64,000 nt of DNA from Shinella curvata (GTDB lineage: Bacteria > Pseudomonadota > Alphaproteobacteria > Rhizobiales > Rhizobiaceae). The translations under genes and the position numbers were made by a program. Below the pieces are notes generated by a model, which was given only the letters and a program-made list of their open reading frames with translations, was not told where the DNA came from and made no database searches. The stretch spans positions 890,053-954,052 of the forward strand of contig NZ_JALJCJ010000001.1 of the NCBI RefSeq assembly GCF_022899935.1. The letters are read 5' to 3'. Shown here one piece after another: positions 1 through 64,000 of this stretch (position 1 is its first letter; each line of letters starts with the position of its first letter).

Positions 1-7
1 TCCTCCT
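1..7 (-). promoter_or_regulatory. Shine-Dalgarno of the next cellulose-cluster gene
   Basis: On the minus strand these bases read AGGAGGA, an ideal ribosome-binding site. They lie 22 bases beyond the stop codon of the TPR gene and point off the left edge. A further gene of the same operon therefore probably starts just outside the window. In related rhizobia an endoglucanase (bcsZ/celC) is often found here, but that identity is inference. Confidence 0.5.
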
Positions 8-29
8 GTGAAGGGCGACCGCAGAGCAG

Positions 30-2186
30 TCAGTTCGGCCCCCGGTCTTCAGCGCGCATTTCGGCAAGGGCACGGATCGCGTCTTGCCGCCCGGTTTCGG
101 CAAGCGCCTCCAGCAACCGCGCGGCATCGATGCGCATGCCGAGGTTCTTGTAGGAGAAGGCGCGCAGGATCATCAGGTCCGTCGGCTCCGCGCGAAGCTG
201 GTTGCGCTGGTCGAGAAAACCGATCGTCTCGCGATAGCGCCGGGCGCGGAAACTGCTGATGGCCCGGTCGGCAAGAATGGCGACCTGAAGCTCGGCACCT
301 CGGCTATGATCGAGCTTGGCCTTCGTCGCGGCAACGGCGGCATCGCTGGTCAGGCCGGCGCGCAGATAGGCAAGGCTCTGGCCATAGGCGGCATCGCTGC
401 GCGTGCGCCCCTCACCCGTCAAGGCCACTTCGAAGGCCTGAGCGGCTTCCAGTGGCCGGTTGCGTTCCATCAGGCACCAGCCGAGCGTCAGCGCATGTGC
501 TGGCGGGAGGCCCACAGGATTGCGCGTGCTGCGGCAATCCCCCACGGCATTGCTCGGACGCCGAGCCGTGCGCACGACGCGTTGCGGCCGCGCGGCAACG
601 TCCTCGACGACCTCGCGGGTCACGACACGCTGCCCGGCATACGCAAGCCGTGGCTGACGCTCGGTGACAATCTGCGTCCTGTCGTCCGGATCGTCCTGTT
701 CACCGAGCCGCGCTATGCGCTCCGAACGCCCCGCCCAGGCCTGCTTGACGGCCGCAAGGCCGGCTTCATCCTCAAGGCGCAGCCGCGCAACACCGAGACC
801 GTAGGCGGCGGGTTCATAGTCCGCCTTCCATTTCAGCACCTGCGCGAACCATTCCCCGGCGGTAACCGGTTGGTCCATGGCCAGCGCATACCAGCCGAAC
901 TGCTCGCCCGTCTCGGGATGCTTTTCCTCCAGCGTCACCTGCGCGATGCGGTTCAGCACCTTGGCATCGAGCTTTTGCGGCGGATCGAGAGCCAGGAGAT
1001 TGGTGGTCGCGGCGAGATAGGTCTGCATCGCCTGCTCGGAGGTGGTCCGCCAGGCATACATCACATCCTCCGCTTCGCCCGGCATCTTGCGGGCCAGGAG
1101 GATGAGGGCGAGCCCCTGCGAGGCAGAGGCGGAATCCTCGACCGCGCGCGCCTTGCGAAAGAACGGCTCGGCGACGGCGTTCTGGTCGCGCCGGAGATGA
1201 TACCAGCCGAGCAGCAGCGCGTCGGAGGCCAGCTCCTCGTCCGTCACCAGCTTCTCCACCAGCTTCAGATAGACGGGCGCCACGGTGATTTCGGCATTCT
1301 CGTCACCTTCGCCGACGAAACGGCGGGCGAGATCGGCGCGGATCGCATCGAATTCCTTGACGCCATCAGGTCCGGCGCGCTCCCGGGAGAGGAGGTCCTG
1401 CATGTCCTCGTAGTCGAGCAGCGTCGACGCCTTCTGCACCGTCGCCACGCGCACCGGCGCGTCCGTGCAATTGTCGAGCATATAGCCGTAGGCATCCTTG
1501 GCGCGCTGCATGCGGTCGGTCTTGACGAAGGCCTCGGCAACGCGCCACAGCACATCGGCATCCGAGCAGGTGAGCAGGCTCGGCGTTTCCGCGCCGAGAC
1601 GCACGACATCCTCGCTCTTGCCCGCATTCGAGGCGGTGATAAGTGCGGTGCGCTTCTCCGCAACATCAAGACGCTCGACGAGATCCGCCGGGGGTGTCCA
1701 TTGCGGATCCTCCTGCTGGCGCTTGGCGATCGCCGCACGCACGTCCGCATAGCGCGACTGGCTGTAAAGCGCCCACATCGCCTCCAGCTGCTTGTCTTCG
1801 TTGACAGGCACGGCAAGCGGGTTTTCCGGCGGGGTCCAGGTGGGATAGAGCGCACGCAGCCGCGCGATCTCCGCATTGAGACGGGCCGTGTCGCCACGCG
1901 ACGCGAAATACCGCAATGCGCTTTCATCGACCGCGGGGCGGCTTTCCGCCGTTTCGACAACGGTACCGGTCTTCGCCTGACTGCTTTCGACCTGTGCAAC
2001 TTCCAACCGGGGTTGTTTGACGGCCGCAGCCGGAAATTCTTCCGTGCTGCCGGTTGCCACGTCGTCCGTCCCCACGCCTAGGCGCGGCAATCCCTTCGTC
2101 AGGCTGTCGGGCACGCCAAAAGACAGGCCGGCGACACCCGCCGCTCCGGCCGAGGCCAGGACAACCGCCATGAGGATCGACTTCAT
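30..2186 (-). CDS. Exported TPR protein of the cellulose operon
   Basis: A 718-residue protein with a Sec-type signal peptide (MKSILMAVVLASAGAAG and following residues). It is made of helical tetratricopeptide-like pairs from about residue 80 to the end, for example around ALTLGWCLMERNRPLEAAQA. A basic, proline-rich linker splits the repeat region near residue 550. It follows bcsB on the same strand after 160 bases. No C-terminal beta-barrel is visible, so it is not a full-length BcsC porin. It may be a periplasmic scaffold, with the pore supplied separately or replaced. The start was chosen because GAAGGA lies seven bases upstream and the signal peptide begins there; an earlier in-frame ATG (2210) lacks both. 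The family is clear as TPR, but the exact role in cellulose export is inferred from position. Confidence 0.75.
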   Translation of the reverse strand: MKSILMAVVLASAGAAGVAGLSFGVPDSLTKGLPRLGVGTDDVATGSTEEFPAAAVKQPRLEVAQVESSQAKTGTVVETAESRPAVDESALRYFASRGDTARLNAEIARLRALYPTWTPPENPLAVPVNEDKQLEAMWALYSQSRYADVRAAIAKRQQEDPQWTPPADLVERLDVAEKRTALITASNAGKSEDVVRLGAETPSLLTCSDADVLWRVAEAFVKTDRMQRAKDAYGYMLDNCTDAPVRVATVQKASTLLDYEDMQDLLSRERAGPDGVKEFDAIRADLARRFVGEGDENAEITVAPVYLKLVEKLVTDEELASDALLLGWYHLRRDQNAVAEPFFRKARAVEDSASASQGLALILLARKMPGEAEDVMYAWRTTSEQAMQTYLAATTNLLALDPPQKLDAKVLNRIAQVTLEEKHPETGEQFGWYALAMDQPVTAGEWFAQVLKWKADYEPAAYGLGVARLRLEDEAGLAAVKQAWAGRSERIARLGEQDDPDDRTQIVTERQPRLAYAGQRVVTREVVEDVAARPQRVVRTARRPSNAVGDCRSTRNPVGLPPAHALTLGWCLMERNRPLEAAQAFEVALTGEGRTRSDAAYGQSLAYLRAGLTSDAAVAATKAKLDHSRGAELQVAILADRAISSFRARRYRETIGFLDQRNQLRAEPTDLMILRAFSYKNLGMRIDAARLLEALAETGRQDAIRALAEMRAEDRGPN

Positions 2187-2346
2187 GCCGAGCTTCCTTC
2201 GGTACACCATCAACAAGGCTCCCCCGAACTGCGACGATACGCATAGGCAACGCCAAGCGCCTCGCAGGAGAACCAACGAGCTTCGATAAAACCGCGATAG
2301 GGTTAACCCGCGGTAAACAAGCGCTCGTCAGTGTTGCGGCCGCTCG

Positions 2347-4692
2347 TCAGACCGGACGGCCAAAACGACGCAAAAGTCCTGATGTCGCAATGCCCAGAAG
2401 GATAGACAGGACGCAGAAGATCATCGCATAGGCGAGGATGTTGGACGAAAGCCAGTTCGCCGCGATCAACCGAAGATTGGCGAAAGTCCAGGGTTGCGTG
2501 GCAACGAAACGCGTGCGGCTGACCGCGCGCGTATCGAGCGCTTCGACATCCTTGCTTTCCAGCGTGATATAGCCGTCGAGCTGTTGCCAGCGTGCATCCT
2601 GCGCCACGGCATTCATGCCGGCGCGCAAATCCGCACCCGTGGGAGCCGAGACCACCGTCCAGACGGCCGTGCGTCCGGGGCTGTCGCCCTGCGCGACCAG
2701 GAAGCGCGACGCATCGTCGGGCGTCACCGGCGCTTCCTCGCCCGGCAAGAGGCGCAGCGAGGAGAGCGAAATGTCGAACGTCTCCTGCAGCCAGGCCTCG
2801 AAGGCGGAAAACTGTCCGCGCCAGGAACCACCCCGCACGCGCGACTGCCATTCATTGAGCGCATCCTGCGTCGCACCCTGCCCTGCGTCGCCGCCGGCAC
2901 CGCCCCAGCTTGAAGCGCTCTCGGCCTCGATATGCGTCTGCGCCAGCACCAATGGCGGAAGCTGCGAGATCGTGCCGAAGAGAAGCGCATCCCGCTCGCC
3001 AATCGCAAGTGCGGAGGATTCCGGCCGAACCTGCAAGGCCCGGCCGCTCGAAACGGCCATCTTGCCGAGGAAGGTCGCGCTGCTCGACAGCGTATCCGTA
3101 TCGAGACGGTCGAGATAGAGTGCGATCGGATCGACCGCCCGCGAATAGGGAAAGCCCGTGCCGGAGAGCGCTGCGAGGTTCGGCAACTGCGCGATACGGG
3201 CAAAACGCGGCATGCGGAACTCGGACGTGTCGAAAAGCGCGAAGCGCGGCTCCTCCGAGGCGCTGGAACCCGGCGCGCAAACCTTGTCGGCCGCCGTCAT
3301 CAGCACGGTCTCGATATCGATACGGTTCGGGCCGGGCCGGAAATGCCGCATGGTCACGCGGATCGGAAGGTGCCTGAAAATGCCGCCGTTGCGGCTGGTG
3401 ATCGGCACCGTCGAGGCGATGTTGCCATTGACATAAATATCGACGTGACTGCCCGGCTGCACCTCGGCCGAATAGGCCGCATCGAGCAGCAGGGTGGCCT
3501 CTCCATAGGCGCCGGCGAAGAAATCCGAGGGGATGCCGACATCGAAGCCGGTGCGCAGGCGCCGGCCGCTGAACTCGGCCGTGCGCACGCCGAGCGACGC
3601 CAGTCTTAGCGTCGTCGCGCCTGATAGGAGCGGCATTTCCGCGGCATTGCGCTGGCGCACGCTGAGCGCCTCGCGCGTCACGCCAAGCGGCCGGTCGATG
3701 GGGGAAACCATGCCTTCCACCGCACCCTCGATCGAGGGCCAGTCAGGCCCGCTGACGACAAAAATCTTGCGATCACCCGCAGGCGCATCGACGAAGGTGG
3801 CCACCGCCGAGACACTGGCGGACGATGGCAGGCCCGGCAACAGCGGCGAAAGGTCCGCCGCGGTGCCGACCATGACGTGCAATTCGCCCGCCCCGCCCGT
3901 CACGGGCAAGGTATCGACCACGTCGAAGGTCTGGTTCGGCATCTTCGCCATCAGGGCAAGGCCCTGGCTGAGCCGCATCAGCGCATTGGTGGTGATGGGC
4001 TGGCCCATTTCGGGCACGATCATCGTGAACCTCGTCCGGCCATCCGGGCCGACGCCAATCGCCGCAATGTCATCGGTCGTGAGCAGGCGGCCGCTGGTGT
4101 CACGCGACACCGTGAGATAGGTGCGCGCCGGATCGAGTGCAGTCCAGAGGTCATAGGTCGAGCGGATCGTGCAGTCGGTGCGATGGCGCTGCACGGCATT
4201 GAACGTCACCCGGTTGACGCCCGGCCGCAGCAACCCGGCCGGCAGTTCGAAGCGCATATCCTTCGTGCCCTCCGGCGACTGCACGGGCGTCTCGCCAACC
4301 GTCACGTCGTTGACAATGACGGTGAGGCCGGAGACTTCCGGCGCGACGACGACGGCGTTGGAGTAACCGAGATTGATCGAGGTCGCCGCTGCCGCCTGTT
4401 GCGGCGTCAGATAAACCGGAAAGGAGTGGCTCGCCGCCTCCCCTTCCAGCATCAGCGTCGTTGCGGGAATGATGTAGCGACGCGCGGCAACATCCGGAAC
4501 CTCCGCCTTCTTTTCCGGCACCTTGGTCTCGACGGCCGGTGTGCCGTCGTCGGAAGCCGCGGGCTTCGTCTCGACGGTCGGCCCGCGCTCCCCCGACATG
4601 TCGAAAGGCACAGTCGCCTGCTGGGCGAACGCGGTGGAGGCGGAAAGCGCGAAAACGAGGCCGAACAGAGCGGCCTTTGCGGGAGGGAACAT
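2347..4692 (-). CDS. bcsB: Cellulose synthase periplasmic subunit BcsB
   Basis: A 781-residue membrane-anchored periplasmic protein that partners BcsA in guiding the nascent glucan across the periplasm. The signal peptide (FGLVFALSASTAFA) is followed by a Pro/Glu/Lys-rich stretch. Then come alternating carbohydrate-binding and flavodoxin-like domains, typified by the segments FPVYLTPQQAAAATSINLGY and GVNRVTFNAVQRHRTDC. One C-terminal transmembrane helix (LSSNILAYAMIFCVLSILLG) anchors it. Length and order fit the BcsB family. Its ATG shares one base with the bcsA stop (TGATG), so the two are translationally coupled, as expected for a stoichiometric complex. Confidence 0.93.
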   Translation of the reverse strand: MFPPAKAALFGLVFALSASTAFAQQATVPFDMSGERGPTVETKPAASDDGTPAVETKVPEKKAEVPDVAARRYIIPATTLMLEGEAASHSFPVYLTPQQAAAATSINLGYSNAVVVAPEVSGLTVIVNDVTVGETPVQSPEGTKDMRFELPAGLLRPGVNRVTFNAVQRHRTDCTIRSTYDLWTALDPARTYLTVSRDTSGRLLTTDDIAAIGVGPDGRTRFTMIVPEMGQPITTNALMRLSQGLALMAKMPNQTFDVVDTLPVTGGAGELHVMVGTAADLSPLLPGLPSSASVSAVATFVDAPAGDRKIFVVSGPDWPSIEGAVEGMVSPIDRPLGVTREALSVRQRNAAEMPLLSGATTLRLASLGVRTAEFSGRRLRTGFDVGIPSDFFAGAYGEATLLLDAAYSAEVQPGSHVDIYVNGNIASTVPITSRNGGIFRHLPIRVTMRHFRPGPNRIDIETVLMTAADKVCAPGSSASEEPRFALFDTSEFRMPRFARIAQLPNLAALSGTGFPYSRAVDPIALYLDRLDTDTLSSSATFLGKMAVSSGRALQVRPESSALAIGERDALLFGTISQLPPLVLAQTHIEAESASSWGGAGGDAGQGATQDALNEWQSRVRGGSWRGQFSAFEAWLQETFDISLSSLRLLPGEEAPVTPDDASRFLVAQGDSPGRTAVWTVVSAPTGADLRAGMNAVAQDARWQQLDGYITLESKDVEALDTRAVSRTRFVATQPWTFANLRLIAANWLSSNILAYAMIFCVLSILLGIATSGLLRRFGRPV

Positions 4693-6863
4693 CACGATGT
4701 GGTCTCCCCCTTGCGTGCGCCCCCGAAGCTGCGCACGAAATAGAGGAGCCCGCGGCTCGTCTGATAAGCAGCGATACCGAGGAACCACAGGGTGCCGCGG
4801 AACAGGCCGGGATTGTAGCGGCGGGAGACCTGGAAGTCGCTCCACTGGTTGGAATTGGCGAAAATGAGGTCGGCGACAAGCGAATGGTGGCGTGCCACTT
4901 CCGGCATGAAGCGGCAGCCGACAGCCATCACGCTGCCAAGGCTTTCGACATTGCGCACCTCGACGGGCAGCGATTCTTCCTCCGTCGCGCCGGAGGGCGT
5001 AAAGCGCAGGTAACCGCGCGTATTCGCCTCTATCTGCCCTTCCAGCCCGAAGACCTGCACGCGCGCGCCATTGGCCGAAACGTTTTCGAGCGTCGACGGA
5101 TAGTCGCGACCATCGATGACGAAGGTGCAGCGGCGCTTGACCGTCACGCGCCGGCTCGATGCCCTTTCGCTGCGTTCGGACACGACGCCCAATGCACAAC
5201 CGGCGATCAGGAGATTGAGAAGGTTCCAGCCGCCCACCACGAAGGTGACGTCGGCCTTGAACGGCTCGGCATAGAAACGGTAGACGCTGACGAGGAAGGC
5301 GACGAACAGCACGCCGAAGATGACGAAGAACGGCCGGCTGATTTCCGACAGGCGCGAGACACTGATCGACTCGTCTTTCGCCGTCACCTTGAAGGTCGGC
5401 TTGGTCGGATTGAGCATGACCGAGACCACGGCCGGCAGCAGGTGCACGCTCTGCACATATTCATAGAGTTCGGAAATCCAGGGCCAGCGGAACGACCCGT
5501 AGAGGTAGTTCTGCATCATCAGATTCACGAGCATGTAGGCGAGCGTGTAGCCCAGGAACTCGCCGCCGGAGGCGGTGAAAATTTCAAGGTCGAAGAAGAG
5601 ATAGAAGAGCGGCGCGACGAGGAAGATCGTGCGCGGGAACGGGAACAGCCAGAACAGCATGGACGACATGTAGCAGAGCCGCTGCGGCAGCGAGAGCCCG
5701 CCCTTGAACAACGGGAAGCGGAAGCGCAGGATCTGCATCATGCCCTGCGCCCAGCGGCTGCGCTGGCCGATGAAACTCGCGAAGGTCGCGGGCTGCAGTC
5801 CGGCGATCAGCGGTTTGTCGACATAGACGCTGTTCCAGCCGCGCGAATGCAGCGAAAGCGCGGTCTCGCAATCCTCGGTGATCGAGAGGCCCGAAAAGCC
5901 GCCGGCTTCGTTGAGGGCCGTGCGCCTGAGCACCGCTGCCGAACCGCAGAAGAACGACGCGTTCCATTTGTCGAGGCCGCGCTGGATGATGCCGTAGAAC
6001 ATCTCGTTCTCGCTCGGCATATTTTCGAAGGTGCGCAGGTTGCGCTCCAACGGATCGGGATTGAGGAAGAAGTGCGGCGTCTGCACGAGGAAAAGCTTGG
6101 GATCGTCGGCAAAAAATCCGACGGTCTCGCGCAGGAAGTCGCGCGCCGGCGCATGGTCGGCATCGAAGATGGCGATGAGTTCGCCGGTCGAATACTGCAT
6201 GCCGTTGTTCATGTTGCCGGCCTTGGCATGCTCGTTGCGGGCGCGGGTCAGATAGTTGACGCCGAGATCGCGGCAGAGCGCCTGCAGCTCGCGGTGCCGC
6301 GCTTCGGCCGTCTGCGCCTCGATCACGGCGGCGGCGTTGCGCTTCTGCTCCGTGCCGCCGTCGTCGAGCAGCCACACCGTCAGCTTGTCGGCCGGATAGT
6401 CCATCGCCTTGGCGGCGGCGAGCGTGTTGGCGAGAAGGCCGATATCCTCGTTGTAGCTCGGCACGAAGACGTCGACGGAAGGAAGCCTCCCCTCCTCCGC
6501 CATGCGGCTCTTGCGCGACGGCAACGGCATCGCCACCACGAACAGGCTGAGCGCCAGCATCATGACGCTGTACATTTCGGCGAGGTAGAGCAGAAAGCCG
6601 GGGATGAAGTTTTCCAGCTGGTTCAGCGGCGGCAGCGTGCTGGTGGTACGCCAGTAGACATAGCGCAGCACGACGGCCGTGCCGAAGGCGAGCGCGATGA
6701 GGCGCCAGATCCCTTCTGCACGCAGCACCTTTATGACCGCCATGAGGGTAACGACCGCGATGCTCGCGATCAGCTGGGTCTGCAGGTTGATCGGCAGGGT
6801 GATGACCAGGATCACGAGGGCGGAGACAAACGCCCACAGGATGATCGTTCCGGTATGTCTCAT
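4692..6863 (-). CDS. bcsA: Cellulose synthase catalytic subunit BcsA
   Basis: A 723-residue inner-membrane family-2 glycosyltransferase that polymerises UDP-glucose into beta-1,4-glucan and translocates it. Visible landmarks: N-terminal membrane helices; catalytic DDGG at 167-170, DADH at 234-237 and TED at 329-331; QRSRW at 367-371; further helices; and a C-terminal PilZ domain with RASSR (567-571) and NVSANG (594-599). The PilZ motifs predict activation by cyclic di-GMP. The ATG at 6863 has AAGGA six bases upstream. A TTG thirty bases earlier has no such signal. It sits between bcsN (85-base gap) and bcsB (one-base overlap). Confidence 0.97.
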   Translation of the reverse strand: MRHTGTIILWAFVSALVILVITLPINLQTQLIASIAVVTLMAVIKVLRAEGIWRLIALAFGTAVVLRYVYWRTTSTLPPLNQLENFIPGFLLYLAEMYSVMMLALSLFVVAMPLPSRKSRMAEEGRLPSVDVFVPSYNEDIGLLANTLAAAKAMDYPADKLTVWLLDDGGTEQKRNAAAVIEAQTAEARHRELQALCRDLGVNYLTRARNEHAKAGNMNNGMQYSTGELIAIFDADHAPARDFLRETVGFFADDPKLFLVQTPHFFLNPDPLERNLRTFENMPSENEMFYGIIQRGLDKWNASFFCGSAAVLRRTALNEAGGFSGLSITEDCETALSLHSRGWNSVYVDKPLIAGLQPATFASFIGQRSRWAQGMMQILRFRFPLFKGGLSLPQRLCYMSSMLFWLFPFPRTIFLVAPLFYLFFDLEIFTASGGEFLGYTLAYMLVNLMMQNYLYGSFRWPWISELYEYVQSVHLLPAVVSVMLNPTKPTFKVTAKDESISVSRLSEISRPFFVIFGVLFVAFLVSVYRFYAEPFKADVTFVVGGWNLLNLLIAGCALGVVSERSERASSRRVTVKRRCTFVIDGRDYPSTLENVSANGARVQVFGLEGQIEANTRGYLRFTPSGATEEESLPVEVRNVESLGSVMAVGCRFMPEVARHHSLVADLIFANSNQWSDFQVSRRYNPGLFRGTLWFLGIAAYQTSRGLLYFVRSFGGARKGETTS

Positions 6864-6948
6864 ACGCCGTCCTTCGCCATCATAGCGTTCCAACCCGGAC
6901 CTTACGCATCATTATGTTAAGGAAAAATTAGGCCGGGCGGCCGCTTTG

Positions 6949-7920
6949 TCAATTACAGGTTGCCGATCCCGCCTCTCCTGTAACACAAACGGGTGACGGC
7001 ACCACGATCGCCTCATCCCCCGGGGTTGTGGTCGTGGTCGTCACCGAACCGCCGGTGGGTGACGGCACGACGACGACATCCTTCGCCACCACCTGCTCCG
7101 TACGCTGGCTGAGGGGCTTCGCTTCGGTCACACGACGGGCGACAGGCGCCTGCTCGACCGTCTCGACGCTCGCCACCGCGCGACGCGGTTCCTCGATCGC
7201 GACACGCAACGGCTTGCCGCCCCCCACCCCGGCATCCACCGCCGCCGGAGTCCCATAAGGGTTCCATGTCGCGCCGGTGAAGCCGCCGACGATTGTATAG
7301 CCATACATCAGCTCGACCAGCTGCTTCTCGCTTGCGCCCGCCTGGCAGACGCGCAGGCGGATCTGCAGCATGCCGAAACTGTTCATGAGGTTGCGGTCGG
7401 CCTCGTCCGAACGGATCTGCTGCCAGCCGTAGAGGCAACCGTCATTGCCGGCGCCCGGTCCATAGGCGTAGCCGAAGGGGCCATAGGTGTTGCGCACGAA
7501 ATTGCTGGAGATCGTCAAACGCCCGTCGGGAAAGTGACGGCGGATTTCCGCCTGGATCGCCGAATGGCGCACCGGCTTGAAACTCAGCGTACCGCCCGGC
7601 ATCGCAACCGTCTCGGCCGGACCGAACGCCTGAATGCTGATGAAATTCTGCCCCGACGACGAGGCCGAAGTGGACAACGCGATCTGCTGCTCGATGGCGT
7701 TGGTGTATTGGCGCTGGATCACGCTGACGATGGAAAGCGTGCCCGGCGCCGGCAGGACGAGCGCACTCGCCGCCGGAACGGTCGAGGAAAGCGTGGCAAC
7801 GCCCGCCCCCGGCCGCGCCGCGCAACCACCAAGAAGCGCTGCGGCCAGCGCCACAAGCAGGGAGCCCGCCCGAAAGACGCCGCCACGGCCGAAAAAACGA
7901 ATCGCTGCCGAATCATCCAT
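6949..7920 (-). CDS. bcsN: Cellulose biosynthesis lipoprotein BcsN
   Basis: A 323-residue predicted lipoprotein. After a basic N-terminus and a hydrophobic run comes the lipobox LLGGC (cysteine near residue 33). The mature part matches the BcsN family found upstream of bcsA in rhizobia, including the conserved region around IRLRVCQAGASEKQLVELMY. The C-terminus is Thr/Val-rich with PSPTGGSVTTTTTTPGDE repeats, probably unstructured. BcsN is needed for cellulose production in Agrobacterium-type systems, but its biochemical role is not known. It lies 55 bases after the response-regulator gene and 85 bases before bcsA, all on one strand. Confidence 0.85.
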   Translation of the reverse strand: MDDSAAIRFFGRGGVFRAGSLLVALAAALLGGCAARPGAGVATLSSTVPAASALVLPAPGTLSIVSVIQRQYTNAIEQQIALSTSASSSGQNFISIQAFGPAETVAMPGGTLSFKPVRHSAIQAEIRRHFPDGRLTISSNFVRNTYGPFGYAYGPGAGNDGCLYGWQQIRSDEADRNLMNSFGMLQIRLRVCQAGASEKQLVELMYGYTIVGGFTGATWNPYGTPAAVDAGVGGGKPLRVAIEEPRRAVASVETVEQAPVARRVTEAKPLSQRTEQVVAKDVVVVPSPTGGSVTTTTTTPGDEAIVVPSPVCVTGEAGSATCN

Positions 7921-7975
7921 GACTGACTCATATTTGGACCGGAGCCGAATAGGAATCCCCAGATCCCATCACACG

Positions 7976-8755
7976 CTACAGAGCGACAAGCTTCATGCAA
8001 GACAGGTAGGAGCGGCCGATGCGGACCTCGCTGCCATCAAGGAGCTCGGCAAACCAGGCGCCGTGCCGGCCGCGCCGAAACCCTTTTATCGCCTCCATGC
8101 GCAGGATCGTGGAGCGGTGGACGCGAACGAACTGTTCGGCCGGCAGCCGGCTTTCGAGCGAAGCCAGCGTTTCGTCCAGCAGATAGGTTTCACCTTCGGC
8201 ATAAAGGCGCGCATAGTCGCGCTCGGCATCGATGCGGGACACGCCGGCTGCCGAAACACGCACCAGCCGCCCGCGCGAACGCACCCAGAACGGCGGCAAT
8301 CCGCTCTGTTCCTGGCGCATCGCCTGCCGGAGCGCATCGAACGCCGCCGTCATTTCCGCGAGCCGCTCGGTCGCGTTGCGGGTCCCGAGGCGCTGGCGCA
8401 CCCGAAGAAGCGACGCGGCCAGCCGCTCTTCCTCCACAGGCTTCGTCAGGTAATCGACGGCATCGGCCGCAAAAGCGGGAAGCGCATAATGCCCGAAGGC
8501 GGTGACGAAAACGACCGCGGGCGGCGCGTCGCTCAACGCATCGACCACATCGAATCCGTCGCCCCCCGGCATTCGGACATCGAGGAGCAAGAGGTCCGGC
8601 AAATGCCGACGCGCCTCCTCGACAGCAGCCGCAACATCCCCAGCCTCGGCCACCACCTCTACGCCACCGATGGAAGCAAGCAGCCGGGCCAAGCGCCGGC
8701 GCGCGATGGGTTCGTCATCGACGATGACGGCGGTCAGGTCCCGTTCGTCCATCAT
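7976..8755 (-). CDS. LytTR-family response regulator
   Basis: A 259-residue regulator. The receiver domain has the acidic pair at residues 13-14, the phospho-acceptor Asp59 in LLLLDVRMPGG, and Lys105 in YLTKP. A C-terminal LytTR DNA-binding domain covers about residues 155-259, with FVRVHRSTILRMEAI as its recognisable core. The ATG overlaps the kinase stop by ATGA, so the pair is co-translated. It is followed by bcsN after only 55 bases with no terminator seen, so read-through into the cellulose genes is plausible. Control of cellulose synthesis is inference from position. LytTR proteins bind direct repeats, which I could not place confidently here. Confidence 0.9.
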   Translation of the reverse strand: MMDERDLTAVIVDDEPIARRRLARLLASIGGVEVVAEAGDVAAAVEEARRHLPDLLLLDVRMPGGDGFDVVDALSDAPPAVVFVTAFGHYALPAFAADAVDYLTKPVEEERLAASLLRVRQRLGTRNATERLAEMTAAFDALRQAMRQEQSGLPPFWVRSRGRLVRVSAAGVSRIDAERDYARLYAEGETYLLDETLASLESRLPAEQFVRVHRSTILRMEAIKGFRRGRHGAWFAELLDGSEVRIGRSYLSCMKLVAL

Positions 8756-9861
8756 GCGCACTGCCACGGCAGCGTCAGGCGCACCGCAAATCGACCCGGC
8801 CGGATGTAACCGCTGGAGAGCGTGGCAGCGCCACCGAAATGCGTGGCAATACGATCGGCGACATTGCGCAGGCCGATCCCCATGCCTGACGGCATCTCCC
8901 CGGCTTCGGCCGCCAGCGTGTCATTTTCAACCGTGACGACCAGGACATCGTCGAGACGTTCTGCCCACAGCGCGATTTCCACCGGGCCGCGCGTCGCACC
9001 GACGCCGTATTTTACGGCGTTTTCGAAGATCGGCTGGAGGATCAGCGGCGGCACACGAACGTTGCTCGCCTCCTCATCCACGGAAAACGAGACTTTCATA
9101 CGGTCGGAAAAGCGCGTGCTTTCCACGGCAAGGTAGTCCGACTGGAGTGCCAGTTCCTCCCTGAGCGGGATATCCTGCATGGGGTCGAGCGTCAGCGTCT
9201 TGCGCAGGAAGCCGGAGAGTTTCAGCACCATGCTGCGCGCAGGGGCGTTCGCGCCCTCTTCGATGAGACCCGCCATGGCGTTCAGCGTGTTGAACAGGAA
9301 ATGCGGATTGACCTGATAGGCGAGCGCCCGCATCTGTGCCGAGAGCGCTTCCTCGCGCAGGGCCGCCATGCGTCGCTCTCCTTCGGCCAGCGCAAAGCTG
9401 TAGCATAGCACGAGATAAAGGCAGCACCAGCCGAAGAACAGCGACATGCCGAAGATCATGCCGAAGGCGAATTCCCGGATATCGAACTGCGCCGGCTGCG
9501 GATAGACGCACACGATGTAGATGAGGTGGTCCACGGCGGCGGAAATGGGGGTGGCGGCGAGCGACAGGGCAAAGGCCACGGCCACCTGCTGCCACAGCGG
9601 CCAGCCAAGCGTGCGCCGCAGCAGCATCGTCATGCCCGTCGTCAAAACAAGCGCAAAGGCGATCGAGGCGAGCTTGCCGGGCGCGGATTCGACCGGATCG
9701 GTTCCGGCAATGGCCCAGAGCACGCTCGTGGACAGAAACACCGCCACCCAATAGGCCACAGCAAGACGGAAAACGGCCTTGCGCCGCTCGATTTTTTCCC
9801 GGTTCCGCCCGGTATCGTCCTGCGCCACCACCCCGAAACCGGTCTCGGCTAGACTGGCCAT
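8752..9861 (-). CDS. LytS-type sensor histidine kinase
   Basis: A membrane histidine kinase of the His_kinase/LytS class. About four hydrophobic segments (residues 31-52, 64-82, 92-118 and 131-157) precede the phospho-acceptor His187 in YQVNPHFLFNTLNAM. A GHKL ATPase domain with MGIGLRNVADR follows. It partners the overlapping LytTR regulator. The start at 9861 (369 residues) was preferred because GAGGGA lies six bases upstream. In-frame ATGs at 9885 and 9969 exist with weaker signals, so the N-terminus is uncertain by up to 36 residues. The signal sensed is unknown; there is no recognisable periplasmic domain, only short loops. Confidence 0.88.
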   Translation of the reverse strand: MASLAETGFGVVAQDDTGRNREKIERRKAVFRLAVAYWVAVFLSTSVLWAIAGTDPVESAPGKLASIAFALVLTTGMTMLLRRTLGWPLWQQVAVAFALSLAATPISAAVDHLIYIVCVYPQPAQFDIREFAFGMIFGMSLFFGWCCLYLVLCYSFALAEGERRMAALREEALSAQMRALAYQVNPHFLFNTLNAMAGLIEEGANAPARSMVLKLSGFLRKTLTLDPMQDIPLREELALQSDYLAVESTRFSDRMKVSFSVDEEASNVRVPPLILQPIFENAVKYGVGATRGPVEIALWAERLDDVLVVTVENDTLAAEAGEMPSGMGIGLRNVADRIATHFGGAATLSSGYIRPGRFAVRLTLPWQCA

Positions 9862-10143
9862 TCCATCCCTCGCATTCGTCACCATTCCCGCCGGACTATT
9901 CCGCCGATTGGCTCGCCTGTCGATAGACGCTCGTCGTCGCAGGAAGGCCGTTTGCAGAAATTCGCTCATTCGACGGTAGCGACCGTGCTCTATCCCGGAC
10001 GCGGCGGGGGCGAACGAGATTCGGCGACCGGCAACAGTCAGCGTGCGGCAGCGCCAAGCGGACTCGCCGCTCCGCTGCCACGGACGGGCACCGATGTCCG
10101 CCGCGGCTCTGCATAATCCTGTATCGATTTCGAGGAGTTCATT

Positions 10144-12255
10144 ATGTCCACTATTCCCGGCAATCCCTCGACCACCGCAACGATCAGCAAAGGCCAGGCC
10201 ATCAATGGCAGCTTGACCTTCGCGGGCGACAGCGACTGGTACAAGGCTAGTTTCTCAGCCGGCCTAGACTACGGCTTCCGACTTTCCGGTGACGGCTCGT
10301 CATTGACCGACCCCGATCTCACGCTCCACGACGCCAACGGCACCGTGCTGGCGGGCGGTACCAACTATTCCTCCAACACTGTCACCGTGAATTTTTCTGC
10401 GACCCTTGGCGGCACATATTTCGTGGGCGTTAAGGACAGCTCCGACATCGGCAATTACAACCTCGTCTGGCTCGGCAACGATACGATCCGCCGCGACGCC
10501 AACACTACGGCCACGCTATCCCAGGGGCAGACCGTCAAGAGCGCCGTGGATGTCGTGGGCGATTCCGACTGGTTCAAGATCAGCCTGAAGGCCGGCCTCG
10601 ACTACGGCTTCTCAGTCTCCGGCGATGGCAGCAACACGTCGCTGCCCGATGCGGACCTGATCCTGCGCGATGCGAATGGCACTCAGCTTGCCGGCGGCAC
10701 GAACTACAGCAATAGCACCTACGCAATCTCCCATGCCGCAAAGCAGACCGGCACATACTTTATCGACATCCGCGACAGCGGCGAGGCTGGCAATTACAGT
10801 CTCCGTTGGCTTGGCAACGACACGATCCTGCGCAACACCTCCACGACCGTCGCCCTGGGCACCGGCGCCAGCATCACGAGCGCTATCGACGTGCAGGGCG
10901 ATTCCGACTGGTTCAAGGTGAGCCTGAAGGCCGGTATCAGCTATGCATTCACCGTGACGGGCACAGGCACGTCCGGCCTTCCCGATGGCGACATTTATCT
11001 GCGTGATGCCAACGGCAACAAGATTGCGGGCAGCACGAACTATTCCTACGCCACGGGCCTTGTAACGTTCACGGCCCAGAGCGCAGGCACCTATTTTGTC
11101 GAGGTCACGGATGCCAGTGACATCGGCCGGTATATCGTTTCCAATCCCAGCCTCGACACCGTCTTCAACAACGTCAACACCGATCGCAGCCTGCTCGTCG
11201 GCCGCTCGACGACCGGCAAGATCGACGTGGAGGCTGACAGCGACTGGTACGGCTTCACCGTCAAGTCGGGCGTCACCTACCGCTTCACGTCAAGCGGCAC
11301 CGGCGATGTCGCGGGCGTAGACGGTGTGAGGCTTGCACTGCGCGACGCCAACGGCAACCTCATCAAGTCGGATTCCAATTCGGTCGCCGTCGTCGAGTTT
11401 ACCGCGACGAGCAGCGGCAAGATTTTCCTCGACATCGCTGGCTACAACAGCTCGGTCAAGGGCAAGTTCGTCCTGTCGGCCGTCTCCGACGCACCGGTGC
11501 TGAAGGGCACTTCGGCAAGCGAAACGCTGACCGGCGGCGATACCGCCACGAAGATCTACGGCTATGCCGGCAACGACACGCTCTACGGTGCCGATGGCAA
11601 CGATATCCTGATCGGCGGCACCGGCGCGGACAGGCTCTATGGCGGTTCGGGCTCGGACACAGCCTCCTATGCCGGGGCAAAGGCCAGCATCACCGCCAGC
11701 CTGACCAAGCCCTCGATCAACACGGGAGACGCCAAGGGCGATCGCTATTCCTCGATCGAGAACCTTACCGGCTCCTCCCATGCCGACAAGCTGACGGGCA
11801 ATACGAAGGCCAACAGCCTCGACGGTGGCGCGGGCAACGACATCCTCAAGGGCCTGGCCGGCAACGACAAGCTGTATGGCGGCAGCGGCAACGACAAGCT
11901 CTACGGCGGGACCGGTGCCGACAAGCTCTACGGTGGCGCGGGCGCGGATTTGTTCGTCTTCACCAGCACCAAGGACAGCACGACGAGCTCCCGCGACATG
12001 ATCTATGACTTCTCGCAGAAGCAGGGCGACCGGATCCACCTGTCCGGTATCGATGCCCGCGATGCCACGAGCAAGAACGATGCCTTCACCTTCATCGGCG
12101 AGAAGGCGTTTTCCGAGAAGGCCGGCGAGCTGCGCTATTTCCACAAGAGCGGCGACACCTTCGTCTACGGCGACGTGGATGGCGACGGCAAGGCCGATTT
12201 CGCGCTTCGCCTCGACAAGACAATCGATCTCGTCAAGGGCGATTTCATCCTGTAA
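10144..12255 (+). CDS. Secreted RTX protein with PPC-like repeats
   Basis: A 703-residue acidic protein with no N-terminal signal. Four repeats of roughly 112 residues carry the motif GDSDWYK/GDSDWFK near residues 29, 139, 252 and 363, each followed by a DANG and an SAGTYFV/SGKIFLD strand. This is the pattern of bacterial pre-peptidase C-terminal (PPC) beta-sandwich domains. From about residue 470 to 600 come hemolysin-type calcium nonapeptides (GGAGNDILKG, GGSGNDKLYG and others). The end resembles the Peptidase_M10 C-terminal secretion domain (DGDGKADFALRL). No HExxH zinc site or other catalytic motif is present. Type I secretion is expected, though no exporter genes are nearby. GAGGAG seven bases upstream supports the start. 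Confidence 0.88.
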   Translation: MSTIPGNPSTTATISKGQAINGSLTFAGDSDWYKASFSAGLDYGFRLSGDGSSLTDPDLTLHDANGTVLAGGTNYSSNTVTVNFSATLGGTYFVGVKDSSDIGNYNLVWLGNDTIRRDANTTATLSQGQTVKSAVDVVGDSDWFKISLKAGLDYGFSVSGDGSNTSLPDADLILRDANGTQLAGGTNYSNSTYAISHAAKQTGTYFIDIRDSGEAGNYSLRWLGNDTILRNTSTTVALGTGASITSAIDVQGDSDWFKVSLKAGISYAFTVTGTGTSGLPDGDIYLRDANGNKIAGSTNYSYATGLVTFTAQSAGTYFVEVTDASDIGRYIVSNPSLDTVFNNVNTDRSLLVGRSTTGKIDVEADSDWYGFTVKSGVTYRFTSSGTGDVAGVDGVRLALRDANGNLIKSDSNSVAVVEFTATSSGKIFLDIAGYNSSVKGKFVLSAVSDAPVLKGTSASETLTGGDTATKIYGYAGNDTLYGADGNDILIGGTGADRLYGGSGSDTASYAGAKASITASLTKPSINTGDAKGDRYSSIENLTGSSHADKLTGNTKANSLDGGAGNDILKGLAGNDKLYGGSGNDKLYGGTGADKLYGGAGADLFVFTSTKDSTTSSRDMIYDFSQKQGDRIHLSGIDARDATSKNDAFTFIGEKAFSEKAGELRYFHKSGDTFVYGDVDGDGKADFALRLDKTIDLVKGDFIL

Positions 12256-12264
12256 ACAACGAAC

Positions 12265-12286
12265 GGGGGCGGCTCTGGCCGCCCCC
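12265..12286. terminator. Hairpin between convergent genes
   Basis: A perfect nine-base-pair stem (GGGGGCGGC / GCCGCCCCC) with a TCTG loop lies ten bases after the RTX stop and five bases before the amidohydrolase stop on the other strand. It probably ends transcription from both sides. The U-tract is poor on both strands. Confidence 0.75.
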
Positions 12287-12290
12287 TTCA

Positions 12291-13742
12291 TCATGGTGCA
12301 ACGGACTCATAGCGGGTGTTGCGCCAGTAGCCGTCGGGTTCTAGAAGGCACTCCTCCAGCCCTGCCCGCGCAAAGGCCTTTCGCTGTTCGGCGGCGGCCG
12401 TTTCCAGGATGTCATCCGTATCGAGATGCACAACCTTGCGGGCGCGCATCAGCACGCGTCCGTTGACCATCACCGTATCCACGTCCGCGGCATTGGCGAA
12501 ATGTGCGATACGCAGCACCGGCATGCCCGGCGGGTAGAGATGGGGCTTGCGCATGTCGACAAGCACGATATCCGCCTTCTTGCCGACCTCCAGCGAGCCG
12601 ATCTCGTTTTCCAGGCCAAGCGCCCGCGCGGCATCTATCGTCACCAGTTCGATCGCCTTGCCCGGCGGCAGATAGGCGGGATCGCGGAAATGACGGCGGT
12701 GATAATGCATCGCCTGCGCCATGTGGCGGAACATGTCGTAGCCGCGGTCCGGCGCCGAGGCGTCCGAGGCGATGCAGACATTGATGCCGGCATCCAGCAG
12801 CTCCGGCACCGGGCAACGCCCATAGATCGACATGATCGCGCTCGGATTGTGGATGATCGAGGCTCCCGTTTCCTTCAGCGCCTCGAAATCCTCCGGCGTC
12901 AGATCCACGCTGTGACCGAGCAGCGCGAAACGGCCGAGCAGGCCGAAATCGCGGGCGAGCGCGATCGATCCCTCACGGTGACCGTCCTGCGTGAAGAGCA
13001 CGCCGAGCCGTTCGCGCAACGCCATCACAGCCTCTCCCATCGCCGCAACAGCGCGTCGGTCAGCCGGATCCTCGATCTGTTTTTCATTGTAGACCGGCAT
13101 CATCAGACACACGCCCGTGCCACGCCCGAGCACGTCGTTCCAGCGCGTGATGAGGTCTTCGCTGACCGCGAGCTGGTGTTCGAAGCTGACGGCGACATCG
13201 CGCACCGCCCCCTCGTCAAAGCGGCGGAAGCTGCGCGGAAACGGCGGACGGCGCGGGCCGACCGCGAGGATGGTGCGCAGACCCGATTCCGCCGTTGCTC
13301 CACAATGGGCATCGCCGAAGGCCGGATCGTCGGTCCGGATGATATCGGCGCCGCCGCCGAGCAGCGTCATGCCCGTCGTGACACCGGCCATCAGCCGCTC
13401 GAGCATCGTCAGCCGGGCCTCAGCGCGCCAGAAATCCGGGGTCGAGCCCTGGGCATAGACGCCCTCGCAGACTTCGGTCCAGCGGTCGACATCGCCGTAG
13501 CCGGCAGCGCGAATGAGGCCGTGACCGGCGTGCGAATGACAATCGATGAGGCCGGGCATGGCGACCATGCCGGTGCCGTCGATCGTCTCGCGCGCGCCTT
13601 CCGGTGGCGGCGTGTCGTCCTCGCTGGCTATCCCCAAGATCCGGTCGCCCGAAACGGCGATCCAGGCCCGCTCGATGACGCGACGTTCCGCATCGATGGT
13701 CATCACCGTCGCATTGCGCAAGAGCACATCCGGCTGGTCCAT
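12291..13742 (-). CDS. Amidohydrolase (cytosine/atrazine deaminase-like)
   Basis: A 483-residue metal-dependent hydrolase of the COG0402 amidohydrolase group (TRZ/ATZ, guanine and MTA/SAH deaminase relatives). The fold signature is present: HSH in MPGLIDCHSHAGHGL, later metal/catalytic His in LLGHSVDL, and Asp in CIASDASAPDRG, with the C-terminal GSLEVGKKADIVLVDMRKP strand closing the small beta domain. The substrate is unknown. Deamination or hydrolysis of a nitrogen heterocycle is typical. AGAGGGG precedes the ATG. It is transcribed divergently from the flavin-reductase-like gene across a promoter that holds two TTGTnnACAA boxes. Confidence 0.85.
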   Translation of the reverse strand: MDQPDVLLRNATVMTIDAERRVIERAWIAVSGDRILGIASEDDTPPPEGARETIDGTGMVAMPGLIDCHSHAGHGLIRAAGYGDVDRWTEVCEGVYAQGSTPDFWRAEARLTMLERLMAGVTTGMTLLGGGADIIRTDDPAFGDAHCGATAESGLRTILAVGPRRPPFPRSFRRFDEGAVRDVAVSFEHQLAVSEDLITRWNDVLGRGTGVCLMMPVYNEKQIEDPADRRAVAAMGEAVMALRERLGVLFTQDGHREGSIALARDFGLLGRFALLGHSVDLTPEDFEALKETGASIIHNPSAIMSIYGRCPVPELLDAGINVCIASDASAPDRGYDMFRHMAQAMHYHRRHFRDPAYLPPGKAIELVTIDAARALGLENEIGSLEVGKKADIVLVDMRKPHLYPPGMPVLRIAHFANAADVDTVMVNGRVLMRARKVVHLDTDDILETAAAEQRKAFARAGLEECLLEPDGYWRNTRYESVAP

Positions 13743-13783
13743 GTCAGTCCCCTCTCCATTCGCCGAACAACCCGGCGCCACTA

Positions 13784-13805
13784 TTGTGTACAAAATTGTT
13801 GACAA
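13784..13805. promoter_or_regulatory. Paired GntR-type operators
   Basis: Two inverted repeats of the form TTGTnnACAA lie in the divergent promoter: TTGTGTACAA (13784-13793) and TTGTTGACAA (13796-13805), centred 12 bases apart. FadR-subfamily GntR proteins bind sites with a GTnnAC core, and a GntR/FCD gene lies 1 kb away. Assignment to that regulator is inference. Confidence 0.6.
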
Positions 13806-13914
13806 CATTTCCATCGAATGCCAGCAATAATCCGACGGATAACTGGTACTGCCGCCCGCGCTCCCGTCCGGACAGCCGGCACCATCGCACAGGCCGCCAC
13901 CCGAAGGGACCCCC

Positions 13915-14577
13915 ATGGAATTCGATTTCGCGCAACTGCCCGCCCAGGATCGCTACCGGTTGCTGGTGAGTTTTGTCGCTCCCCGCCCCATTGCGCTCGT
14001 GACGACCATCGACGACAAGGGCGGCCACAATGCCGCGCCGATGAGTTTCTTCAATGTCTTCTCGCAGGATCCGCCGCTTGTCATTCTGGGCATGCAGATG
14101 CGCCCGAACGGCGGCGTGAAGGACACGGTCGCCAATATCCGCCGCTCCGGGGAATTCGTCGTGCATATGGTGGACATGGCGATTGCCAACCAGATGATCG
14201 TCACCGGCATCAACTTCCCCTCCGACGTGGACGAGATCGCTTTTGCCGGCCTGACGCCGGTGTCCTCGGTCAAGGTCGCGCCGCCGCGCATCAAGGAGGC
14301 GCCCTGCGCCATGGAATGCCGCGTTGCCCATACGATCGAATATGAACGCCGCACCATCGTGCTCGGCGAGGTCGTCCAGATGCATGTGCGCGACGAGTGC
14401 CTGGACGAGCGCGGCCGCTATGTGCGTCCGGAGACCTACCAGCCCATCGCCCGCCTGCATGCCGACAACTACATCGTGGCCGACCGCCAGTTCGTTCTGA
14501 AGAAGCCGGAGGATCTCGCACACTACGAAATCGCAGCCGGTTATGCCGATCCACCGGCTGTAAAGACCGGTTCCTGA
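13915..14577 (+). CDS. Flavin-reductase-like FMN-binding protein
   Basis: A 220-residue protein of the split-barrel FMN-binding family (DIM6/NTAB, flavin reductase domain). Characteristic features are PRPIALVTTIDDKGGHNAAP near the N-terminus, FFNVFSQDPPLV, and VKDTVANIRRSGEFVVHMVD. Members reduce FMN for partner monooxygenases or act as independent oxidoreductases. No monooxygenase sits in this cluster, so its partner and substrate are unknown. It could in principle supply FMNH2 to the sulfur monooxygenases 20 kb away, but nothing in the sequence shows that. GAAGGGA precedes the ATG. It is divergent from the amidohydrolase and precedes the GntR gene by 234 bases. Confidence 0.83.
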   Translation: MEFDFAQLPAQDRYRLLVSFVAPRPIALVTTIDDKGGHNAAPMSFFNVFSQDPPLVILGMQMRPNGGVKDTVANIRRSGEFVVHMVDMAIANQMIVTGINFPSDVDEIAFAGLTPVSSVKVAPPRIKEAPCAMECRVAHTIEYERRTIVLGEVVQMHVRDECLDERGRYVRPETYQPIARLHADNYIVADRQFVLKKPEDLAHYEIAAGYADPPAVKTGS

Positions 14578-14811
14578 CCGGAAATCCGCGTCGAAACCGA
14601 TAAAACGGCCAGATCGACGCAGGAAAATCCCGGAAATTGGTGAAAATACCGTACACACCGGCCGCGGTGCAGGTTGCGGATCGTGGCGGTCGTCTTGTAT
14701 TGCTGTGCCCAGTCGGACAGCACCTTCAAGTTTACTTGGGTAGTGAACCGCAACAGCATGGCTATAGAACGGTTGGCCGGGGCGGAGCGGCCGCCGATCG
14801 AGGGAGAGGCG

Positions 14812-15543
14812 ATGGAACAGGCGTCGAAAACAACGGCCGGCGAACGCGCTTCGGCTACGAAATCGAGAAAACGAACAGGCCCGACCGACGAGTATATTCA
14901 TGGCGAGATCTACAGCGCCATCATCAATCATCGTCTGCGCCCCGCAACACCCTTGCAGGAGGACGCGCTGGCCGGCGCCTTCGGCGTATCGCGCACCATC
15001 ATCCGCAAGGTGCTGCAGCGCCTCGCGCATGAAAAGCTGGTCGAACTGATCCCCAACAAGGGCGCCTTCGTCGCCCGCCCCTCCATTGAGGAGGCAAGAC
15101 AGGTTTTCGAGGCGCGGCGCGGCATCGAATGCCTGCTGATCGAAAAGCTGGCATTGACCGTAACGGAAGAGAATATCCGCCAGCTGACCGGTATGGTGGA
15201 GGCCGAAGCCGAAGCCGTGGCGCGCAACGACAAGAAGCGTCGCGTCCAGCTCTCGGGCGATTTCCATCTCGAGCTTTCCAACATGGCGGGCAATGTGGTG
15301 ATGCGCGACTTCGTGCAGGAACTCGTCTCGCGCACGTCGCTCATTATCGCGCTCTACGAATCCCCCGGTGCCGTGCCCTGCTCGCATGGCGAACACGCCG
15401 AAATCATCGATGCGCTGAAGCGCAAGGATGCCAAGCGCGCGGCGAACCTGATGGACCACCATCTGCGCCACATCGAGGCTCAGATCGACCTTGAAGAGCA
15501 GCCGACCCGCGTCGATTTCACCGCGCTTTTCCGCAACGTCTGA
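14812..15543 (+). CDS. GntR/FCD transcriptional regulator
   Basis: A 243-residue regulator. The winged-helix domain at about residues 25-95 has the recognition region AGAFGVSRTIIRKVLQRLAH. An all-helical FCD ligand domain follows, with FHLELSNMAGN and the late HAEIIDALKRKDAKRAANLM holding the usual metal/ligand histidines. The ATG at 14812 has GGGAG eight bases upstream. An earlier in-frame ATG (14758) is possible. Such proteins usually repress a catabolic operon until its substrate binds. TTGTnnACAA-type sites in three nearby promoters (13784, 23367, 23571) are its likely targets by inference. Confidence 0.88.
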   Translation: MEQASKTTAGERASATKSRKRTGPTDEYIHGEIYSAIINHRLRPATPLQEDALAGAFGVSRTIIRKVLQRLAHEKLVELIPNKGAFVARPSIEEARQVFEARRGIECLLIEKLALTVTEENIRQLTGMVEAEAEAVARNDKKRRVQLSGDFHLELSNMAGNVVMRDFVQELVSRTSLIIALYESPGAVPCSHGEHAEIIDALKRKDAKRAANLMDHHLRHIEAQIDLEEQPTRVDFTALFRNV

Positions 15544-15552
15544 AACGGATGC

Positions 15553-15580
15553 GCTCCAGCCTCCGCATGGAGGCCGGAGC
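15553..15580. terminator. Hairpin between GntR and HbpS-like genes
   Basis: A 12-bp stem with a single A-C mismatch (GCTCCAGCCTCC / GGAGGCCGGAGC) and a GCAT loop sits between the convergent stops at 15543 and 15594. U-tracts are weak, so termination strength is uncertain. Confidence 0.5.
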
Positions 15581-15593
15581 CCTTCACCAGGAT

Positions 15594-16079
15594 TTACTTC
15601 AGCTTGGCGCTGACGGCGTCGATGCCGGCGCGTGCGCATTCGTCGTCGATGTCACCGCTCGGAGCGCCGCCGACGCCGATGGCGCCGATCGTTTCCTCGC
15701 CGGCCTTGACCGGAACGCCGCCGGCGAGCACGAGCAGGCCTTCGATCGAAACAAGCTGGGCCGCGGCCGGGTTCTTGCCGACATTCTCGGCGATCTTCTG
15801 GGTCGGGGTGCGCATGGAGGCGGCGGTGTAGGCTTTGCGGACGGCGCTGTCGAGCGTGTGCGGACCGGCGCGGTCGGCACGCAGGACGACACGGGTCACG
15901 CCGGCACGATCGACGACGGCAACGGTCACATTGAACTTCTTGGCGGCGCAGGCCTTGACGGCGGCATCGGCAGCTTCGACGGCGATGTCCAGCGGCATGT
16001 TGCGCTCGGTGAGGATTTCAGCCTGGGCGGCGCCGGCAAGCGTCAGGGCGGCAAAGGCAGCGGCTACGAACGTCTTCAT
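15594..16079 (-). CDS. Exported HbpS/GlcG-like protein
   Basis: A 161-residue protein with a clear Sec signal peptide (FVAAAFAALTLAGAAQA). The mature part belongs to the GlcG/HbpS (DUF336) family: TVAVVDRAGVTRVVLRAD, AYTAASMRTPT, GGVPVKAGEETIGAIGVGGA. Streptomyces HbpS binds haem outside the cell and modulates the SenS/SenR two-component system. Others in the family sit in glycolate or diol operons. Here it is the last gene behind a kinase and regulator, 108 bases after the regulator, with a perfect palindrome in the gap. The start at 16079 has GGAG at the right spacing; ATG 16091 does not. Haem binding is not demonstrable from sequence. Confidence 0.85.
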   Translation of the reverse strand: MKTFVAAAFAALTLAGAAQAEILTERNMPLDIAVEAADAAVKACAAKKFNVTVAVVDRAGVTRVVLRADRAGPHTLDSAVRKAYTAASMRTPTQKIAENVGKNPAAAQLVSIEGLLVLAGGVPVKAGEETIGAIGVGGAPSGDIDDECARAGIDAVSAKLK

Positions 16080-16178
16080 CTTGATCTCCATCTGGGGCCG
16101 CTCGGATCTCGTTGCGGCGACGTCCTTCTTTTCGGAGATTTCTGCGTTTTGCGGTATCGGTGAACGGACGGAGCGGGG

Positions 16179-16194
16179 TCCGTAGGACTACGGA
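16179..16194. promoter_or_regulatory. Perfect 16-bp palindrome, candidate response-regulator operator
   Basis: TCCGTAGGACTACGGA is an exact inverted repeat with a two-base centre. It overlaps the stop codon of the FixJ-type regulator and lies about 100 bases upstream of the HbpS-like gene. Two bases are too few for an RNA hairpin loop, so a DNA operator for a dimeric LuxR-type HTH is more likely. Function is inferred. Confidence 0.5.
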
Positions 16195-16784
16195 GCCTGC
16201 CCGATCAGGGATAGGCGCGCGAACTCCGCGACAGAAGTCGTGCCCAGCTTCTGCGCGATGTTTGCGCGATGCGTATCGACCGTACGGGGCGAAAGCTGCA
16301 GGGCCTCGGCGATTTCCTTCGTCGACCAGCCACGGCCTACCATGTCCAGCACCTCGCGTTCACGCTCGGTCAGCTGCGCCACGAGCTGGGCTGCCTCCGC
16401 CCGCTCGGCCCGCGCGTCCAGAGCGCCCGACGCCTGCTGCAACGCTTCGATCAGCACCTGCTCGTCGATCGGCTTCGTCAGGAAATCCACGACACCGGCC
16501 TTGAAGGCCCGACGGCAGGCATGAACGTCGCCATGGCCGGTGCAGATGATCGTCGGCCAGTCGCAGCCGATGGCACCGAGCTTCTCATACAGTTGCAGGC
16601 CGGTGATGGCGGGCATGCGCAGATCCAGCATCAGCACACCGGGTTTCAGTTTCGGCGCCCGCGCGAGGAAGACGGTCGGATCGCCGAAGGTCTCGATGCG
16701 AATGCCATAGGTGCCGAGCAGCAACGAAAGCGCGCTGCGCACGCCCTCGTCGTCATCGACCAGATAGACTGGTGCCATCGTCAT
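16188..16784 (-). CDS. FixJ/NarL-family response regulator
   Basis: A 198-residue regulator. The receiver domain has acidic residues at 10-12, phospho-acceptor Asp54 in LMLDLRMPAITG, and the Lys in FLTKPID. A C-terminal LuxR-type HTH covers about residues 135-195 (LTEREREVLDMVGRGWSTK, then LSPRTVDTHRANIAQKLG). The start codon overlaps the kinase stop by ATGA. It is followed by the secreted HbpS-like gene. The likely target is the palindrome at its own 3' end, which would couple the pair to hbpS-like expression. The signal is unknown. Confidence 0.9.
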   Translation of the reverse strand: MTMAPVYLVDDDEGVRSALSLLLGTYGIRIETFGDPTVFLARAPKLKPGVLMLDLRMPAITGLQLYEKLGAIGCDWPTIICTGHGDVHACRRAFKAGVVDFLTKPIDEQVLIEALQQASGALDARAERAEAAQLVAQLTEREREVLDMVGRGWSTKEIAEALQLSPRTVDTHRANIAQKLGTTSVAEFARLSLIGQAP

Positions 16785-18409
16785 GCCGCTGCTTCCTCTC
16801 GTCTTGCTGCTTCCGGCGACGCCGGCAACCGCACGGTGAAGATCGCACCGCCCCCAGCACCATTCTCGGCGGAAATGTCGCCGTCGAAACGCTCGACGAT
16901 GCTTTCGCAGAGGCTAAGCCCCAAACCCATACCGTCGGGCTTGCTGGAGAAGAACGGTTCGAACAACCGCGGCAGGATGTCGGGCGGTATGCCCGTGCCA
17001 TTGTCGGAAACGGCGATATGGTAATTCACGCCCGCATGTTTCAGCGATACGAGAACACGGCCATCCGACCGGCCCGCCTGCTCAACCGCATCGGCGGCAT
17101 TGCGGATAAGATTGTGGATCACCTGTTCGATCTCGACAGGATCGATGCGCGCCAAAGCCGGGGTGGCCGGCAAATCGATATCGAGCGCGATCCCGCGCCG
17201 ATCGAGGTCGATGCGCGACAGGGCCACGATGTCGGCCACATGCCGGCAGAGATCATGTATGCCCGCCGCCTGCGCACTCTTGCCGACATAGGCGCGCAGG
17301 CGCACCAGAATGTCGGCGGCACGTTTGGCCTGCAACACATTGGCGGCAAGCACGCTATCGATGGGCGTATCCGCAAGGCCGTTCGCTGCCGCGATGCGCC
17401 GGCCGGCCTGACTCTGACTGAGCAGCGCCGTCAGCGGCTGGGTGAGTTCATGAGCGATGCCGGAGGCCATCTCGCCCATGCTGTTGATGCGCAGCGCGTG
17501 GGCAAGCTTCGTCTCGTGCTGGCGAAGCGCCTCTCGCCGGGATGCCGCCTCCGCCGCCTCGCGGGCGATGGCGGCATCCTGCCGGTGGCGCAACAGCGAC
17601 CGCACGAGCACGAGCCCCAGAAGCGAGACGGCCGCGAACAGGGCGAGCGGCAGCGGCGGAAGCAATTGCGACGGCGTGACCTGCCTTTGCAGGGAAAGCC
17701 GCAAGGGCTGTGTGGCGCTGACGATCGGAGCGTCAAAGGAAATGGTCCGCGCCAGGAAAGAAGCATCCTGGGAGTTTCCAGCCCCCTCTTCCAGCAAGGG
17801 TCCCTCCGCCGTTGAAAGCGTCAGCAAGGCCCAGCGCGGCAGTTCTTCGCCCTCGACGAGCTTTGTCCCGTCGATATCGAGACTGACGGCAAGAGCGTCG
17901 TCCATGCGTTTCATCAGGCGGTAGTGGCCGGGCTTGGCATCCGGTCCATACACGGCCTTGCCGGGCGTCAGCGTTTCCACCGCCTTTAAGACCTGCATCG
18001 GGTCGGCCGTGGTTCCATCCGCCGAGGTCGCCGAACTCACGACGCCGGCCTCCTCGCCCGCACGCACGCTGACAAGATCGATGGCGACGATACGCGGGTA
18101 GAAGCGCAGGATCGATCCCGCGACGGGCCCAAAATCCTGGGACGGCTGCGCGCGGGCGAGGCCCAGCGCGCTGAGGCTCGTGAGATGCGCATCGTGCTGG
18201 GCGACCCGCTGCGAGATGATCCGTTGCAGAGTGCGGCCGCTTTCCGATACCTCCTGATCCAGTACCTGCCGGTGGCTCGTCACCGAGTAGAGGCAAAACA
18301 GCGCCACCAGCAGCAACCAGCCGCCGGCAAGAGCGACAGGGGAACGGAGGAGGGTCAGGCGTCGATGCATCGAAGGTGAAGCCGGTTCAGGGATCGGGGA
18401 AGCCATCAT
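16781..18409 (-). CDS. Sensor histidine kinase with periplasmic domain
   Basis: A 542-residue kinase. Transmembrane helices at about residues 24-43 and 251-272 enclose a 200-residue periplasmic sensor domain of no recognised family. A cytoplasmic helical linker leads to His320 in SGIAHELTQPLTALL (the FixL/DctB/TodS-like H-box). N (NLIRNAADA), G1 (DNGTGIPP), F and G2 (GMGLGLSLCESI) boxes follow. It lies 33 bases after an amidohydrolase gene and overlaps its regulator. The periplasmic domain is a natural docking site for the exported HbpS-like protein or the imported solute; this is inference. Confidence 0.9.
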   Translation of the reverse strand: MMASPIPEPASPSMHRRLTLLRSPVALAGGWLLLVALFCLYSVTSHRQVLDQEVSESGRTLQRIISQRVAQHDAHLTSLSALGLARAQPSQDFGPVAGSILRFYPRIVAIDLVSVRAGEEAGVVSSATSADGTTADPMQVLKAVETLTPGKAVYGPDAKPGHYRLMKRMDDALAVSLDIDGTKLVEGEELPRWALLTLSTAEGPLLEEGAGNSQDASFLARTISFDAPIVSATQPLRLSLQRQVTPSQLLPPLPLALFAAVSLLGLVLVRSLLRHRQDAAIAREAAEAASRREALRQHETKLAHALRINSMGEMASGIAHELTQPLTALLSQSQAGRRIAAANGLADTPIDSVLAANVLQAKRAADILVRLRAYVGKSAQAAGIHDLCRHVADIVALSRIDLDRRGIALDIDLPATPALARIDPVEIEQVIHNLIRNAADAVEQAGRSDGRVLVSLKHAGVNYHIAVSDNGTGIPPDILPRLFEPFFSSKPDGMGLGLSLCESIVERFDGDISAENGAGGGAIFTVRLPASPEAARREEAAA

Positions 18410-18442
18410 AGGGCCTCCCTTCCACCTTGGCGATCCGCAGCA

Positions 18443-19888
18443 TCACGGATGCTTCAACACCGGTAGCGAGAGCGGTGCGAGTTCGGAGACCGGCCGGCCG
18501 CGCGGATCGTTGGCCTGCAGGCGGCGCAGCGCAAAATCCTGCACGGCCTGCAATTCCGCAAGCGCTCCGTCGTAGTCGACCCGCGTCGGCCGGTCGTTTT
18601 CCATCACGCAGGCGCCGTCGACGAAGACGGATGACACTGCGCGCTCGGCAGCGCAATGCAGGAGGTTGCGCAGGGGATCGTAGACCGGCTGCATGCCGGG
18701 ATGCCGGAGATCGACGAGCGAAAAATCCGCCTTCGCGCCCGTGGCGATGCGGCCGATGTCGCTCCGGCCGAGCGCCCTGGCGCCGGCCAGCGTCGCCACA
18801 TCGAGAATATCGGCCGTCGAGATGTCGAACACCGTGCCGCCGGCAATACGGGCGTTGATCAGTGCTGTGCGCATCTCCTCCAGCATGTTGAACGGGTAGC
18901 TGTCGGTCCCAAGCGCCACGTTCACGCCGCTGCGGCGGTAGCAGCCGACCGATTGCAGCACCATGCCGCTGCGCGCGAAGGTGACGGGGCAATGGGCCAC
19001 ACTTGCCCCGCTTGCCGCAAGGCGGCCGAGATCATCGGCCGTGCGCTGGCGTGTCCAGGAATGGCTGTCGATGAAAATGCAATGACCGATGATCAGATCC
19101 GGGCCGAGAAGCCCGAGTTTCTCGAGATACTGCACGGCGGTAAGACCGTGGCGCCGCAGCAGTTCCTCATACTCGGCCATCGTCTGGGCGGCATGGATGG
19201 TGATCGGCACCTTGCGGCTGCGCGCGGCCTCGGCCGCTTCCTGCAGCAGGTCCGGCGAGCAAGTCTCGACCTGCGCCGGGGCGACGATGCCGCCGAGACG
19301 GCCGGACGCGTGGGCTTGAGCGGCATCGACCGTTTCCAGTGCGCGGGCGAAGGCATCGCGGCCACGGGCGGCGTCCCAATGGAAATCGAGGCGATGGCTG
19401 TCCTCGACATGCCAGGCCGCCTCGCGGAAGCCGGGGGCGACATAGGCGCGGGCGCCACTGTCTGCCAATGTCGGCAACCAGCAGTCATGCGGACCGGCAA
19501 TGTCGACAAAGGTGGTGACGCCACTGCGCAGGAGATCGCCGAGCATGACCGTCAGCGCGGCTTTCACCGCGTCGTCTCCGATCTCGATGAGCGAGGAATA
19601 TTCGTACATCGCCTGTCCCCAGAGGGCGGCGCTCCCCTGGTCCTCGAAGAGGCTCTTGGAAACAGGCTCTTCACCGGAATGGGTGTGCACATTGACGAAG
19701 CCCGGCAGGACCATGCGGTCGCGACCTGAGATTTCGTGCGTGAAGGGACCGTCGTAGCGGCCACCGACATGCAGGAAACCGCTGTCATCGAAGGCGACGT
19801 CGGCATCGTTGAGATAGGCGTGGCCACCCGTCCCCGCATCATAGGCGATGACGGTATGGGCGTTTCGGATGACGGTGATGTCAGGCAT
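18443..19888 (-). CDS. Second COG0402 amidohydrolase
   Basis: A 481-residue metal-dependent hydrolase. It carries HTH in MVLPGFVNVHTHSGEEP, a His in VPITIHAAQTMAEYEELL, a His in LIIGHCIFIDSHSW, and the Asp in VALGTDSYPFNMLEEMR, the set expected for deaminase-type amidohydrolases. It is only distantly similar to the amidohydrolase at 12291-13742, so the two probably act on different intermediates. Its start overlaps the upstream permease gene by eight bases, which ties it to the transporter operon. A kinase gene follows after 33 bases. The substrate is unknown. Confidence 0.86.
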   Translation of the reverse strand: MPDITVIRNAHTVIAYDAGTGGHAYLNDADVAFDDSGFLHVGGRYDGPFTHEISGRDRMVLPGFVNVHTHSGEEPVSKSLFEDQGSAALWGQAMYEYSSLIEIGDDAVKAALTVMLGDLLRSGVTTFVDIAGPHDCWLPTLADSGARAYVAPGFREAAWHVEDSHRLDFHWDAARGRDAFARALETVDAAQAHASGRLGGIVAPAQVETCSPDLLQEAAEAARSRKVPITIHAAQTMAEYEELLRRHGLTAVQYLEKLGLLGPDLIIGHCIFIDSHSWTRQRTADDLGRLAASGASVAHCPVTFARSGMVLQSVGCYRRSGVNVALGTDSYPFNMLEEMRTALINARIAGGTVFDISTADILDVATLAGARALGRSDIGRIATGAKADFSLVDLRHPGMQPVYDPLRNLLHCAAERAVSSVFVDGACVMENDRPTRVDYDGALAELQAVQDFALRRLQANDPRGRPVSELAPLSLPVLKHP

Positions 19889-20975
19889 GGGTTGTCCTGA
19901 AGTGCTTTTCGAGGAAGCGGCTATAGGCGCCCATCAGGGCACTGAAGGTGAAATAGACGGCGGCGGCAACGAGATAGCCCTCCAGCACCGCAATGCCCTG
20001 CCATTCCGGATCGCGGATGGCGGCACGCACCGTATCGAGGAAATCGACGAGACCGACGATGGTGACGAGCGTGGTGTCCTGAAAGAAACCGATGAACAGG
20101 CCGACCATCGGTGGAATCACCTTCTTCAGCGCCTGCGGCAGCACGATCTTGCGCATCACCTGCCAGTAATGCAGGCCGAGCGACTTGCCGGCCTCGACCT
20201 GGCCGGCCGGCACGTCCTGCAGGCCGCCGCGCACGATCTCGGCGATATAGGCGGACGCGAAGAGGATGATCGCCACCTGCGCACGCACCAGTTTGTCGAT
20301 GGTGACGCCATCGGGCATGAAGAGCGGCAGCATGACCGTCGCCATGAAGAGGATGCTGATCAGCGGCACGCCGCGCACGATCTCGATGAAACCGACGGCA
20401 AGAACCCGGATCGCCGGCAGGTTGGAAGCACGCGCCAGCGCCAATACGATACCCAGCGGCAATGCCAGGGTCAGCCCCACGAAGGAGAGCATGAAGGAAA
20501 GCGGCAGGCCGCCCCAGCTCGTCGTCGCCACCGGCGTCAGGCCGAAAACCCCGCCCGCCATGAGGATATAGAGCACCGGCAGGATGACGACGATCCAGGC
20601 GATGAGCAGCGCCCGGCTCCAGAAGCGCGGTATCATGGAGAACAGGCAGGCACCGAAAAGCAGGAGCAGCGCCAGGAGCGGTCGCCATTGCTCTTCGTAG
20701 GGATAGAAGCCGAACAGCATGTAGCGCAGCTTTTGCGCGACGAACGGCCAGCAGGCGCCGCTTGCCACCTTGCAGGCCTCGCCGGTGCCGGCAAAGACGG
20801 CATCGATGAACAGCCATCCGATGGCAAGCTTTGCGACGAAGACGATCGCCACGATGGAGGCGACGCTGATGATCGTGTTGCCCGGCGTGCCGAAATAGGC
20901 GGAGAATTTTCCCATGCGCGCCGCGGCGGGCGCCGGTTGCGGCGGGGCCAAAGCCAAGGCTTGAATATCAGCCAT
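19881..20975 (-). CDS. Amino-acid ABC permease, AapM type
   Basis: A 364-residue inner-membrane permease of the HisM/GlnP group. About eight hydrophobic segments are visible, with the ATPase-coupling EAA loop as EAGKSLGLHYWQVMRKIVLP. The long N-terminal half with CKVASGACWPFV and the motif WGGLPLSFML is typical of AapM/BztC proteins of rhizobia. It starts two bases after the AapQ-type gene ends. There is no ATP-binding subunit in the operon, so it presumably borrows one encoded elsewhere. Confidence 0.9.
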   Translation of the reverse strand: MADIQALALAPPQPAPAAARMGKFSAYFGTPGNTIISVASIVAIVFVAKLAIGWLFIDAVFAGTGEACKVASGACWPFVAQKLRYMLFGFYPYEEQWRPLLALLLLFGACLFSMIPRFWSRALLIAWIVVILPVLYILMAGGVFGLTPVATTSWGGLPLSFMLSFVGLTLALPLGIVLALARASNLPAIRVLAVGFIEIVRGVPLISILFMATVMLPLFMPDGVTIDKLVRAQVAIILFASAYIAEIVRGGLQDVPAGQVEAGKSLGLHYWQVMRKIVLPQALKKVIPPMVGLFIGFFQDTTLVTIVGLVDFLDTVRAAIRDPEWQGIAVLEGYLVAAAVYFTFSALMGAYSRFLEKHFRTTHA

Positions 20976-20976
20976 A

Positions 20977-22125
20977 TCAGCGCTCCCTCAGCGCGACATG
21001 CGCATTGTACCAGTTCATCAGGAGCGAGATGGCGATCGACAGCGCGAGATAGACGCCCATGAAGATCGCGATCGTCTCGATCGCCTGGCCGGTCTGGTTC
21101 ATCACGGTGTTGGAGACCATGACGAGATCCGGATAACCGATGGCAATCGCCAGCGAACTGTTCTTGAAGACGGTTAGATAGGTGTTGGTGAGAGGGGGAA
21201 TGATAATGCGCAGCGCCTGCGGCAGCACGACAAGCCGCATGGCCTTGCCCCGCGAAAGCCCCAGTGCAGCCGACGCCTCCCACTGTCCCTTGTTGACGGC
21301 CTGGATGCCGGCGCGCACGATTTCGGCGACATTGGCCGAAACGCTGAGCGCGAGGCCGAAGAGCAGCGCGACGAATTCCGGCCGCACATGCAGCCCGCCG
21401 GTCAGGCGGAATTTTCCTGCCGTCGGGAAATCCCAGTTCACCGCGACGCCATTTGCCAGCCACAACAGCAATGCAGGCACGAGGAGCGCTGCAAGCGCGA
21501 TGAGCCCGCCGTGGTTGGACTGGCCGGTCGCCACGCGCCGGCGGGTCGAGGCGATGCGGATGGCAAGCGCTGCGGCAGCACCGCCGACAAGGCAGGCGAA
21601 GAGCGCGATCCCGCCCCTTTCAACAAGGGCGGCCGGCACGACGAGGCCGCTATTGGAGAGATAGACGCCCGGCAGCAGATGAAGTGCCTGCTTGACCGGC
21701 GGGAGGATCAGGATGATCAGCGAATACCAGAGGAAGAGATAGAGCAGCAGCGGCACATTGCGCAGAAGCTCGACATAGACGAGTGCCAGACGTGCCAGGA
21801 GCGGATTGTGCGAAAGGCGTGCAATGCCCACGCCAAGGCCGAGCATGGTACCGAAAATGGCCGCCAGCAGTGACACTTTCACCGTGTTGGCGATGCCGAC
21901 GAGGATCGCCCGGCCGACCGTGTCGGTCGCCTCGAAGGCAATCGCCGACTCGGTGATGACGAAACCGGCCGGCCGCGTCAGGAAGTCGAAGCCCGTCGCG
22001 ATGTTCTGCTTGGCGAGGTTGCCGCTCGCCGTCGAAAACATGGTCCAGCCGACGAGGGCCACGAAGCCGATCGCGACGATCTGGTAGAAATAGGCGCGAA
22101 AGCGCATGTCATGCAGGAAAGCCAT
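20977..22125 (-). CDS. Amino-acid ABC permease, AapQ type
   Basis: A 382-residue permease with about eight membrane segments and the EAA loop in QWEASAALGLSRGKAMRLVV. AapQ/BztB hallmarks are the large insertion between helices and the region FVITESAIAFEATDTVGRAI. It forms the heterodimeric pore with the AapM-type protein encoded immediately downstream. A strong hairpin with a U-tract separates it from the upstream binding-protein gene, which probably lowers its expression relative to the binding protein. Confidence 0.9.
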   Translation of the reverse strand: MAFLHDMRFRAYFYQIVAIGFVALVGWTMFSTASGNLAKQNIATGFDFLTRPAGFVITESAIAFEATDTVGRAILVGIANTVKVSLLAAIFGTMLGLGVGIARLSHNPLLARLALVYVELLRNVPLLLYLFLWYSLIILILPPVKQALHLLPGVYLSNSGLVVPAALVERGGIALFACLVGGAAAALAIRIASTRRRVATGQSNHGGLIALAALLVPALLLWLANGVAVNWDFPTAGKFRLTGGLHVRPEFVALLFGLALSVSANVAEIVRAGIQAVNKGQWEASAALGLSRGKAMRLVVLPQALRIIIPPLTNTYLTVFKNSSLAIAIGYPDLVMVSNTVMNQTGQAIETIAIFMGVYLALSIAISLLMNWYNAHVALRER

Positions 22126-22148
22126 GAATCCTCGCCGCCGACGTTGAG

Positions 22149-22184
22149 AAAAAAGAGGGCGCGCGCACCGCCATGCGCGCGCCC
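22149..22184 (-). terminator. Intra-operon terminator/attenuator after the binding-protein gene
   Basis: On the minus strand a perfect 11-bp stem (GGGCGCGCGCA / TGCGCGCGCCC, six-base loop) is followed by CTCTTTTTT. It lies 76 bases after the binding-protein stop and 24 bases before the permease start. Partial termination here would give more binding protein than permease, as is common in ABC operons. Confidence 0.85.
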
Positions 22185-22259
22185 GGGTGATCGCTGAAGC
22201 ATTCCGCGGTCAGGAGAGAAACCCGACGTCGCAAAATGCGGCAAGGCAGAAGACAGCGA

Positions 22260-23279
22260 TCAGCGGATCGGCGGCGAGTAGATCAGGCCGCCGGCGTTCC
22301 ACAGCGCGTTCGGGCCGCGCGTCAGGCCGAGCTTGGTGCCCTCGCCCACGTTGCGCTCGAAGACTTCTCCGTAGTTGCCGACGCTCTTGATGACGTTGTA
22401 GCCCCACTTGTTGTCGAGGCCGAGCATCTTGCCGAGCTCTTCCGTGGCGCCCAGCATGCGCTGCACATCCGGGTCCTCGCTCTTCAGCTTCTCATCGACA
22501 TTCGCCTGGGTGATACCCTTCTCTTCAGCGGCCATCAGCATCCAGACCGACCAGGAAACGATGTCGCCCCACTGCGAATCGTTCTGGCGGAAGGCCGGGG
22601 CAAGAGGCTCCTTGGAGATCGTTTCCGGCAGAACGATATAGTCGGCCGGATTGTTGGCAACGGCGCGGATCGACGCGAGGTCCGAACGGTCGGACGTGAT
22701 CGCCTCGCAGCGGCCGGAATAGAAGGCAGCGCGGTTTTCGTCCGGGCTTTCGAAGACGACGAGTTCGAACTTGCCGTTGATGGCACGGAAGAAATCGGAA
22801 ATGTTCTGCGCCGTCGTGGTGCCCGGCAGGGTGCAGATGGCGGCTTCCGTCAGTTCCTTGGCGCTGGAGACGCCGAGCGACTTCGGCACCATCAGGCCCT
22901 GGCCGTCGTAAAACACCGTCGGGCCGAAATCGAGGCCGAGCGAGGCATCGCGGGAGAAGGTGTGCGTCGTCTGGCGCGAGAGAACGTCGATCTCGCCGGA
23001 CTGCAACGCCTGGAAGCGCGTGTTGATGTTGGTCGGGACGAATTCGACCTTGTCGCCGTCGCCGAAGACGGCAGCGGCGATCGAGCGGCAGATATCCGCG
23101 TCGAAGCCCTGCATACGCCCCTTGTCGTCGGGGGCGGCAAAGCCCGGCGTTGCCAGCGAAACGCCGCAAACGAGCTTGCCGCGCGCCTTGACAGTTTCGA
23201 GCGTGGTTGCGGCCGAGGCCGAGCCGGCTGCGGCCAGGCCCAGTGCGGCGGCGCAAATCGAAAGAAGTGCCTGTTTCAT
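22260..23279 (-). CDS. Amino-acid ABC substrate-binding protein, AapJ/BztA type
   Basis: A 339-residue periplasmic protein with signal peptide LSICAAALGLAAAGSASA. The mature sequence follows the AapJ/BztA pattern: LVCGVSLATPGFAAPDDKG, the ligand-pocket region FDADICRSIAAAVFGD, LSRQTTHTFSRD, and the C-terminal WGYNVIKSVGNYGEVFERN. These proteins bind general L-amino acids, but the pocket may be adapted to the compound handled by the adjoining amidohydrolases. GGAGGGGA precedes the ATG. It heads the operon and has a TTGTGTACAA operator about 90 bases upstream. Confidence 0.92.
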   Translation of the reverse strand: MKQALLSICAAALGLAAAGSASAATTLETVKARGKLVCGVSLATPGFAAPDDKGRMQGFDADICRSIAAAVFGDGDKVEFVPTNINTRFQALQSGEIDVLSRQTTHTFSRDASLGLDFGPTVFYDGQGLMVPKSLGVSSAKELTEAAICTLPGTTTAQNISDFFRAINGKFELVVFESPDENRAAFYSGRCEAITSDRSDLASIRAVANNPADYIVLPETISKEPLAPAFRQNDSQWGDIVSWSVWMLMAAEEKGITQANVDEKLKSEDPDVQRMLGATEELGKMLGLDNKWGYNVIKSVGNYGEVFERNVGEGTKLGLTRGPNALWNAGGLIYSPPIR

Positions 23280-23366
23280 GCTTCCCCTCCGGGTGTTGGT
23301 TGGGCCGGGAGCGCCAGCTCTACAACAGCGCCCCGACCAGTGTCGCGATCTCCCCGATCGCACAAA

Positions 23367-23376
23367 TTGTGTACAA
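23367..23376. promoter_or_regulatory. GntR-type operator upstream of the binding protein
   Basis: TTGTGTACAA, identical to the box at 13784-13793, lies about 90 bases upstream of the ABC binding-protein start. The repeat across two promoters supports a common regulator. The GntR/FCD protein in the same island is the obvious candidate. Confidence 0.55.
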
Positions 23377-23570
23377 TGATAGAAATCCAACAGCAACAGA
23401 CTCGTATATAAAATCCGCATTACCGCACACGAAGCTTCCCGGCCAATGATCATCATCATATGCCGGAATTGCATGAAGGATGGGGTTTCGGCGCTATAGC
23501 GTCGTGTATGATGGCACACGGATGAAGAGCCGGATTGACAGGCGCCTAAAAAATACAATACCAAATTATA

Positions 23571-23580
23571 TAGTATACAA
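23571..23580. promoter_or_regulatory. GntR-type operator upstream of the racemase
   Basis: TAGTATACAA matches TTGTnnACAA at nine of the ten positions, with GTATAC at its centre, inside an AT-rich stretch 34 bases upstream of the racemase start. Being close to the start, it could block transcription initiation. Confidence 0.4.
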
Positions 23581-23613
23581 TAATTACAGCACATTCAGCC
23601 AAGCGAGGACATC

Positions 23614-24363
23614 GTGAAGATCAAGCTGATCAATCCGAACACCACACGCTCGATGACCGACCTTATCGCGGAGGCCGGCCGGGAGGTGGCCGCACCGGGT
23701 ACGGAAATCATCGCTGCGACCTCGCTCTCCGGCCCCGCTTCCATCGAAGGGCATTTCGACGAGGCGATGAGCGTGCTCGGCCTCGTCGATGAAATCCTGG
23801 ACGGCCCGCGGGCCGACGCCTACATCATCGCCTGCTTCGGCGATCCGGGCCTGATGGCGGCCCGCGAGATCACCGATGCACCGGTACTCGGCATCGCCGA
23901 GGCAGCCATGCACGCCGCCACCTTCATCGCCACGGGTTTTTCCGTGGTGACGACGCTCGAACGCACGCGCATCATCACCGAGCACCTCGTGCGCAGCTAC
24001 GGCATGGAGCATCATTGCCGGCGCGTGCGCGCCACGGAGGTCGCCGTTCTGGAACTGGAAAATCCACAGTCGAACGCCCGCGCCACGATCCTCGCCGAAT
24101 GTGAACGGGCGCTCGCCGAGGACCAGTCCTCCGCCATCGTGCTCGGCTGCGCCGGCATGGCCGATCTCGTGCGCTACCTCGAGGACAAGCTGCAGGTTCC
24201 CGTCATCGATGGCGTGGCGGCCGCTGTGAAGATGGCCGAAGCCCTGGTCGGCATGGGCCTCAAGACGTCCAAACGTGGCGACCTCGCCCCGCCATTGCCA
24301 AAACCCTATCGCGGCAAGCTCTCGGCCTATAGCCCGAAGGGTCCTGCGCTGATCGCAAGCTAG
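23614..24363 (+). CDS. Asp/Glu/hydantoin racemase family protein
   Basis: A 249-residue cofactor-independent racemase of the HyuE/Asp-Glu racemase fold. The opening KIKLINPNTTRSMT is the classic substrate-binding N-terminus. The two catalytic cysteines are Cys74 in IIACFGDPGL and Cys179 in VLGCAGM. Related proteins racemise hydantoins, aspartate or glutamate, or act as allantoin racemases. With two amidohydrolases and an amino-acid transporter nearby, racemisation of a cyclic amide or its amino-acid product is plausible but unproven. It starts at GTG with GAGGA six bases upstream and is transcribed away from the transporter operon. Confidence 0.88.
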   Translation: MKIKLINPNTTRSMTDLIAEAGREVAAPGTEIIAATSLSGPASIEGHFDEAMSVLGLVDEILDGPRADAYIIACFGDPGLMAAREITDAPVLGIAEAAMHAATFIATGFSVVTTLERTRIITEHLVRSYGMEHHCRRVRATEVAVLELENPQSNARATILAECERALAEDQSSAIVLGCAGMADLVRYLEDKLQVPVIDGVAAAVKMAEALVGMGLKTSKRGDLAPPLPKPYRGKLSAYSPKGPALIAS

Positions 24364-24572
24364 ACGCCACCAACGGCTTTCTCCCGGACGACATGGCTGG
24401 AACGCGAATGTTCCGGCCCTGTCGTCGTTTCGAACAGCGCAGATCCCAAGGCTTTCGGCGATGAGCGGCAGGCGCGCACCCATGGCGCCTGGTTCTGATC
24501 GAATCCCTGCCAGCCCGGTCTTCCTATTCGAGGGATGCCCAACCCGTCAGACGGCCCGATTTTTTCCGTAAG

Positions 24573-24606
24573 CCGGCAGGAACAATCGAAGCCCCTGCCG
24601 GTTCAA
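24573..24606. repeat. Short hairpin element, copy 1
   Basis: Inverted arms CCGGCAGG and CCTGCCGG with a 13-base spacer. The 3' arm continues into GTTCAA, giving the 14-base string CCCTGCCGGTTCAA that recurs at 52436-52449 next to another CCGGCAG/CTGCCGG hairpin. No U-tract follows. The right half overlaps an EcfG-like promoter. Confidence 0.4.
24579..24603 (+). promoter_or_regulatory. EcfG-like stress promoter for the small gene pair
   Basis: GGAAC, 16 bases, then GGTT, 36 bases upstream of the 65-residue gene. The alphaproteobacterial general-stress sigma factor EcfG/RpoE2 prefers GGAAC-N16/17-CGTT, so this is one mismatch away. The same bases also form the hairpin listed at 24573. Confidence 0.35.
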
Positions 24607-24639
24607 GCTCCGTACCATGATGATTGGGCGTGATCGCAC

Positions 24640-24837
24640 ATGACGGAACAGTCCAAGCTCTTTCCCGAACACCGCAGGCTTTCGGGCGAGCGCTACACAA
24701 TCGAAACCTTCCGCACGGCCTATGACCTTTCCGGGGCGGAGGCCAAGCGGCTTTTCGAAAAATTCGGCCCCTCGAAACGGGAGCTCGACCTCTTGATGCG
24801 CGCGCGCCGTGATCCCGAACAATTCCTGAATTTTTAA
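24640..24837 (+). CDS. Small hypothetical protein, 65 aa
   Basis: Not recognised with confidence. A charged, helical 65-residue protein with an internal segment YDLSGAEAKRLFEKFGPSKR that looks like a helix-turn-helix-sized unit, then RARRDPEQFLNF. No signal peptide or membrane segment. The Shine-Dalgarno is weak. The following 53-residue gene begins ten bases after its stop, so they are likely one unit. The EcfG-like promoter upstream suggests stress expression. Similar small, non-secreted proteins are common in general-stress regulons of Rhizobiales, but no function is claimed. Confidence 0.6.
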   Translation: MTEQSKLFPEHRRLSGERYTIETFRTAYDLSGAEAKRLFEKFGPSKRELDLLMRARRDPEQFLNF

Positions 24838-24847
24838 GGAAACGGCC

Positions 24848-25009
24848 ATGACGAAGATCGACGCGCGGAACACGCCACCCCCATCCTCTCCCGACAAGAG
24901 CAAGATCGAAACCGATGCGAAGCCGGAGACGGAAGAGGAGAAGATCAAGCGAGAGCAGGCAACGAAGCCCGCGCTGATGCCGATCGGTGATCCCTCAGGG
25001 GCGGCGTGA
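24848..25009 (+). CDS. Very small hydrophilic protein, 53 aa
   Basis: An open frame encoding MTKIDARNTPPPSSPDKSK, then a Glu/Lys-rich stretch (EEEKIKREQ) and the ending PIGDPSGAA. AAGGAAA lies just upstream, overlapping the end of the preceding gene's stop region. The composition (Pro, Ser, Lys, Glu) suggests an intrinsically disordered protein. It is too short for standard gene finders. The good ribosome-binding site and tight coupling to the 65-residue gene are the only evidence that it is real. Confidence 0.5.
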   Translation: MTKIDARNTPPPSSPDKSKIETDAKPETEEEKIKREQATKPALMPIGDPSGAA

Positions 25010-25028
25010 AGGGCCGTCCGCCGCCTGT

Positions 25029-26243
25029 TCAGACCGCAGCCAGTCCCTCACGGGTTTTGGGAATCGGCTTGAACGTCATCGCGATCAGGAACGCACCGAT
25101 GCCGATGCCCCAGGACCCGACATAGAGCCAGGTATAGCTGGCGAAGGTATCGTAGATCAGGCCGCCAGCGACCGGCCCCAGCGCCATGCCGAGACTGCCG
25201 GCCATGGCCGTGCCGCCGATGACCGTCCCCATCAGCCGCAGCGGGAAGTTTTCCCGGGCAATGACCGCATAGAGCGGCATCACGCCCGCATAGATGAAGC
25301 CGAAAATGCCCGCGACGAGATAGAACGAGGCAAGCCCGCCGGTGAAGACATAAGCGAGCGCACCGAAAGCCTGCGCCAGAAGGCCGATCACAAGAATATG
25401 CTTGGCGCCGAAACGGTCGCCGAGTACCCCGAACACCACACGGCCGCCCATCCCGGCCAGGCCCTCGACGGAGTAGATGGTCACGGCCGCGATCATCGGA
25501 ATGCCGCAGGTGATGGCATAGCTCACCGTATGGAAAATCGGTCCCGAATGGGTGGCGCAGCAGAAGAAATTCGTCATGCAGAGGATGATGAATTGCGGCG
25601 AGCGCAGCACGTCGCGCGTCGTCATGCCGTCCTGCGGCTCGTCCGCCACGGCAAGGGCATCGTTGCCCGCTTCCAGCGCCGGCGGACGCTTGATGAGCAG
25701 GGAGACGGGGATCATCACCACCGCGACCACGACAGCGATGATCTGCATCGATGTACGCCAGTCATGGCCCGAGACCAGCCAGGCGGCAAACGGCGACATG
25801 GTCATCGGCGCCATGCCCATGCCGGCGGAGACCAGCGAGACGGCAAGGCTGCGATGCGTATCGAACCAGCCGGTGACGCAGGCCATCATCGGCGCGAAGA
25901 CAGCGGCCGCAGCCACCCCGACGAGCAGGCCGAAGGTGAACTGGAAGGCCACAAGCGAGGTCGTGATACTGGCGGCAGCGAGGCTCGCGGCCAGCAACAC
26001 CGAGCCCGCCAGTACCACAGGCCGCGGCCCCCAGCGGTCGGACAGACTGCCCCAAGCCATGCTGGCGAAAGCCATGGCGAGGAACCCGATGGTCATGGCG
26101 GTGGAAACGCCTGTCACCGACCAGCCGGTCTCCTTGGAAATCGGCAGCAGGAAGACCGGCAGCGAGAACATGGCACCGATGGCGATGCAGCCGAGCAGAC
26201 CGCCCGCCGCCACGATCACCCAGCGATAATGCGTATGGATCAT
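25029..26243 (-). CDS. MFS transporter, oxalate/formate-antiporter-like
   Basis: A 404-residue inner-membrane carrier with twelve predicted helices. The MFS loop 2-3 motif reads GSLSDRWGPRPVV and its counterpart between helices 8 and 9 is FGVLGDRFGAKH. The overall pattern (WVIVAAGGLLGCIAIGAMFS at the start, TGWFDTHRSLAVSLVSAGMG) resembles OxlT-type monocarboxylate/oxalate carriers. AAGGAG lies six bases before the ATG at 26243, whereas an ATG two codons earlier directly abuts it. Divergent from the TPR/winged-helix regulator. The substrate is unknown. Confidence 0.85.
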   Translation of the reverse strand: MIHTHYRWVIVAAGGLLGCIAIGAMFSLPVFLLPISKETGWSVTGVSTAMTIGFLAMAFASMAWGSLSDRWGPRPVVLAGSVLLAASLAAASITTSLVAFQFTFGLLVGVAAAAVFAPMMACVTGWFDTHRSLAVSLVSAGMGMAPMTMSPFAAWLVSGHDWRTSMQIIAVVVAVVMIPVSLLIKRPPALEAGNDALAVADEPQDGMTTRDVLRSPQFIILCMTNFFCCATHSGPIFHTVSYAITCGIPMIAAVTIYSVEGLAGMGGRVVFGVLGDRFGAKHILVIGLLAQAFGALAYVFTGGLASFYLVAGIFGFIYAGVMPLYAVIARENFPLRLMGTVIGGTAMAGSLGMALGPVAGGLIYDTFASYTWLYVGSWGIGIGAFLIAMTFKPIPKTREGLAAV

Positions 26244-26593
26244 TGTCATCTCCTTCGCGGTCGCTCGGCCCGGCCGGAACCGCCCCAAACCCGATACTGA
26301 TCGCGCGCCGTATTCCCGTCTCGAAAGCAGGGACAGGCGGGCACTCTACACCTTCCCGAAGCGGGCAAAAGCCGGAAGACATCAGCACCTACTCCCTGCC
26401 CGCCTCTCTGAAAGACGCTGTCCTTTTCCGTTTCCGACATCGGCAGCGTGAAATTTTGCGCTTTTGCAAAACGCACCTCGCTGCCATCTATTGTAGACGC
26501 CTCAAGGGTTCTCGTTGCTCTGTCCGGATACGGCCAATCCAGACTAGGCGGCATGCCTTTGCAGGCGGGAGTTACAAGTGTGACGGGAATGCA
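26244..26593. promoter_or_regulatory. Divergent control region, MFS / TPR-regulator
   Basis: 350 bases without a convincing gene. They must hold the promoters of both flanking genes. The only structure I see is an inverted repeat TTTTGC / GCAAAA (26454-26459 and 26466-26471, six-base spacer), a possible operator. AT content rises around it. Confidence 0.35.
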
Positions 26594-27814
26594 ATGGACT
26601 CGATGATCACTGCCGCCGCCCGCGCGCTTGCCGCCGGCGATCCGCTCGGCGCACTGAACCGCGTGGCCCTGCGCGACGATGCCCCGGCGCTCGCGCTGCG
26701 CGGCATCGCCATGGCGCAGCTCGGCGATCTCGACCGGGCGAAAACACTCTTGAAAAGTGCCATCAGCGCCTTCGGGCCGCTCGAAACGGTGGCGCGGGCG
26801 CGGTGCATCGTGGCGGAAGCGGAGGTCGCGCTTGCCAGCCGCGACCTCACCTGGCCGGCCAAGGCGCTCGAGGCTGCCGGCGAAACACTCGCTGCCCATG
26901 GCGACAGCCTCAACGCCGCCCACGCCCGCACCCTTGCCATCCGCCGCCTGCTGCTGATCGGCCGGCTGGACGAGGCCAGCACCCGGCTTGCCGAAACAGA
27001 TCCCGCCATCCTCGTCGCGCCGCTGCGCGCCGCCCACGAACTCGCCGCCGCCGGCATTGCCATCCGCCGCTTGCGCACGAAGGTGGCGCGAGATGCCTTC
27101 AACCGCGCGATCGATGCCGCCCGGCAAGCCCGTATCCCGGCGCTGCTGCACGAAATCGAACTCGCCGCGACGGTGTTGGAAAAGCCGGCCGCACGGGCAA
27201 TCGCCAACGGCACGGAACGGCCCCTGCTACCCGACGACGTGGAAGCACTCTTTGCCGGCAAGGCACTGATCATCGATGCCTGCCGCCATGTCGTGCGCTG
27301 CGAGGCGGCCACCCTGTCGCTCGCCACGCGCCCGATCCTGTTTTCGCTGCTGCGCACAATGGCAGAGGCCTTTCCCGGCGATGCCAGCCGGGAAAAACTG
27401 CTCTTCAATGCCTTCCGCGCGCGGCATGCCGATGAATCGCATCGCGCCCGCCTGCGCGTGGAAATGGGCCGGCTGCGCGCCGAACTCGCGCCCTTCGCCG
27501 GGATCGAGGCGACCAGACACGGCTTCATGCTTTCGCCGCATGGCGACCGGCTGGTCACGGTGCTGGCGCCGCCGCTCGAAGAGCCGCATGCCGATATTCT
27601 CGCGCAGTTTGCCGATGGCGAGGCGTGGTCGAGCTCGGCGCTGGCGATTGCGCTCGGCACCAGCGCCCGCACCGTGCAGCGCGCGTTGGAACAGCTCCAT
27701 GCGGCGGGGAAAGTGCAGGCGATTGGCAGCGGGCGCGCGCGGCGCTGGCTCACCCCGACGCCGGGTTCCTTCTCGACACTCTTGTTACTCCCGGCTCCGC
27801 TGCCGGGCGACTAA
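26594..27814 (+). CDS. TPR-containing winged-helix regulator
   Basis: A 406-residue cytoplasmic protein. The first half is helical repeats (for example ALALRGIAMAQLGDLDRAKT and ARTLAIRRLLLIGRLDEAST). Residues 215-320 resemble an OmpR/SARP-type winged helix (RPILFSLLRTMAEAFPGD, LRVEMGRLRAELAPF). A second HTH follows near 340-390 (LAIALGTSARTVQRALEQLH). Two DNA-binding modules in one protein are unusual. It probably controls the downstream beta-propeller gene (34-base gap) or the divergent MFS gene. The Shine-Dalgarno is weak, so the start could differ. No effector domain is recognisable. Confidence 0.7.
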   Translation: MDSMITAAARALAAGDPLGALNRVALRDDAPALALRGIAMAQLGDLDRAKTLLKSAISAFGPLETVARARCIVAEAEVALASRDLTWPAKALEAAGETLAAHGDSLNAAHARTLAIRRLLLIGRLDEASTRLAETDPAILVAPLRAAHELAAAGIAIRRLRTKVARDAFNRAIDAARQARIPALLHEIELAATVLEKPAARAIANGTERPLLPDDVEALFAGKALIIDACRHVVRCEAATLSLATRPILFSLLRTMAEAFPGDASREKLLFNAFRARHADESHRARLRVEMGRLRAELAPFAGIEATRHGFMLSPHGDRLVTVLAPPLEEPHADILAQFADGEAWSSSALAIALGTSARTVQRALEQLHAAGKVQAIGSGRARRWLTPTPGSFSTLLLLPAPLPGD

Positions 27815-27848
27815 GATTGCGATCATCAACGATCCCAAGGAGATGACG

Positions 27849-28487
27849 ATGACGACTTCGCAAGCCCAGATCCTGCGCGAATACGGCCCCTTCCCCGATG
27901 TGGAGCAGGTGGGCGGCGTAACCTATGACGGCAAGAAGGTGTGGTTTGCCGTCGGCGACCGGATCAACGCCCTCGATCCTGATAGTGGCAAGGTCGTCGG
28001 CGCCATCGCGCTCGCCGCGCATGCCGGCACCGCCTATGACGGCCGCCATCTCTTCCAGATCTCCGAGGATGTCATCCACAAGATCGACCCCGTCTCGGGC
28101 GCGGTGCTCTCCACCATTCCCGCCCCCGGCAAGGGCGGCGATTCCGGCCTCACCTGGGCGGAAGGGTCGCTGTGGGTCGGCGAGCATCGCAGCCGAAAAA
28201 TCCACCAGATCGATCCTGAGACCGGCGCGATCCTCCGCACCATCGAGAGCAACCGCATGGTGACGGGCGTCACCTGGGTGGATGGCGAATTCTGGCACGG
28301 CACCTGGGAGGGAGACGAGAGCGACATCCGCCGGATCGATCCCGAAACCGGCGTGGTGCTGGAGACACTCGTCATGCCCGAGGGCACCGCGGTCTCCGGT
28401 CTTGAATCCGATGGCGGCGCGCGTTTCTTCTGCGGCGGCGGACGCAGCGGAAAGGTCCGCGTCGTCCGCCGTCCGGAACGTGTGTAA
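27849..28487 (+). CDS. Beta-propeller (Vgb/YVTN-like) protein
   Basis: A 212-residue protein of repeated about 45-residue blades, each with an I-x-x-[IL]DP-[DE/V]-[ST]G core: INALDPDSGKVV, IHKIDPVSGAVL, IHQIDPETGAIL, IRRIDPETGVVL. This resembles the Vgb/glutamine-cyclotransferase-like propellers. There is no signal peptide, so it is cytoplasmic. Five or so blades would make an incomplete propeller, which may dimerise. AAGGAG lies six bases before the ATG at 27849. It follows the TPR regulator and converges on the DUF1989 gene with three bases between stops. Function unknown. Confidence 0.75.
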   Translation: MTTSQAQILREYGPFPDVEQVGGVTYDGKKVWFAVGDRINALDPDSGKVVGAIALAAHAGTAYDGRHLFQISEDVIHKIDPVSGAVLSTIPAPGKGGDSGLTWAEGSLWVGEHRSRKIHQIDPETGAILRTIESNRMVTGVTWVDGEFWHGTWEGDESDIRRIDPETGVVLETLVMPEGTAVSGLESDGGARFFCGGGRSGKVRVVRRPERV

Positions 28488-28490
28488 GCC

Positions 28491-29351
28491 TTAAAGACCG
28501 TGGGTGCCGTCGTAGCCGTTGACCGGCGGCGGCGCCCAGCCTTCCGGCCGGCCCTTGGGCTTGTAGATCTCGACGACCATGGGATGGCAGGCCGCCGTAT
28601 CGGAAGAGTGCTCGGCCGAGCAATCGCCGCCGGGGCAAGCCGACATGCAGCCCAGAAGATCGATCTCTGCGAAGAATTCCAGATAATCGCCCGGCCGCAC
28701 CGGGCTCGCCTTCATGAAATACTGGCCGGTGTCGCGCGTGAAGCCCGTGCACATGAAGACGTTCAGCACGTCATGCACATAGGCCTCCGCCTCGCGCGGC
28801 GCCATGCCGGTCTTCTTGGCGAAGGCGCGCGTCAGGTTGGAATGGCAGCAATGGTGGTACTGGCCGCCATGACTGAGCAGATTGTGCGTATAGGGATCGC
28901 AGCGCGTGCCGATCACGTCATGCACCGCGCCGCCGAACGCGTCGAAGCCGTACCAGTCGAGCGTGTCATGCGTGATGGTGGCGATGGGGCGCAGATAGGG
29001 AAAATTCGAGAAGAGCTGGTCGCCGAGGCCGACATGGGTGCCGTTCAGCGCCCGCGTCTTGCCGGTGTAGAGGCGTTCCTTGAGATCGTTGGCGTTGAAA
29101 AGGTTGAGGTCGCCGACCTGCGGGCCTTCCGAACAGACGATGCGGCAGAAATGCCCCGCCGGCACCGACCAGGTCGCGGCCTCACGCGGCGGCACGATCA
29201 CGGTCTCGACCAGCGTGAGGTCGTCGCGCAGCGCACGGTAGGTGGAAAGATCCGGACGCGGCAGCGTCTCGACGGGGTAGCAGACGACCGGCTTGATTGC
29301 CTTGCGGGCGCTTGCATCGGCAGGGGCCGCGGTAATCGGATCTGGCTTCAT
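28491..29351 (-). CDS. DUF1989 protein (urea-carboxylase-associated family)
   Basis: A 286-residue protein of the DUF1989 family, marked by FCRIVCSEGPQVGDLNLFNA and the Cys/His-rich HHCCHSNLTRAF and CMSACPGGDCSAEHSSD, likely metal-binding. Family members CgdA/CgdB form a carboxyguanidine deiminase in guanidine breakdown. This is a single longer protein without a partner and without urea carboxylase or guanidine genes nearby, so that activity should not be assumed. GGAGG seven bases before the ATG fixes the start. Its promoter lies in the 141 bases before the putR stop, which contain an AT-rich stretch (around 29415-29450). Confidence 0.8.
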   Translation of the reverse strand: MKPDPITAAPADASARKAIKPVVCYPVETLPRPDLSTYRALRDDLTLVETVIVPPREAATWSVPAGHFCRIVCSEGPQVGDLNLFNANDLKERLYTGKTRALNGTHVGLGDQLFSNFPYLRPIATITHDTLDWYGFDAFGGAVHDVIGTRCDPYTHNLLSHGGQYHHCCHSNLTRAFAKKTGMAPREAEAYVHDVLNVFMCTGFTRDTGQYFMKASPVRPGDYLEFFAEIDLLGCMSACPGGDCSAEHSSDTAACHPMVVEIYKPKGRPEGWAPPPVNGYDGTHGL

Positions 29352-29492
29352 GAAAATCCTCCCTCTCCTTCCCGGCGACACGTTCCGAACGGTGCTGCAT
29401 GCCCCGAGAAGTCCATTTTTGTTGAATAACAAAAATATCATTGTTCAACAAGATCGGCCCCACGCGCAACACCGCGATTCGGGAGCTTTCCG

Positions 29493-29975
29493 CTAGCCAC
29501 TCTCCTTCACCGTCTCCATCGCCACATTGGTGGAGGTGTTGGCAACGTAGGGCAGGTTCGAAATCCGCTCGCCCAGCACCAGCCGGTATTTCTTGATGTC
29601 GCGTGTGCGGATCTTCAGGAGATAGTCGAAGCGACCGGCGATCATATGGCACTCCTCCACCTCGCGGATCTTCTTCACCGCGGCGTTGAAGCTCGTCAGC
29701 GCCGCCTCGTGCGTGTGGGTCAGCTTCACCTCGGCAAAAGCGATGTGATCAAGGTTCATTTTCGATGGATTGAGGATCGCCTTGAAGCCCTGGATGAAAC
29801 CTTCGGCGATCAGCCGCTTGAAGCGGTTCTGGCAGGGCGTCTTGGAAAGACCGACCTTCTCGGCGAGCTCCGCCACCGAGATGCGGCCGTTTTGCCCGAG
29901 TTCTTCGAGGATTTTCCGGTCGAAACCGTCCAGTGACCCATCAGGTTGCGAATTATCAATCAATCGGACCTCCAT
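29493..29975 (-). CDS. putR: Lrp/AsnC regulator PutR
   Basis: A 160-residue Lrp/AsnC-family regulator. The N-terminal HTH (ISVAELAEKVGLSKTPCQNR) is followed by a RAM ligand-binding domain (ECHMIAGRFDYLLKIRTRDI). The divergent position next to putA matches PutR of Agrobacterium and Rhodobacter, which activates putA when proline is present and represses its own gene. The ATG has a poor Shine-Dalgarno, but the HTH requires a start near here. The 170 bases between it and the small gene upstream of putA are AT-rich and should contain the binding sites. Confidence 0.9.
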   Translation of the reverse strand: MEVRLIDNSQPDGSLDGFDRKILEELGQNGRISVAELAEKVGLSKTPCQNRFKRLIAEGFIQGFKAILNPSKMNLDHIAFAEVKLTHTHEAALTSFNAAVKKIREVEECHMIAGRFDYLLKIRTRDIKKYRLVLGERISNLPYVANTSTNVAMETVKESG

Positions 29976-30146
29976 ATGGCAAAAAATAGATCCATATAGC
30001 CTAAATCACGCAGATATGAAGTCCATCCGTTTTCAGGCCGCATGATATCAATTACGCCCAGTTTCCCGGAATGAACACTCCGAAACGCTGGCAGCAAAGC
30101 GCGTCGGCGACGGCGGCATTCCGGACCAAAGACCGGAGGAGATGGG
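29976..30146. promoter_or_regulatory. putR-putA divergent control region
   Basis: An AT-rich interval (notably 29976-30060) between putR and the rightward genes. It includes runs such as CAAAAAATAGAT and the inverted GATATC. Lrp-type regulators bind such degenerate AT-rich DNA. No exact operator can be assigned by eye. Confidence 0.4.
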
Positions 30147-30350
30147 ATGCAAGCCAAGAACTTCGATGCTAGCATGCCGGCGGACCTTATCCGCCACTAC
30201 AAGCCGCTCGCCATCCGGGCCGTCGTGGCAGCCTGCAGCATCAGGGCGGAGCGGTCCGAAAGCGCCGCGGAGCGTATGATGCTCCATGGCGCATCGGAGT
30301 TCGACGACGCCCCGTTCCGGGACGAGCCTGCCCCTGCCTTCATCCGCTGA
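30147..30350 (+). CDS. Small hypothetical protein between putR and putA, 67 aa
   Basis: Not recognised. A 67-residue protein with a mildly hydrophobic middle (LIRHYKPLAIRAVVAACSI) and an acidic tail. GGAGGAG lies five bases before its ATG, the strongest ribosome-binding site in this region and better than that of putA. It ends 37 bases before putA on the same strand, so it would be the first gene of the putA transcript. It could be a leader gene or a small regulator. Its reality rests on the Shine-Dalgarno alone. Confidence 0.5.
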   Translation: MQAKNFDASMPADLIRHYKPLAIRAVVAACSIRAERSESAAERMMLHGASEFDDAPFRDEPAPAFIR

Positions 30351-30387
30351 TCCCTTCAGACACCGAACGCTTCTCATAGGTCCTTCC

Positions 30388-33300
30388 ATGCAGAATTCCG
30401 CAAACGCATCCGCCGCCCCGTTCTCCGATTTCGCCCCGCCGATCCGTCCGCAGAGCGCGCTGCGCCAGGCCATCACGGCCGCCTATCGCCGTCCCGAGAC
30501 CGAGTGCCTGCCACCGCTGGTCGCCGCCGCCCGTGTTTCCGAGCGCGAGCGCTACGACATCCGCAGCACCGCCCGCACGCTGATCGAGGCGCTGCGCGCC
30601 AAGCACAAGGGCACGGGCGTGGAAGGCCTGGTGCAGGAATATTCGCTGTCGAGCCAGGAAGGCGTGGCGCTGATGTGCCTGGCCGAGGCGCTGCTGCGCA
30701 TTCCCGATACCGATACGCGCGACGCGCTGATCCGCGACAAGATCGCCGAGGGTGACTGGACCTCCCATATCGGCGGCGGCAAGTCGCTGTTCGTCAACGC
30801 CGCGACCTGGGGCCTCGTCGTCACGGGAAAACTCACCTCCACCGTCAACGACCGGGGCCTGTCTGCAGCCCTGACCCGCCTCATCGCCCGTGCCGGCGAG
30901 CCGGTCATCCGCCGCGGCGTCGACATGGCCATGCGCATGATGGGCGAACAGTTCGTTACGGGCGAGACCATCGAGGAAGCGCTGAAGCGCTCCAAGCCGC
31001 TGGAAGCCCGCGGCTTCCGCTATTCCTACGACATGCTCGGCGAAGCCGCCACGACCTCGGCCGACGCCGAGCGCTACTATCGCGACTACGAAAACGCCAT
31101 CCACGCGATCGGCAAGGCCTCCGGCGGGCGCGGTATCTATGAAGGCCCCGGCATCTCCATCAAGCTTTCGGCGCTGCACCCGCGCTATGTCCGCGCGCAG
31201 ACCGCCCGCGTGATGGGCGAACTGCTGCCGAAGGTCATCAAGCTCGCCGCACTCGCCAAGAGCTACGATATCGGCCTCAACATCGACGCCGAGGAAGCCG
31301 ACCGTCTGGAACTGTCGCTCGACCTCTTGGAAAGCCTGTGCTTCGATGAGGCGCTGAATGGCTGGAACGGCCTGGGCTTCGTCGTGCAGGCCTATGGCAA
31401 GCGCTGCCCCTTTGTGCTCGATTTCATCATCGACCTCGCCCGCCGCTCCGGCCGCCGCGTCATGGTGCGTCTCGTCAAGGGCGCCTATTGGGACGCCGAA
31501 ATCAAGCGTGCGCAACTCGATGGCCTGGAAGGCTTCCCCGTCTATACGCGCAAGATCTATACCGACGTCGCCTATGTCGCCTGCGCGCGAAAACTTCTGG
31601 CCGCGCCGGATGCGATCTTCCCGCAGTTCGCCACCCACAACGCCCAGAGCCTCGCCACCATCTACCAGCTCGCCGGCCCGGATTTCGCCGTCGGCAAATA
31701 TGAATTCCAGTGCCTGCACGGCATGGGCGAACCGCTCTATGACGAGGTCGTCGGCAAGGACAAGCTCGACCGCCCCTGCCGCATCTATGCGCCGGTCGGC
31801 ACCCACGAGACGCTGCTCGCCTATCTCGTGCGCCGTCTGCTCGAAAACGGCGCCAACTCCTCCTTCGTCAACCGCATCTCCGACCCCAAGGTATCCGTGG
31901 AATCGCTGATCGCCGACCCGGTCGAGATTGTCGCCTCCATGCCCGTCGTCGGGGCGCAGCACGATCAGATCGCGCTGCCCGACGGCCTGTTCGGCGCCTC
32001 GCGCAAGAATTCCGCCGGCCTCGATCTGTCGAACGAAGAGACCCTTGTCGAGCTGTCGGCCGAATTGGCTGGCACCGCCGCGAAGCAATGGCATGCCGCC
32101 CCGCTTCTCGCGGACGGCAGCGCCGCCGGCGAAACGCAGAACGTGCTGAACCCCGCCGACCACCGCGACATCGTTGGCCGCGTCACCGACGCGAAGGCCG
32201 AGGATGCCGCCCGTATCGTCGCCATGGCCGCTGACAGCGTCGCAAGCTGGTCCGCCGTTTCGCCCGCCGACCGCGCCGCCTGCCTCGACCGCGCCGCCGA
32301 TATCATGCAGGCCCGCATCGAGCCGCTGATGGGCGTCATCATGCGTGAAGCCGGCAAGTCGGCGGCGAACGCCATCGGTGAAGTGCGCGAAGCCATTGAC
32401 TTCCTGCGCTACTATGCCGAACAGGCCCGCCGCACGCTTGGGCCCTCGCACCTGCCGCTCGGCCCGATCGTCTGCATCAGCCCGTGGAACTTCCCGCTCG
32501 CCATCTTCACCGGCCAGGTTGCCGCAGCGCTGGTCGCCGGCAACCCGGTTATCGCCAAGCCCGCGGAAGAAACGCCCATTGTCGCCTATGAAAGCGTGAA
32601 AATCCTGCACGAGGCCGGCGTTCCCCTCGGCGCGCTGCAGTTCACGCCCGGAGCCGGCGCCCTCGGTGCAGCCCTCGTCGGCGCGGACAAGACGGCCGGT
32701 GTCATGTTCACCGGCTCGACGGAAGTCGCCCGCCTCATCCAGGCGCAGCTTGCCGAACGTCTTTCCGCCAATGGCAAGCCGATCCCGCTGATCGCCGAAA
32801 CCGGCGGCCAGAACGGCATGATCGTCGATTCCTCCGCACTCGCCGAGCAGGTCGTCGCCGATGTCATCGCCTCCTCCTTCGACAGCGCAGGCCAGCGCTG
32901 CTCGGCGCTGCGCGTGCTGTGCCTGCAGGACGACGTCGCCGACCGCACGCTCGCCATGCTGAAGGGTGCGCTTCAGGAACTGACGCTCGGCCGCACGGAC
33001 AGCCTGAATGTCGATATCGGCCCCGTCATCACGGGCGAAGCGCGCGACAACATCGTCAGCCATATCGAGCGCATGCGTGGCCTCGGCAACAAGGTCGAAC
33101 AGCTGCCGCTGCCGGCTTCCGCCGAACACGGCACCTTCGTTGCGCCGACGATCATCGAGATCAAGAAGCTTGGCGATCTCCAGCGCGAAGTCTTCGGCCC
33201 CGTGCTGCATGTCATCCGCTTCCGCCGCGCCGATCTCGACCGGTTGATCGACGACATCAACGCCTCGGGCTACGGCCTCACCTTCGGCCTGCACACGCGC

Positions 33301-34071
33301 CTCGACGAGACGATCGCGCATGTCACCAGCCGCATCAAGGCGGGCAATCTCTATGTGAACCGCAACATCATCGGCGCCGTGGTCGGCGTGCAGCCCTTCG
33401 GCGGCCGCGGCCTCTCCGGCACCGGCCCCAAGGCCGGCGGCCCGCTCTATATCGGCCGCCTCGTGCAGAAGGCACCGGTGCCTCCGCAGCAGGATTCGGT
33501 GCATACCGACCAGGCGCTGCGCGATTTCATCTCCTGGCTCGACCGCAAGGGCAAGGCCGCCGAAGGCGAAACCGCCCGCAGCTTCGCCAACCGCTCGGCG
33601 CTCGGCCTGGTACGCGAACTCGCGGGCCCCGTCGGCGAACGCAACCTCTATGCCCTGCACGCCCGCGGCAACGTGCTGCTCGTGCCGAAGACGGAAGCCG
33701 GCCTGCTGCGCCAAATCGCAGCCGGCCTCGCCACCGGCAACATGCTGGCCATCGACAGTGTGGATGCGCTGAAGCCGGTGCTCGCCGACCTGCCCGCTTC
33801 CGTCGCCGCCCGTCTCGTTTGGACAGCCGACTGGTCCAAGGACGGCCCGTTTGCCGGCGCACTGGTGGAAGGGGATGCGGAAGCGGTTCGCGCCGTCAAC
33901 CGCAAGATCGCCGCCCTGCCCGGTCCGCTGGTTCTGGTGCAGGCTGCGACCACCGAAGAATTGCAGAGCGACCCGGACGCCTATTGCCTCAACTGGCTGC
34001 TGGAGGAGGTTTCGACCTCGATCAACACGGCCGCCGCCGGCGGCAATGCTAGCCTGATGGCCATCGGCTGA
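30388..34071 (+). CDS. putA: Bifunctional proline dehydrogenase / P5C dehydrogenase PutA
   Basis: A 1227-residue enzyme that oxidises proline to glutamate in two steps, feeding electrons to the quinone pool. The FAD-dependent PRODH barrel covers about residues 90-530, with [20 protein letters not shown] and [14 protein letters not shown]. The NAD-dependent aldehyde dehydrogenase follows at about 590-1040: [14 protein letters not shown], Glu804 in [10 protein letters not shown], and Cys838 in [11 protein letters not shown]-terminal ALDH-superfamily-like domain follows. There is no N-terminal ribbon-helix-helix, so it is not autoregulatory; PutR does that job. The Shine-Dalgarno is weak (AGG). 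A terminator lies 28 bases beyond the stop. Confidence 0.97.
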
Positions 34072-34098
34072 GCCGGACCACCAATTCGATCTCATGCG

Positions 34099-34120
34099 AA
34101 GGCCTGCGAAAGCGGGCCTT
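34099..34120. terminator. Terminator between putA and the sulfur island
   Basis: A nine-pair stem (AAGGCCTGC / GCGGGCCTT, one G-T wobble) with a GAAA tetraloop, followed by TGTGCTTTAT, sits between the convergent stops at 34071 and 34127. It likely serves both putA and the leftward FAD/NAD(P)-binding gene. Confidence 0.75.
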
Positions 34121-34126
34121 TGTGCT

Positions 34127-35605
34127 TTATGCCGTTGCCAGCGAGAGCGCGGCCAGAACCGCCGCCGACCGATGTTCGAGTTCCCGGGAGGCAATATCGC
34201 GCGCGACATTCTCGGCGACGAAGACGGCATGTTCCGTCACCTGCGGCAGGCCCATCAATTCGCCAAACATTCCGCGTGCGAGCGGGCCGGCGATGTAGAG
34301 CGATTCTGCGACCGCTCCGTCGGCGCCGACGGCATGGCTTTGCCGATCGACAGCCAGCCCGAGACCGACGGCATCGGCCCGCAGCACACCCGCCTTGCCG
34401 AGCCCGGTCAGGAACGGCTGGCTTGACAGGACGCCTCCATGCCCCGGCCCCGTCGTTACCACGACGGCATCATACTGGTCGTCGAACGTGCCGCGCCCAT
34501 GACGCAGCCGGAACCGAACCTCGATCGCATCGTCCGCCCCGCGCTGGACATCGCTGACGGACGCCGCATGGAAGGCGTACTGCCCATCGGCAATCCCCCG
34601 TTCTATGACAGCCTCGACCTGCGGCGCGATGCGGAAGCGGTGGACATCCCAATGGGAACGCAGGAAGCGCAACAGCCGGCGTTGCTCTATGACCGGCAAG
34701 GCTTGCCAGATGTTCCGGCCCTGCGCACGCAGCCGGTCGAAGACCGCATGCCATGTCACGCCGGCCCCCTCGGCGTCAGCAATGGTCTGCCGCACGCGCC
34801 GCAGCAATTCACGGGCCGACCGCGCCGGCGGCAGGGCAAAGTCGCCGAACGGATCCTGCGCAAGCAGGTTGTGACCGCGCGAACGCAGGCCGCGGCGGGA
34901 AATGGCGGTGATCGGCCCCGTGTGCCCGGCCGCATCCAGCGCGGCAATCACGTCCGCCGCCGTCAACCCCGCGCCGACGACGAGAACGCGATCCCCAGGC
35001 CGAATGCCGGACAAGGCGCCGGGCACCGTGGCATCCGGGACATAACGCGGATGGCCGGCCAACTGTCGCGTGAGCGCTGCGGGCGCCTGCGGACTTGGAT
35101 GCGTCGCCGCGAGGATAACGAGATCGGCGAGCAAGCTTGATCCGTCCTCGGCTTCGATGCGCCACCGTGCTCCGCTTTTCTCGATGGCGCGGACGAGATT
35201 GCGGTGATGCTCCACCGCGCCATCGTCAAGCAATGGCTGGAGCTGCGTGGTGACATAGCGGCCGAAGTCCGAGCGGCGGGCAAAAACATGTCCATCCGCC
35301 GTGGTCGCCTCCGCATCGTCCTTCAGCACATCCGTCTCGAAAAGCCAGCGCTGAAAATGTTCGTCGTCACCGGGAACGAGCGTCATGCGCGAAGCCGGCA
35401 CGTTGATTCGGTGGACAGGTTCGACGGTATCGTAAGCGAGGCCGCCACCAAGGACGGCGCGCGGCTCGTAGATCACGATTCGCGCCGCCTCCTGCGGCAA
35501 GAGCCGGACGAGATGGTAGGCAAGCGCCGCCCCCGTGAAGCCGCCTCCAACGATGGCGACGACAGGGCGATGGACGGAAGGAGGGGTCTTGGGCGCAGCA
35601 ACCAT
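34127..35605 (-). CDS. FAD/NAD(P)-binding oxidoreductase of the sulfur island
   Basis: A 492-residue protein with two dinucleotide-binding motifs. VVAIVGGGFTGAALAYHLV near the N-terminus fits the FAD-NAD(P)-binding family (NAD_binding_9), and VLVVGAGLTAADVIAALDAA near residue 205 is the second Rossmann fold. The YDAVVVTTGPG and LYIAGPLARGMFGE segments are as in flavin monooxygenases or N-hydroxylases. It follows the DszA-type monooxygenase gene by 28 bases, so it is part of that unit and could reduce flavin or oxidise an organosulfur compound. Exact activity unknown. Confidence 0.8.
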   Translation of the reverse strand: MVAAPKTPPSVHRPVVAIVGGGFTGAALAYHLVRLLPQEAARIVIYEPRAVLGGGLAYDTVEPVHRINVPASRMTLVPGDDEHFQRWLFETDVLKDDAEATTADGHVFARRSDFGRYVTTQLQPLLDDGAVEHHRNLVRAIEKSGARWRIEAEDGSSLLADLVILAATHPSPQAPAALTRQLAGHPRYVPDATVPGALSGIRPGDRVLVVGAGLTAADVIAALDAAGHTGPITAISRRGLRSRGHNLLAQDPFGDFALPPARSARELLRRVRQTIADAEGAGVTWHAVFDRLRAQGRNIWQALPVIEQRRLLRFLRSHWDVHRFRIAPQVEAVIERGIADGQYAFHAASVSDVQRGADDAIEVRFRLRHGRGTFDDQYDAVVVTTGPGHGGVLSSQPFLTGLGKAGVLRADAVGLGLAVDRQSHAVGADGAVAESLYIAGPLARGMFGELMGLPQVTEHAVFVAENVARDIASRELEHRSAAVLAALSLATA

Positions 35606-35633
35606 GGTTCAGCTCCAGCGGTTTCCCGCCATG

Positions 35634-37049
35634 TTAGGCACCGACCGATTTCAACGCCGGTACCGCCTCAGCCTCGCGGCGCTTCACCGCTTCGATATCG
35701 CGATAGCCGTCGGCCGGATGCGCCTTCGGCAGGTATGGTCCGTCGCCGAAAAGCTTTTCGCGCAATGTACCCTCCTTGTAAGCCGTCGGATAGGCGCCAC
35801 GCTTCTGCAGTTCCGGCACAATATGGGCAACGACGTCCTCGAAACTATCGGGTGTCACGGCATAGGCAAGATTGAAGCCGTCGACATCGGTGTCCTCGAC
35901 CCATTCCTGAAGAATATCGGCGATACGCTGCGGCGAGCCGACAAAGACCGGTCCCATGCCGCCGATACCGCCGAACTGCGCAAGCTCGTCGATCGTCCAC
36001 GACTTGTCGCCACCGGCAATATGCTCGACGAAGGAATGGATGGCGTTGGTCTCGATCTTCTCCACCACATCATCAGGGGCATACTGGCCGAAGTCGATGC
36101 CGCTCCAGCCGGACATGAAGGTGAGCGAGCCGTCATAGGAGACGTAGCTCTTGTAGTCCTCGAACTTCTTCTGCGCCTTCGCCTCCGTCTCGTCGGTGAT
36201 GACGGTGACCAGCGTGTAGATATAGACCTTCTTCGGATCGCGGCCGGCGGCGGCGATGCGCTGGCGGATATCGGCGACATAGGCTTTCAGCACGGATTTC
36301 GTGGGAGCGGCGACGAAGATGCATTCGGCATGCCCGGCCGCAAAGGCCTTGCCCGGACCGGAGGCGCCAGCCTGATAGAGCACCGGCGTGCGCTGCGGTG
36401 ACGGTTCGGTCAGGCCATAACCCGGCACCTCGAAGAACTTGCCCTTATGAGCAATCTCATGGACCTTTTCCGGATCGGTGAAGATGCGGTTGTTGCCGTC
36501 GCGCACGACCGCGCCCTCCTCCCAGGAGCCCTCCAGCAGCTTGTAGAGCACCTCGACATATTCGGCGGCAACCTCGTAGCGGTTGTCATGCCGGCGAAGG
36601 CCGCCCTGCCCGACATTCTTTGCCCCGCTCTCCAGGTAGGACGTAACGATATTCCAGCCGACGCGGCCTTTGGAATGATGATCCGCCGTCGCAAGGCGAC
36701 GAGCGAAGGTATACGGGTGCTCGAAGGAGGTGGAGGCCGTGATGCCGATGCCGAGATGCTTCGTCGCAAGCGCGATGGGAGCCGCCAGCTGCAAGGGATC
36801 ATTGACCGGGATTTGCGCGGCCTGATGGATCGCGTGATAGTTCGAGCCCTTGTAGACGTCGTAGTAGCCGATGACATCGGCGATGAAGATGCCGTCGAAA
36901 ATGCCACGCTCAAGGGTGCGGGCGAGATCCTGCCAATAGTCCAGGTCCTTGTATTTGAAGGACTTGTCGCGTGGATGGGCCCACAGGCCCGGTGACTGGT
37001 GGCCGACGCAGTTCATGTCGAAGGCGTTGAAACGGATGTGGCGTGCCAT
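35634..37049 (-). CDS. DszA/NtaA-type flavin-dependent monooxygenase 1
   Basis: A 471-residue luciferase-like monooxygenase of the NtaA/SnaA/DszA group, which uses FMNH2 and O2 supplied by a separate reductase. Recognisable parts are FNAFDMNCVGHQSPGLWAHP, FDGIFIADVIGYYDVY, KGRVGWNIVTSYLESGAKN, TPVLYQAGASGPGKAFAAGH and DVDGFNLAYAVTPDSFEDV. Relatives oxidise sulfones or alkanesulfonates or aminopolycarboxylates. Surrounding SfnB-, CysE- and MetY-type genes point to sulfur scavenging. GGAG seven bases upstream sets the start. An AT-rich element and a terminator for the previous unit lie just upstream, so it has its own promoter. Confidence 0.88.
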   Translation of the reverse strand: MARHIRFNAFDMNCVGHQSPGLWAHPRDKSFKYKDLDYWQDLARTLERGIFDGIFIADVIGYYDVYKGSNYHAIHQAAQIPVNDPLQLAAPIALATKHLGIGITASTSFEHPYTFARRLATADHHSKGRVGWNIVTSYLESGAKNVGQGGLRRHDNRYEVAAEYVEVLYKLLEGSWEEGAVVRDGNNRIFTDPEKVHEIAHKGKFFEVPGYGLTEPSPQRTPVLYQAGASGPGKAFAAGHAECIFVAAPTKSVLKAYVADIRQRIAAAGRDPKKVYIYTLVTVITDETEAKAQKKFEDYKSYVSYDGSLTFMSGWSGIDFGQYAPDDVVEKIETNAIHSFVEHIAGGDKSWTIDELAQFGGIGGMGPVFVGSPQRIADILQEWVEDTDVDGFNLAYAVTPDSFEDVVAHIVPELQKRGAYPTAYKEGTLREKLFGDGPYLPKAHPADGYRDIEAVKRREAEAVPALKSVGA

Positions 37050-37118
37050 TGGTATCTCCGGCGTCTCTGGAATGCCTCGCGGCATCGATTTCACCCGACG
37101 ATAACGCTTGCCGCCCAC

Positions 37119-37155
37119 AAATACAGAAATTCTATCTTTTATATAGATTAATTTC
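37119..37155 (-). promoter_or_regulatory. AT-rich sulfur-regulon element A
   Basis: Seventy bases upstream of monooxygenase 1. On the plus strand it begins AAATACAGAAA, one base, then TCTATCTTTTATAT, and ends AGATTAATTTCC. The first 26 positions match element B (47187) at 25. The inner TCTAT-N7-ATAGA dyad resembles LysR-type sites. This is the best-defined copy of the motif found before each sulfur unit. Confidence 0.6.
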
Positions 37156-37177
37156 CGAAATGACTTTTCACCGCTCG

Positions 37178-37209
37178 AAAAAAGGCCGCAACCCCGAGAG
37201 ATTGCGGCC
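37178..37209 (-). terminator. Intrinsic terminator of the dioxygenase-cysE-sfnB unit
   Basis: On the minus strand an eight-pair perfect stem (GGCCGCAA / TTGCGGCC, ten-base loop) is followed directly by TTTTTT. It lies 30 bases after the SfnB-type stop and isolates that unit from monooxygenase 1. Confidence 0.9.
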
Positions 37210-37239
37210 AGGCGACCACCCCCACCACGAGGGTAGATT

Positions 37240-38454
37240 TCAGAGCGCGCCGTTGCGCGGCGGCGCCACACCGTTCAGGTGATAGTTGCCGACAACGTGG
37301 TATTTCCAGCGCACCGGATCGTGCAGCGTGTGCGTGCGCGCATTGCGCCAGTGGCGCTCCAGATTAAGGCCACGCTTGGTGGCGGAAGTTCCCGCCAGCT
37401 CGAACAGGACATTGGTCGCGTCGATGGCAAGCTCTGTCGTCAGCACCTTCGCGGCGGCAACGGCGAGTGTGGCGGCAACGGAATTCTCCTGGCTGAGATT
37501 GACCTGCGCCAGATCGACCTTTCGCCCTGCCCGCTCCAGCACCGCCTCGGCCGCCTCGATACGGATGGCCAGTTCACCGATGCGTGAAATGGTCAGTGGA
37601 TCGTCCGCCGCGCGCTCGACGCCGCTGTCCGTCCAGGGCCGCGCCTTGTCGCGCACATAGCCGATCGTCTCCTTCAGCGCCGCGCGTGCAATGCCGAGGT
37701 CGACACCCGCATGGATGATCTGGCCAACCGAGCCGATCGTGCCGGGGCGCTCGAACCCCTTCTGGTGCTGCACGACCGCGTCGGCCGGCACATAGACGTC
37801 GCGCAGGATCGTCGTGCCGCTGCCCGTGGTGCGCTGGCCGAAGCCGTCCCAGTCGTCGACGATCTCGATGCCATCCGTGTCGCGTGGCGCAAACGACATC
37901 GTCAGGCGCTCGCTCTCGTCGAGCGCGAAAATCGTCACCCAATGGGCGAAAAGCACGCCGGTGGAATAGAACTTACGGCCATTGATGCGGAAGCCAGCGC
38001 CATCGGGCGTGATGCGCGTATTGTAGTTGCCCACCGTCCGGGTGCCGACCTCGGACAGCGCATTGCCGAAACGGTCGCCTGCAAGCGCGCGACCGAAATA
38101 GAAGCGCTTTTGCGCGTCACTGCCGTCATGCCGCAAGGCCTCGAGAATGTAGAAATGGTTTTGCGGGATCTGGCCGATGGAGCTGTCGGCCTCCGAGAGG
38201 ATCGCCGTCACCTCGGCCAGGACTGCATTCGACACATCGATGCCGCCGAACTCGGCCGGCACGGTGATCGCAAGCAGGCCCGAGGCGGAGAGCCGGTCGA
38301 GCTCCTCATAAGGCAGCGCCCGCTCATAATCCCGGCGGCTGGCGCCGGCGACGAATTCGGCGGCCAGCGTGCGGGCAACGTCGAGCGCTTCTTCCTCGCT
38401 CGCAATGCGATGGGCGGCCTGTTGCTGTTCGGCGAGCTTGATGACGCTGCTCAT
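37240..38454 (-). CDS. SfnB/DszC-type oxidoreductase 1
   Basis: A 404-residue acyl-CoA-dehydrogenase-fold flavoprotein of the sulfur-acquisition SfnB/DszC group. Typical stretches are LLAITVPAEFGGIDVSN, FYILEALRHDG, GNALSEVGTRTVGNYNTRI, INGRKFYSTGVLFAHWVTIF, DDWDGFGQRTTGSGTTIL and the ending RNARTHTLHDPVRWKYHVVG. Such enzymes use FMNH2 and O2 to oxygenate sulfur compounds. AAAGGA precedes the ATG. It is third in a unit with the dioxygenase and CysE genes and is closed by a strong terminator. It is a paralogue of the genes at 41998 and 45875. Confidence 0.88.
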   Translation of the reverse strand: MSSVIKLAEQQQAAHRIASEEEALDVARTLAAEFVAGASRRDYERALPYEELDRLSASGLLAITVPAEFGGIDVSNAVLAEVTAILSEADSSIGQIPQNHFYILEALRHDGSDAQKRFYFGRALAGDRFGNALSEVGTRTVGNYNTRITPDGAGFRINGRKFYSTGVLFAHWVTIFALDESERLTMSFAPRDTDGIEIVDDWDGFGQRTTGSGTTILRDVYVPADAVVQHQKGFERPGTIGSVGQIIHAGVDLGIARAALKETIGYVRDKARPWTDSGVERAADDPLTISRIGELAIRIEAAEAVLERAGRKVDLAQVNLSQENSVAATLAVAAAKVLTTELAIDATNVLFELAGTSATKRGLNLERHWRNARTHTLHDPVRWKYHVVGNYHLNGVAPPRNGAL

Positions 38455-38485
38455 GACGGGTCCTTTCAAAGGCGAGGCCAGAGCC

Positions 38486-39334
38486 TCAGATGATATATTC
38501 AGGCTCACTGACGCTCTGATCCATGGTGACGCCCGGCAATGCCGTGTGCCGCCGGCCGACCGTCCGCGCGGGAACACCGACGACGGAGCTGTAAGGTGCG
38601 ACGGGTGACACCACGACGCTGCCAGCGCCGACCTTGGCGCCGATCCCAATCTCGATATTGCCGAGGATTTTTGCGCCAGCACCGATCAGCACGCCGCGAC
38701 GCACTTTCGGGTGGCGATCGCCCGTCTCCTTGCCCGTGCCGCCGAGCGTGACGTTCTGGAGGATCGAGACCTCGTCCTCCACAACCGCGGTCTCGCCGAT
38801 GACGAGACCGCTGCCATGATCGAGCATGACACCACGTCCGACGACAGCTGCCGGGTGGATGTCGATGCCGAAGGCTTCCGAAATCCGGCTCTGGATGTGT
38901 CGGGCCAGGTGCTTGCGGCCGTTCGCCCAGAGCCAGTGTGCGATGCGGTAGCCTTGCAGCGCTGAAAAACCCTTGAAGTAGAGGAAGGGCGTCAGCACCT
39001 CGGCATTGCTCGGATCACGATCCTTCACCGCCTGGAGATCGGCTGCCGCCGCGCCCAGCAGGCCCGGCCGGTCCATATAGGCGCCGTGGATCAGAGCCAG
39101 CAGCTCGTCGCGGTCGATATCGTGGTCAGCAAGCTTGATGGCCAGCCGGTGTGACAGCGCGTGGCCGAATCCGGCATGCATCAGCACGGCCGAATTCATC
39201 GCCCGCGCCAGCGCGGTATCGCGGTGGACGGCGGCATTCGCTTCCAGCCGCAGCGTATCCCAGAGCGCGGAGACCTCCCGGCGGGCGGCGTCCTCGACGG
39301 GGAGAAAGACAATGTTGCTTTCCTGTCCTTGCAT
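38486..39334 (-). CDS. cysE: Serine O-acetyltransferase
   Basis: A 282-residue CysE that makes O-acetylserine from serine and acetyl-CoA, the carbon acceptor for sulfide in cysteine synthesis. The helical N-terminal domain (LALIHGAYMDRPGLL) precedes the left-handed beta-helix of hexapeptide repeats. Catalytic residues lie in VGRGVMLDHGSGLVIGETAV and GTGKETGDRHPKVRRGVLIG. Length is normal. Its placement between a dioxygenase and an SfnB-type gene suggests a sulfur-starvation-inducible isozyme rather than the housekeeping copy. In some bacteria O-acetylserine or its isomer is also the inducer of CysB. Confidence 0.93.
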   Translation of the reverse strand: MQGQESNIVFLPVEDAARREVSALWDTLRLEANAAVHRDTALARAMNSAVLMHAGFGHALSHRLAIKLADHDIDRDELLALIHGAYMDRPGLLGAAAADLQAVKDRDPSNAEVLTPFLYFKGFSALQGYRIAHWLWANGRKHLARHIQSRISEAFGIDIHPAAVVGRGVMLDHGSGLVIGETAVVEDEVSILQNVTLGGTGKETGDRHPKVRRGVLIGAGAKILGNIEIGIGAKVGAGSVVVSPVAPYSSVVGVPARTVGRRHTALPGVTMDQSVSEPEYII

Positions 39335-39375
39335 GGAACGACCCTCGTGACGGCAGGTGCTGCAGCTCTCGTTAT

Positions 39376-40416
39376 TCAGGCCTTGACCGGTTTTTCCAGA
39401 AGATGGAGCAGGTCGGCGTGGTGCTTTGCGGCAACATCGGGATGCGAGCGCAGACGGCTCTTCAGATGATTGATGCCGACTTCGCGGAAGATGGGATTGA
39501 GCGGATCGACCGTGACGCCGCGTTCGGCACGCTTGAGCTCCTCGGGCAAGGGAATGACGGGGATCGTCGCGTCGTAGCGAGCGCCGAGGAAGAAGGCGAC
39601 GGAGAAACGCTCCACGCCGGCCGGCGGCGTGACCACGTCATGCACGTCCGCGCGCACGAAACCGTTTGTCGCCAGCTCGAGAAGCTCGCCGCTGTTGATG
39701 ATGAAGGTGCCGGGCACCGGCGGCGCCTCGATCCAGACGCCCTCCTCCGTGCGGATGCGCAGGCCCGGGGTCGTATCCTGCAACAGCACGGTTACGAAGC
39801 CGCCATCCTTGTGCGCTCCAACACCCTGATCGCTGCCGGCAGCCTCACGGCCGGGATAACGGATGATCTTCAGGAGCTGCGAGGGCGACGGCTCGTAGAT
39901 ATCGGCAAAGGCATTTTCCGGCTGGCCGAGCGCAAGCGCGATGGCCTTCAGGACGTCGATACCGATGCGGGTGACTTCCGCCTGGTAGCGCAAAAGCAGC
40001 GGCTTCAGCTCCGGCAGGGCCTCCGGCCACTGGTTGGGGCCGAAAAGCCGGTTCCATGGCGTCTCGGGCCCGGATGCCACCGGCGTGCCTTCCGTATTGA
40101 TGTCGAGCTGCTCACGCCAATCCTGCTCGCCGCGTGTGCGCTCGTAGCCGGCGCGATTGTAGCCCCGGAAATGCGAGGACTTCACCATCTCGATCGCCAG
40201 CTTGTCGGCTTCCGGCAGCGCGAAAAAGCGTTTCGAAGCCGCCAGCACATCGTCGATCAAACTTTGCGGCACACCGTGGCCGGTGAGATAGAAGAAGCCG
40301 TGATCGTGCAGGACACGCGTCAGCTCCCTGACGAAGCCCTGCCGCTCCGTGGCGTCACCATAGAAGCGGGAAAAGTCGATCGTCGGCAGGTGGACAGGTT
40401 TCGTATGGATGGTCAT
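39376..40416 (-). CDS. Isopenicillin-N-synthase-like 2-oxoglutarate/Fe(II) dioxygenase
   Basis: A 346-residue non-haem iron oxygenase. The facial triad is His202 and Asp204 in GAHKDGG and His259 in RADVHDVV; Arg270 and Ser272 in RFSVAFF should bind 2-oxoglutarate. An N-terminal DIOX_N-like segment (VLHDHGFFYLTGHGVP) confirms the IPNS family. In sulfur regulons such enzymes release sulfite or open sulfur compounds, by analogy with TauD, but this is a different subfamily and its substrate is unknown. It is first in the unit with cysE and SfnB 1, 41 bases ahead of cysE. Confidence 0.87.
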   Translation of the reverse strand: MTIHTKPVHLPTIDFSRFYGDATERQGFVRELTRVLHDHGFFYLTGHGVPQSLIDDVLAASKRFFALPEADKLAIEMVKSSHFRGYNRAGYERTRGEQDWREQLDINTEGTPVASGPETPWNRLFGPNQWPEALPELKPLLLRYQAEVTRIGIDVLKAIALALGQPENAFADIYEPSPSQLLKIIRYPGREAAGSDQGVGAHKDGGFVTVLLQDTTPGLRIRTEEGVWIEAPPVPGTFIINSGELLELATNGFVRADVHDVVTPPAGVERFSVAFFLGARYDATIPVIPLPEELKRAERGVTVDPLNPIFREVGINHLKSRLRSHPDVAAKHHADLLHLLEKPVKA

Positions 40417-40561
40417 GGGCTCTCGCTCCTCCAGAACATGTTTGTTTCGTGCGCGTGGCAGGCGGGGCGGAACGGGTCTTCGATGCCGATCGAACCTGTC
40501 GCCGAGATGCGCATCGCCGCAAGCCTTTGAATGAAATCAGGTGGCCCCAAACCTATTGTCG

Positions 40562-40597
40562 ATAAATTCTATAGGCAAAGAAATTTATTCCATCTAT
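40562..40597 (-). promoter_or_regulatory. AT-rich sulfur-regulon element D
   Basis: About 150 bases upstream of the dioxygenase start, in the 208-base gap before it. Contains ATAAATTCTATAG (40562-40574), whose reverse complement occurs exactly in element F (56124-56136) in the same orientation relative to its gene. AAATTCTAT is shared with element A. Confidence 0.45.
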
Positions 40598-40624
40598 CAG
40601 GCGGCTGCGAAAAAAGACCTGATG

Positions 40625-41989
40625 TCACGACTGCCCCGCCCCGGCACGAAACCCTGCCGCCGGATGGCGGGCCGGCAACCGATCACCCTCGCCAAACAAC
40701 CGGTTGCGCAGGCTTGCCTCGCCATAGGCCGTCTTGTAGCGCCCACGCTCCTGCAGCAACGGCACGACGAGAGCGATGAAATCCTCATAGCTTTCCGGCG
40801 TCACCGTTCGTGCGAGATTGAAACCATCCACCTCACCTTCGTCGATCCATGCCTCGAGTGCGTCGGCAACCTGGTTGGCATCCCCGACGATGAGCGGGTA
40901 ACGCCCACCGAGCGCCATGCCCGAGAGGATGGTGCGCTTCGTCCAGCCGCGCTCACGCGCCAGATCGACAGAAGTCTGGACGAAATTCCCTTTGCCGTAG
41001 GTGATGGGCTCGTCGAGCTCATATTGCGAGAAATCGATGCCGGTGCCGGCTGAGAAATGCGCAAGCCCCGCCTCCGGGCTGGCATGGCGCGCATAGTCCT
41101 CGTATTTTTCCCGTGCCGCCTTTTCCGTGCGGTCCACCACGACGGTAAGGCCCGCAAAGATGCGCACGTCCGTGGGTCGCCGCCCCGCCTCAGCCGCCCC
41201 CTGCCGGATCGCGCGCGAGGCCGTGCGGGCAACCGCGATTTCCGGCGACGAGATGAAAACGCATTCGGCGTGCCGTGCGGCAAACTGTCGGCCACGACCG
41301 GATGTGCCGGCCTGATAGAGAACGGGCGTACGCTGGCGGGACGGTTCCGAGAGATGATAGCCCTCCGCCTTGAAGTACGTGCCCTCGTGCCGGATTTTCC
41401 GCACCTTGGCCGGATCGGCATAGACGCGTGTGGCACGGTCGCGCCGCACGGCATCGTCATCCCAGCTGCCTTCCCACAGCGCATAGAGCAGATCGAGACA
41501 TTCATCGGCGCGGTCGTAGCGGCTGTCGTGCTCAGCGAGTGCAACCTGTCCCACGGCGCGCGCAGCGCTGTCGAGATAGCCTGTCACGATGTTCCAGCCG
41601 ATGCGGCCGTCCGTCAGGTGATCCAGCGTTGAGAGGCGCCGAGCGAAAATATAGGGCTCCTCGGCATGCACGTTGACGGTCACGCCGAAGCCGAGCCCCT
41701 TCGTCACCGCCGCCATCGCGGAGACCAGCATCAGAGGATCGTTGACCGGAAGCTGGATGGATTCGCGCAGCGTCAGGTCGACCGACTGCTGGTAGACGTC
41801 ATAGACCCCGACGATATCGGCAAGGAAGAGCCCGTCGAACAGCCCACGCTCCAGGGTCGCGGCGAGCGATGTCCAGTAGTCCAGCCTGGTGTAGTCGCTC
41901 GAACGGTCGCGAGGATGCGTCCAGAGCCCGTGATTGATGTGGCCGACGCAGTTCATGTTGAACGCGTTGAGCAGGATTTCCTTTGCCAT
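40625..41989 (-). CDS. DszA/NtaA-type flavin-dependent monooxygenase 2
   Basis: A 454-residue luciferase-like monooxygenase, clear paralogue of the enzyme at 35634-37049: LNAFNMNCVGHINHGLWTHP, FDGLFLADIVGVYDVYQQ, DGRIGWNIVTGYLDSAARA, TPVLYQAGTSGRGRQFAARH, VDGFNLARTVTPESYEDF. It probably uses FMNH2 from a separate reductase to cleave an organosulfur compound. It starts eight bases after the SfnB 2 gene with no good Shine-Dalgarno, implying translational coupling. It is last in the unit that begins at 47107. No clear terminator follows. Confidence 0.87.
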   Translation of the reverse strand: MAKEILLNAFNMNCVGHINHGLWTHPRDRSSDYTRLDYWTSLAATLERGLFDGLFLADIVGVYDVYQQSVDLTLRESIQLPVNDPLMLVSAMAAVTKGLGFGVTVNVHAEEPYIFARRLSTLDHLTDGRIGWNIVTGYLDSAARAVGQVALAEHDSRYDRADECLDLLYALWEGSWDDDAVRRDRATRVYADPAKVRKIRHEGTYFKAEGYHLSEPSRQRTPVLYQAGTSGRGRQFAARHAECVFISSPEIAVARTASRAIRQGAAEAGRRPTDVRIFAGLTVVVDRTEKAAREKYEDYARHASPEAGLAHFSAGTGIDFSQYELDEPITYGKGNFVQTSVDLARERGWTKRTILSGMALGGRYPLIVGDANQVADALEAWIDEGEVDGFNLARTVTPESYEDFIALVVPLLQERGRYKTAYGEASLRNRLFGEGDRLPARHPAAGFRAGAGQS

Positions 41990-41997
41990 GGACCGGT

Positions 41998-43263
41998 TCA
42001 GATCCAGGAATGCAGCGGCGGCTGCACACCGTTGAGATAATATTGCCCCACGGCATGGAACTTCCAGCGCACCGGATCGTGCAGGGTGTGCGTGCGGGCA
42101 TCGCGCCAGAAGCGGTCGAGATTGTGCGCGCCGAGTGTCGAGCGTGTACCGGCGAGTTCGAAGAGCTTGTTGGCGGCGGCAAGCGCAATTTCGGTCGTCA
42201 GTACCTTGGCTTCCGCCACGGCAATCTTCGCCTTGCCGATCGTCTCGTCGTTGACATCGGCAATCGTCTCGTCGAGTTGCCGGCCGGCGCGGTCCAGGAG
42301 AGCCTCGGCCGCATGCAGGCGGATCTTCAGGTCGCCGATGGCGGCAATCGTATAGGGATCGTCGCCGGCCCGATCCGAGCCGCTGTCGATCCAGGGTCTG
42401 GCATGGTTGCGCACCAGATCGATCGTCGCCGCGATGGCGCCGCGCGCGATCCCGGCATCGATGGCCGCATGGATAAGCTGGCTTTGCGGACCGACGGCGC
42501 TCTGGTTCTCGTAGACGATATGGGCCGGCAGCACGCGGCTTGCGGGAATGGCGACCTCATCGAGGATCACCGTGCCGCTGGCCGTGGTGCGCTGACCGAA
42601 GGCGGACCAGTCGTTGACGACCTCCAGCCCCGCCGCATCGCGATCCGCGACCGCGACGACGACATGGCCCTCCTCATCCAGCGCCACGATGGGCACGAGA
42701 TGGGCGAAGAGCGCGCCCGTCGAATAGAATTTTTTGCCCGAGACCACGAAGTGATCGCCCTTGCGGACAAGCTTCGTCTCGAAGGCCTCGACATTCTTGC
42801 CGCCGAATTCGGAGAAGGCATTGCCAAGGCGTTTTCCGGAAAGCACCGCGCCGAACAGTTCGCGCTTCTGCGTCTCGCTACCCGTCTGCCTGATCACATC
42901 GATGATTTCGAAGCTGTTTTGAGCAATCTGCGTCAAGGAGGGGTCGCCGGCGGCAAGGATCGCGAAGACGTTTGCAAGTGTGACCTGCGATACGCCGGCA
43001 CCGCCGTATTCTCTGGGAATGGTGATGCCCCAAAGCCCGCTCTGCGAAAAAAGATCGACCTCGCGGAAGGGCAGCCGCCGCTCGCGATCCCGTTCCTTCG
43101 CCTCGGCGGCAAAGAGCGGCCGGAGCTGCTCGGCGACAGCGATCGCCTCCGCATCGTCGCGGATGACATGGGCGGGTGCCACCGGCGGATTGGGCAGCCA
43201 GCCCGGTTCGCCCGGCTCTGCATGGGTGGAAGGACGGGTTGCGTGCGCGGTGTTCGCGGTCAT
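41998..43263 (-). CDS. SfnB/DszC-type oxidoreductase 2
   Basis: A 421-residue acyl-CoA-dehydrogenase-fold protein, paralogue of SfnB 1: LWGITIPREYGGAGVSQVT, GNAFSEFGGKNVEAF, SGKKFYSTGALFAHLVPIVA, NDWSAFGQRTTASGTVIL, FWRDARTHTLHDPVRWKFHA. It pairs with monooxygenase 2, as DszC pairs with DszA in thiophene desulfurisation, so the two may act in sequence on one compound. It follows metQ after 72 bases containing a hairpin. The start with MTANTAHA was chosen over an upstream in-frame ATG because the extension is not conserved-looking and lacks a ribosome site. Confidence 0.86.
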   Translation of the reverse strand: MTANTAHATRPSTHAEPGEPGWLPNPPVAPAHVIRDDAEAIAVAEQLRPLFAAEAKERDRERRLPFREVDLFSQSGLWGITIPREYGGAGVSQVTLANVFAILAAGDPSLTQIAQNSFEIIDVIRQTGSETQKRELFGAVLSGKRLGNAFSEFGGKNVEAFETKLVRKGDHFVVSGKKFYSTGALFAHLVPIVALDEEGHVVVAVADRDAAGLEVVNDWSAFGQRTTASGTVILDEVAIPASRVLPAHIVYENQSAVGPQSQLIHAAIDAGIARGAIAATIDLVRNHARPWIDSGSDRAGDDPYTIAAIGDLKIRLHAAEALLDRAGRQLDETIADVNDETIGKAKIAVAEAKVLTTEIALAAANKLFELAGTRSTLGAHNLDRFWRDARTHTLHDPVRWKFHAVGQYYLNGVQPPLHSWI

Positions 43264-43292
43264 GGATCTTTTGCCATCTGTCTGAGAAGAAG

Positions 43293-43319
43293 GCCGGGCT
43301 GCGACTGGCACAGCCCGGC
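43293..43319 (-). terminator. Hairpin between metQ and SfnB 2
   Basis: A nine-pair perfect stem (GCCGGGCTG / CAGCCCGGC) with a nine-base loop, followed on the minus strand by CTTCTTCTC. Without a true U-run it is more likely an mRNA-stabilising or partial-termination hairpin that raises MetQ relative to the monooxygenases. Confidence 0.5.
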
Positions 43320-43335
43320 GGCGAAGGGCGGAAAA

Positions 43336-44148
43336 TCAGAAGGCGGCGACCACCTGTCCCTTGTAGCGCTCCTCGATGAACTTCCGCGTCTCCTCACTGT
43401 TGAGCACCTTGGCGAGCTTGGCGACGCGCGCGTCGTTCCTGGTCTCCGGGCGCGTCACGAGATATTCGCTCCACACGTTGTAGCCGTCCTGACCACGATC
43501 GATGAGCAGCGACTTGGTGATGTCCAGCTTGGCCTCGAAGACATAGTTGCCGTTGAGGGCCGCCAGATCGACTTCACCCAGCGCACGCGGCAGGAGCGCG
43601 GATTCCAGTTCGACGATCTTCAGGTTCTTCGGGTTCTCGACGACGTCCTTGATGGTCGGCAGCGCATCCTCCGGCGAGGTGAGTTCCGGCTTGCCGGAGA
43701 CCTTGATCAGTCCGAGCTTCTGGAGCAGCAGCAGGCCGCGCCCGCCATTGACCGGGTCGTTCGGGATCGCGACGGTCGCGCCGTCAGCGAGCTTGTCGAC
43801 GGCATCGATCTTCGTCGAATAGGCGACGAAGGGCTCGATATGCACGGGCACGATCGGCACCAGTTCCGTGCCGCGCTGCTTGTTGTAGTCGTTCAGGAAC
43901 GGTCTGTACTGATAGTAGTTGGCGTCGAGCTCACCCGAGACGAGCTGCGCGTTCGGCTGGATGTAGTCCGTGAAGACGCGGATATCGAGATCGAGGCCCT
44001 CCTTGGCGAGGATCGGCTTCACGAATTCGAGGATTTCAGCATGCGGAATGGCCGTGGCCCCGACAACGAGGGTTTCATCGGCCTTGGCCGGGCCGAAGGC
44101 GGCAAGAGCAAGGCCGGCTGCGATGGTGATGGATTTCAGGATGCGCAT
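43336..44148 (-). CDS. metQ: MetQ/NlpA-family substrate-binding protein
   Basis: A 270-residue periplasmic binding protein of the NlpA/MetQ family (VVGATAIPHAEILEFVKPIL, FTDYIQPNAQLVSGELDANY, DPVNGGRGLLLLQKLGLIKV). Unlike enterobacterial MetQ it has an ordinary signal peptide (ITIAAGLALAAFGPAKA) and no lipobox cysteine. It works with the MetI and MetN genes directly upstream and would bring in methionine or a related thioether. GGAGG seven bases before the ATG fixes the start. The family includes other sulfur-compound binders, so the ligand is not certain. Confidence 0.88.
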   Translation of the reverse strand: MRILKSITIAAGLALAAFGPAKADETLVVGATAIPHAEILEFVKPILAKEGLDLDIRVFTDYIQPNAQLVSGELDANYYQYRPFLNDYNKQRGTELVPIVPVHIEPFVAYSTKIDAVDKLADGATVAIPNDPVNGGRGLLLLQKLGLIKVSGKPELTSPEDALPTIKDVVENPKNLKIVELESALLPRALGEVDLAALNGNYVFEAKLDITKSLLIDRGQDGYNVWSEYLVTRPETRNDARVAKLAKVLNSEETRKFIEERYKGQVVAAF

Positions 44149-44168
44149 ATGGGTCCTCCGTGCGCTGG

Positions 44169-44828
44169 TCATTTGCGGGAAAAGTGGGTGACGAGGCGGT
44201 TGCCGCTCGCCTGGATGAGTTGAACGAAGACGATGAGGATCGCGACGCAGACCAGCATGATTTCGGTCTGGAACCGGTGGTAGCCGTAGCGGATCGCCAG
44301 ATCCCCCAGCCCGCCGCCGCCGATGGCACCGGACATGGCCGTGTAATCGACAAGCACGATGGCCGTGACGGTGATGGCAGCGAGCAGGCTCGGAAGTGCC
44401 TCCGGCAGGACGGCACGGAAAATCGTCTGCGTTGTCGAGGCACCCATGGCGAGGCTCGCCTCGATGATGCCGCGATCCACCTCGCGCAAGGCCGTTTCGA
44501 CCAGACGGGCAAAGAACGGCGCGGTGCCGACGACGAGCGGGAAGATGACGCCGCGAATCCCGAGCGAGGTGCCCGTCACGAGCACAGTCACCGGCATCAA
44601 GACGATGAGCAGGATGATGAAGGGCACCGAGCGGATGATGCTCAACACGAAGGACAGGCTGCCATAGGCGACCGGCGCCTGGAACAACTGCTGCCGGCCG
44701 GTCAGGAAGAGCAGAATGCCGAGCGGCAGACCGACGAGCACGGTGAGCAGCAGCGCACCCCCGACCATGGCCAGTGTCTGGGCGAGCGCTGCGCCGATAT
44801 CGCCCCAGTAGAGGTTCTCAAACGACAT
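44169..44828 (-). CDS. metI: MetI-type ABC permease
   Basis: A 219-residue permease with about five membrane helices and the EAA loop in EASLAMGASTTQTIFRAVLP. The pattern LSIIRSVPFIILLIVLMPVT and DYTAMSGAIGGGGLGDLAIR is diagnostic of MetI. It overlaps the end of metN by 11 bases and precedes metQ by 20, giving the order N-I-Q. The import target is methionine or a chemically similar sulfur compound. Confidence 0.92.
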   Translation of the reverse strand: MSFENLYWGDIGAALAQTLAMVGGALLLTVLVGLPLGILLFLTGRQQLFQAPVAYGSLSFVLSIIRSVPFIILLIVLMPVTVLVTGTSLGIRGVIFPLVVGTAPFFARLVETALREVDRGIIEASLAMGASTTQTIFRAVLPEALPSLLAAITVTAIVLVDYTAMSGAIGGGGLGDLAIRYGYHRFQTEIMLVCVAILIVFVQLIQASGNRLVTHFSRK

Positions 44829-45870
44829 GGCGCGGCCTCTCCTCGAGCTGCGGCAGGGGTATCCCGGCCTGCAATTCCACATCGACTCCGCTTGCTCTGA
44901 GCCCCGCGATCGCGCCCGCCACATCCCGCCCGCTGAGCGATACGGTGAACTGGGCATAGGGTGTCTCGCGGATATGGCCGACGCGGCCGGCGAGGATCGC
45001 GTAGTCGACGAGGTTTTCGCACGCGATACGGCCGAGGATCGGCTGATGCGCGGCGGCTCCGGTGAACGTGAGACGCACGGCGCGACCGCCGAGATCGGAA
45101 GCGGCAACCGCATCCAGCGAGCCGCCGTCCGGCTCGGCCTCGCGCACGAGGCGCAGCGTCGCGGCGTGGCGCGGATGCAGGAAGACGTCCGTCACAGGCC
45201 CCTCCTCCACCACGCGACCACGATCGAGCACGGCGACGCGGTCGCAGGTGCGACGAATGACGTCCATCTCGTGGGTGATGAGCACGATGGTGACGCCGAG
45301 ATCGCGGTTGATCTGGCGCAGCAGATCGAGCACGGCGCCCGTCGTCTGCGGGTCGAGCGCGCTGGTCGCCTCATCGCAGAGCAGTACCTGCGGCTCCGAG
45401 GCAAGCGCCCTGGCAATGCCGACGCGCTGCTTTTGTCCGCCCGAGAGCTGGCGCGGGTATTTTTTCGCGTGTTCGGACAGGCCGACGCGGGCAAGCAATG
45501 CGGCCACCCGCTCGGCGATCTCGACCCTGCCGTACTGGCCGGTGAGCTCCAGCGGATAAGCAACGTTGCCGGCTACCGTGCGGGCGCTCAGCAGGTTGAA
45601 GTGCTGGAATACCATGCCGATCGATCGGCGCAGGTCCCGCAGCCGCTCTCCCTTCGCATCCGTCACCCGCTCGCCGGCCACGAAGACCTCGCCGCCGGTG
45701 GGACGCTCCAGCAGGTTGATCAGCCGCACCAACGTGGATTTTCCCGCGCCGGAGGAACCGATGATACCAAAGATCTCGCCCTTGGCGATGGTGAGGTCGA
45801 TGCCGTCGAGTGCCACGACCGCGCCCTCCTTGCCGGCAAAGCTTTTGGTGATGCCTTCGAGCCGGATCAT
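44818..45870 (-). CDS. metN: MetN-type ABC ATPase
   Basis: A 350-residue ATPase. Walker A is GSSGAGKST (38-46), the signature LSGGQKQR is near 142, Walker B is VLLCDEATSALD, and ITHEMDV follows. The C-terminal about 90 residues (VRLTFTGAAAHQPILGRIAC onward) form the NIL/ACT-like domain by which methionine trans-inhibits MetN transporters. It begins four bases after the DszC-type 3 stop, inside the long unit. Weak Shine-Dalgarno, so coupled translation is likely. Confidence 0.93.
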   Translation of the reverse strand: MIRLEGITKSFAGKEGAVVALDGIDLTIAKGEIFGIIGSSGAGKSTLVRLINLLERPTGGEVFVAGERVTDAKGERLRDLRRSIGMVFQHFNLLSARTVAGNVAYPLELTGQYGRVEIAERVAALLARVGLSEHAKKYPRQLSGGQKQRVGIARALASEPQVLLCDEATSALDPQTTGAVLDLLRQINRDLGVTIVLITHEMDVIRRTCDRVAVLDRGRVVEEGPVTDVFLHPRHAATLRLVREAEPDGGSLDAVAASDLGGRAVRLTFTGAAAHQPILGRIACENLVDYAILAGRVGHIRETPYAQFTVSLSGRDVAGAIAGLRASGVDVELQAGIPLPQLEERPRHVV

Positions 45871-45874
45871 CGTG

Positions 45875-47107
45875 TCAGCCCGCGCTCGCGCCGATACGCC
45901 ACTGATAGGGCGGCGGCGTGCCATTGACGGCGAAGTCGCCGATGATGCGGTGCTTATAGATGCGCGGATTGTGCGAGGCGAGCGTGCGCGCATTGCGCCA
46001 GTGACGGTCGAGGCCGGCTGGCTTCTTGGTTGCCGACGCGCCGAGCGCGTCGAACAGCAGGGTGGAGGCTTCCAGGATCAGGTCGGAGACGACCGTCTGG
46101 GCCTGCGCGGCTTCCAACTCGGCAATCGCGTTCGCCTTTTCCTCGGCATCGGCGTCGTCGATGAAATGCGCGTCGAAAGCCCGCTGCAGGCTGGCGGCCG
46201 CCTGAAGCGTGATAGCGGCTGCCGCATAGGCAGCGGCACGGATGCGGCCGACGACCTGCAAGACCTGCGGGTCTTCGCTGGAGCGGGCGGCAGCGGCATG
46301 CGTGTAGGTGCGACGGCGTTCGGCCACGGCCTTGGCGACATCGGCCGTGATCGCGCGGCCGATGCCGGCCAGCGTGGCGAGATGCACGAGCTGGTAGAAA
46401 GCGGCCGAATATTTGAAGCGCTCGTCATCGATGACGATATCCTGCGGCTCCACCGCGACATCGCGGAACGTGGTCGTGCCGCTGGCTGTCAGGATCTGGC
46501 CGAAACCGTCCCAATCATCGACGACATCGACGCCCTCGGCGTGACGGCGCACCGCAACCGAAATGCCCTCGCCTACCGCATTGGAGGCACCCACATCGAT
46601 CCAGTCGGCAAAGAGCGAGCCCGTCGTGTAATATTTCGCGCCGTTGAGCACGAGCCTTCCGTCCTTCTCCGCAACATTGGTGGAGAAACGGTCAAGAGCA
46701 GCCCCGGAGCCGATCTCGCTCCAGGCGTTGCCGGTGATCTCGCCGCCGCCGATGCGGCCAAGCCAGAGACCACGACGCCCAGCATCCCTGGTATTGAGGA
46801 TGTCCTCGGTGAAGCCGAAATGACCGCGCAGCGCCTGTGTAATGTTGGAATCGGCCGCGGAAAGCTCGATCAGCAGGTTGAAGAACTGCGGCAGGCTGGC
46901 GCCGCTGCCCCCGGCCTCCACCGGCAAGCGCACCGCGCCGAACCCGGCCTCCTTGAGGTGGCGGATCGCTTCATGCGGCAGACCGCGATTGAGGTCGCGT
47001 TCGGTAGCACTTGCCGCGATCTCCGCGAAAATCGGCCGGAACCGTGCAGCCAGTGTTTCATATCCCTCACCGGGGCCAGCGCCCCAGGCGTTTTCGATCT
47101 GCGTCAT
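45875..47107 (-). CDS. DszC/SfnB-type oxidoreductase 3
   Basis: A 410-residue acyl-CoA-dehydrogenase-fold flavoprotein, the most divergent of the three paralogues: FGAVRLPVEAGGSGASLPQF, GNAWSEIGSGAALDRFSTNV, NGAKYYTTGSLFADWIDVGA, DDWDGFGQILTASGTTTFRD, WRNARTLASHNPRIYKHRII. It heads the six-gene unit running through MetNIQ, SfnB 2 and monooxygenase 2. It may oxygenate the compound imported by the MetNIQ-like transporter. AGGG lies shortly before the ATG. Element B is 80 bases upstream. Confidence 0.84.
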   Translation of the reverse strand: MTQIENAWGAGPGEGYETLAARFRPIFAEIAASATERDLNRGLPHEAIRHLKEAGFGAVRLPVEAGGSGASLPQFFNLLIELSAADSNITQALRGHFGFTEDILNTRDAGRRGLWLGRIGGGEITGNAWSEIGSGAALDRFSTNVAEKDGRLVLNGAKYYTTGSLFADWIDVGASNAVGEGISVAVRRHAEGVDVVDDWDGFGQILTASGTTTFRDVAVEPQDIVIDDERFKYSAAFYQLVHLATLAGIGRAITADVAKAVAERRRTYTHAAAARSSEDPQVLQVVGRIRAAAYAAAAITLQAAASLQRAFDAHFIDDADAEEKANAIAELEAAQAQTVVSDLILEASTLLFDALGASATKKPAGLDRHWRNARTLASHNPRIYKHRIIGDFAVNGTPPPYQWRIGASAG

Positions 47108-47186
47108 GCTACCCTGCTCTCGCTGTCGTGCCCGATGAAGCCGGCCACGTTTGGAATTGGCCCTGAGAGTAGCGGTCGCTCCATCG

Positions 47187-47217
47187 AAATACAGAAAATC
47201 TATCTTTTATATGTATT
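47187..47217 (-). promoter_or_regulatory. AT-rich sulfur-regulon element B
   Basis: Eighty bases upstream of DszC-type 3. Plus strand AAATACAGAAA, one base, TCTATCTTTTATAT, then GTATTTTA. The first 26 positions match element A at 25, at nearly the same distance from the start codon. Such identity between unrelated flanking DNA implies a bound regulator. Confidence 0.6.
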
Positions 47218-47280
47218 TTAAAGTGGAATGGCGTTTCTTTTTGTAGGTCGACCGCGAACGAGGAAGGGGCATCAAAAGAC

Positions 47281-47312
47281 GAAAAACCCCGGCGCGAGGA
47301 GGAGCGCCGGGG
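47281..47312 (-). terminator. Intrinsic terminator of the ssu-metY unit
   Basis: On the minus strand a nine-pair perfect stem (CCCCGGCGC / GCGCCGGGG, eight-base loop) is followed by TTTTTC. It lies 32 bases after the metY stop. Confidence 0.9.
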
Positions 47313-47343
47313 CATTTGGCCGATCGGATATCGGGGCGTGGCA

Positions 47344-48705
47344 TCAGGCCAGTGCGATGGCCCGTTCCAGATCGGCGATCAGGTCATCCGGGTGTTCAAG
47401 GCCGATGGAAAGGCGCACGTAGCCCGGTGTGACGCCCGTCGCGAGCTGATCTTCCAGCGATAGCTGCGAATGGGTGGTCGTCGAGGGGTGAATCGCCAGC
47501 GAGCGCGCATCGCCGATATTGGCGAGGTGGTAGAAGAGTTGCAGACTGTCGATGAAGCGGCGGCCGGCCTCGCGCCCGCCTTTCAGTTCGAAGCCGACCA
47601 GCGCACCGAAATAGCCGGGCTTGAAGTATTTGTCCGCCCGGGCCTTCGCCGTGCCCTCCTGGAACTTCGGGAAGATCACGCGCTCGACCTTGGCATGACC
47701 TTTCAGGAATTCCGCGACCTTCACCGCATTCTCGTTGTGCTGGCGCAGACGCAGCGGCAGGGTTTCGAGGCCCTGGATGAACTGGAAGGCATTTTGCGGG
47801 CTGATCGCCGCGCCGAGATCGCGCAGGAGCACGGCACGGGCTCGCAGGATATAGGGGTGGAAACCGATGGCCTCGGCCTTCTCGATCCAGGTCTTGCCCT
47901 GGTAGCTCGAATCCGGCTCGGTAAGGTTCGGCTGCCGCGCCGGGTTCTCCGTCCAGGGGAAAGTACCGCCATCAATGATGGCGCCGCCGATCGAGGTGCC
48001 GTGGCCACCGATATATTTCGTCGTGGAATAGACGACGACGGCCGCGCCATGTTCCAGCGGACGAATGATCAGCGGGGCCGCGGTGTTATCGACGATCAGC
48101 GGGATGCCGTGCCTGCGGCCGATGGCGGCGACTTCGGCGATCGGAAACAGTTCCAGTTTCGGGTTCGGCAGGGATTCGGCGTAGTAGGCGCGCGTGCGGT
48201 CGTCCGTCGCCTTTTCGAACGCTTCCGGATCGGACGCATCGACGAAGCGGGTTTCGATGCCAAAGCTTTTGAGCGTTGCCGCAAAAAGCGCCCAGGTGCC
48301 GCCATAGAGGCCGGCCGCGCTGACGATGTTATCACCCGCACGGGCAACGTTGAGGATGGCGAAGGCCGAGGCTGCCTGACCGGAGGAAAGCGCCAGTGCC
48401 GCCGCGCCGCCCTCCAGCTCCGCGAGACGCTGCTCGAAGGCATCCTGCGTGGGATTGGAAACGCGGGTGTAGAGGTGGCCGGGCGCTTCGAGCGCAAAGA
48501 GCTTGTCGGCGCCGTCGGTCCCGGGCAGCTGGAAAGAGGTCGTCTGGTAAATCGGCACGGCGACCGCGCCGCTCGCCGGATCGTAGCGGAAGCTGCCGCC
48601 GTGCAGCGCGATGGTTTCCGGATGTCGGCTCTTGAAGGTCGCCGTTCCCGCCGGGACCTGAACGATATCCTGCTCGGCGACCTCGGGGGCTTGATGGATC
48701 GTCAT
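47344..48705 (-). CDS. metY: O-acetylhomoserine sulfhydrylase
   Basis: A 453-residue PLP enzyme of the Cys/Met metabolism family. It would make homocysteine (or cysteine) from O-acetylhomoserine (or O-acetylserine) and sulfide. The PLP lysine is about Lys230 in VVYSTTKYIGGHGTSIGG. Other marks are ALHGGSFRYDPASGAVAVPI, HLYTRVSNPTQDAFEQRLAE and LSIGLEHPDDLIADLERA. AAGGAG eight bases before the ATG. It is last in the ssuA-ssuC-ssuB-membrane protein unit (25-base gap), which links sulfur release to assimilation. Some such enzymes use other sulfur donors; donor preference cannot be read from sequence. Confidence 0.9.
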   Translation of the reverse strand: MTIHQAPEVAEQDIVQVPAGTATFKSRHPETIALHGGSFRYDPASGAVAVPIYQTTSFQLPGTDGADKLFALEAPGHLYTRVSNPTQDAFEQRLAELEGGAAALALSSGQAASAFAILNVARAGDNIVSAAGLYGGTWALFAATLKSFGIETRFVDASDPEAFEKATDDRTRAYYAESLPNPKLELFPIAEVAAIGRRHGIPLIVDNTAAPLIIRPLEHGAAVVVYSTTKYIGGHGTSIGGAIIDGGTFPWTENPARQPNLTEPDSSYQGKTWIEKAEAIGFHPYILRARAVLLRDLGAAISPQNAFQFIQGLETLPLRLRQHNENAVKVAEFLKGHAKVERVIFPKFQEGTAKARADKYFKPGYFGALVGFELKGGREAGRRFIDSLQLFYHLANIGDARSLAIHPSTTTHSQLSLEDQLATGVTPGYVRLSIGLEHPDDLIADLERAIALA

Positions 48706-48730
48706 GACACTTCTCCTTCGATGAGCGCCC

Positions 48731-49030
48731 TCAGGCGCGCTGGGGACGGGCCGACAGAACGACGCCGGCGACGAGGATGGCCGCTGCGGCCCAGAAGGCT
48801 TCCGGCGCGTACCACCGGATGCCGTAGAGATGATCATCGGTGCAGAGCGCCTGGGCGAGCGCGCAGAGATCCGACGCCCCGGCGATGCAGGTCACCGCCT
48901 GGCCGACGGTGAGATAGTCGGCGTCGACGACCTTGCTGAAGATCAGCCACCACCAGCCGAGCGACAGCAGTGCGAAGCCCGCACCCACGACGGCCACGGC
49001 GTGGTGGGAAAAGCGCGAGCTAGACGTCAT
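48731..49030 (-). CDS. Small two-helix membrane protein with three cysteines
   Basis: Not a family I recognise. 99 residues: helix 1 at about 10-32 (AVVGAGFALLSLGWWWLIFS), a loop of about 40 residues with Cys48, Cys56 and Cys63 (TCIAGASDLCALAQALC), and helix 2 at about 76-93. With a His/Arg-containing N-terminus inside, the loop would face the periplasm. The gene overlaps the end of ssuB by 11 bases and is 25 bases before metY, so it is firmly part of the operon. It could be an accessory of the transporter or a redox or metal sensor. Function not assigned. Confidence 0.7.
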   Translation of the reverse strand: MTSSSRFSHHAVAVVGAGFALLSLGWWWLIFSKVVDADYLTVGQAVTCIAGASDLCALAQALCTDDHLYGIRWYAPEAFWAAAAILVAGVVLSARPQRA

Positions 49031-49808
49031 GGGAGATCCCCAGCTTCTCCAGCAACTGACTGCGAAGCGCGACGAGCCCGGCATCGTCGCGTCGGCGCGG
49101 ATGCGGCTGGTCGACCCTGATTTCCGCGACGATGGAGGCCGGCCGATCCGACAGCACGATCACCCGGTCGGCAAGCAGCAGCGCTTCCTCGACATCATGC
49201 GTGACAAGCAGCGCGGTGAAGCCGGCACTCTTCCAGAGATCGAGCAGCTCGTTCTGCATGCGAAGCCGGGTGAGCGAGTCGAGCTTGCCGAAGGGTTCGT
49301 CGAGCAGGAGCAGCTTGGGATCGTTGACGAGCGCCCGGGCGAGCGCCGCGCGCTGCGCCATGCCGCCGGAAAGCTGGTGCGGATAGAAGTCCGCAAAACC
49401 TTCAAGCTTGACCAGCTTCAGCACCTCGTCGATGCGATAGCCCTTGGTGCCAAGCAGGCCGCGGGCTTCCAGCCCCGTTGCGATGTTGTCGCGCACCGTC
49501 CGCCAGGGAAACAGCGTGGCATCCTGGAAGACGAGGATACGATCCGGATTCGGCGCGGTGATCGGCCTGCCGTCCTCCAGAACCTTGCCGGTCGCCGCCG
49601 TTTCGAGGCCGGCGGCAAGGCGCAGCAGCGTGGACTTGCCGCAGCCGGAGGGACCGAGCAGGGCGACAAACTCACCCGGTGCGATCGTCAGGCTCACATT
49701 GTCGAGAACCTGCAGCGCCCCGCCGTCACGTTCGTAGAGATGGGAGACGCCTTCGACATCGAGCGCGATGCTGTCGACCGCCGCGGTTTCTGCAAGAGCG
49801 AGCGCCAT
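49020..49808 (-). CDS. ssuB: Sulfonate/nitrate-type ABC ATPase
   Basis: A 262-residue ATPase of the SsuB/TauB/NrtD group: Walker A LGPSGCGKST (51-60), signature LSGGMAQRAALARALV, Walker B LLLLDEPFGKLDSLTR, and VTHDVEEALLLADRV. It energises the SsuC-type permease, with which it shares a TGATG stop-start overlap. Sulfonate (or taurine or sulfate-ester) import is inferred from family and neighbours. The gene symbol is a best guess within the ssu/tau family. Confidence 0.88.
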   Translation of the reverse strand: MALALAETAAVDSIALDVEGVSHLYERDGGALQVLDNVSLTIAPGEFVALLGPSGCGKSTLLRLAAGLETAATGKVLEDGRPITAPNPDRILVFQDATLFPWRTVRDNIATGLEARGLLGTKGYRIDEVLKLVKLEGFADFYPHQLSGGMAQRAALARALVNDPKLLLLDEPFGKLDSLTRLRMQNELLDLWKSAGFTALLVTHDVEEALLLADRVIVLSDRPASIVAEIRVDQPHPRRRDDAGLVALRSQLLEKLGISHDV

Positions 49809-50809
49809 CAGAGAATTCCCTTCTGCCAGCCGAGCAGGCGATCACGTGCCACGAAGAGCAGGCGCACAAGGCCGGCGCAGATCAGCGCCATGATGATCAG
49901 GGCGGCATAGACGTTGGCATAGGCCGAATAGGCCGTGTTGAACTGGAGATACCAGCCAAGGCCGAACTTGGCGCCGAGCATCTCGGCGACGACCAGAACC
50001 GCGAAGGAATAGTAGAGCCCCATGAAAATACCGACGAAGACGTTCGGCAGCGAGGCCGGGATCGCGACCTTGAAGATCAGGAAGCGATTGTCGGCGCCGA
50101 GCGTGCGGGCAACGTCGTAGAAGGAGCGGTTGACCTGGCTGACCCCTGCCGCCGTCAGGATCGCGACCGGAATGCCGGAGGCCAACGCCACGAGGAAGAT
50201 CGAGGCATGGAAGGTCGATGGAAAAATGAAGAAGGTGCAGGGTATCCAGGCGCTTGCCGGAACCGGGCCGATCAGTTTCAGAAGCGGCATGCCCCAATAG
50301 GCAAAACGCTTCGACCAGCCGAGCGCCACACCGCCGGCAAAACCTACGAGGATGCCCGAAAAGAAACCCAGGCCCCAGAGCCGTCCGGTATAGGCGATGC
50401 AGATCAGCAGGCGGTCCCAATCAGTCAGATAGACATGCAGCAGGCCCTGCGGCGGCGAGAAGAACGGCTTTGGCAGCCAGCCGAGCTTGGCCGTCAACAC
50501 TTCCCAGACGGCAAGCCACAGGCCGAGCACGATGAACCACGGCCCATAGTGCACGAGCGTACGGCCAAAGCCGCCGAGCCGGTGCACCGTCACGGACAGG
50601 GCGAGAAAAATCCCCGCGCCGGCGAGCATGATGATGGCAAAGAGCTCCGTTGCGCCCCAGCTGATGACATCGGGCAGACCGTAGCTCAGCGCCGCGGTCA
50701 AAAACCACGTGCCGGCGGCGAAAAGCCCATTGCGCCAGATGGTTGCGACCGGCAGAGCAAGAGATCGCTCTCCTGCCCTGCCATAGGTGTTTTCGACCGC
50801 GGCACTCAT
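49808..50809 (-). CDS. ssuC: Sulfonate/nitrate-type ABC permease
   Basis: A 333-residue permease, longer than classical SsuC (about 260) because of an N-terminal extension with two extra hydrophobic segments (IWRNGLFAAGTWFLTAALSY and ELFAIIMLAGAGIFLALSVT). The core follows the SsuC/TauC pattern, with the coupling loop in FYDVARTLGADNRFLIFKVA and then VAEMLGAKFGLGWYLQF. It starts four bases after ssuA ends. The ligand is inferred from family. Confidence 0.88.
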   Translation of the reverse strand: MSAAVENTYGRAGERSLALPVATIWRNGLFAAGTWFLTAALSYGLPDVISWGATELFAIIMLAGAGIFLALSVTVHRLGGFGRTLVHYGPWFIVLGLWLAVWEVLTAKLGWLPKPFFSPPQGLLHVYLTDWDRLLICIAYTGRLWGLGFFSGILVGFAGGVALGWSKRFAYWGMPLLKLIGPVPASAWIPCTFFIFPSTFHASIFLVALASGIPVAILTAAGVSQVNRSFYDVARTLGADNRFLIFKVAIPASLPNVFVGIFMGLYYSFAVLVVAEMLGAKFGLGWYLQFNTAYSAYANVYAALIIMALICAGLVRLLFVARDRLLGWQKGIL

Positions 50810-50813
50810 GGCA

Positions 50814-51848
50814 TCACGCGAAGATGTCGATGGTGATGCGGTTGGCGATCTCCGCCGGATCGGTGCCCGCATCGATGACGCCGGTGAGCTTCAGATCCTC
50901 GTAGCCGATCTGCACTTCCTTCAAGAGATCCTTGCCAAACCAGTGATCGTGATAGGTGAAGGCGGCGAGAACTTCGGTGAGGTCCTCAAGCGACAGGCCG
51001 GGCTTCAGCGTGTCGAAATACCACTTGGCAACTTCGTCCGGGTGTTTGGCGGTGTACTGGTGGATTTCGAGATTGGCAGCGGCGACGCGCTTGATGGCGT
51101 CCTTGTTGGCTTCATAATAATCGCCGTTGACGCCGAGCACGCAGCAGACGCGGTCCTTGAACGTGCCGGTCTGGGTATCCGCCACACGGCGGAAACCATG
51201 TTTCTTCTCGTAGGAATAGGCCCAGGGGTCCATATGCGCGACGGCATCCGCCTCGCCCTTCAGAACACCCTCGGCGACGAGATCGAAGGGGAAGACCTTC
51301 CAGGTGACATCGGTTTCCGGGTTGAGGCCGGCCTTGGCGAGCGCGACCGAGAAGGCGACGCGCGAGGGCGACATGACGTCGAAGGTACCGATCGTCTTGC
51401 CCTTGAGGTCGGTCAGCGTCTTAATGTCGGAATCCGGCTGGACGAGGACGCTCTGGCAGCCGCCATGCGAACCGGCGAACAGACGCACATCGAAGCCCTG
51501 CTCGATCGGCTTCAGCCAATCATACAGCAGGCCCGGGCCGGCCTCGGCCTTGCGGGTGGCAAGCGCCTGGATGAGCGTCTGGCCGCTGGCGCCCTGATAG
51601 AACAGTTCCACATCCAGCCCGTGCTTGGCATAGATGCCCTTGGACAGGCCGAAGCCGACGGGCGAATGGCAGGCGGCCACTTCGGTCCATTCCAGCTTGA
51701 TCGGAATGAGATTGCCGGCAATGGCGTAGCGCGTGGAACGCGCGCCGATCACGCCGGCCGTGGCGGCCACCGCCGTCACGCCAGCCGCCTTGATCAGGCC
51801 ACGGCGCGAAAGGCCTCTGGAAAGAATGGATTCGGGTTGCTGGCTCAT
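50814..51848 (-). CDS. ssuA: Sulfonate/nitrate-type ABC binding protein, Tat-exported
   Basis: A 344-residue periplasmic binding protein with a twin-arginine signal (LSRRGLIKAAGVTAVAATAG), which suggests export in folded form. The mature sequence matches the SsuA/TauA/NMT1 fold: CHSPVGFGLSKGIYAKHGLD, YQGASGQTLIQALATRKAEA, KGKTIGTFDVMSPSRVAF. It heads the ssuACB-membrane protein-metY unit, with element C 40-75 bases upstream. Aliphatic or aromatic sulfonate is the probable ligand, by context only. Confidence 0.88.
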   Translation of the reverse strand: MSQQPESILSRGLSRRGLIKAAGVTAVAATAGVIGARSTRYAIAGNLIPIKLEWTEVAACHSPVGFGLSKGIYAKHGLDVELFYQGASGQTLIQALATRKAEAGPGLLYDWLKPIEQGFDVRLFAGSHGGCQSVLVQPDSDIKTLTDLKGKTIGTFDVMSPSRVAFSVALAKAGLNPETDVTWKVFPFDLVAEGVLKGEADAVAHMDPWAYSYEKKHGFRRVADTQTGTFKDRVCCVLGVNGDYYEANKDAIKRVAAANLEIHQYTAKHPDEVAKWYFDTLKPGLSLEDLTEVLAAFTYHDHWFGKDLLKEVQIGYEDLKLTGVIDAGTDPAEIANRITIDIFA

Positions 51849-51884
51849 CTGTTGTCCCCTGACAAATTGATGCAGCTAGCCTAT

Positions 51885-51924
51885 CGAGAAATTATATTGT
51901 TTATAGATTTTATAGATTATTTCC
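51885..51924 (-). promoter_or_regulatory. AT-rich sulfur-regulon element C
   Basis: Upstream of the ssuA-type gene. On the plus strand it starts AGAAATT, as element A does, contains TTTATAGATT and ends TATAGATTATTTCC, close to the TATAGATTAATTTCC end of element A. TTTTATAGAT (51908-51917) recurs in element E. Confidence 0.5.
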
Positions 51925-52072
51925 CTCGACATGTGGAGAATATTCTTTCATCGCCACGCGGTCGTTTGGATAGGCGTCCTCACGCAGGGGCTCACCCCGG
52001 CACCGGCAGGTCAGTCCGGCGCCGTTGACCCGCCACAACCATTGAACCATATTGCCGCGAAAGGAGACCTCC

Positions 52073-52375
52073 ATGATTACAGGCTCTCAGTGCCGGGCAG
52101 CGCGAGCACTCGTCGAATACAGCCGGGAGCGCCTCGCAAAAGCCTCAGGTATCGATATCGAAACAATCGCAAGTTTCGAGCGCAAGCTCGCCAGGCCGGA
52201 TGACCGGGTCATCGCGGTCCTGCAGGCGTCGCTCGAGACGGCAGGCGCCGTCTTCCTGCCTGACGGAGAGCATGGCGGCATCGGCATTCGCCTGAAATTC
52301 AATCGCTCCGAAACGCGGCGCATCGCCACCCTGGAAGGTGAAGGCGGCATCGTGGCGCAGGACGACGTTCCTTAA
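52073..52375 (+). CDS. Small XRE-type HTH protein
   Basis: A 100-residue cytoplasmic protein. Residues 5-60 form an XRE/Cro-like helix-turn-helix (QCRAARALVEYSRERLAKAS, then IDIETIASFERKLARPDD). The rest (GAVFLPDGEHGGIGIRLKF) is the usual short tail of small rhizobial XRE regulators. AAGGAG seven bases before the ATG. It stands alone between the leftward ssu unit and the rightward transporter, 224 bases from ssuA, and could regulate either. No ligand domain. Confidence 0.82.
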   Translation: MITGSQCRAARALVEYSRERLAKASGIDIETIASFERKLARPDDRVIAVLQASLETAGAVFLPDGEHGGIGIRLKFNRSETRRIATLEGEGGIVAQDDVP

Positions 52376-52426
52376 GCTGCCAACCATCAGCGCTCCGTTT
52401 TCCCATTGAAGGTTTCCGTTCTAACT

Positions 52427-52449
52427 CCGGCAGCACCCTGCCGGTTCAA
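52427..52449. repeat. Short hairpin element, copy 2
   Basis: Arms CCGGCAG and CTGCCGG with a CACC loop. The 3' side CCCTGCCGGTTCAA is identical over 14 bases to copy 1 at 24593-24606, and both copies have TTTCCGT a little upstream. It sits 52 bases after the XRE gene and lacks a U-tract. Confidence 0.4.
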
Positions 52450-52660
52450 CCCGGTTTGACGGCGAGCGCAACCCAGCCACGCCTCCACCTGACCCGAAGA
52501 CGCTGTCCTGAAAGCATGACGCGCACGCCGCTCTTCCTCGCCCTGCGAGGCGGCGTTGCAAGCATCCAGCCATCTGCAATCCGCAAATCGAAACAGGACG
52601 GTTCGGCGAGAAGCAATTTGCTTCGAACAGCATAAATTTGGACGCCGATTTCTTAAGTGC

Positions 52661-52692
52661 ACTAATTTTATAGATAACATAGATATATCTTC
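52661..52692 (+). promoter_or_regulatory. AT-rich sulfur-regulon element E
   Basis: Contains TTTTATAGAT (52666-52675), shared with element C, followed by AACATAGATATATCTTCC. It lies 66-97 bases upstream of the transporter binding-protein gene, at the spacing seen for elements A, B and F. Confidence 0.42.
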
Positions 52693-52757
52693 CATCACTT
52701 GGCGAAACCGCCCTGCGACGGAAGCTCGGTTTTTTTTGAAAATGGGGACATTTCAAT

Positions 52758-53789
52758 ATGATGAAGCATAATACCTTCCGGCGGGCGATCCAGTCGGCCG
52801 CAGCCGCTGCCTTCCTCGCCACCACCATGCTTTCCGGTCTCGCCCATGCCGGCCCGACGCTCGACAAGATCAATCAGCGCGGCGCCATCAAGGTCGGCGT
52901 CGGCACGACGCCCGGCTTCTTCGCGCCCAGCAGCGACGGCAAGTGGCAGGGCTTCTTCGTCGATTTCGGCCGCGCGCTGTCCATCGCCGTCTTCAACACG
53001 CCCGACAAGGTGGAGTTCACCTCCTCCTCGCCGCAGCAACGCCTTCCCGCCCTCCAGAGCGGCGAGTTCGACATCCTGCTTTCGGGCGTGACGGTCACGG
53101 CAACCCGCGCCTTCAAGCTCGGCTTCCATTTCGGCCCGACGGTCTTCTATGACGGTCAGGGCATTCTGGTGCGCAAGGATCTCGGCGTGACCAAGGCCGC
53201 CGACCTCGACGGCGCGACCATCGGCGCACAGAGCGGCACGACGGGTGAATTGAACGTCGCCGACTTCTTCCGCAAGACCGGCAAGACCTTCACGCCCGTC
53301 ACCATCGAGGATACCGGGCAGTTCATCGATGCGCTGGAATCCGGCCGCGTCGACGCGATCACGCAGGATTCGTCCGATCTCGTCGGCAAGCGCACCCAGC
53401 TGAAGAAGCCGGACGATTACGTCCTGCTGCCCGAGCGCCTCTCCAAGGAACCACTCGCACCAGCCATTGCCGGCGGCGACGACCGCTGGCTTGAGCTGGT
53501 AAACTGGACGGTGAACGCCACCATCCAGGCCGAAGAATGGGGCATCACCTCGGCGAATGTGGACCAGTTCCTGGAATCGGAAGATCCGGCCATCCAGCGC
53601 TTCCTCGGCGTCGATCCGTCCTTCGCCAAGGATATCGGGCTCGATCCGAAATGGGCCTACAACATCATCAAGACCGTCGGCAATTACGGCGAGATCTATG
53701 ACCGCAACCTCAAGCCGCTCGGCTGGGACCGCGGCTATAACAGCCTGTGGACCGATGGCGGCCTGCTCTATTCGCCGCCGTTCCGTTGA
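52758..53789 (+). CDS. Amino-acid-type ABC binding protein of the sulfur island
   Basis: A 343-residue periplasmic protein with a signal peptide ending SGLAHA. It is an AapJ/BztA relative of the protein at 22260-23279: IKVGVGTTPGFFAPSSDGKW, FVDFGRALSIAVFNTPDKV, LSGVTVTATRAFKLGF and the matching end WAYNIIKTVGNYGEIYDRN. The ligand pocket differs (SGVTVTATRAF against SRQTTHTFSRD), so a different ligand is expected, perhaps a sulfur-containing amino acid such as cystine or cysteate, given the neighbours. The stop overlaps the next start (TGATG). Weak Shine-Dalgarno (GGGGA, long spacing). Confidence 0.9.
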   Translation: MMKHNTFRRAIQSAAAAAFLATTMLSGLAHAGPTLDKINQRGAIKVGVGTTPGFFAPSSDGKWQGFFVDFGRALSIAVFNTPDKVEFTSSSPQQRLPALQSGEFDILLSGVTVTATRAFKLGFHFGPTVFYDGQGILVRKDLGVTKAADLDGATIGAQSGTTGELNVADFFRKTGKTFTPVTIEDTGQFIDALESGRVDAITQDSSDLVGKRTQLKKPDDYVLLPERLSKEPLAPAIAGGDDRWLELVNWTVNATIQAEEWGITSANVDQFLESEDPAIQRFLGVDPSFAKDIGLDPKWAYNIIKTVGNYGEIYDRNLKPLGWDRGYNSLWTDGGLLYSPPFR

Positions 53790-54991
53790 TGTCTGACAGG
53801 CGCGTGTTCCGCACCGCCATTGTGCCGGGTCCCCCACGACCCGGCACGTTTGGCAAGATCCGCGCCTGGTGGGGCGGCTGGCCGATCGGCCAGCTTGCCT
53901 TCCTGGCGGCACTTGCGTTCCTTGGCTGGCTGTTCGTCGCGAACGTGCTGGGAACCATGGCGCGCATCGGCATCCTGCCCGGCTTCGGCTTCCTCTCCAG
54001 CTCCGCCAATTTCGAGATCGGCGAAAGCGCCATCGCCTTTCGCGCGGGCGATACCTATCTGAGGGCCATCTCCGCCGGCCTTCTCAACACCCTCAAGGTC
54101 TCGCTGCTCGGCTGCGTGCTCGCCACCATTCTCGGCGTCTTCATCGGCGTTGCCGGCCTCTCGCGCAATCTGCTGCTGTCAGGCCTCGTGCGCTGGTTCA
54201 TCGAGATTACCCGCAACACGCCGCTGCTGTTGCAGCTCTTCTTCTGGATGGCGCTCGCCAAGGCTTTGCCCGCGCCACGCCAGGCGCCTGCTTTGTTCGA
54301 TGCGGTCTTTCTCACCAATCGCGGCGTCTATATCCCCTCCCTGTCGCTGGAAGGCGCGCCGTTCGGCGTGCTCGCGGCTTTTGCCCTTGCCGGCGCACTT
54401 GGCGGTGCGCTCCTCCTCGCACTTCGCCTTTCCGGGCGGCTGACACGTCGCACCGGTACCGCAGCGATCGTCCTGTCCGTCGCCGCAATCCTCCTGCTGC
54501 TCACGCTTTCCGGAGCCCGGCCCGTTGCACAGGCGCCCGCCCTTTCCGGCTTCAACATTCGCGGCGGGCTCAATCTCTCGCCGGAATTCGCCGCCCTTCT
54601 GATCGGCCTTGTGGTGAAGTTCTCCGCCCTCATCGCCGAGATCGTGCGCGCCGGCATCCAGTCGGTCGGCGCAGGTCAGTGGGAAGCCGCCCGCGCGCTC
54701 GGCCTACATGACGGCCAGATCATCCGCCTCGTCGTGCTGCCGCAGGCGCTGCGCGTTATAACACCGCTGACCACATCGAGTTATCTCGATCTCACCAAGG
54801 ATTCGAGCCTCGCCGTCGCCATCGGCTTTCCCGATCTCGTCAGCATCATCAACACCACCGCCAACACAACCGGCCAGTCGATGGAAGCCCTGATCATCCT
54901 GATCGGCGCCTTCCTCACCATCAACCTCGCACTTTCCGCCCTCATGAATATCTACAACAACCGCGTCGCGCTCCGGGGCTCGAGCCGATGA
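53789..54991 (+). CDS. Amino-acid-type ABC permease, AapQ type (sulfur island)
   Basis: A 400-residue permease with about eight hydrophobic segments and the coupling loop in QWEAARALGLHDGQIIRLVV. The AapQ features ANFEIGESAIAFRAGDTYLR and WFIEITRNTPLLLQLFFWMA are present. It starts on the last base of the binding-protein stop and its end overlaps the next gene by ATGA. No attenuator separates it from the binding-protein gene, unlike the paralogous operon at 19.9-23.3 kb. Confidence 0.9.
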   Translation: MSDRRVFRTAIVPGPPRPGTFGKIRAWWGGWPIGQLAFLAALAFLGWLFVANVLGTMARIGILPGFGFLSSSANFEIGESAIAFRAGDTYLRAISAGLLNTLKVSLLGCVLATILGVFIGVAGLSRNLLLSGLVRWFIEITRNTPLLLQLFFWMALAKALPAPRQAPALFDAVFLTNRGVYIPSLSLEGAPFGVLAAFALAGALGGALLLALRLSGRLTRRTGTAAIVLSVAAILLLLTLSGARPVAQAPALSGFNIRGGLNLSPEFAALLIGLVVKFSALIAEIVRAGIQSVGAGQWEAARALGLHDGQIIRLVVLPQALRVITPLTTSSYLDLTKDSSLAVAIGFPDLVSIINTTANTTGQSMEALIILIGAFLTINLALSALMNIYNNRVALRGSSR

Positions 54992-56043
54992 CGACAGCCT
55001 CCCCTCGCCTCGTCCAGACCCTGCGCACCGGCCTTTTCGGCACGCGCGCCAACACGCTGATCACGCTCGCAACGCTGGTGTTTCTGTCGCAGATCCTGCC
55101 ACCGCTGTTCCGCTGGGCGGTGCTCGACGCCACTTTCGTCGGCGATGCGGCGGCCTGCACCCGCGAAGGTGCCTGCTGGGCCTTCGTGACCGCGAAGCTG
55201 CGCTTCATCCTCTTCGCCTTCTATCCGACCGAACTCATCTGGCGGCCGGCGCTGATCATCCTGCTCCTCGCCGCCATCCTCACGGCAAGCGCCCTGCCCC
55301 GTTTCTGGGGACGCTCCCTGCTCGTCGCATGGCCGCTCACCATCCTGGCTTGCTGGCTTCTGATGCAGGGCACGTTCACGTCGACGCCCATCGCCTCGAA
55401 CCAATGGGGCGGCCTGCCGGTAACGCTTTTCGTCTGGGCGGTCTGTTTTGCCGCGGCGACGCCGATCGCCGTGCTGCTGGCGCTCGCCCGCCGTTCGACG
55501 CTCGGAGGCCTAAGAACCTTCTCGGTGCTCTATATCGAACTGATGCGCGGCACGCCGATGGTCGGCATCCTCTATGTCGCCATGCTGATCCTGCCCATGG
55601 CGCTGCCCGACGCGATCTCGCTCGACAAGATGCTGCGCGCCATCGTCATGATCACGCTGTTCTGGGCGGCCTATATAGCCGAAGTCATCCGCGCCGGGCT
55701 GCAGGCCATTCCCATCGGTCAGCGCGAAGCGGCCACCGCGCTTGGCCTCGGCTATTGGCGCACGCAACGGCTCGTCATCCTGCCGCAGGCCTTTCGCATC
55801 GTCATTCCCGGCATGGTGAACCTCGCCATCGGCTTCCTGCTCGCCACGTCGCTGCTCGCCGTCATCGGCATCTTCGACCTGCTCAACGCCGCGCGTGCAT
55901 CGGCCGCCGATCCGCAATGGCTGGGCTTTTACAACGAGGCCTATCTCGTCGTCGCCGTCATCTACTTCGTGATCTGCTTCGGCGCGTCACGCTACAGCCG
56001 GTGGCTGGAGAAGCGGCTCGCAGCAGGGTCGAAACACGCGTGA
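54988..56043 (+). CDS. Amino-acid-type ABC permease, AapM type (sulfur island)
   Basis: A 351-residue permease with the AapM arrangement: FVGDAAACTREGACWAFVTA, WGGLPVTLFVWAV and coupling loop REAATALGLGYWRTQRLVIL. It completes a binding protein plus two permeases. As in the first cluster there is no ATPase gene; the next gene, 163 bases on, is the SsuD-type monooxygenase with its own element F. The transporter must use an ATPase from elsewhere. Confidence 0.9.
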   Translation: MTTASPRLVQTLRTGLFGTRANTLITLATLVFLSQILPPLFRWAVLDATFVGDAAACTREGACWAFVTAKLRFILFAFYPTELIWRPALIILLLAAILTASALPRFWGRSLLVAWPLTILACWLLMQGTFTSTPIASNQWGGLPVTLFVWAVCFAAATPIAVLLALARRSTLGGLRTFSVLYIELMRGTPMVGILYVAMLILPMALPDAISLDKMLRAIVMITLFWAAYIAEVIRAGLQAIPIGQREAATALGLGYWRTQRLVILPQAFRIVIPGMVNLAIGFLLATSLLAVIGIFDLLNAARASAADPQWLGFYNEAYLVVAVIYFVICFGASRYSRWLEKRLAAGSKHA

Positions 56044-56123
56044 GACGCGAAAAGAAGCACCATCGGTCGGCAACGAAAAATCCTAACATGCGCTGCAGGA
56101 AGAAATATAATTCCTTACTGAAA

Positions 56124-56136
56124 CTATAGAATTTAT
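56124..56136 (+). promoter_or_regulatory. AT-rich sulfur-regulon element F
   Basis: CTATAGAATTTAT, 71 bases upstream of the SsuD-type gene, in an AT-rich stretch from 56101. It equals the reverse complement of 40562-40574 (element D) over 13 bases and has the same orientation relative to its gene. Confidence 0.5.
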
Positions 56137-56206
56137 TATTCTGCTATCGACCGGACGGGCCGAAACCTGTCCTCTGATCGACAGCCCGCACTGCAGGATG
56201 ACATTC

Positions 56207-57376
56207 ATGACCCAAACCGACCAGCCTCTCGATTTCCTCTGGTTCATTCCAAGCTCCGGCGATGGTTCCTATCTCGGTTCCGACGATCTCGCCCGCCCGG
56301 CAGATCCCGGTTACTTTCGCGAGATCGCGGTCGCCGTCGACCGGCTGGGCTATTCGGGCGTGCTGATTCCCGTGGGGGCGGCTTGCGAAGAATCCTTCGT
56401 GCTGGCCGCCGATCTTGCCGCCCGCACGGAGCGGTTGAAATTTCTCGTGGCGATCCGCCCCGGCACCGCCACGCCGGCGTACTACGCCCGCCTCGCCGCG
56501 ACGCTCGATCGCGTTTCGAACGGCCGCCTGCTGCTCAACATCGTGGTGGGCGGCAGCGCGCAGGAGCTTGCCGGCGACGGCATCTTCCTGCCCCACGACG
56601 AACGGTATGATCATGCCTCGGAATTCTTCCAGGTGTTTAACGAGCTGATCGAAACCGGTCATTCCACGCTCGATGGCAAATATATCAAGGCCATCGACGC
56701 CAAGCTGGGACTGCCACCCGTGCAGCAGCCGCGCCCGCCGATCTATTTCGGCGGTTCCTCGGATGCGGCCATCGATTTCGCCGGCGGCCTCGTCGACAAG
56801 TACCTGACCTGGGGCGAGCCACCGGCGCAGGTGGCCGAAAAGATCGCCCATGCCCGCAAGGCCGCCGCTGCCAGAGGCCGGCAAGCCTCCTTCGGCATCC
56901 GCCTGCACTTCATCGTGCGCGAGACGGACGACGAGGCGTGGGAAGCGGCCGACCGGCTGATCTCGAAGCTTTCCGACGAGGCCATCGCCTCGGCGCAGGA
57001 AGTGCTGACGAAGAATTCCGATTCCGTCGGCCAGGCGCGCATGGTGGCGCTGCACAACGGCCGGCGCGACAAGCTCGAAGTTTCGCCGAACCTCTGGGCC
57101 GGCATCGGCCTGGTGCGCTCCGGCGCCGGTACGGCATTGGTCGGCTCGCCGGAAACCGTTGCCGCGCGCCTTCGCGAATACCAGGCGCTGGGCATCGACA
57201 CCGTCATCGCATCGGGCTACCCGCATCTCGAGGAAGCCTACCGGGTCTCCGAGCTGCTCTTCCCAGCACTCGGTCTGCCCGGCCCGCGAGGCCAGCTCCG
57301 CTCCTCCTTCGGCGCCCATCAGGTCTTCGGCGGCGGCGGCCATGGCGGCAACGTCAAACTCACCTCGGCGTCCTGA
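56207..57376 (+). CDS. ssuD: SsuD-type alkanesulfonate monooxygenase
   Basis: A 389-residue FMNH2-dependent monooxygenase that should convert alkanesulfonates to aldehyde and sulfite. Marks of the SsuD family are [78 protein letters not shown], and a Gly/His-rich tail (GGGGHGGN). The start at 56207 has GCAGGA eight bases upstream; an ATG nine bases earlier is inside that signal. The unit is monocistronic with a strong terminator. No ssuE reductase gene is adjacent. Confidence 0.92.
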
Positions 57377-57406
57377 CGCCACGTTCTCCTGGCCGTGAAA
57401 ATCGGC

Positions 57407-57445
57407 AAAACCGCTCGCGCTGCAGATCGGCGCGGGCGGTTTTTT
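57407..57445 (+). terminator. Intrinsic terminator after ssuD
   Basis: A 14-pair stem with one wobble (AAAACCGCTCGCGC / GCGCGGGCGGTTTT, nine-base loop) runs into a six-T tract. It marks the right end of the sulfur island. Confidence 0.92.
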
Positions 57446-57575
57446 CGTTGGAGGATTTCTTTAGCGCCCCTCCCGGCCCGCCGATGTTGCGTTAAGGTGG
57501 CTCCGCCGGAAGGGGAGATTCACGCATGCACACTCGAAATTCAGTCGCCGCGTCAAGAGTTGAAGGGAGTGCGGC

Positions 57576-58880
57576 GTGACCGTCACAGATTTCGCGACCC
57601 GAACCTACGACCACAACTTCCGGCTCGATCCGATCGTGCGCAGCCTGCTCGATACGGATTTCTACAAGCTCCTGATGCTCCAGATGATCCGGCAGCTCCA
57701 TCCGGAGGTGAATGCGACCTTTTCCCTGATCAACCGCACAAGGACCGTTCGGCTCGGCGAAATCATCGACGAGGGGGAACTGCGCGCCCAGCTCGACCAT
57801 GCCCGCAGCTTGCGCTTCACCAAGAAGGAGCTGATCTGGCTCGCCGGCAACAGCTTTTACGGCAGGGCTCGGATGTTCGGGCCGGAATTCATCGCCTGGC
57901 TTTCCGCCTTCCAGCTGCCCGACTACGAACTGCGCAGAGCCGACGGCCAGTACGAGCTGCATTTCGACGGGCCGTGGACACAAACGATGATGTGGGAAAT
58001 CCCGGCGCTCACCATCATAAACGAGCTGAAATCCCGCGCCGCCATGCGCGACAAGGGCCGCTTCGCGCTCGATGTGCTCTACGCCCGCGCCAAGGCCCAT
58101 CTCTGGGAGAAGGTGGAGCGTCTGCGCCTCCTGCCCGATCTTGTCATTTCGGACTTCGGCACACGCCGCCGTCATAGTTTCCTGTGGCAACGCTGGTGCG
58201 TGGAGGCGCTGAAGGAAGGGCTCGGCGACCGTTTCATCGGCACCTCCAACGTGCTGCTCGCCATGGATGCCGATCTCGAAGCGATCGGCACCAATGCGCA
58301 CGAGCTGCCGATGGTCGCCGCGGCACTCGCTGAGGACGACGCGGCCCTTGCGCATGCCCCCTACCAGGTGCTGGAGGAATGGCGCCAGCACTATAACGGC
58401 AACCTACTCATCGCCCTGCCCGATGCTTTCGGCACCACGGCTTTCCTCGCCCAGGCGCCGGACTGGGTAGCGGACTGGACCGGTTTCCGCCCGGACAGCG
58501 CGCCGCCGATCGAAGGCGGCGAACAGATCATCCGCTGGTGGAAGGAAAAAGGCCGCGATCCCCGCGAAAAGCTGCTGATCTTCTCCGACGGCATGGATGT
58601 CGACACGATCGAGGACACCTATCGGCATTTTCACGGCCGCGTGCGCATGAGCTTCGGCTGGGGCACCAACCTCACCAACGATTTCCGCGGCTGCGACCCG
58701 GATGGCGGCAACGGCCTCGACCCGATCTCGCTGGTCTGCAAGGTGACGAGCGCCAACGGTCGCCCGGCGGTGAAGCTCTCGGACAACCCGCTGAAGGCAA
58801 CGGGCGACCCTGCCGAAATCGCGCGTTACCGCCGCGTCTTCGGCACCGATGTGCAGGAGGCGCGCCCGGTGCAGGTCTAG
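57576..58880 (+). CDS. pncB: Nicotinate phosphoribosyltransferase
   Basis: A 434-residue enzyme that makes nicotinate mononucleotide from nicotinate and PRPP in NAD salvage. Typical motifs are [37 protein letters not shown] (with the active-site His), [12 protein letters not shown] and [20 protein letters not shown]. It starts at GTG with GGAG seven bases upstream. Its stop codon shares CTAG (58877-58880) with the stop of the convergent otsB gene. Length is normal. Confidence 0.96.
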
Positions 58881-59692
58881 GATCGGGAGGCGGCAGCCGG
58901 CCCCTCGCCTGCCGCGGCAATCGTCGAGAGCGCCGAGCGGATCGCCGAGGGCGACGAGGCTTTCGCCAGAGCGCAGGTGGGCGTCGAAAGCGACCCGACC
59001 CGGATCGACTGTCCGCCGCGGGCATTGGCGAGCGCGAACATGGTCTCATCGGTCAGGTCGTCGCCAATGGCGATGGGCATACGGCCGGCGAAGGCCGGTT
59101 GCTCCAGATAGGTTGCAACGGCATCGCCCTTGTCGGCGCGCGCAGGGCGGATTTCGAACACCATCTTGCCCGGCTGCAAAACCCAGTCCGGTCCCGCTTC
59201 TTCGGCGAAGCTCCGCATGATGCCTTCGAGCGCCGAATCGAAGGCTGGCGCCAACCGGTAGTGCGCGGCCACGGCAGCCCCCTTGTCCTCGATCAGCACG
59301 CCCTCCATCCACGTCGTTTGCTCGATCAGGCGCTGCTTGAGAGAAACGAAGGCCGGCGTGGCCGCGGCAACGACCGTCTGCCCGTCGAACCCCCGGAATT
59401 CCGCGCCATGCAATCCGGCGATCGGGAAGCGGCAGGGCGTAAAAAGAGCGTCGGCATAGGACAGGCTGCGCCCGGTCACCAGCGCAAGCGCCCCCTTGAG
59501 ACGGTGGGCGACGGCCTGCAGATCGCCGGGAAGGGAAAGCGGCACCTGGATGGCATCAGGCGTCGCGGCAAGGTCCAGAAGCGTGCCGTCGATATCGAGA
59601 AACAGCGCCCAGCGGTCCGGCTCGTCGATCAGACGGCGCACCAGATGGCGGGTGGCCGCATCTGTCGGCCGCAGTTTTTCAAGCTCGTCCAT
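58877..59692 (-). CDS. otsB: Trehalose-6-phosphate phosphatase
   Basis: A 271-residue HAD-superfamily phosphatase. The nucleophile motif is [10 protein letters not shown] with Asp33 and Asp35. LALVTGRS is motif II and [13 protein letters not shown] is motif IV. It dephosphorylates trehalose-6-phosphate, an osmotic and desiccation protectant. No otsA is adjacent. otsBA genes in Rhizobiales often belong to the general stress regulon, but I see no EcfG site on its strand in the 106-base gap before it. Confidence 0.93.
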
Positions 59693-59736
59693 GGCCTTGC
59701 AAGTAGATCACAACGCCCGGCCGGCAAGGGCCCGCA

Positions 59737-59761
59737 GGAACAAGTTTTCTCGCGCCGCATT
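59737..59761 (+). promoter_or_regulatory. EcfG-like promoter for the ROK gene
   Basis: GGAAC, 16 bases, then CATT, 37 bases upstream of the ROK-family start. This is one mismatch from the general-stress consensus GGAAC-N16-CGTT. Confidence 0.35.
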
Positions 59762-59798
59762 GTGCCCTTCGCCACGCAATCGCAGCAAGGGAGCAGCA

Positions 59799-60890
59799 AT
59801 GGGCAACCAGAAGGCACGGCGGAACACAGACAACGACGCCCCCGTCATCCACGGAGCCGAAGACCTGCCGATGGTCACGGTGTCCAGCTACAATCTCGAA
59901 CTGCGCAACAGGCAGGGCTTCATCGGCGATCGCGCCAACAAGGCTGCCTTTCGCGAGACGCTCGATGCATGGCGGATGCGCATCCGTAAGGGCGGCGACG
60001 ATCCGCTCGGCGAGGTCCCGACCGATACCCTGTCCAAAAAGGAAATCGACGCGCTGCTGAAGGACGGGGAGACGGAAGCAGCGGCTCTCGTGCGCGCCGC
60101 CGTGGATGATTTCGCAGCCGAACTCGCCGACGTCCTGATGCGCTATTTAAGGGAGGATGCGTGGAAAGGAACGGAACGCATCGCCGTCGGCGGCGGTTTC
60201 AAGGACAGCAAGACTGGCCTGATGGCGATTGCCCGCGCCCAGTTGCTACTGAAAGCGGAAGGGGTAAAGGTCCGGTTGTCACCGATCGCCCACCATCCGG
60301 ACGAAGCAGGTCTCATCGGCGCCGTCCATCTCATTCCCGCCTGGATGCTGAAGGGACACGATGCGATCCTGGCCGTGGATATCGGCGGCACGAACATCCG
60401 CGCCGGCGTCGTCAAGCTGAACCTCGACGACGCCGAGGATTTCAGCAAGGCCAATGTGTGGAAATCTGAACTCTGGCGTCATGCAGACGACGAGCCCAAG
60501 CGCACGGCCACGATCGAATATCTCGTCCGCATGATCGAGACGCTCATCGGCAAGGCGAAGAAGGCGAAGCTGGCGCTTGCCCCCGTCATCGGCATCGGCT
60601 GCCCCGGCATCATCGCCGCCGACGGGTCGATTGCGCGCGGGGGCCAGAACCTGCCGGGCGGCAACTGGGAAAGCACCCATTTCAACCTGCCGGAGGCACT
60701 GCGCACGGAAATACCCGATATCGGCGGCCAGCCGACCTTCGTGATCATGCACAACGACGCGGTGGTGCAGGGTCTCTCGGAAGTGCCGCGCATGACCGAC
60801 ATCAAGACATGGGCCGCCGTGACGATCGGCACGGGCCTTGGCAATGTCAGCTTCGTCAACAAGATCGACAAAAAGAGCAGGACGAAATGA
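59799..60890 (+). CDS. ROK-family protein, apparently circularly permuted
   Basis: A 363-residue sugar-kinase-fold protein. The phosphate-binding motif AVDIGGTNIRAGVV, normally at the N-terminus of ROK kinases, is at 192-205. It is followed by IGIGCPGII and MHNDAVVQG, and the chain ends soon after TIGTGLGNV, which is usually mid-protein. The residues before it (AALVRAAVDDFAAELADVLM, RIAVGGGF, HPDEAGLIGAVHL) look like the normal C-terminal part of a ROK kinase. So the two halves seem swapped. The zinc motif of ROK proteins is not seen. AGGGAG precedes the ATG. Substrate and activity unknown. Annotation as a glucokinase-like ROK protein is likely in databases. Confidence 0.72.
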   Translation: MGNQKARRNTDNDAPVIHGAEDLPMVTVSSYNLELRNRQGFIGDRANKAAFRETLDAWRMRIRKGGDDPLGEVPTDTLSKKEIDALLKDGETEAAALVRAAVDDFAAELADVLMRYLREDAWKGTERIAVGGGFKDSKTGLMAIARAQLLLKAEGVKVRLSPIAHHPDEAGLIGAVHLIPAWMLKGHDAILAVDIGGTNIRAGVVKLNLDDAEDFSKANVWKSELWRHADDEPKRTATIEYLVRMIETLIGKAKKAKLALAPVIGIGCPGIIAADGSIARGGQNLPGGNWESTHFNLPEALRTEIPDIGGQPTFVIMHNDAVVQGLSEVPRMTDIKTWAAVTIGTGLGNVSFVNKIDKKSRTK

Positions 60891-60892
60891 AA

Positions 60893-60912
60893 AAGCCGCC
60901 CGGAGGCGGCTT
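60893..60912. terminator. Bidirectional terminator
   Basis: An eight-pair perfect stem (AAGCCGCC / GGCGGCTT) with a CGGA loop, two bases after the ROK stop and six before the DUF2171 stop on the other strand. Reading leftward it is followed by a run of T residues, so it is a good terminator for the DUF2171 gene. Reading rightward the tract is weaker. Confidence 0.85.
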
Positions 60913-60918
60913 CTTCCA

Positions 60919-61152
60919 TCAGTTCAGGGTGGACCATTCCCGGCGCACCGTATCCGCATCCTTGTTCAGATGCACATGGGCGTCGACGTGATCAACCCAG
61001 TCGAGCGGGATGAGGTGGTGTTTGCCATCTTCGGAATCGGTCCGGGTCAGCTTGATGCGGCTCGTGCCTTCCATATGGTCGACAGTGCCGACATGACCGC
61101 CATCGGCGGCGCGCACTTCCATATGTTCGCGGATTTCATTTGCAGCGACCAT
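60919..61152 (-). CDS. DUF2171 protein
   Basis: A 77-residue cytoplasmic protein of the DUF2171 family, related to PRC-barrel-like small beta proteins: REHMEVRAADGGHVGTVDHM, KLTRTDSEDGKHHLIPLDW, then VDAHVHLNKDADTV. Function unknown; members are abundant in Rhizobiales and often stress-induced. AAGGAG lies eight bases before the ATG, and a canonical EcfG promoter lies 33 bases upstream. Confidence 0.85.
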   Translation of the reverse strand: MVAANEIREHMEVRAADGGHVGTVDHMEGTSRIKLTRTDSEDGKHHLIPLDWVDHVDAHVHLNKDADTVRREWSTLN

Positions 61153-61185
61153 TGTCGTTCTCCTTTGTTGAACTTGCCGCTGGAG

Positions 61186-61210
61186 AACGTCGAAACCCGC
61201 CCACGGTTCC
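61186..61210 (-). promoter_or_regulatory. EcfG general-stress promoter of the DUF2171 gene
   Basis: On the minus strand GGAAC, exactly 16 bases, then CGTT, with the -10 ending 33 bases before the start codon. This is an exact match to the EcfG/RpoE2 consensus of Alphaproteobacteria. Confidence 0.75.
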
Positions 61211-61242
61211 GGCCAATGTGTTCGGCATCGGGCACGAGGATC

Positions 61243-62298
61243 TCAGGCCACGTCACCAGCCCCCTGCCTATGGCGGGCCTCTGCTGTTGCCCTCTTAGGA
61301 TTGCCGGCTCGACCGCCTGGCATGGTGCGCGCAGCACCGGGAAGCCGCTGAAATTCGCGTTCAGAAGGAAGCGTTCCGCGCGCCTCAGCCGGGAACAGCC
61401 AGGGATAGACGCTCACGATCACGATGCCCGTCAGGACACCCGCCGCCCCGATGGCGAATTCCCGCGTCAGCGGCTCGCCCAGAAGCACGACGCCCAGGAG
61501 AACACCGAACACCGGCGTCATGAACGAAAAGACGCCGAGCTGCGACGCCCGATATTTCGTCAGTAGCCAGAACCATGTCAGGAAACTGAGGAAGGAGACG
61601 GCGAGCGCCTGGAAGGCAAGGTTCAAGAGCAGCGCCTGCGAAGGGATGAAGGCTGCGTCGCCCGAAAGCACGGCGGCCCCGGTCAGGAGGGGAAAGGCGG
61701 TCGCAAGCTGGTAGAACAGGACATGCGTGGCCGGAGCCGCACTCAAGCGCGTCGTCCGGATCAGAACCGTCGTCAATCCCCAGGCCGCGCCGCCAATCAG
61801 CGCCAGTCCGTCGCCCCAGAGCACGTCACCGAGGTCGCCCGCCACCTGATGGCTATCCTGGGGCGCGAGAAAGGCAAAGACGATCCCCAGCGCGGCCACG
61901 GCGATCCCGCCCCATTGCATGGCCGAGAGGCGCTCGGCAGGCAGTTTCCAATGCAGGCCGAGCGCGGCGAATATCGGCGCCGTGTAAAGGAAGACCACGA
62001 CATGCGAGGCGGAGGTGTGCTTGAGCGCCTCGCCGACCAGGAAGAACTCGAAGGCGAACAGGAAACCTGCACAAACACCGAGCACCACGGTTTTTCCCCA
62101 CAGATCCACCTTCTGCCCTCTGATGCGGACCAACACGAACACGCAGAGCGCGGCAAGGCCGGATCGCAGGCCGATCTGAAGCACGGGCGCGGCAAACACG
62201 CTCGTGGATTTCAAGCCGATCTGCTGAAACGCCCAGATAAGGCAGATACCCACCATGAGGCCTACGGCCGTTATGTCGACGGATTTGCGGCTGTCCAA
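61243..62298 (-). CDS. EamA/DMT-family transporter
   Basis: A 351-residue inner-membrane protein with ten predicted helices in two EamA repeats (the first from VDITAVGLMVGICLIWAFQQ, the second from GDGLALIGGAAWGLTTVLIR). Typical DMT ends are SASHVVVFLYTAPIFAALG and GVFSFMTPVFGVLLGVVLLG. It is probably an exporter of amino acids or related metabolites. I chose a TTG start at 62298 because GGAG lies eight bases upstream. An ATG at 62340 would add 14 residues without a ribosome site. Divergent from an AraC regulator, which likely controls it. Confidence 0.85.
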   Translation of the reverse strand: MDSRKSVDITAVGLMVGICLIWAFQQIGLKSTSVFAAPVLQIGLRSGLAALCVFVLVRIRGQKVDLWGKTVVLGVCAGFLFAFEFFLVGEALKHTSASHVVVFLYTAPIFAALGLHWKLPAERLSAMQWGGIAVAALGIVFAFLAPQDSHQVAGDLGDVLWGDGLALIGGAAWGLTTVLIRTTRLSAAPATHVLFYQLATAFPLLTGAAVLSGDAAFIPSQALLLNLAFQALAVSFLSFLTWFWLLTKYRASQLGVFSFMTPVFGVLLGVVLLGEPLTREFAIGAAGVLTGIVIVSVYPWLFPAEARGTLPSEREFQRLPGAARTMPGGRAGNPKRATAEARHRQGAGDVA

Positions 62299-62362
62299 GA
62301 TCGTAGCTCCGGTTTCGCAAGCCGCAATAGCATTTGGCATGAAAGGCGGATATAATGACTTC

Positions 62363-63178
62363 ATGACAGTCGGTATCGAAATCCTGACAGGCGCGCCGGG
62401 CATCGCGCATTTCCGCGACGTGCCTTTTCGCGATGCCCTGCCCTATCCCTTGTATTTCCGCTCGGCGCAGATGCCGCAAAACGCGACCTATCCACGCCAC
62501 AGCCATCCCTGGGGCGAGTTCGTCTACTCCTACAGCGGCATGATGGAAGTCAGCCTTGCCGACGCGCACTTTCTGGCGCCGCCGCACTATGCCGTCTGGC
62601 TACCGCCCGACATAGAACATCGGGGCCTGAACCGCCACGCCGCTGTCCATTGCTCGCTTTATGTCGATCCTTCGCTCTGCGGTAACCTTCCGCAGGAAAC
62701 GACGGCGCTCGAGGTCAGCCCGTTGTTGCGCGCGATGCTGGAGCATCTGCGCGAGAACGCCGAACGAGACCACGGTGCGGTCGAACATCTGCGTTTCCTC
62801 CAGGTCGTCGTCGATCTCGTCACGGCGGCGCCGAATGTCGGCACCTACCTGCCCTGGTCGGTCGATCCGCTGCTTGAACCGATGCTTGTCCACCTGCGGG
62901 AAAATCCCGCCGACAATCTTTCGCTTGCCGAACACGCGCGCCGCGCCGCGACCGCGGAACGTACGCTGATCCGCCGATGCCTGCGTGATCTCGGCATGCC
63001 TTTCGCCGAATGGAAACAGCGGCTTCGGGTTGTCAAGGCCATGCCGATGCTCGAGGCGAACGATACGGTCGAAAGCATCGCCATTGCCCTGGGATACAGA
63101 AACGCGTCGTCATTCATCGCCATGTTCAAACGCATGACCGGCACGACTCCCGACGACTACCGGGCTTCGGCGCGCTGA
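62363..63178 (+). CDS. AraC-family regulator
   Basis: A 271-residue regulator. An N-terminal cupin (RHSHPWGEFVYSYSGMMEVS, PPDIEHRGLNRHAAVHCSLY) should sense a small ligand. The C-terminal double HTH runs from LVHLRENPADNLSLAEHARR to SIAIALGYRNASSFIAMFKR. This architecture is common among regulators transcribed divergently from DMT or MFS exporters. The start is uncertain: ATG 62363 is preferred and ATG 62339 is possible, neither with a strong Shine-Dalgarno. The divergent control region is only about 65 bases. Confidence 0.85.
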   Translation: MTVGIEILTGAPGIAHFRDVPFRDALPYPLYFRSAQMPQNATYPRHSHPWGEFVYSYSGMMEVSLADAHFLAPPHYAVWLPPDIEHRGLNRHAAVHCSLYVDPSLCGNLPQETTALEVSPLLRAMLEHLRENAERDHGAVEHLRFLQVVVDLVTAAPNVGTYLPWSVDPLLEPMLVHLRENPADNLSLAEHARRAATAERTLIRRCLRDLGMPFAEWKQRLRVVKAMPMLEANDTVESIAIALGYRNASSFIAMFKRMTGTTPDDYRASAR

Positions 63179-63335
63179 ATGCCGGGAGTGTTGACCGCGG
63201 AAACCGACCGCAACACGAGCCGATCGCACTCCAGAATTCCACACGCCTCCCGAAGTGATATGCATAGCTATCGGTGACGTGGATCACCCGCACCACAACC
63301 GGTCGCGCCCTTCTGCGGCTTGGAGAACGGAACCC

Positions 63336-63977
63336 TTGAGCAGCCAGACCGAACAGCCGAAGCCGGTAATCAGCAGAGCGACACGACTTACACTCCTGTG
63401 CCGTGGCGCAACCCTGGCCAACCGGCAATCGCGCCTCTCCTCCGACGATCCCCTGCTGCCCGGAGAGCAGGCGCGGTTGCGCGCGCTTGCGCTGCAACTT
63501 CGTCCGTTCTTTCCGGTGTTTTGCGCGCCCGAGCGTGCGGCAGCCGAAACGGCGGCTGTCTTTTCCGGCGACGCGGCATCGTGCCCGGCGCTTCGGGATC
63601 TCGATTATGGCCGATGGGCCAACCGAACGATCACGGACATCGCGCAGCAATCCCCGGACGACCTGCAGGATTGGAGGACAGACCCGGCATCCTCCCCACA
63701 TGGCGGCGAGCCCTTTCTGGCAGCGCAGGCGCGGGCGTCGGTCTGGCTGGAGAGCCTTCATTCGACCGGCGGAAACACGCTGGCCGTGACGCATGCCATC
63801 GTCCTGAAGCTTCTTTTCCTGCACGTGATCGACGCGCCGCTCACCTCGCTCTGGCGTATCGACGTCGAACCACTCGCTATGCTGACGCTGACCAGCGACG
63901 GCAGGCGCTGGGCGCTTCGCAGCTTCGGAACACAGCTCGCGGCGGGATCGCCACCCGGCGAGGAACCCCTTGGCTAG
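63336..63977 (+). CDS. Histidine-phosphatase-fold protein lacking the catalytic His
   Basis: A protein of about 213 residues of the phosphoglycerate-mutase/histidine-phosphatase superfamily. The N-terminal motif that should read like RHG-E/A-T is LLCRGAT: the catalytic His position is Arg. The later parts are kept, namely CAPERAAAETAAVF, LDYGRWANRTITDI, and the second His in AVTHAIVLKLLFLHV. Activity is therefore doubtful. The start is probably TTG 63336 behind GGAGAACGG; an in-frame ATG at 63255 would add 27 residues. The 157 bases before it, after the AraC gene, show nothing else recognisable. Related proteins sit beside cobalt/cobalamin genes in rhizobia. Confidence 0.72.
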   Translation: MSSQTEQPKPVISRATRLTLLCRGATLANRQSRLSSDDPLLPGEQARLRALALQLRPFFPVFCAPERAAAETAAVFSGDAASCPALRDLDYGRWANRTITDIAQQSPDDLQDWRTDPASSPHGGEPFLAAQARASVWLESLHSTGGNTLAVTHAIVLKLLFLHVIDAPLTSLWRIDVEPLAMLTLTSDGRRWALRSFGTQLAAGSPPGEEPLG

Positions 63978-64000
63978 TCATTCCAAACCGAAAGATGGCT
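63970..64000 (+). CDS. Possible start of a further gene (partial)
   Basis: A TTG with GAGGAA four bases upstream overlaps the end of the phosphatase-fold gene and opens a frame MASHSKPKDG that runs off the right edge. The signal is reasonable but only ten codons are visible. Confidence 0.3.
   Translation, partial: MASHSKPKDG

Follow-up and report, generated by a model that had tools for sequence, protein, structure and literature searches.

The six AT-rich elements A to F ahead of six organosulfur transcription units of Shinella curvata are copies of a single mirror-symmetric 25-bp palindrome, ATAnTCTATAnAnTnTATAGAnTAT, and very probably represent operators of R1, a CymR-like regulator of the Rrf2 family that likely represses sulfur genes. 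All six are located in the window, i.e. the whole stretch of 64,000 nucleotides analyzed. The original prediction of one element heading all six units was borne out, as the same dyad was found at each of them with a score far above that of shuffled sequences, and the single regulator expected to be encoded outside the window has its candidate in R1 on another contig. Computation showed the operator itself together with its targets, its conservation, and its link to R1. This linkage points to the dyad as the putative binding site of R1 itself. Judged from operator placement and the CymR precedent, R1 most likely represses under ample sulfur, and the activating sign predicted originally is probably wrong.

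A common dyad ahead of six sulfur units

The dyad lies 47-138 bp upstream of the start codon of six genes, and the bit scores given here for the operators derive from a matrix of twelve upstream regions of which all six are training members. Four units and their operators are on the minus strand. Unit A (34127..37049) encodes an FAD/NAD(P)-binding protein (34127-35605, Pfam PF13454) and an NtaA/DmoA-family monooxygenase (35634-37049; NCBIfam TIGR03860, 540.6 bits, cut-off 279.7), with operator A (37127..37151, 28.9 bits) 77 bp from the ATG of the latter. Unit D (37240..40416) comprises SfnB (37240-38454; NCBIfam SfnB, 611.3 bits, cut-off 430.9), a serine O-acetyltransferase read by eye as CysE-like (38486-39334), and a 2OG-Fe(II) oxygenase (39376-40416, Pfam PF03171/PF14226), whose ATG is 138 bp from operator D (40555..40579, 24.5 bits). 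Unit B (40625..47107) contains genes for an NtaA/DmoA monooxygenase, SfnB (607.3 bits, above the SfnB cut-off), a MetQ-like protein, MetI and MetN (both by-eye readings), and an SfnB-like protein (45875-47107), the MetQ-like and this last protein scoring below their family cut-offs; operator B (47195..47219, 24.7 bits) is 87 bp from the ATG of the SfnB-like gene. Unit C (47344..51848) consists of a MetY-type sulfhydrylase gene (47344-48705; TIGR01326, 552.3 bits, cut-off 495.1) and SsuB-, SsuC-, and SsuA-like transporter genes, which matched sulfonate/nitrate ABC models below cut-offs. Operator C (51896..51920, 31.2 bits) precedes the ATG of the ssuA-like gene (50814-51848) by 47 bp.

On the plus strand, unit E (52758..56043) encodes an amino-acid-type ABC binding protein (52758-53789) and two permeases. 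These matched NCBIfam amino-acid ABC models, among which no equivalog cut-off was reached; cystine as the substrate would be a guess. Operator E (52663..52687, 24.1 bits) is 70 bp from the ATG of the binding-protein gene. Unit F (56207..57376) is the gene of the alkanesulfonate monooxygenase SsuD (NCBIfam TIGR03565, 571.8 bits, cut-off 518.2), 72 bp from operator F (56110..56134, 23.5 bits). No structured RNA or tRNA-type gene was found in the window by Rfam (0 matches) or ARAGORN (0 genes).

The similarity of A to F reported previously was confirmed. A and B share a best 26-mer with 25/26 identical positions (at 37119 and 47187), and C and E an 11-base string, ATTTTATAGAT. In the 6.07-Mb genome the 10-mer TTTTATAGAT has three occurrences, at C, at E, and in a second sulfur locus; the reversed control has as many, so that the 10-mer proves nothing by itself. 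The 13 bases shared by D and F were found too (CTATAGAATTTAT), although their common orientation to the genes is uninformative because the element is a dyad. For A and B, a LysR-type T-N11-A pattern was also weighed on visual inspection, but it was abandoned in favour of the wider 25-bp dyad, which all twelve regions share. Strong terminators had also been claimed to isolate several of the units. Terminator-like hairpins with T-runs are indeed present at 37184-37209, ahead of A, and at 47286-47313, ahead of B, but terminator-like sites in 37000-56300 (16) were not in excess of those in shuffles (13.5 +/- 3.6). A further terminator-like hairpin was observed inside unit B, between metQ and sfnB (43293-43319).

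For the six upstream regions of the window alone, the motif reached a log-likelihood of 79.3 versus 34.9 +/- 2.8 (maximum 40.3) in 40 dinucleotide shuffles, and for the twelve regions 151.8 versus 45.2 +/- 3.9 (maximum 55.1) in 40 shuffles. The core of the 12-region matrix is TAY-N7-RTA (matrix positions 7-9 and 17-19). At most widths tried, the motif finder yielded GC-rich strings under an AT-rich background, and a GC-matched background was then used. It is extremely unlikely that the elements merely reflect AT-rich core promoters in a GC-rich genome, with no dedicated regulator. Such a reading could draw on TATAAT hexamers at the dyad edge in F and C. Operator F overlaps by two bases the hexamer (56106-56111) of a promoter-like CTAACA-17-TATAAT (56083-56111) ahead of ssuD, the top of seven sites in a promoter scan (7 predicted sites versus 3.5 +/- 1.8 in shuffles), and operator C overlaps TATAAT by one base, at a place where the scan lists no promoter. 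However, with 54 other upstream regions as the source, 30 random sets reached at most 53.8 and 20 AT-richer sets at most 50.8 (AT-richer pool 53.7% GC, still slightly less AT-rich than the twelve regions with 51.9% GC). Moreover, the targets are concentrated on sulfur genes, and matches of reversed-pattern controls are far fewer.

Sites elsewhere and their association with R1

A matrix derived from the six window sites gave 6 matches of at least 17 bits (up to 32.0) in 5 places of a second sulfur locus, L096, and also matched ahead of sulfur genes in L111, L124, L143, and L144, whereas 5 unrelated loci totalling 84 kb contained no match. As a whole-genome profile search was weak (12 rows, 7 places, best E 0.08), genome counts were based on an IUPAC pattern. 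This was found in 33 places with up to 3 mismatches versus 8 for the reversed control, and its genome-wide rarity, which the original prediction had left to be checked, is evident from 8 places versus 0 at no more than 1 mismatch. Strong untrained sites were located ahead of ssuA, an amino-acid-type binding protein gene, and the genes of MsuE, SfnB, and MetQ; of their products, SsuA (315.4 bits), MsuE (238.7), SfnB (603.8), and MetQ/NlpA (234.6) exceeded their family cut-offs. Three further untrained sites scored above 20 bits, two without an evident sulfur gene downstream (C14:470000 and C11:1210183) and the third near an ABC system of unknown substrate. Conservation ahead of orthologous units was found for C and E in locus L004, with a site of 27.1 bits at 5667 and overlapping sites at 6451 and 6460, respectively; the L004 site for operator F scored below 20 bits. 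Between C and E there is also a small XRE-like gene; as L004 alone among the 80 named loci has it, a role as local regulator is unlikely.

R1 (C12:138291-138752) clearly belongs to the Rrf2 family (PF02082, 121.5 bits, cut-off 30), and CymR is its nearest solved chain (2y75, E 3.8e-17). The CymR equivalog NF047409 was the top-scoring equivalog model, although its 81 bits fell short of the cut-off of 195. The cut-offs of IscR (TIGR02010, 73.2 bits versus 207.55), RirA (NF008886, 41.4 versus 193), and NsrR were missed as well, and a separate RirA is encoded in the genome (285.2 bits). Four cysteines, C91, C100, C103, and C109, are invariant in all 31 aligned distinct homologues, many of them from one genus, which makes binding of an Fe-S cluster by R1 possible. 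Within 250 bp ahead of R1 a site of at least 16 bits was present in 27 of 36 loci (20/20 in the own genus, 7/16 outside); in 4 of the 9 loci without it R1 apparently lies inside an operon. R1 itself was found inside the same type of organosulfur island, with SsuD, SfnB- and NtaA-type genes plus transporters of the SsuABC and/or MetNIQ type, in 5 of 6 distant loci examined, from two other families. In 8 of the 80 named loci, R1 and ssuD are no more than 10 kb apart.

The survey of 199 genomes of the order, in which presence of R1 was defined by a match at E <= 1e-42 and sites were counted at up to 1 mismatch, revealed a summed excess of sites over reversed controls only where R1 is present. The 34 genomes with R1 contained 77 sites versus 2 control matches, and the 165 without it 87 versus 108; outside the own family the figures were 49 versus 2 and 83 versus 101. 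In 13 of the 34 R1 genomes no site was detected, and G006, of the same genus, has R1 but 0 sites. Divergent sites may have been missed or the motif drifts. Conversely, 21 of the 165 genomes without R1 still showed more sites than controls.

Other candidate binders

R1 is adjoined by a second Rrf2 gene, R2, which in Shinella curvata is broken across two frames. Downstream of R2 is operator K. Proteins with 43-46% identity to R1, probably relatives of R2, were found in G004, G010, G011, G014, G015, and G018; those of G014 and G015 are encoded about 3.3 kb from R1, and in G011 and G015 sites lie next to such genes. R2 could share the operators in relatives. That the operators belong mainly to R2, or to R1 and R2 both, is nevertheless unlikely, because they persist in a genome with a frame-split R2, and a full-length R1 was found in 20 of 21 genomes of the genus, R2-like matches being fewer.

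Sulfonate, taurine, and sulfate uptake of enterobacteria are under joint control of the LysR activators CysB/Cbl, and it was a LysR/CysB-like protein that the original prediction had proposed as binder. This regulon serves the same end as that of R1, but no orthologue was found in the Shinella genome, in which the best match to E. coli CysB is only 31% identical (106 bits versus the 436-bit CysB cut-off). At E <= 1e-50, CysB was detected in 7 of the 199 genomes, neither in Shinella curvata nor in 191 of the other 198; none of these 7 is among the 34 with R1, and all have 0 sites. CysB was therefore dropped as binder of the 25-bp dyad, which itself tracks the Rrf2 gene. Other LysR proteins are present in the genome, in which CysB gave 35 matches. 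A second, GGAA/TTCC-type dyad of width 13 was enriched in the sequence upstream of some of 40 operators picked by hand (score 69.7 versus a mean of 40.5 and a maximum of 49.8 in 12 shuffles), and ATTCC is also contained in the E. coli tauA upstream region. This dyad could be the site of a CysB-like activator, and near many R1-type promoters it may serve another regulator; binding of elements A to F by a LysR-type activator is very unlikely.

A putative CymR-like sulfur regulon

With R1 as the regulator, its dimers would bind about 18 promoter regions of the Shinella genome, nearly all of organosulfur and sulfur transport genes. Predicted targets are uptake systems for sulfonate, taurine, sulfate, and methionine, amino-acid-type ABC systems, SsuD/MsuE, SfnB, and NtaA-type monooxygenases, and R1 would also act on its own gene via the operator ahead of it. 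Under ample sulfur R1 would repress, and under sulfur limitation it would let go and the units would open together. The signal may be an Fe-S cluster, a thiol or persulfide, or the O-acetylserine/cysteine-synthase state, presumably read through the four cysteines or a partner. The Rrf2 Fe-S regulators IscR, RisR, RirA, and NsrR, from which R1 differs in its organosulfur targets, carry cysteines in the corresponding region, and the spacing in R1 is unlike the three-cysteine pattern of IscR. Compared by eye, TAY-N7-RTA is in the register of the RisR dyad GAC-N7-GTC reported in PMC9973013, with 3-bp half-sites 7 bp apart and AT-rich flanks, but the half-site is TAY instead of GAC.

The most likely reading is that of a CymR-like sulfur regulon of alphaproteobacterial type. 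In Bacillus subtilis and Staphylococcus aureus, CymR (2y75 and 3t8r, the nearest solved structures) is reported to control cysK, sulfonate (ssu), methionine-to-cysteine, and cysteine uptake genes, a target logic like that predicted for R1 (PMC3828012). R1 differs in its score (81 bits versus the 195-bit cut-off), its host, and its four invariant cysteines, B. subtilis CymR being described as binding no cluster (PMC9338935); there, a complex with the cysteine synthase CysK is reported to control binding (PMC9338935, PMC3828012). Rhodococcus qingshengii, with a CysB-less genome, has a sulfur-control candidate in the Rrf2/CymR-annotated IGTS8_peg394, detected only in dibenzothiophene culture; unlike R1, it is not beside sulfur genes and has no operator described in the parts of the report concerned with it (PMC8557817). 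Titles and abstract starts among the matches listed, a scope with few subscription journals, described no Rrf2 regulator of these genes in Alphaproteobacteria. It is a tentative idea that R1 forms a new Rrf2 sulfur-sensor class, whose four-cysteine site (Fe-S cluster, zinc, or persulfide) would read sulfur sufficiency directly, and which would repress an organosulfur-scavenging regulon in CysB's place in many members of the order, with the second dyad recruiting an activator at sulfonate promoters.

More than 95% of soil sulfur is given as organic (PMC4267179). With the operator defined and a regulator gene named, ideas on how sulfonate, sulfone, and methionine scavenging is controlled can be put to the test in this soil bacterium. 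Sulfur roles are suggested for uncharacterised targets, namely the FAD/NAD(P)-binding proteins, the 2OG oxygenase, and the ABC system of unknown substrate, and our results suggest an alphaproteobacterial counterpart to the CymR-type solution of Gram-positives.

The organosulfur island and its 25-bp palindrome

Our window (C11:890053-954052) belongs to a genome of 6.07 Mb on 19 contigs. From family models and translations, the organosulfur island at 34127-57376 encodes SsuD, MetY, two NtaA/DmoA-type monooxygenases, a FAD/NAD(P)-binding protein, a 2OG-Fe(II) oxygenase and two copies of SfnB; a third, SfnB-like protein misses the cut-off. Its transport genes specify an amino-acid-type ABC system, a MetQ-like protein and an SsuABC-like transporter whose proteins score under their cut-offs. 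CysE, MetI and MetN were recognized in translations read by eye. SsuD shares 98% identity with its counterpart in Shinella sp. CPCC 101442 (locus L004).

The similarities originally noted among elements A-F were confirmed: A and B agree in 25 of 26 bases, D and F have 13 bases in common, and C and E 11. Expectation-maximisation on 12 upstream regions, those of A-F and six from a second sulfur locus (L096), placed the 25-bp palindrome ATAnTCTATAnAnTnTATAGAnTAT in all 12. It scored 151.8. Forty dinucleotide shuffles reached 45.2 +/- 3.9 (maximum 55.1); when 54 other upstream regions were sampled instead, random sets of 12 gave 44.2 +/- 4.6 (maximum 53.8; 30 sets), and sets confined to the 30 most AT-rich of those 54 gave 42.9 +/- 4.6 (maximum 50.8; 20 sets). 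The six window regions alone yielded the same dyad (79.3 vs 34.9 +/- 2.8, maximum 40.3, in 40 shuffles). At 17 bits or more, the six-site matrix gave six matches at five places in L096, missing site I, one match each in L111, L123 and L144, two in L124 and two overlapping ones in L143; L123, L124, L143 and L144 are not blind tests, because they were chosen via motif searches trained on more sites. No match was obtained in the 84 kb of L095 and L112-L115, the surroundings of the best CysB-like match and of other Rrf2 genes.

Several further features of the island were observed. A terminator-like hairpin (43293-43319) lies between metQ and sfnB in unit B (40625-47107), and the genes 3' of it may be attenuated. 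Between the divergent units C and E, a small XRE-like gene (52073-52375; HTH_3 20.9 bits, cut-off of 23 not reached) was present only in our window and L004 among 80 named loci compared. The palindrome GAAGCAATTTGCTTC is located at 52610-52624, 38 bp upstream of operator E.

Sites in the genome and in related bacteria

A third genomic copy of TTTTATAGAT pointed to L096 (C12:131000-150000), which encodes a taurine binding protein (458.2 bits, cut-off 304.25), an SfnB-like protein, FAD/NAD(P)-binding proteins, two Rrf2 proteins and, as read by eye, a sulfate-type binding protein. Genome-wide, 33 places matched a degenerate pattern at up to three mismatches, versus 8 for the reversed control. Twelve of them had been used or encountered before (A-F, G, I, J, K, M and the metQ site). 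Among the 21 further ones, of which one overlaps E and two overlap each other, 7 distinct places reached 20 bits with the 12-region matrix. Four of these precede SsuA, MsuE, SfnB and an amino-acid binding protein (147.6 bits with a cystine model, cut-off 312); a fifth, at C14:89552 (position 9553 of L123, 28.1 bits), lies near a branched-chain-type ABC system; two are without evident sulfur link (C14:470000 and C11:1210183). The binding protein of the branched-chain-type system matched no NCBIfam model; this system is a possible importer of an organosulfur compound. Another FAD/NAD(P)-binding protein is preceded by a site of 19.5 bits. The remaining places scored lower, and for most of those read by eye no sulfur link was apparent. 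The metQ-like site (C12:130046, 20.7 bits) had been picked up by the 12-region matrix, although it was outside the training set.

The own-genome matrix was run at 20 bits or more on the 80 named loci around ssuD. It gave 27 matches in 167 kb from the 8 loci holding R1, an Rrf2 candidate regulator, 20 in 548 kb from the others among L004-L037, and 9 in the remaining 874 kb, overlapping matches being counted singly. A crude gene caller flagged 48 of the 56 as intergenic. Three of the last 9, from Enterobacter and Acinetobacter, may be due to chance. Conservation upstream of orthologous units held in L004 for the C and E sites; the F site did not reach 20 bits, and the L004 stretch compared does not extend to A, B and D. 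At one mismatch or less, 20 of the 21 genomes from the genus, counting our own, carried 1-12 sites and no control sites; G006 had no site at this threshold.

R1 as candidate binder of the dyad

R1 (C12:138291-138752) is an Rrf2 protein (121.5 bits) with CymR as nearest among solved chains, short of the CymR, IscR and RirA cut-offs. Four of its cysteines are conserved without exception in an alignment of 31 distinct homologues; hence the signal may be cluster or thiol state. The adjoining second Rrf2 gene of L096 (C12:141673-142079) is split across two reading frames, and same-genus genomes hold probable full-length relatives of it.

Among 41 relatives (own included), R1 was present in 22 at 75% identity or more over at least 138 residues, 21 of which had sites; G016 had only contig-edge pieces. 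It was absent from 18, three of which have relatives of 40-46% identity, and only one of the 18 (G027, 8 vs 4) exceeded its control. When R1 was called at E <= 1e-42 in 199 genomes of the order (own included), the 34 with R1 held 77 sites versus 2 control matches, and the 165 without R1 held 87 versus 108; sites outnumbered controls in 21 of 34 and 21 of 165 genomes, respectively, p-values for this comparison not being independent tests because the genomes are related. CysB, the type of activator originally envisaged, was found in 7 of the 199, none of which had R1 or sites.

In five of six distant loci selected for R1 presence (L207, L208 and L210 from one genus, L209 and L212 from another family), R1 (62-80% identity) lies within the same kind of organosulfur island, e.g. 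with MetY, 2OG oxygenase, SsuABC, MetNIQ, two SfnB, SsuD, an NtaA-type enzyme and a FAD protein in L207. In the sixth, L211, it lies away from organosulfur-type genes, with a 21.6-bit site 32 bp upstream. A site of at least 16 bits within 250 bp upstream of R1 occurred in 27 of 36 loci: in all 20 of the own genus, where its sequence hardly varies and the training set included one copy, and in 7 of 16 outside it, with L174 and L209 from the same genome and the sites of L005 and L008 under 18 bits. Linkage, co-occurrence and operator type, all computed, lead us to infer that R1 is the binder of the dyad.

Operator context and proposed mechanism

According to PMC9973013, the Rrf2 protein RisR recognizes GAC-N7-GTC half-sites, in the same register as the TAY-N7-RTA half-sites of our dyad. 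Operator F shares two bases with a TATAAT at 56106-56111 and operator C one base with another; with these as putative promoters, the overlap would fit the expectation for a repressor. Our promoter scan found none overlapping operators A-E, its matches being barely above shuffles (7 vs 3.5 +/- 1.8).

A second dyad of GGAA/TTCC type and variable spacing was enriched upstream of part of 40 hand-picked operators (width 13: 69.7 vs mean 40.5, maximum 49.8, in 12 shuffles; width 15: 26 of 40 regions), so an additional activator is possible. This second dyad, GGAAT-N3-ATTCC-like and possibly an activator site, lies just 5' of or overlaps several operators (window 56102-56114; L007, L012, L037, L015, L016 and L033). 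The window, L007, L012 and L037 share an exact ATTCCTTA-N6-CTATAGA upstream of ssuD, from which L004 differs by one change.

According to PMC9338935 and PMC3828012, genes for cysteine uptake are repressed, together with ssu and cysK, by CymR with CysK as partner. CysE of unit D (37240-40416) would produce O-acetylserine, the metabolite linked to the release of CymR, and may in this way be connected to control by R1.
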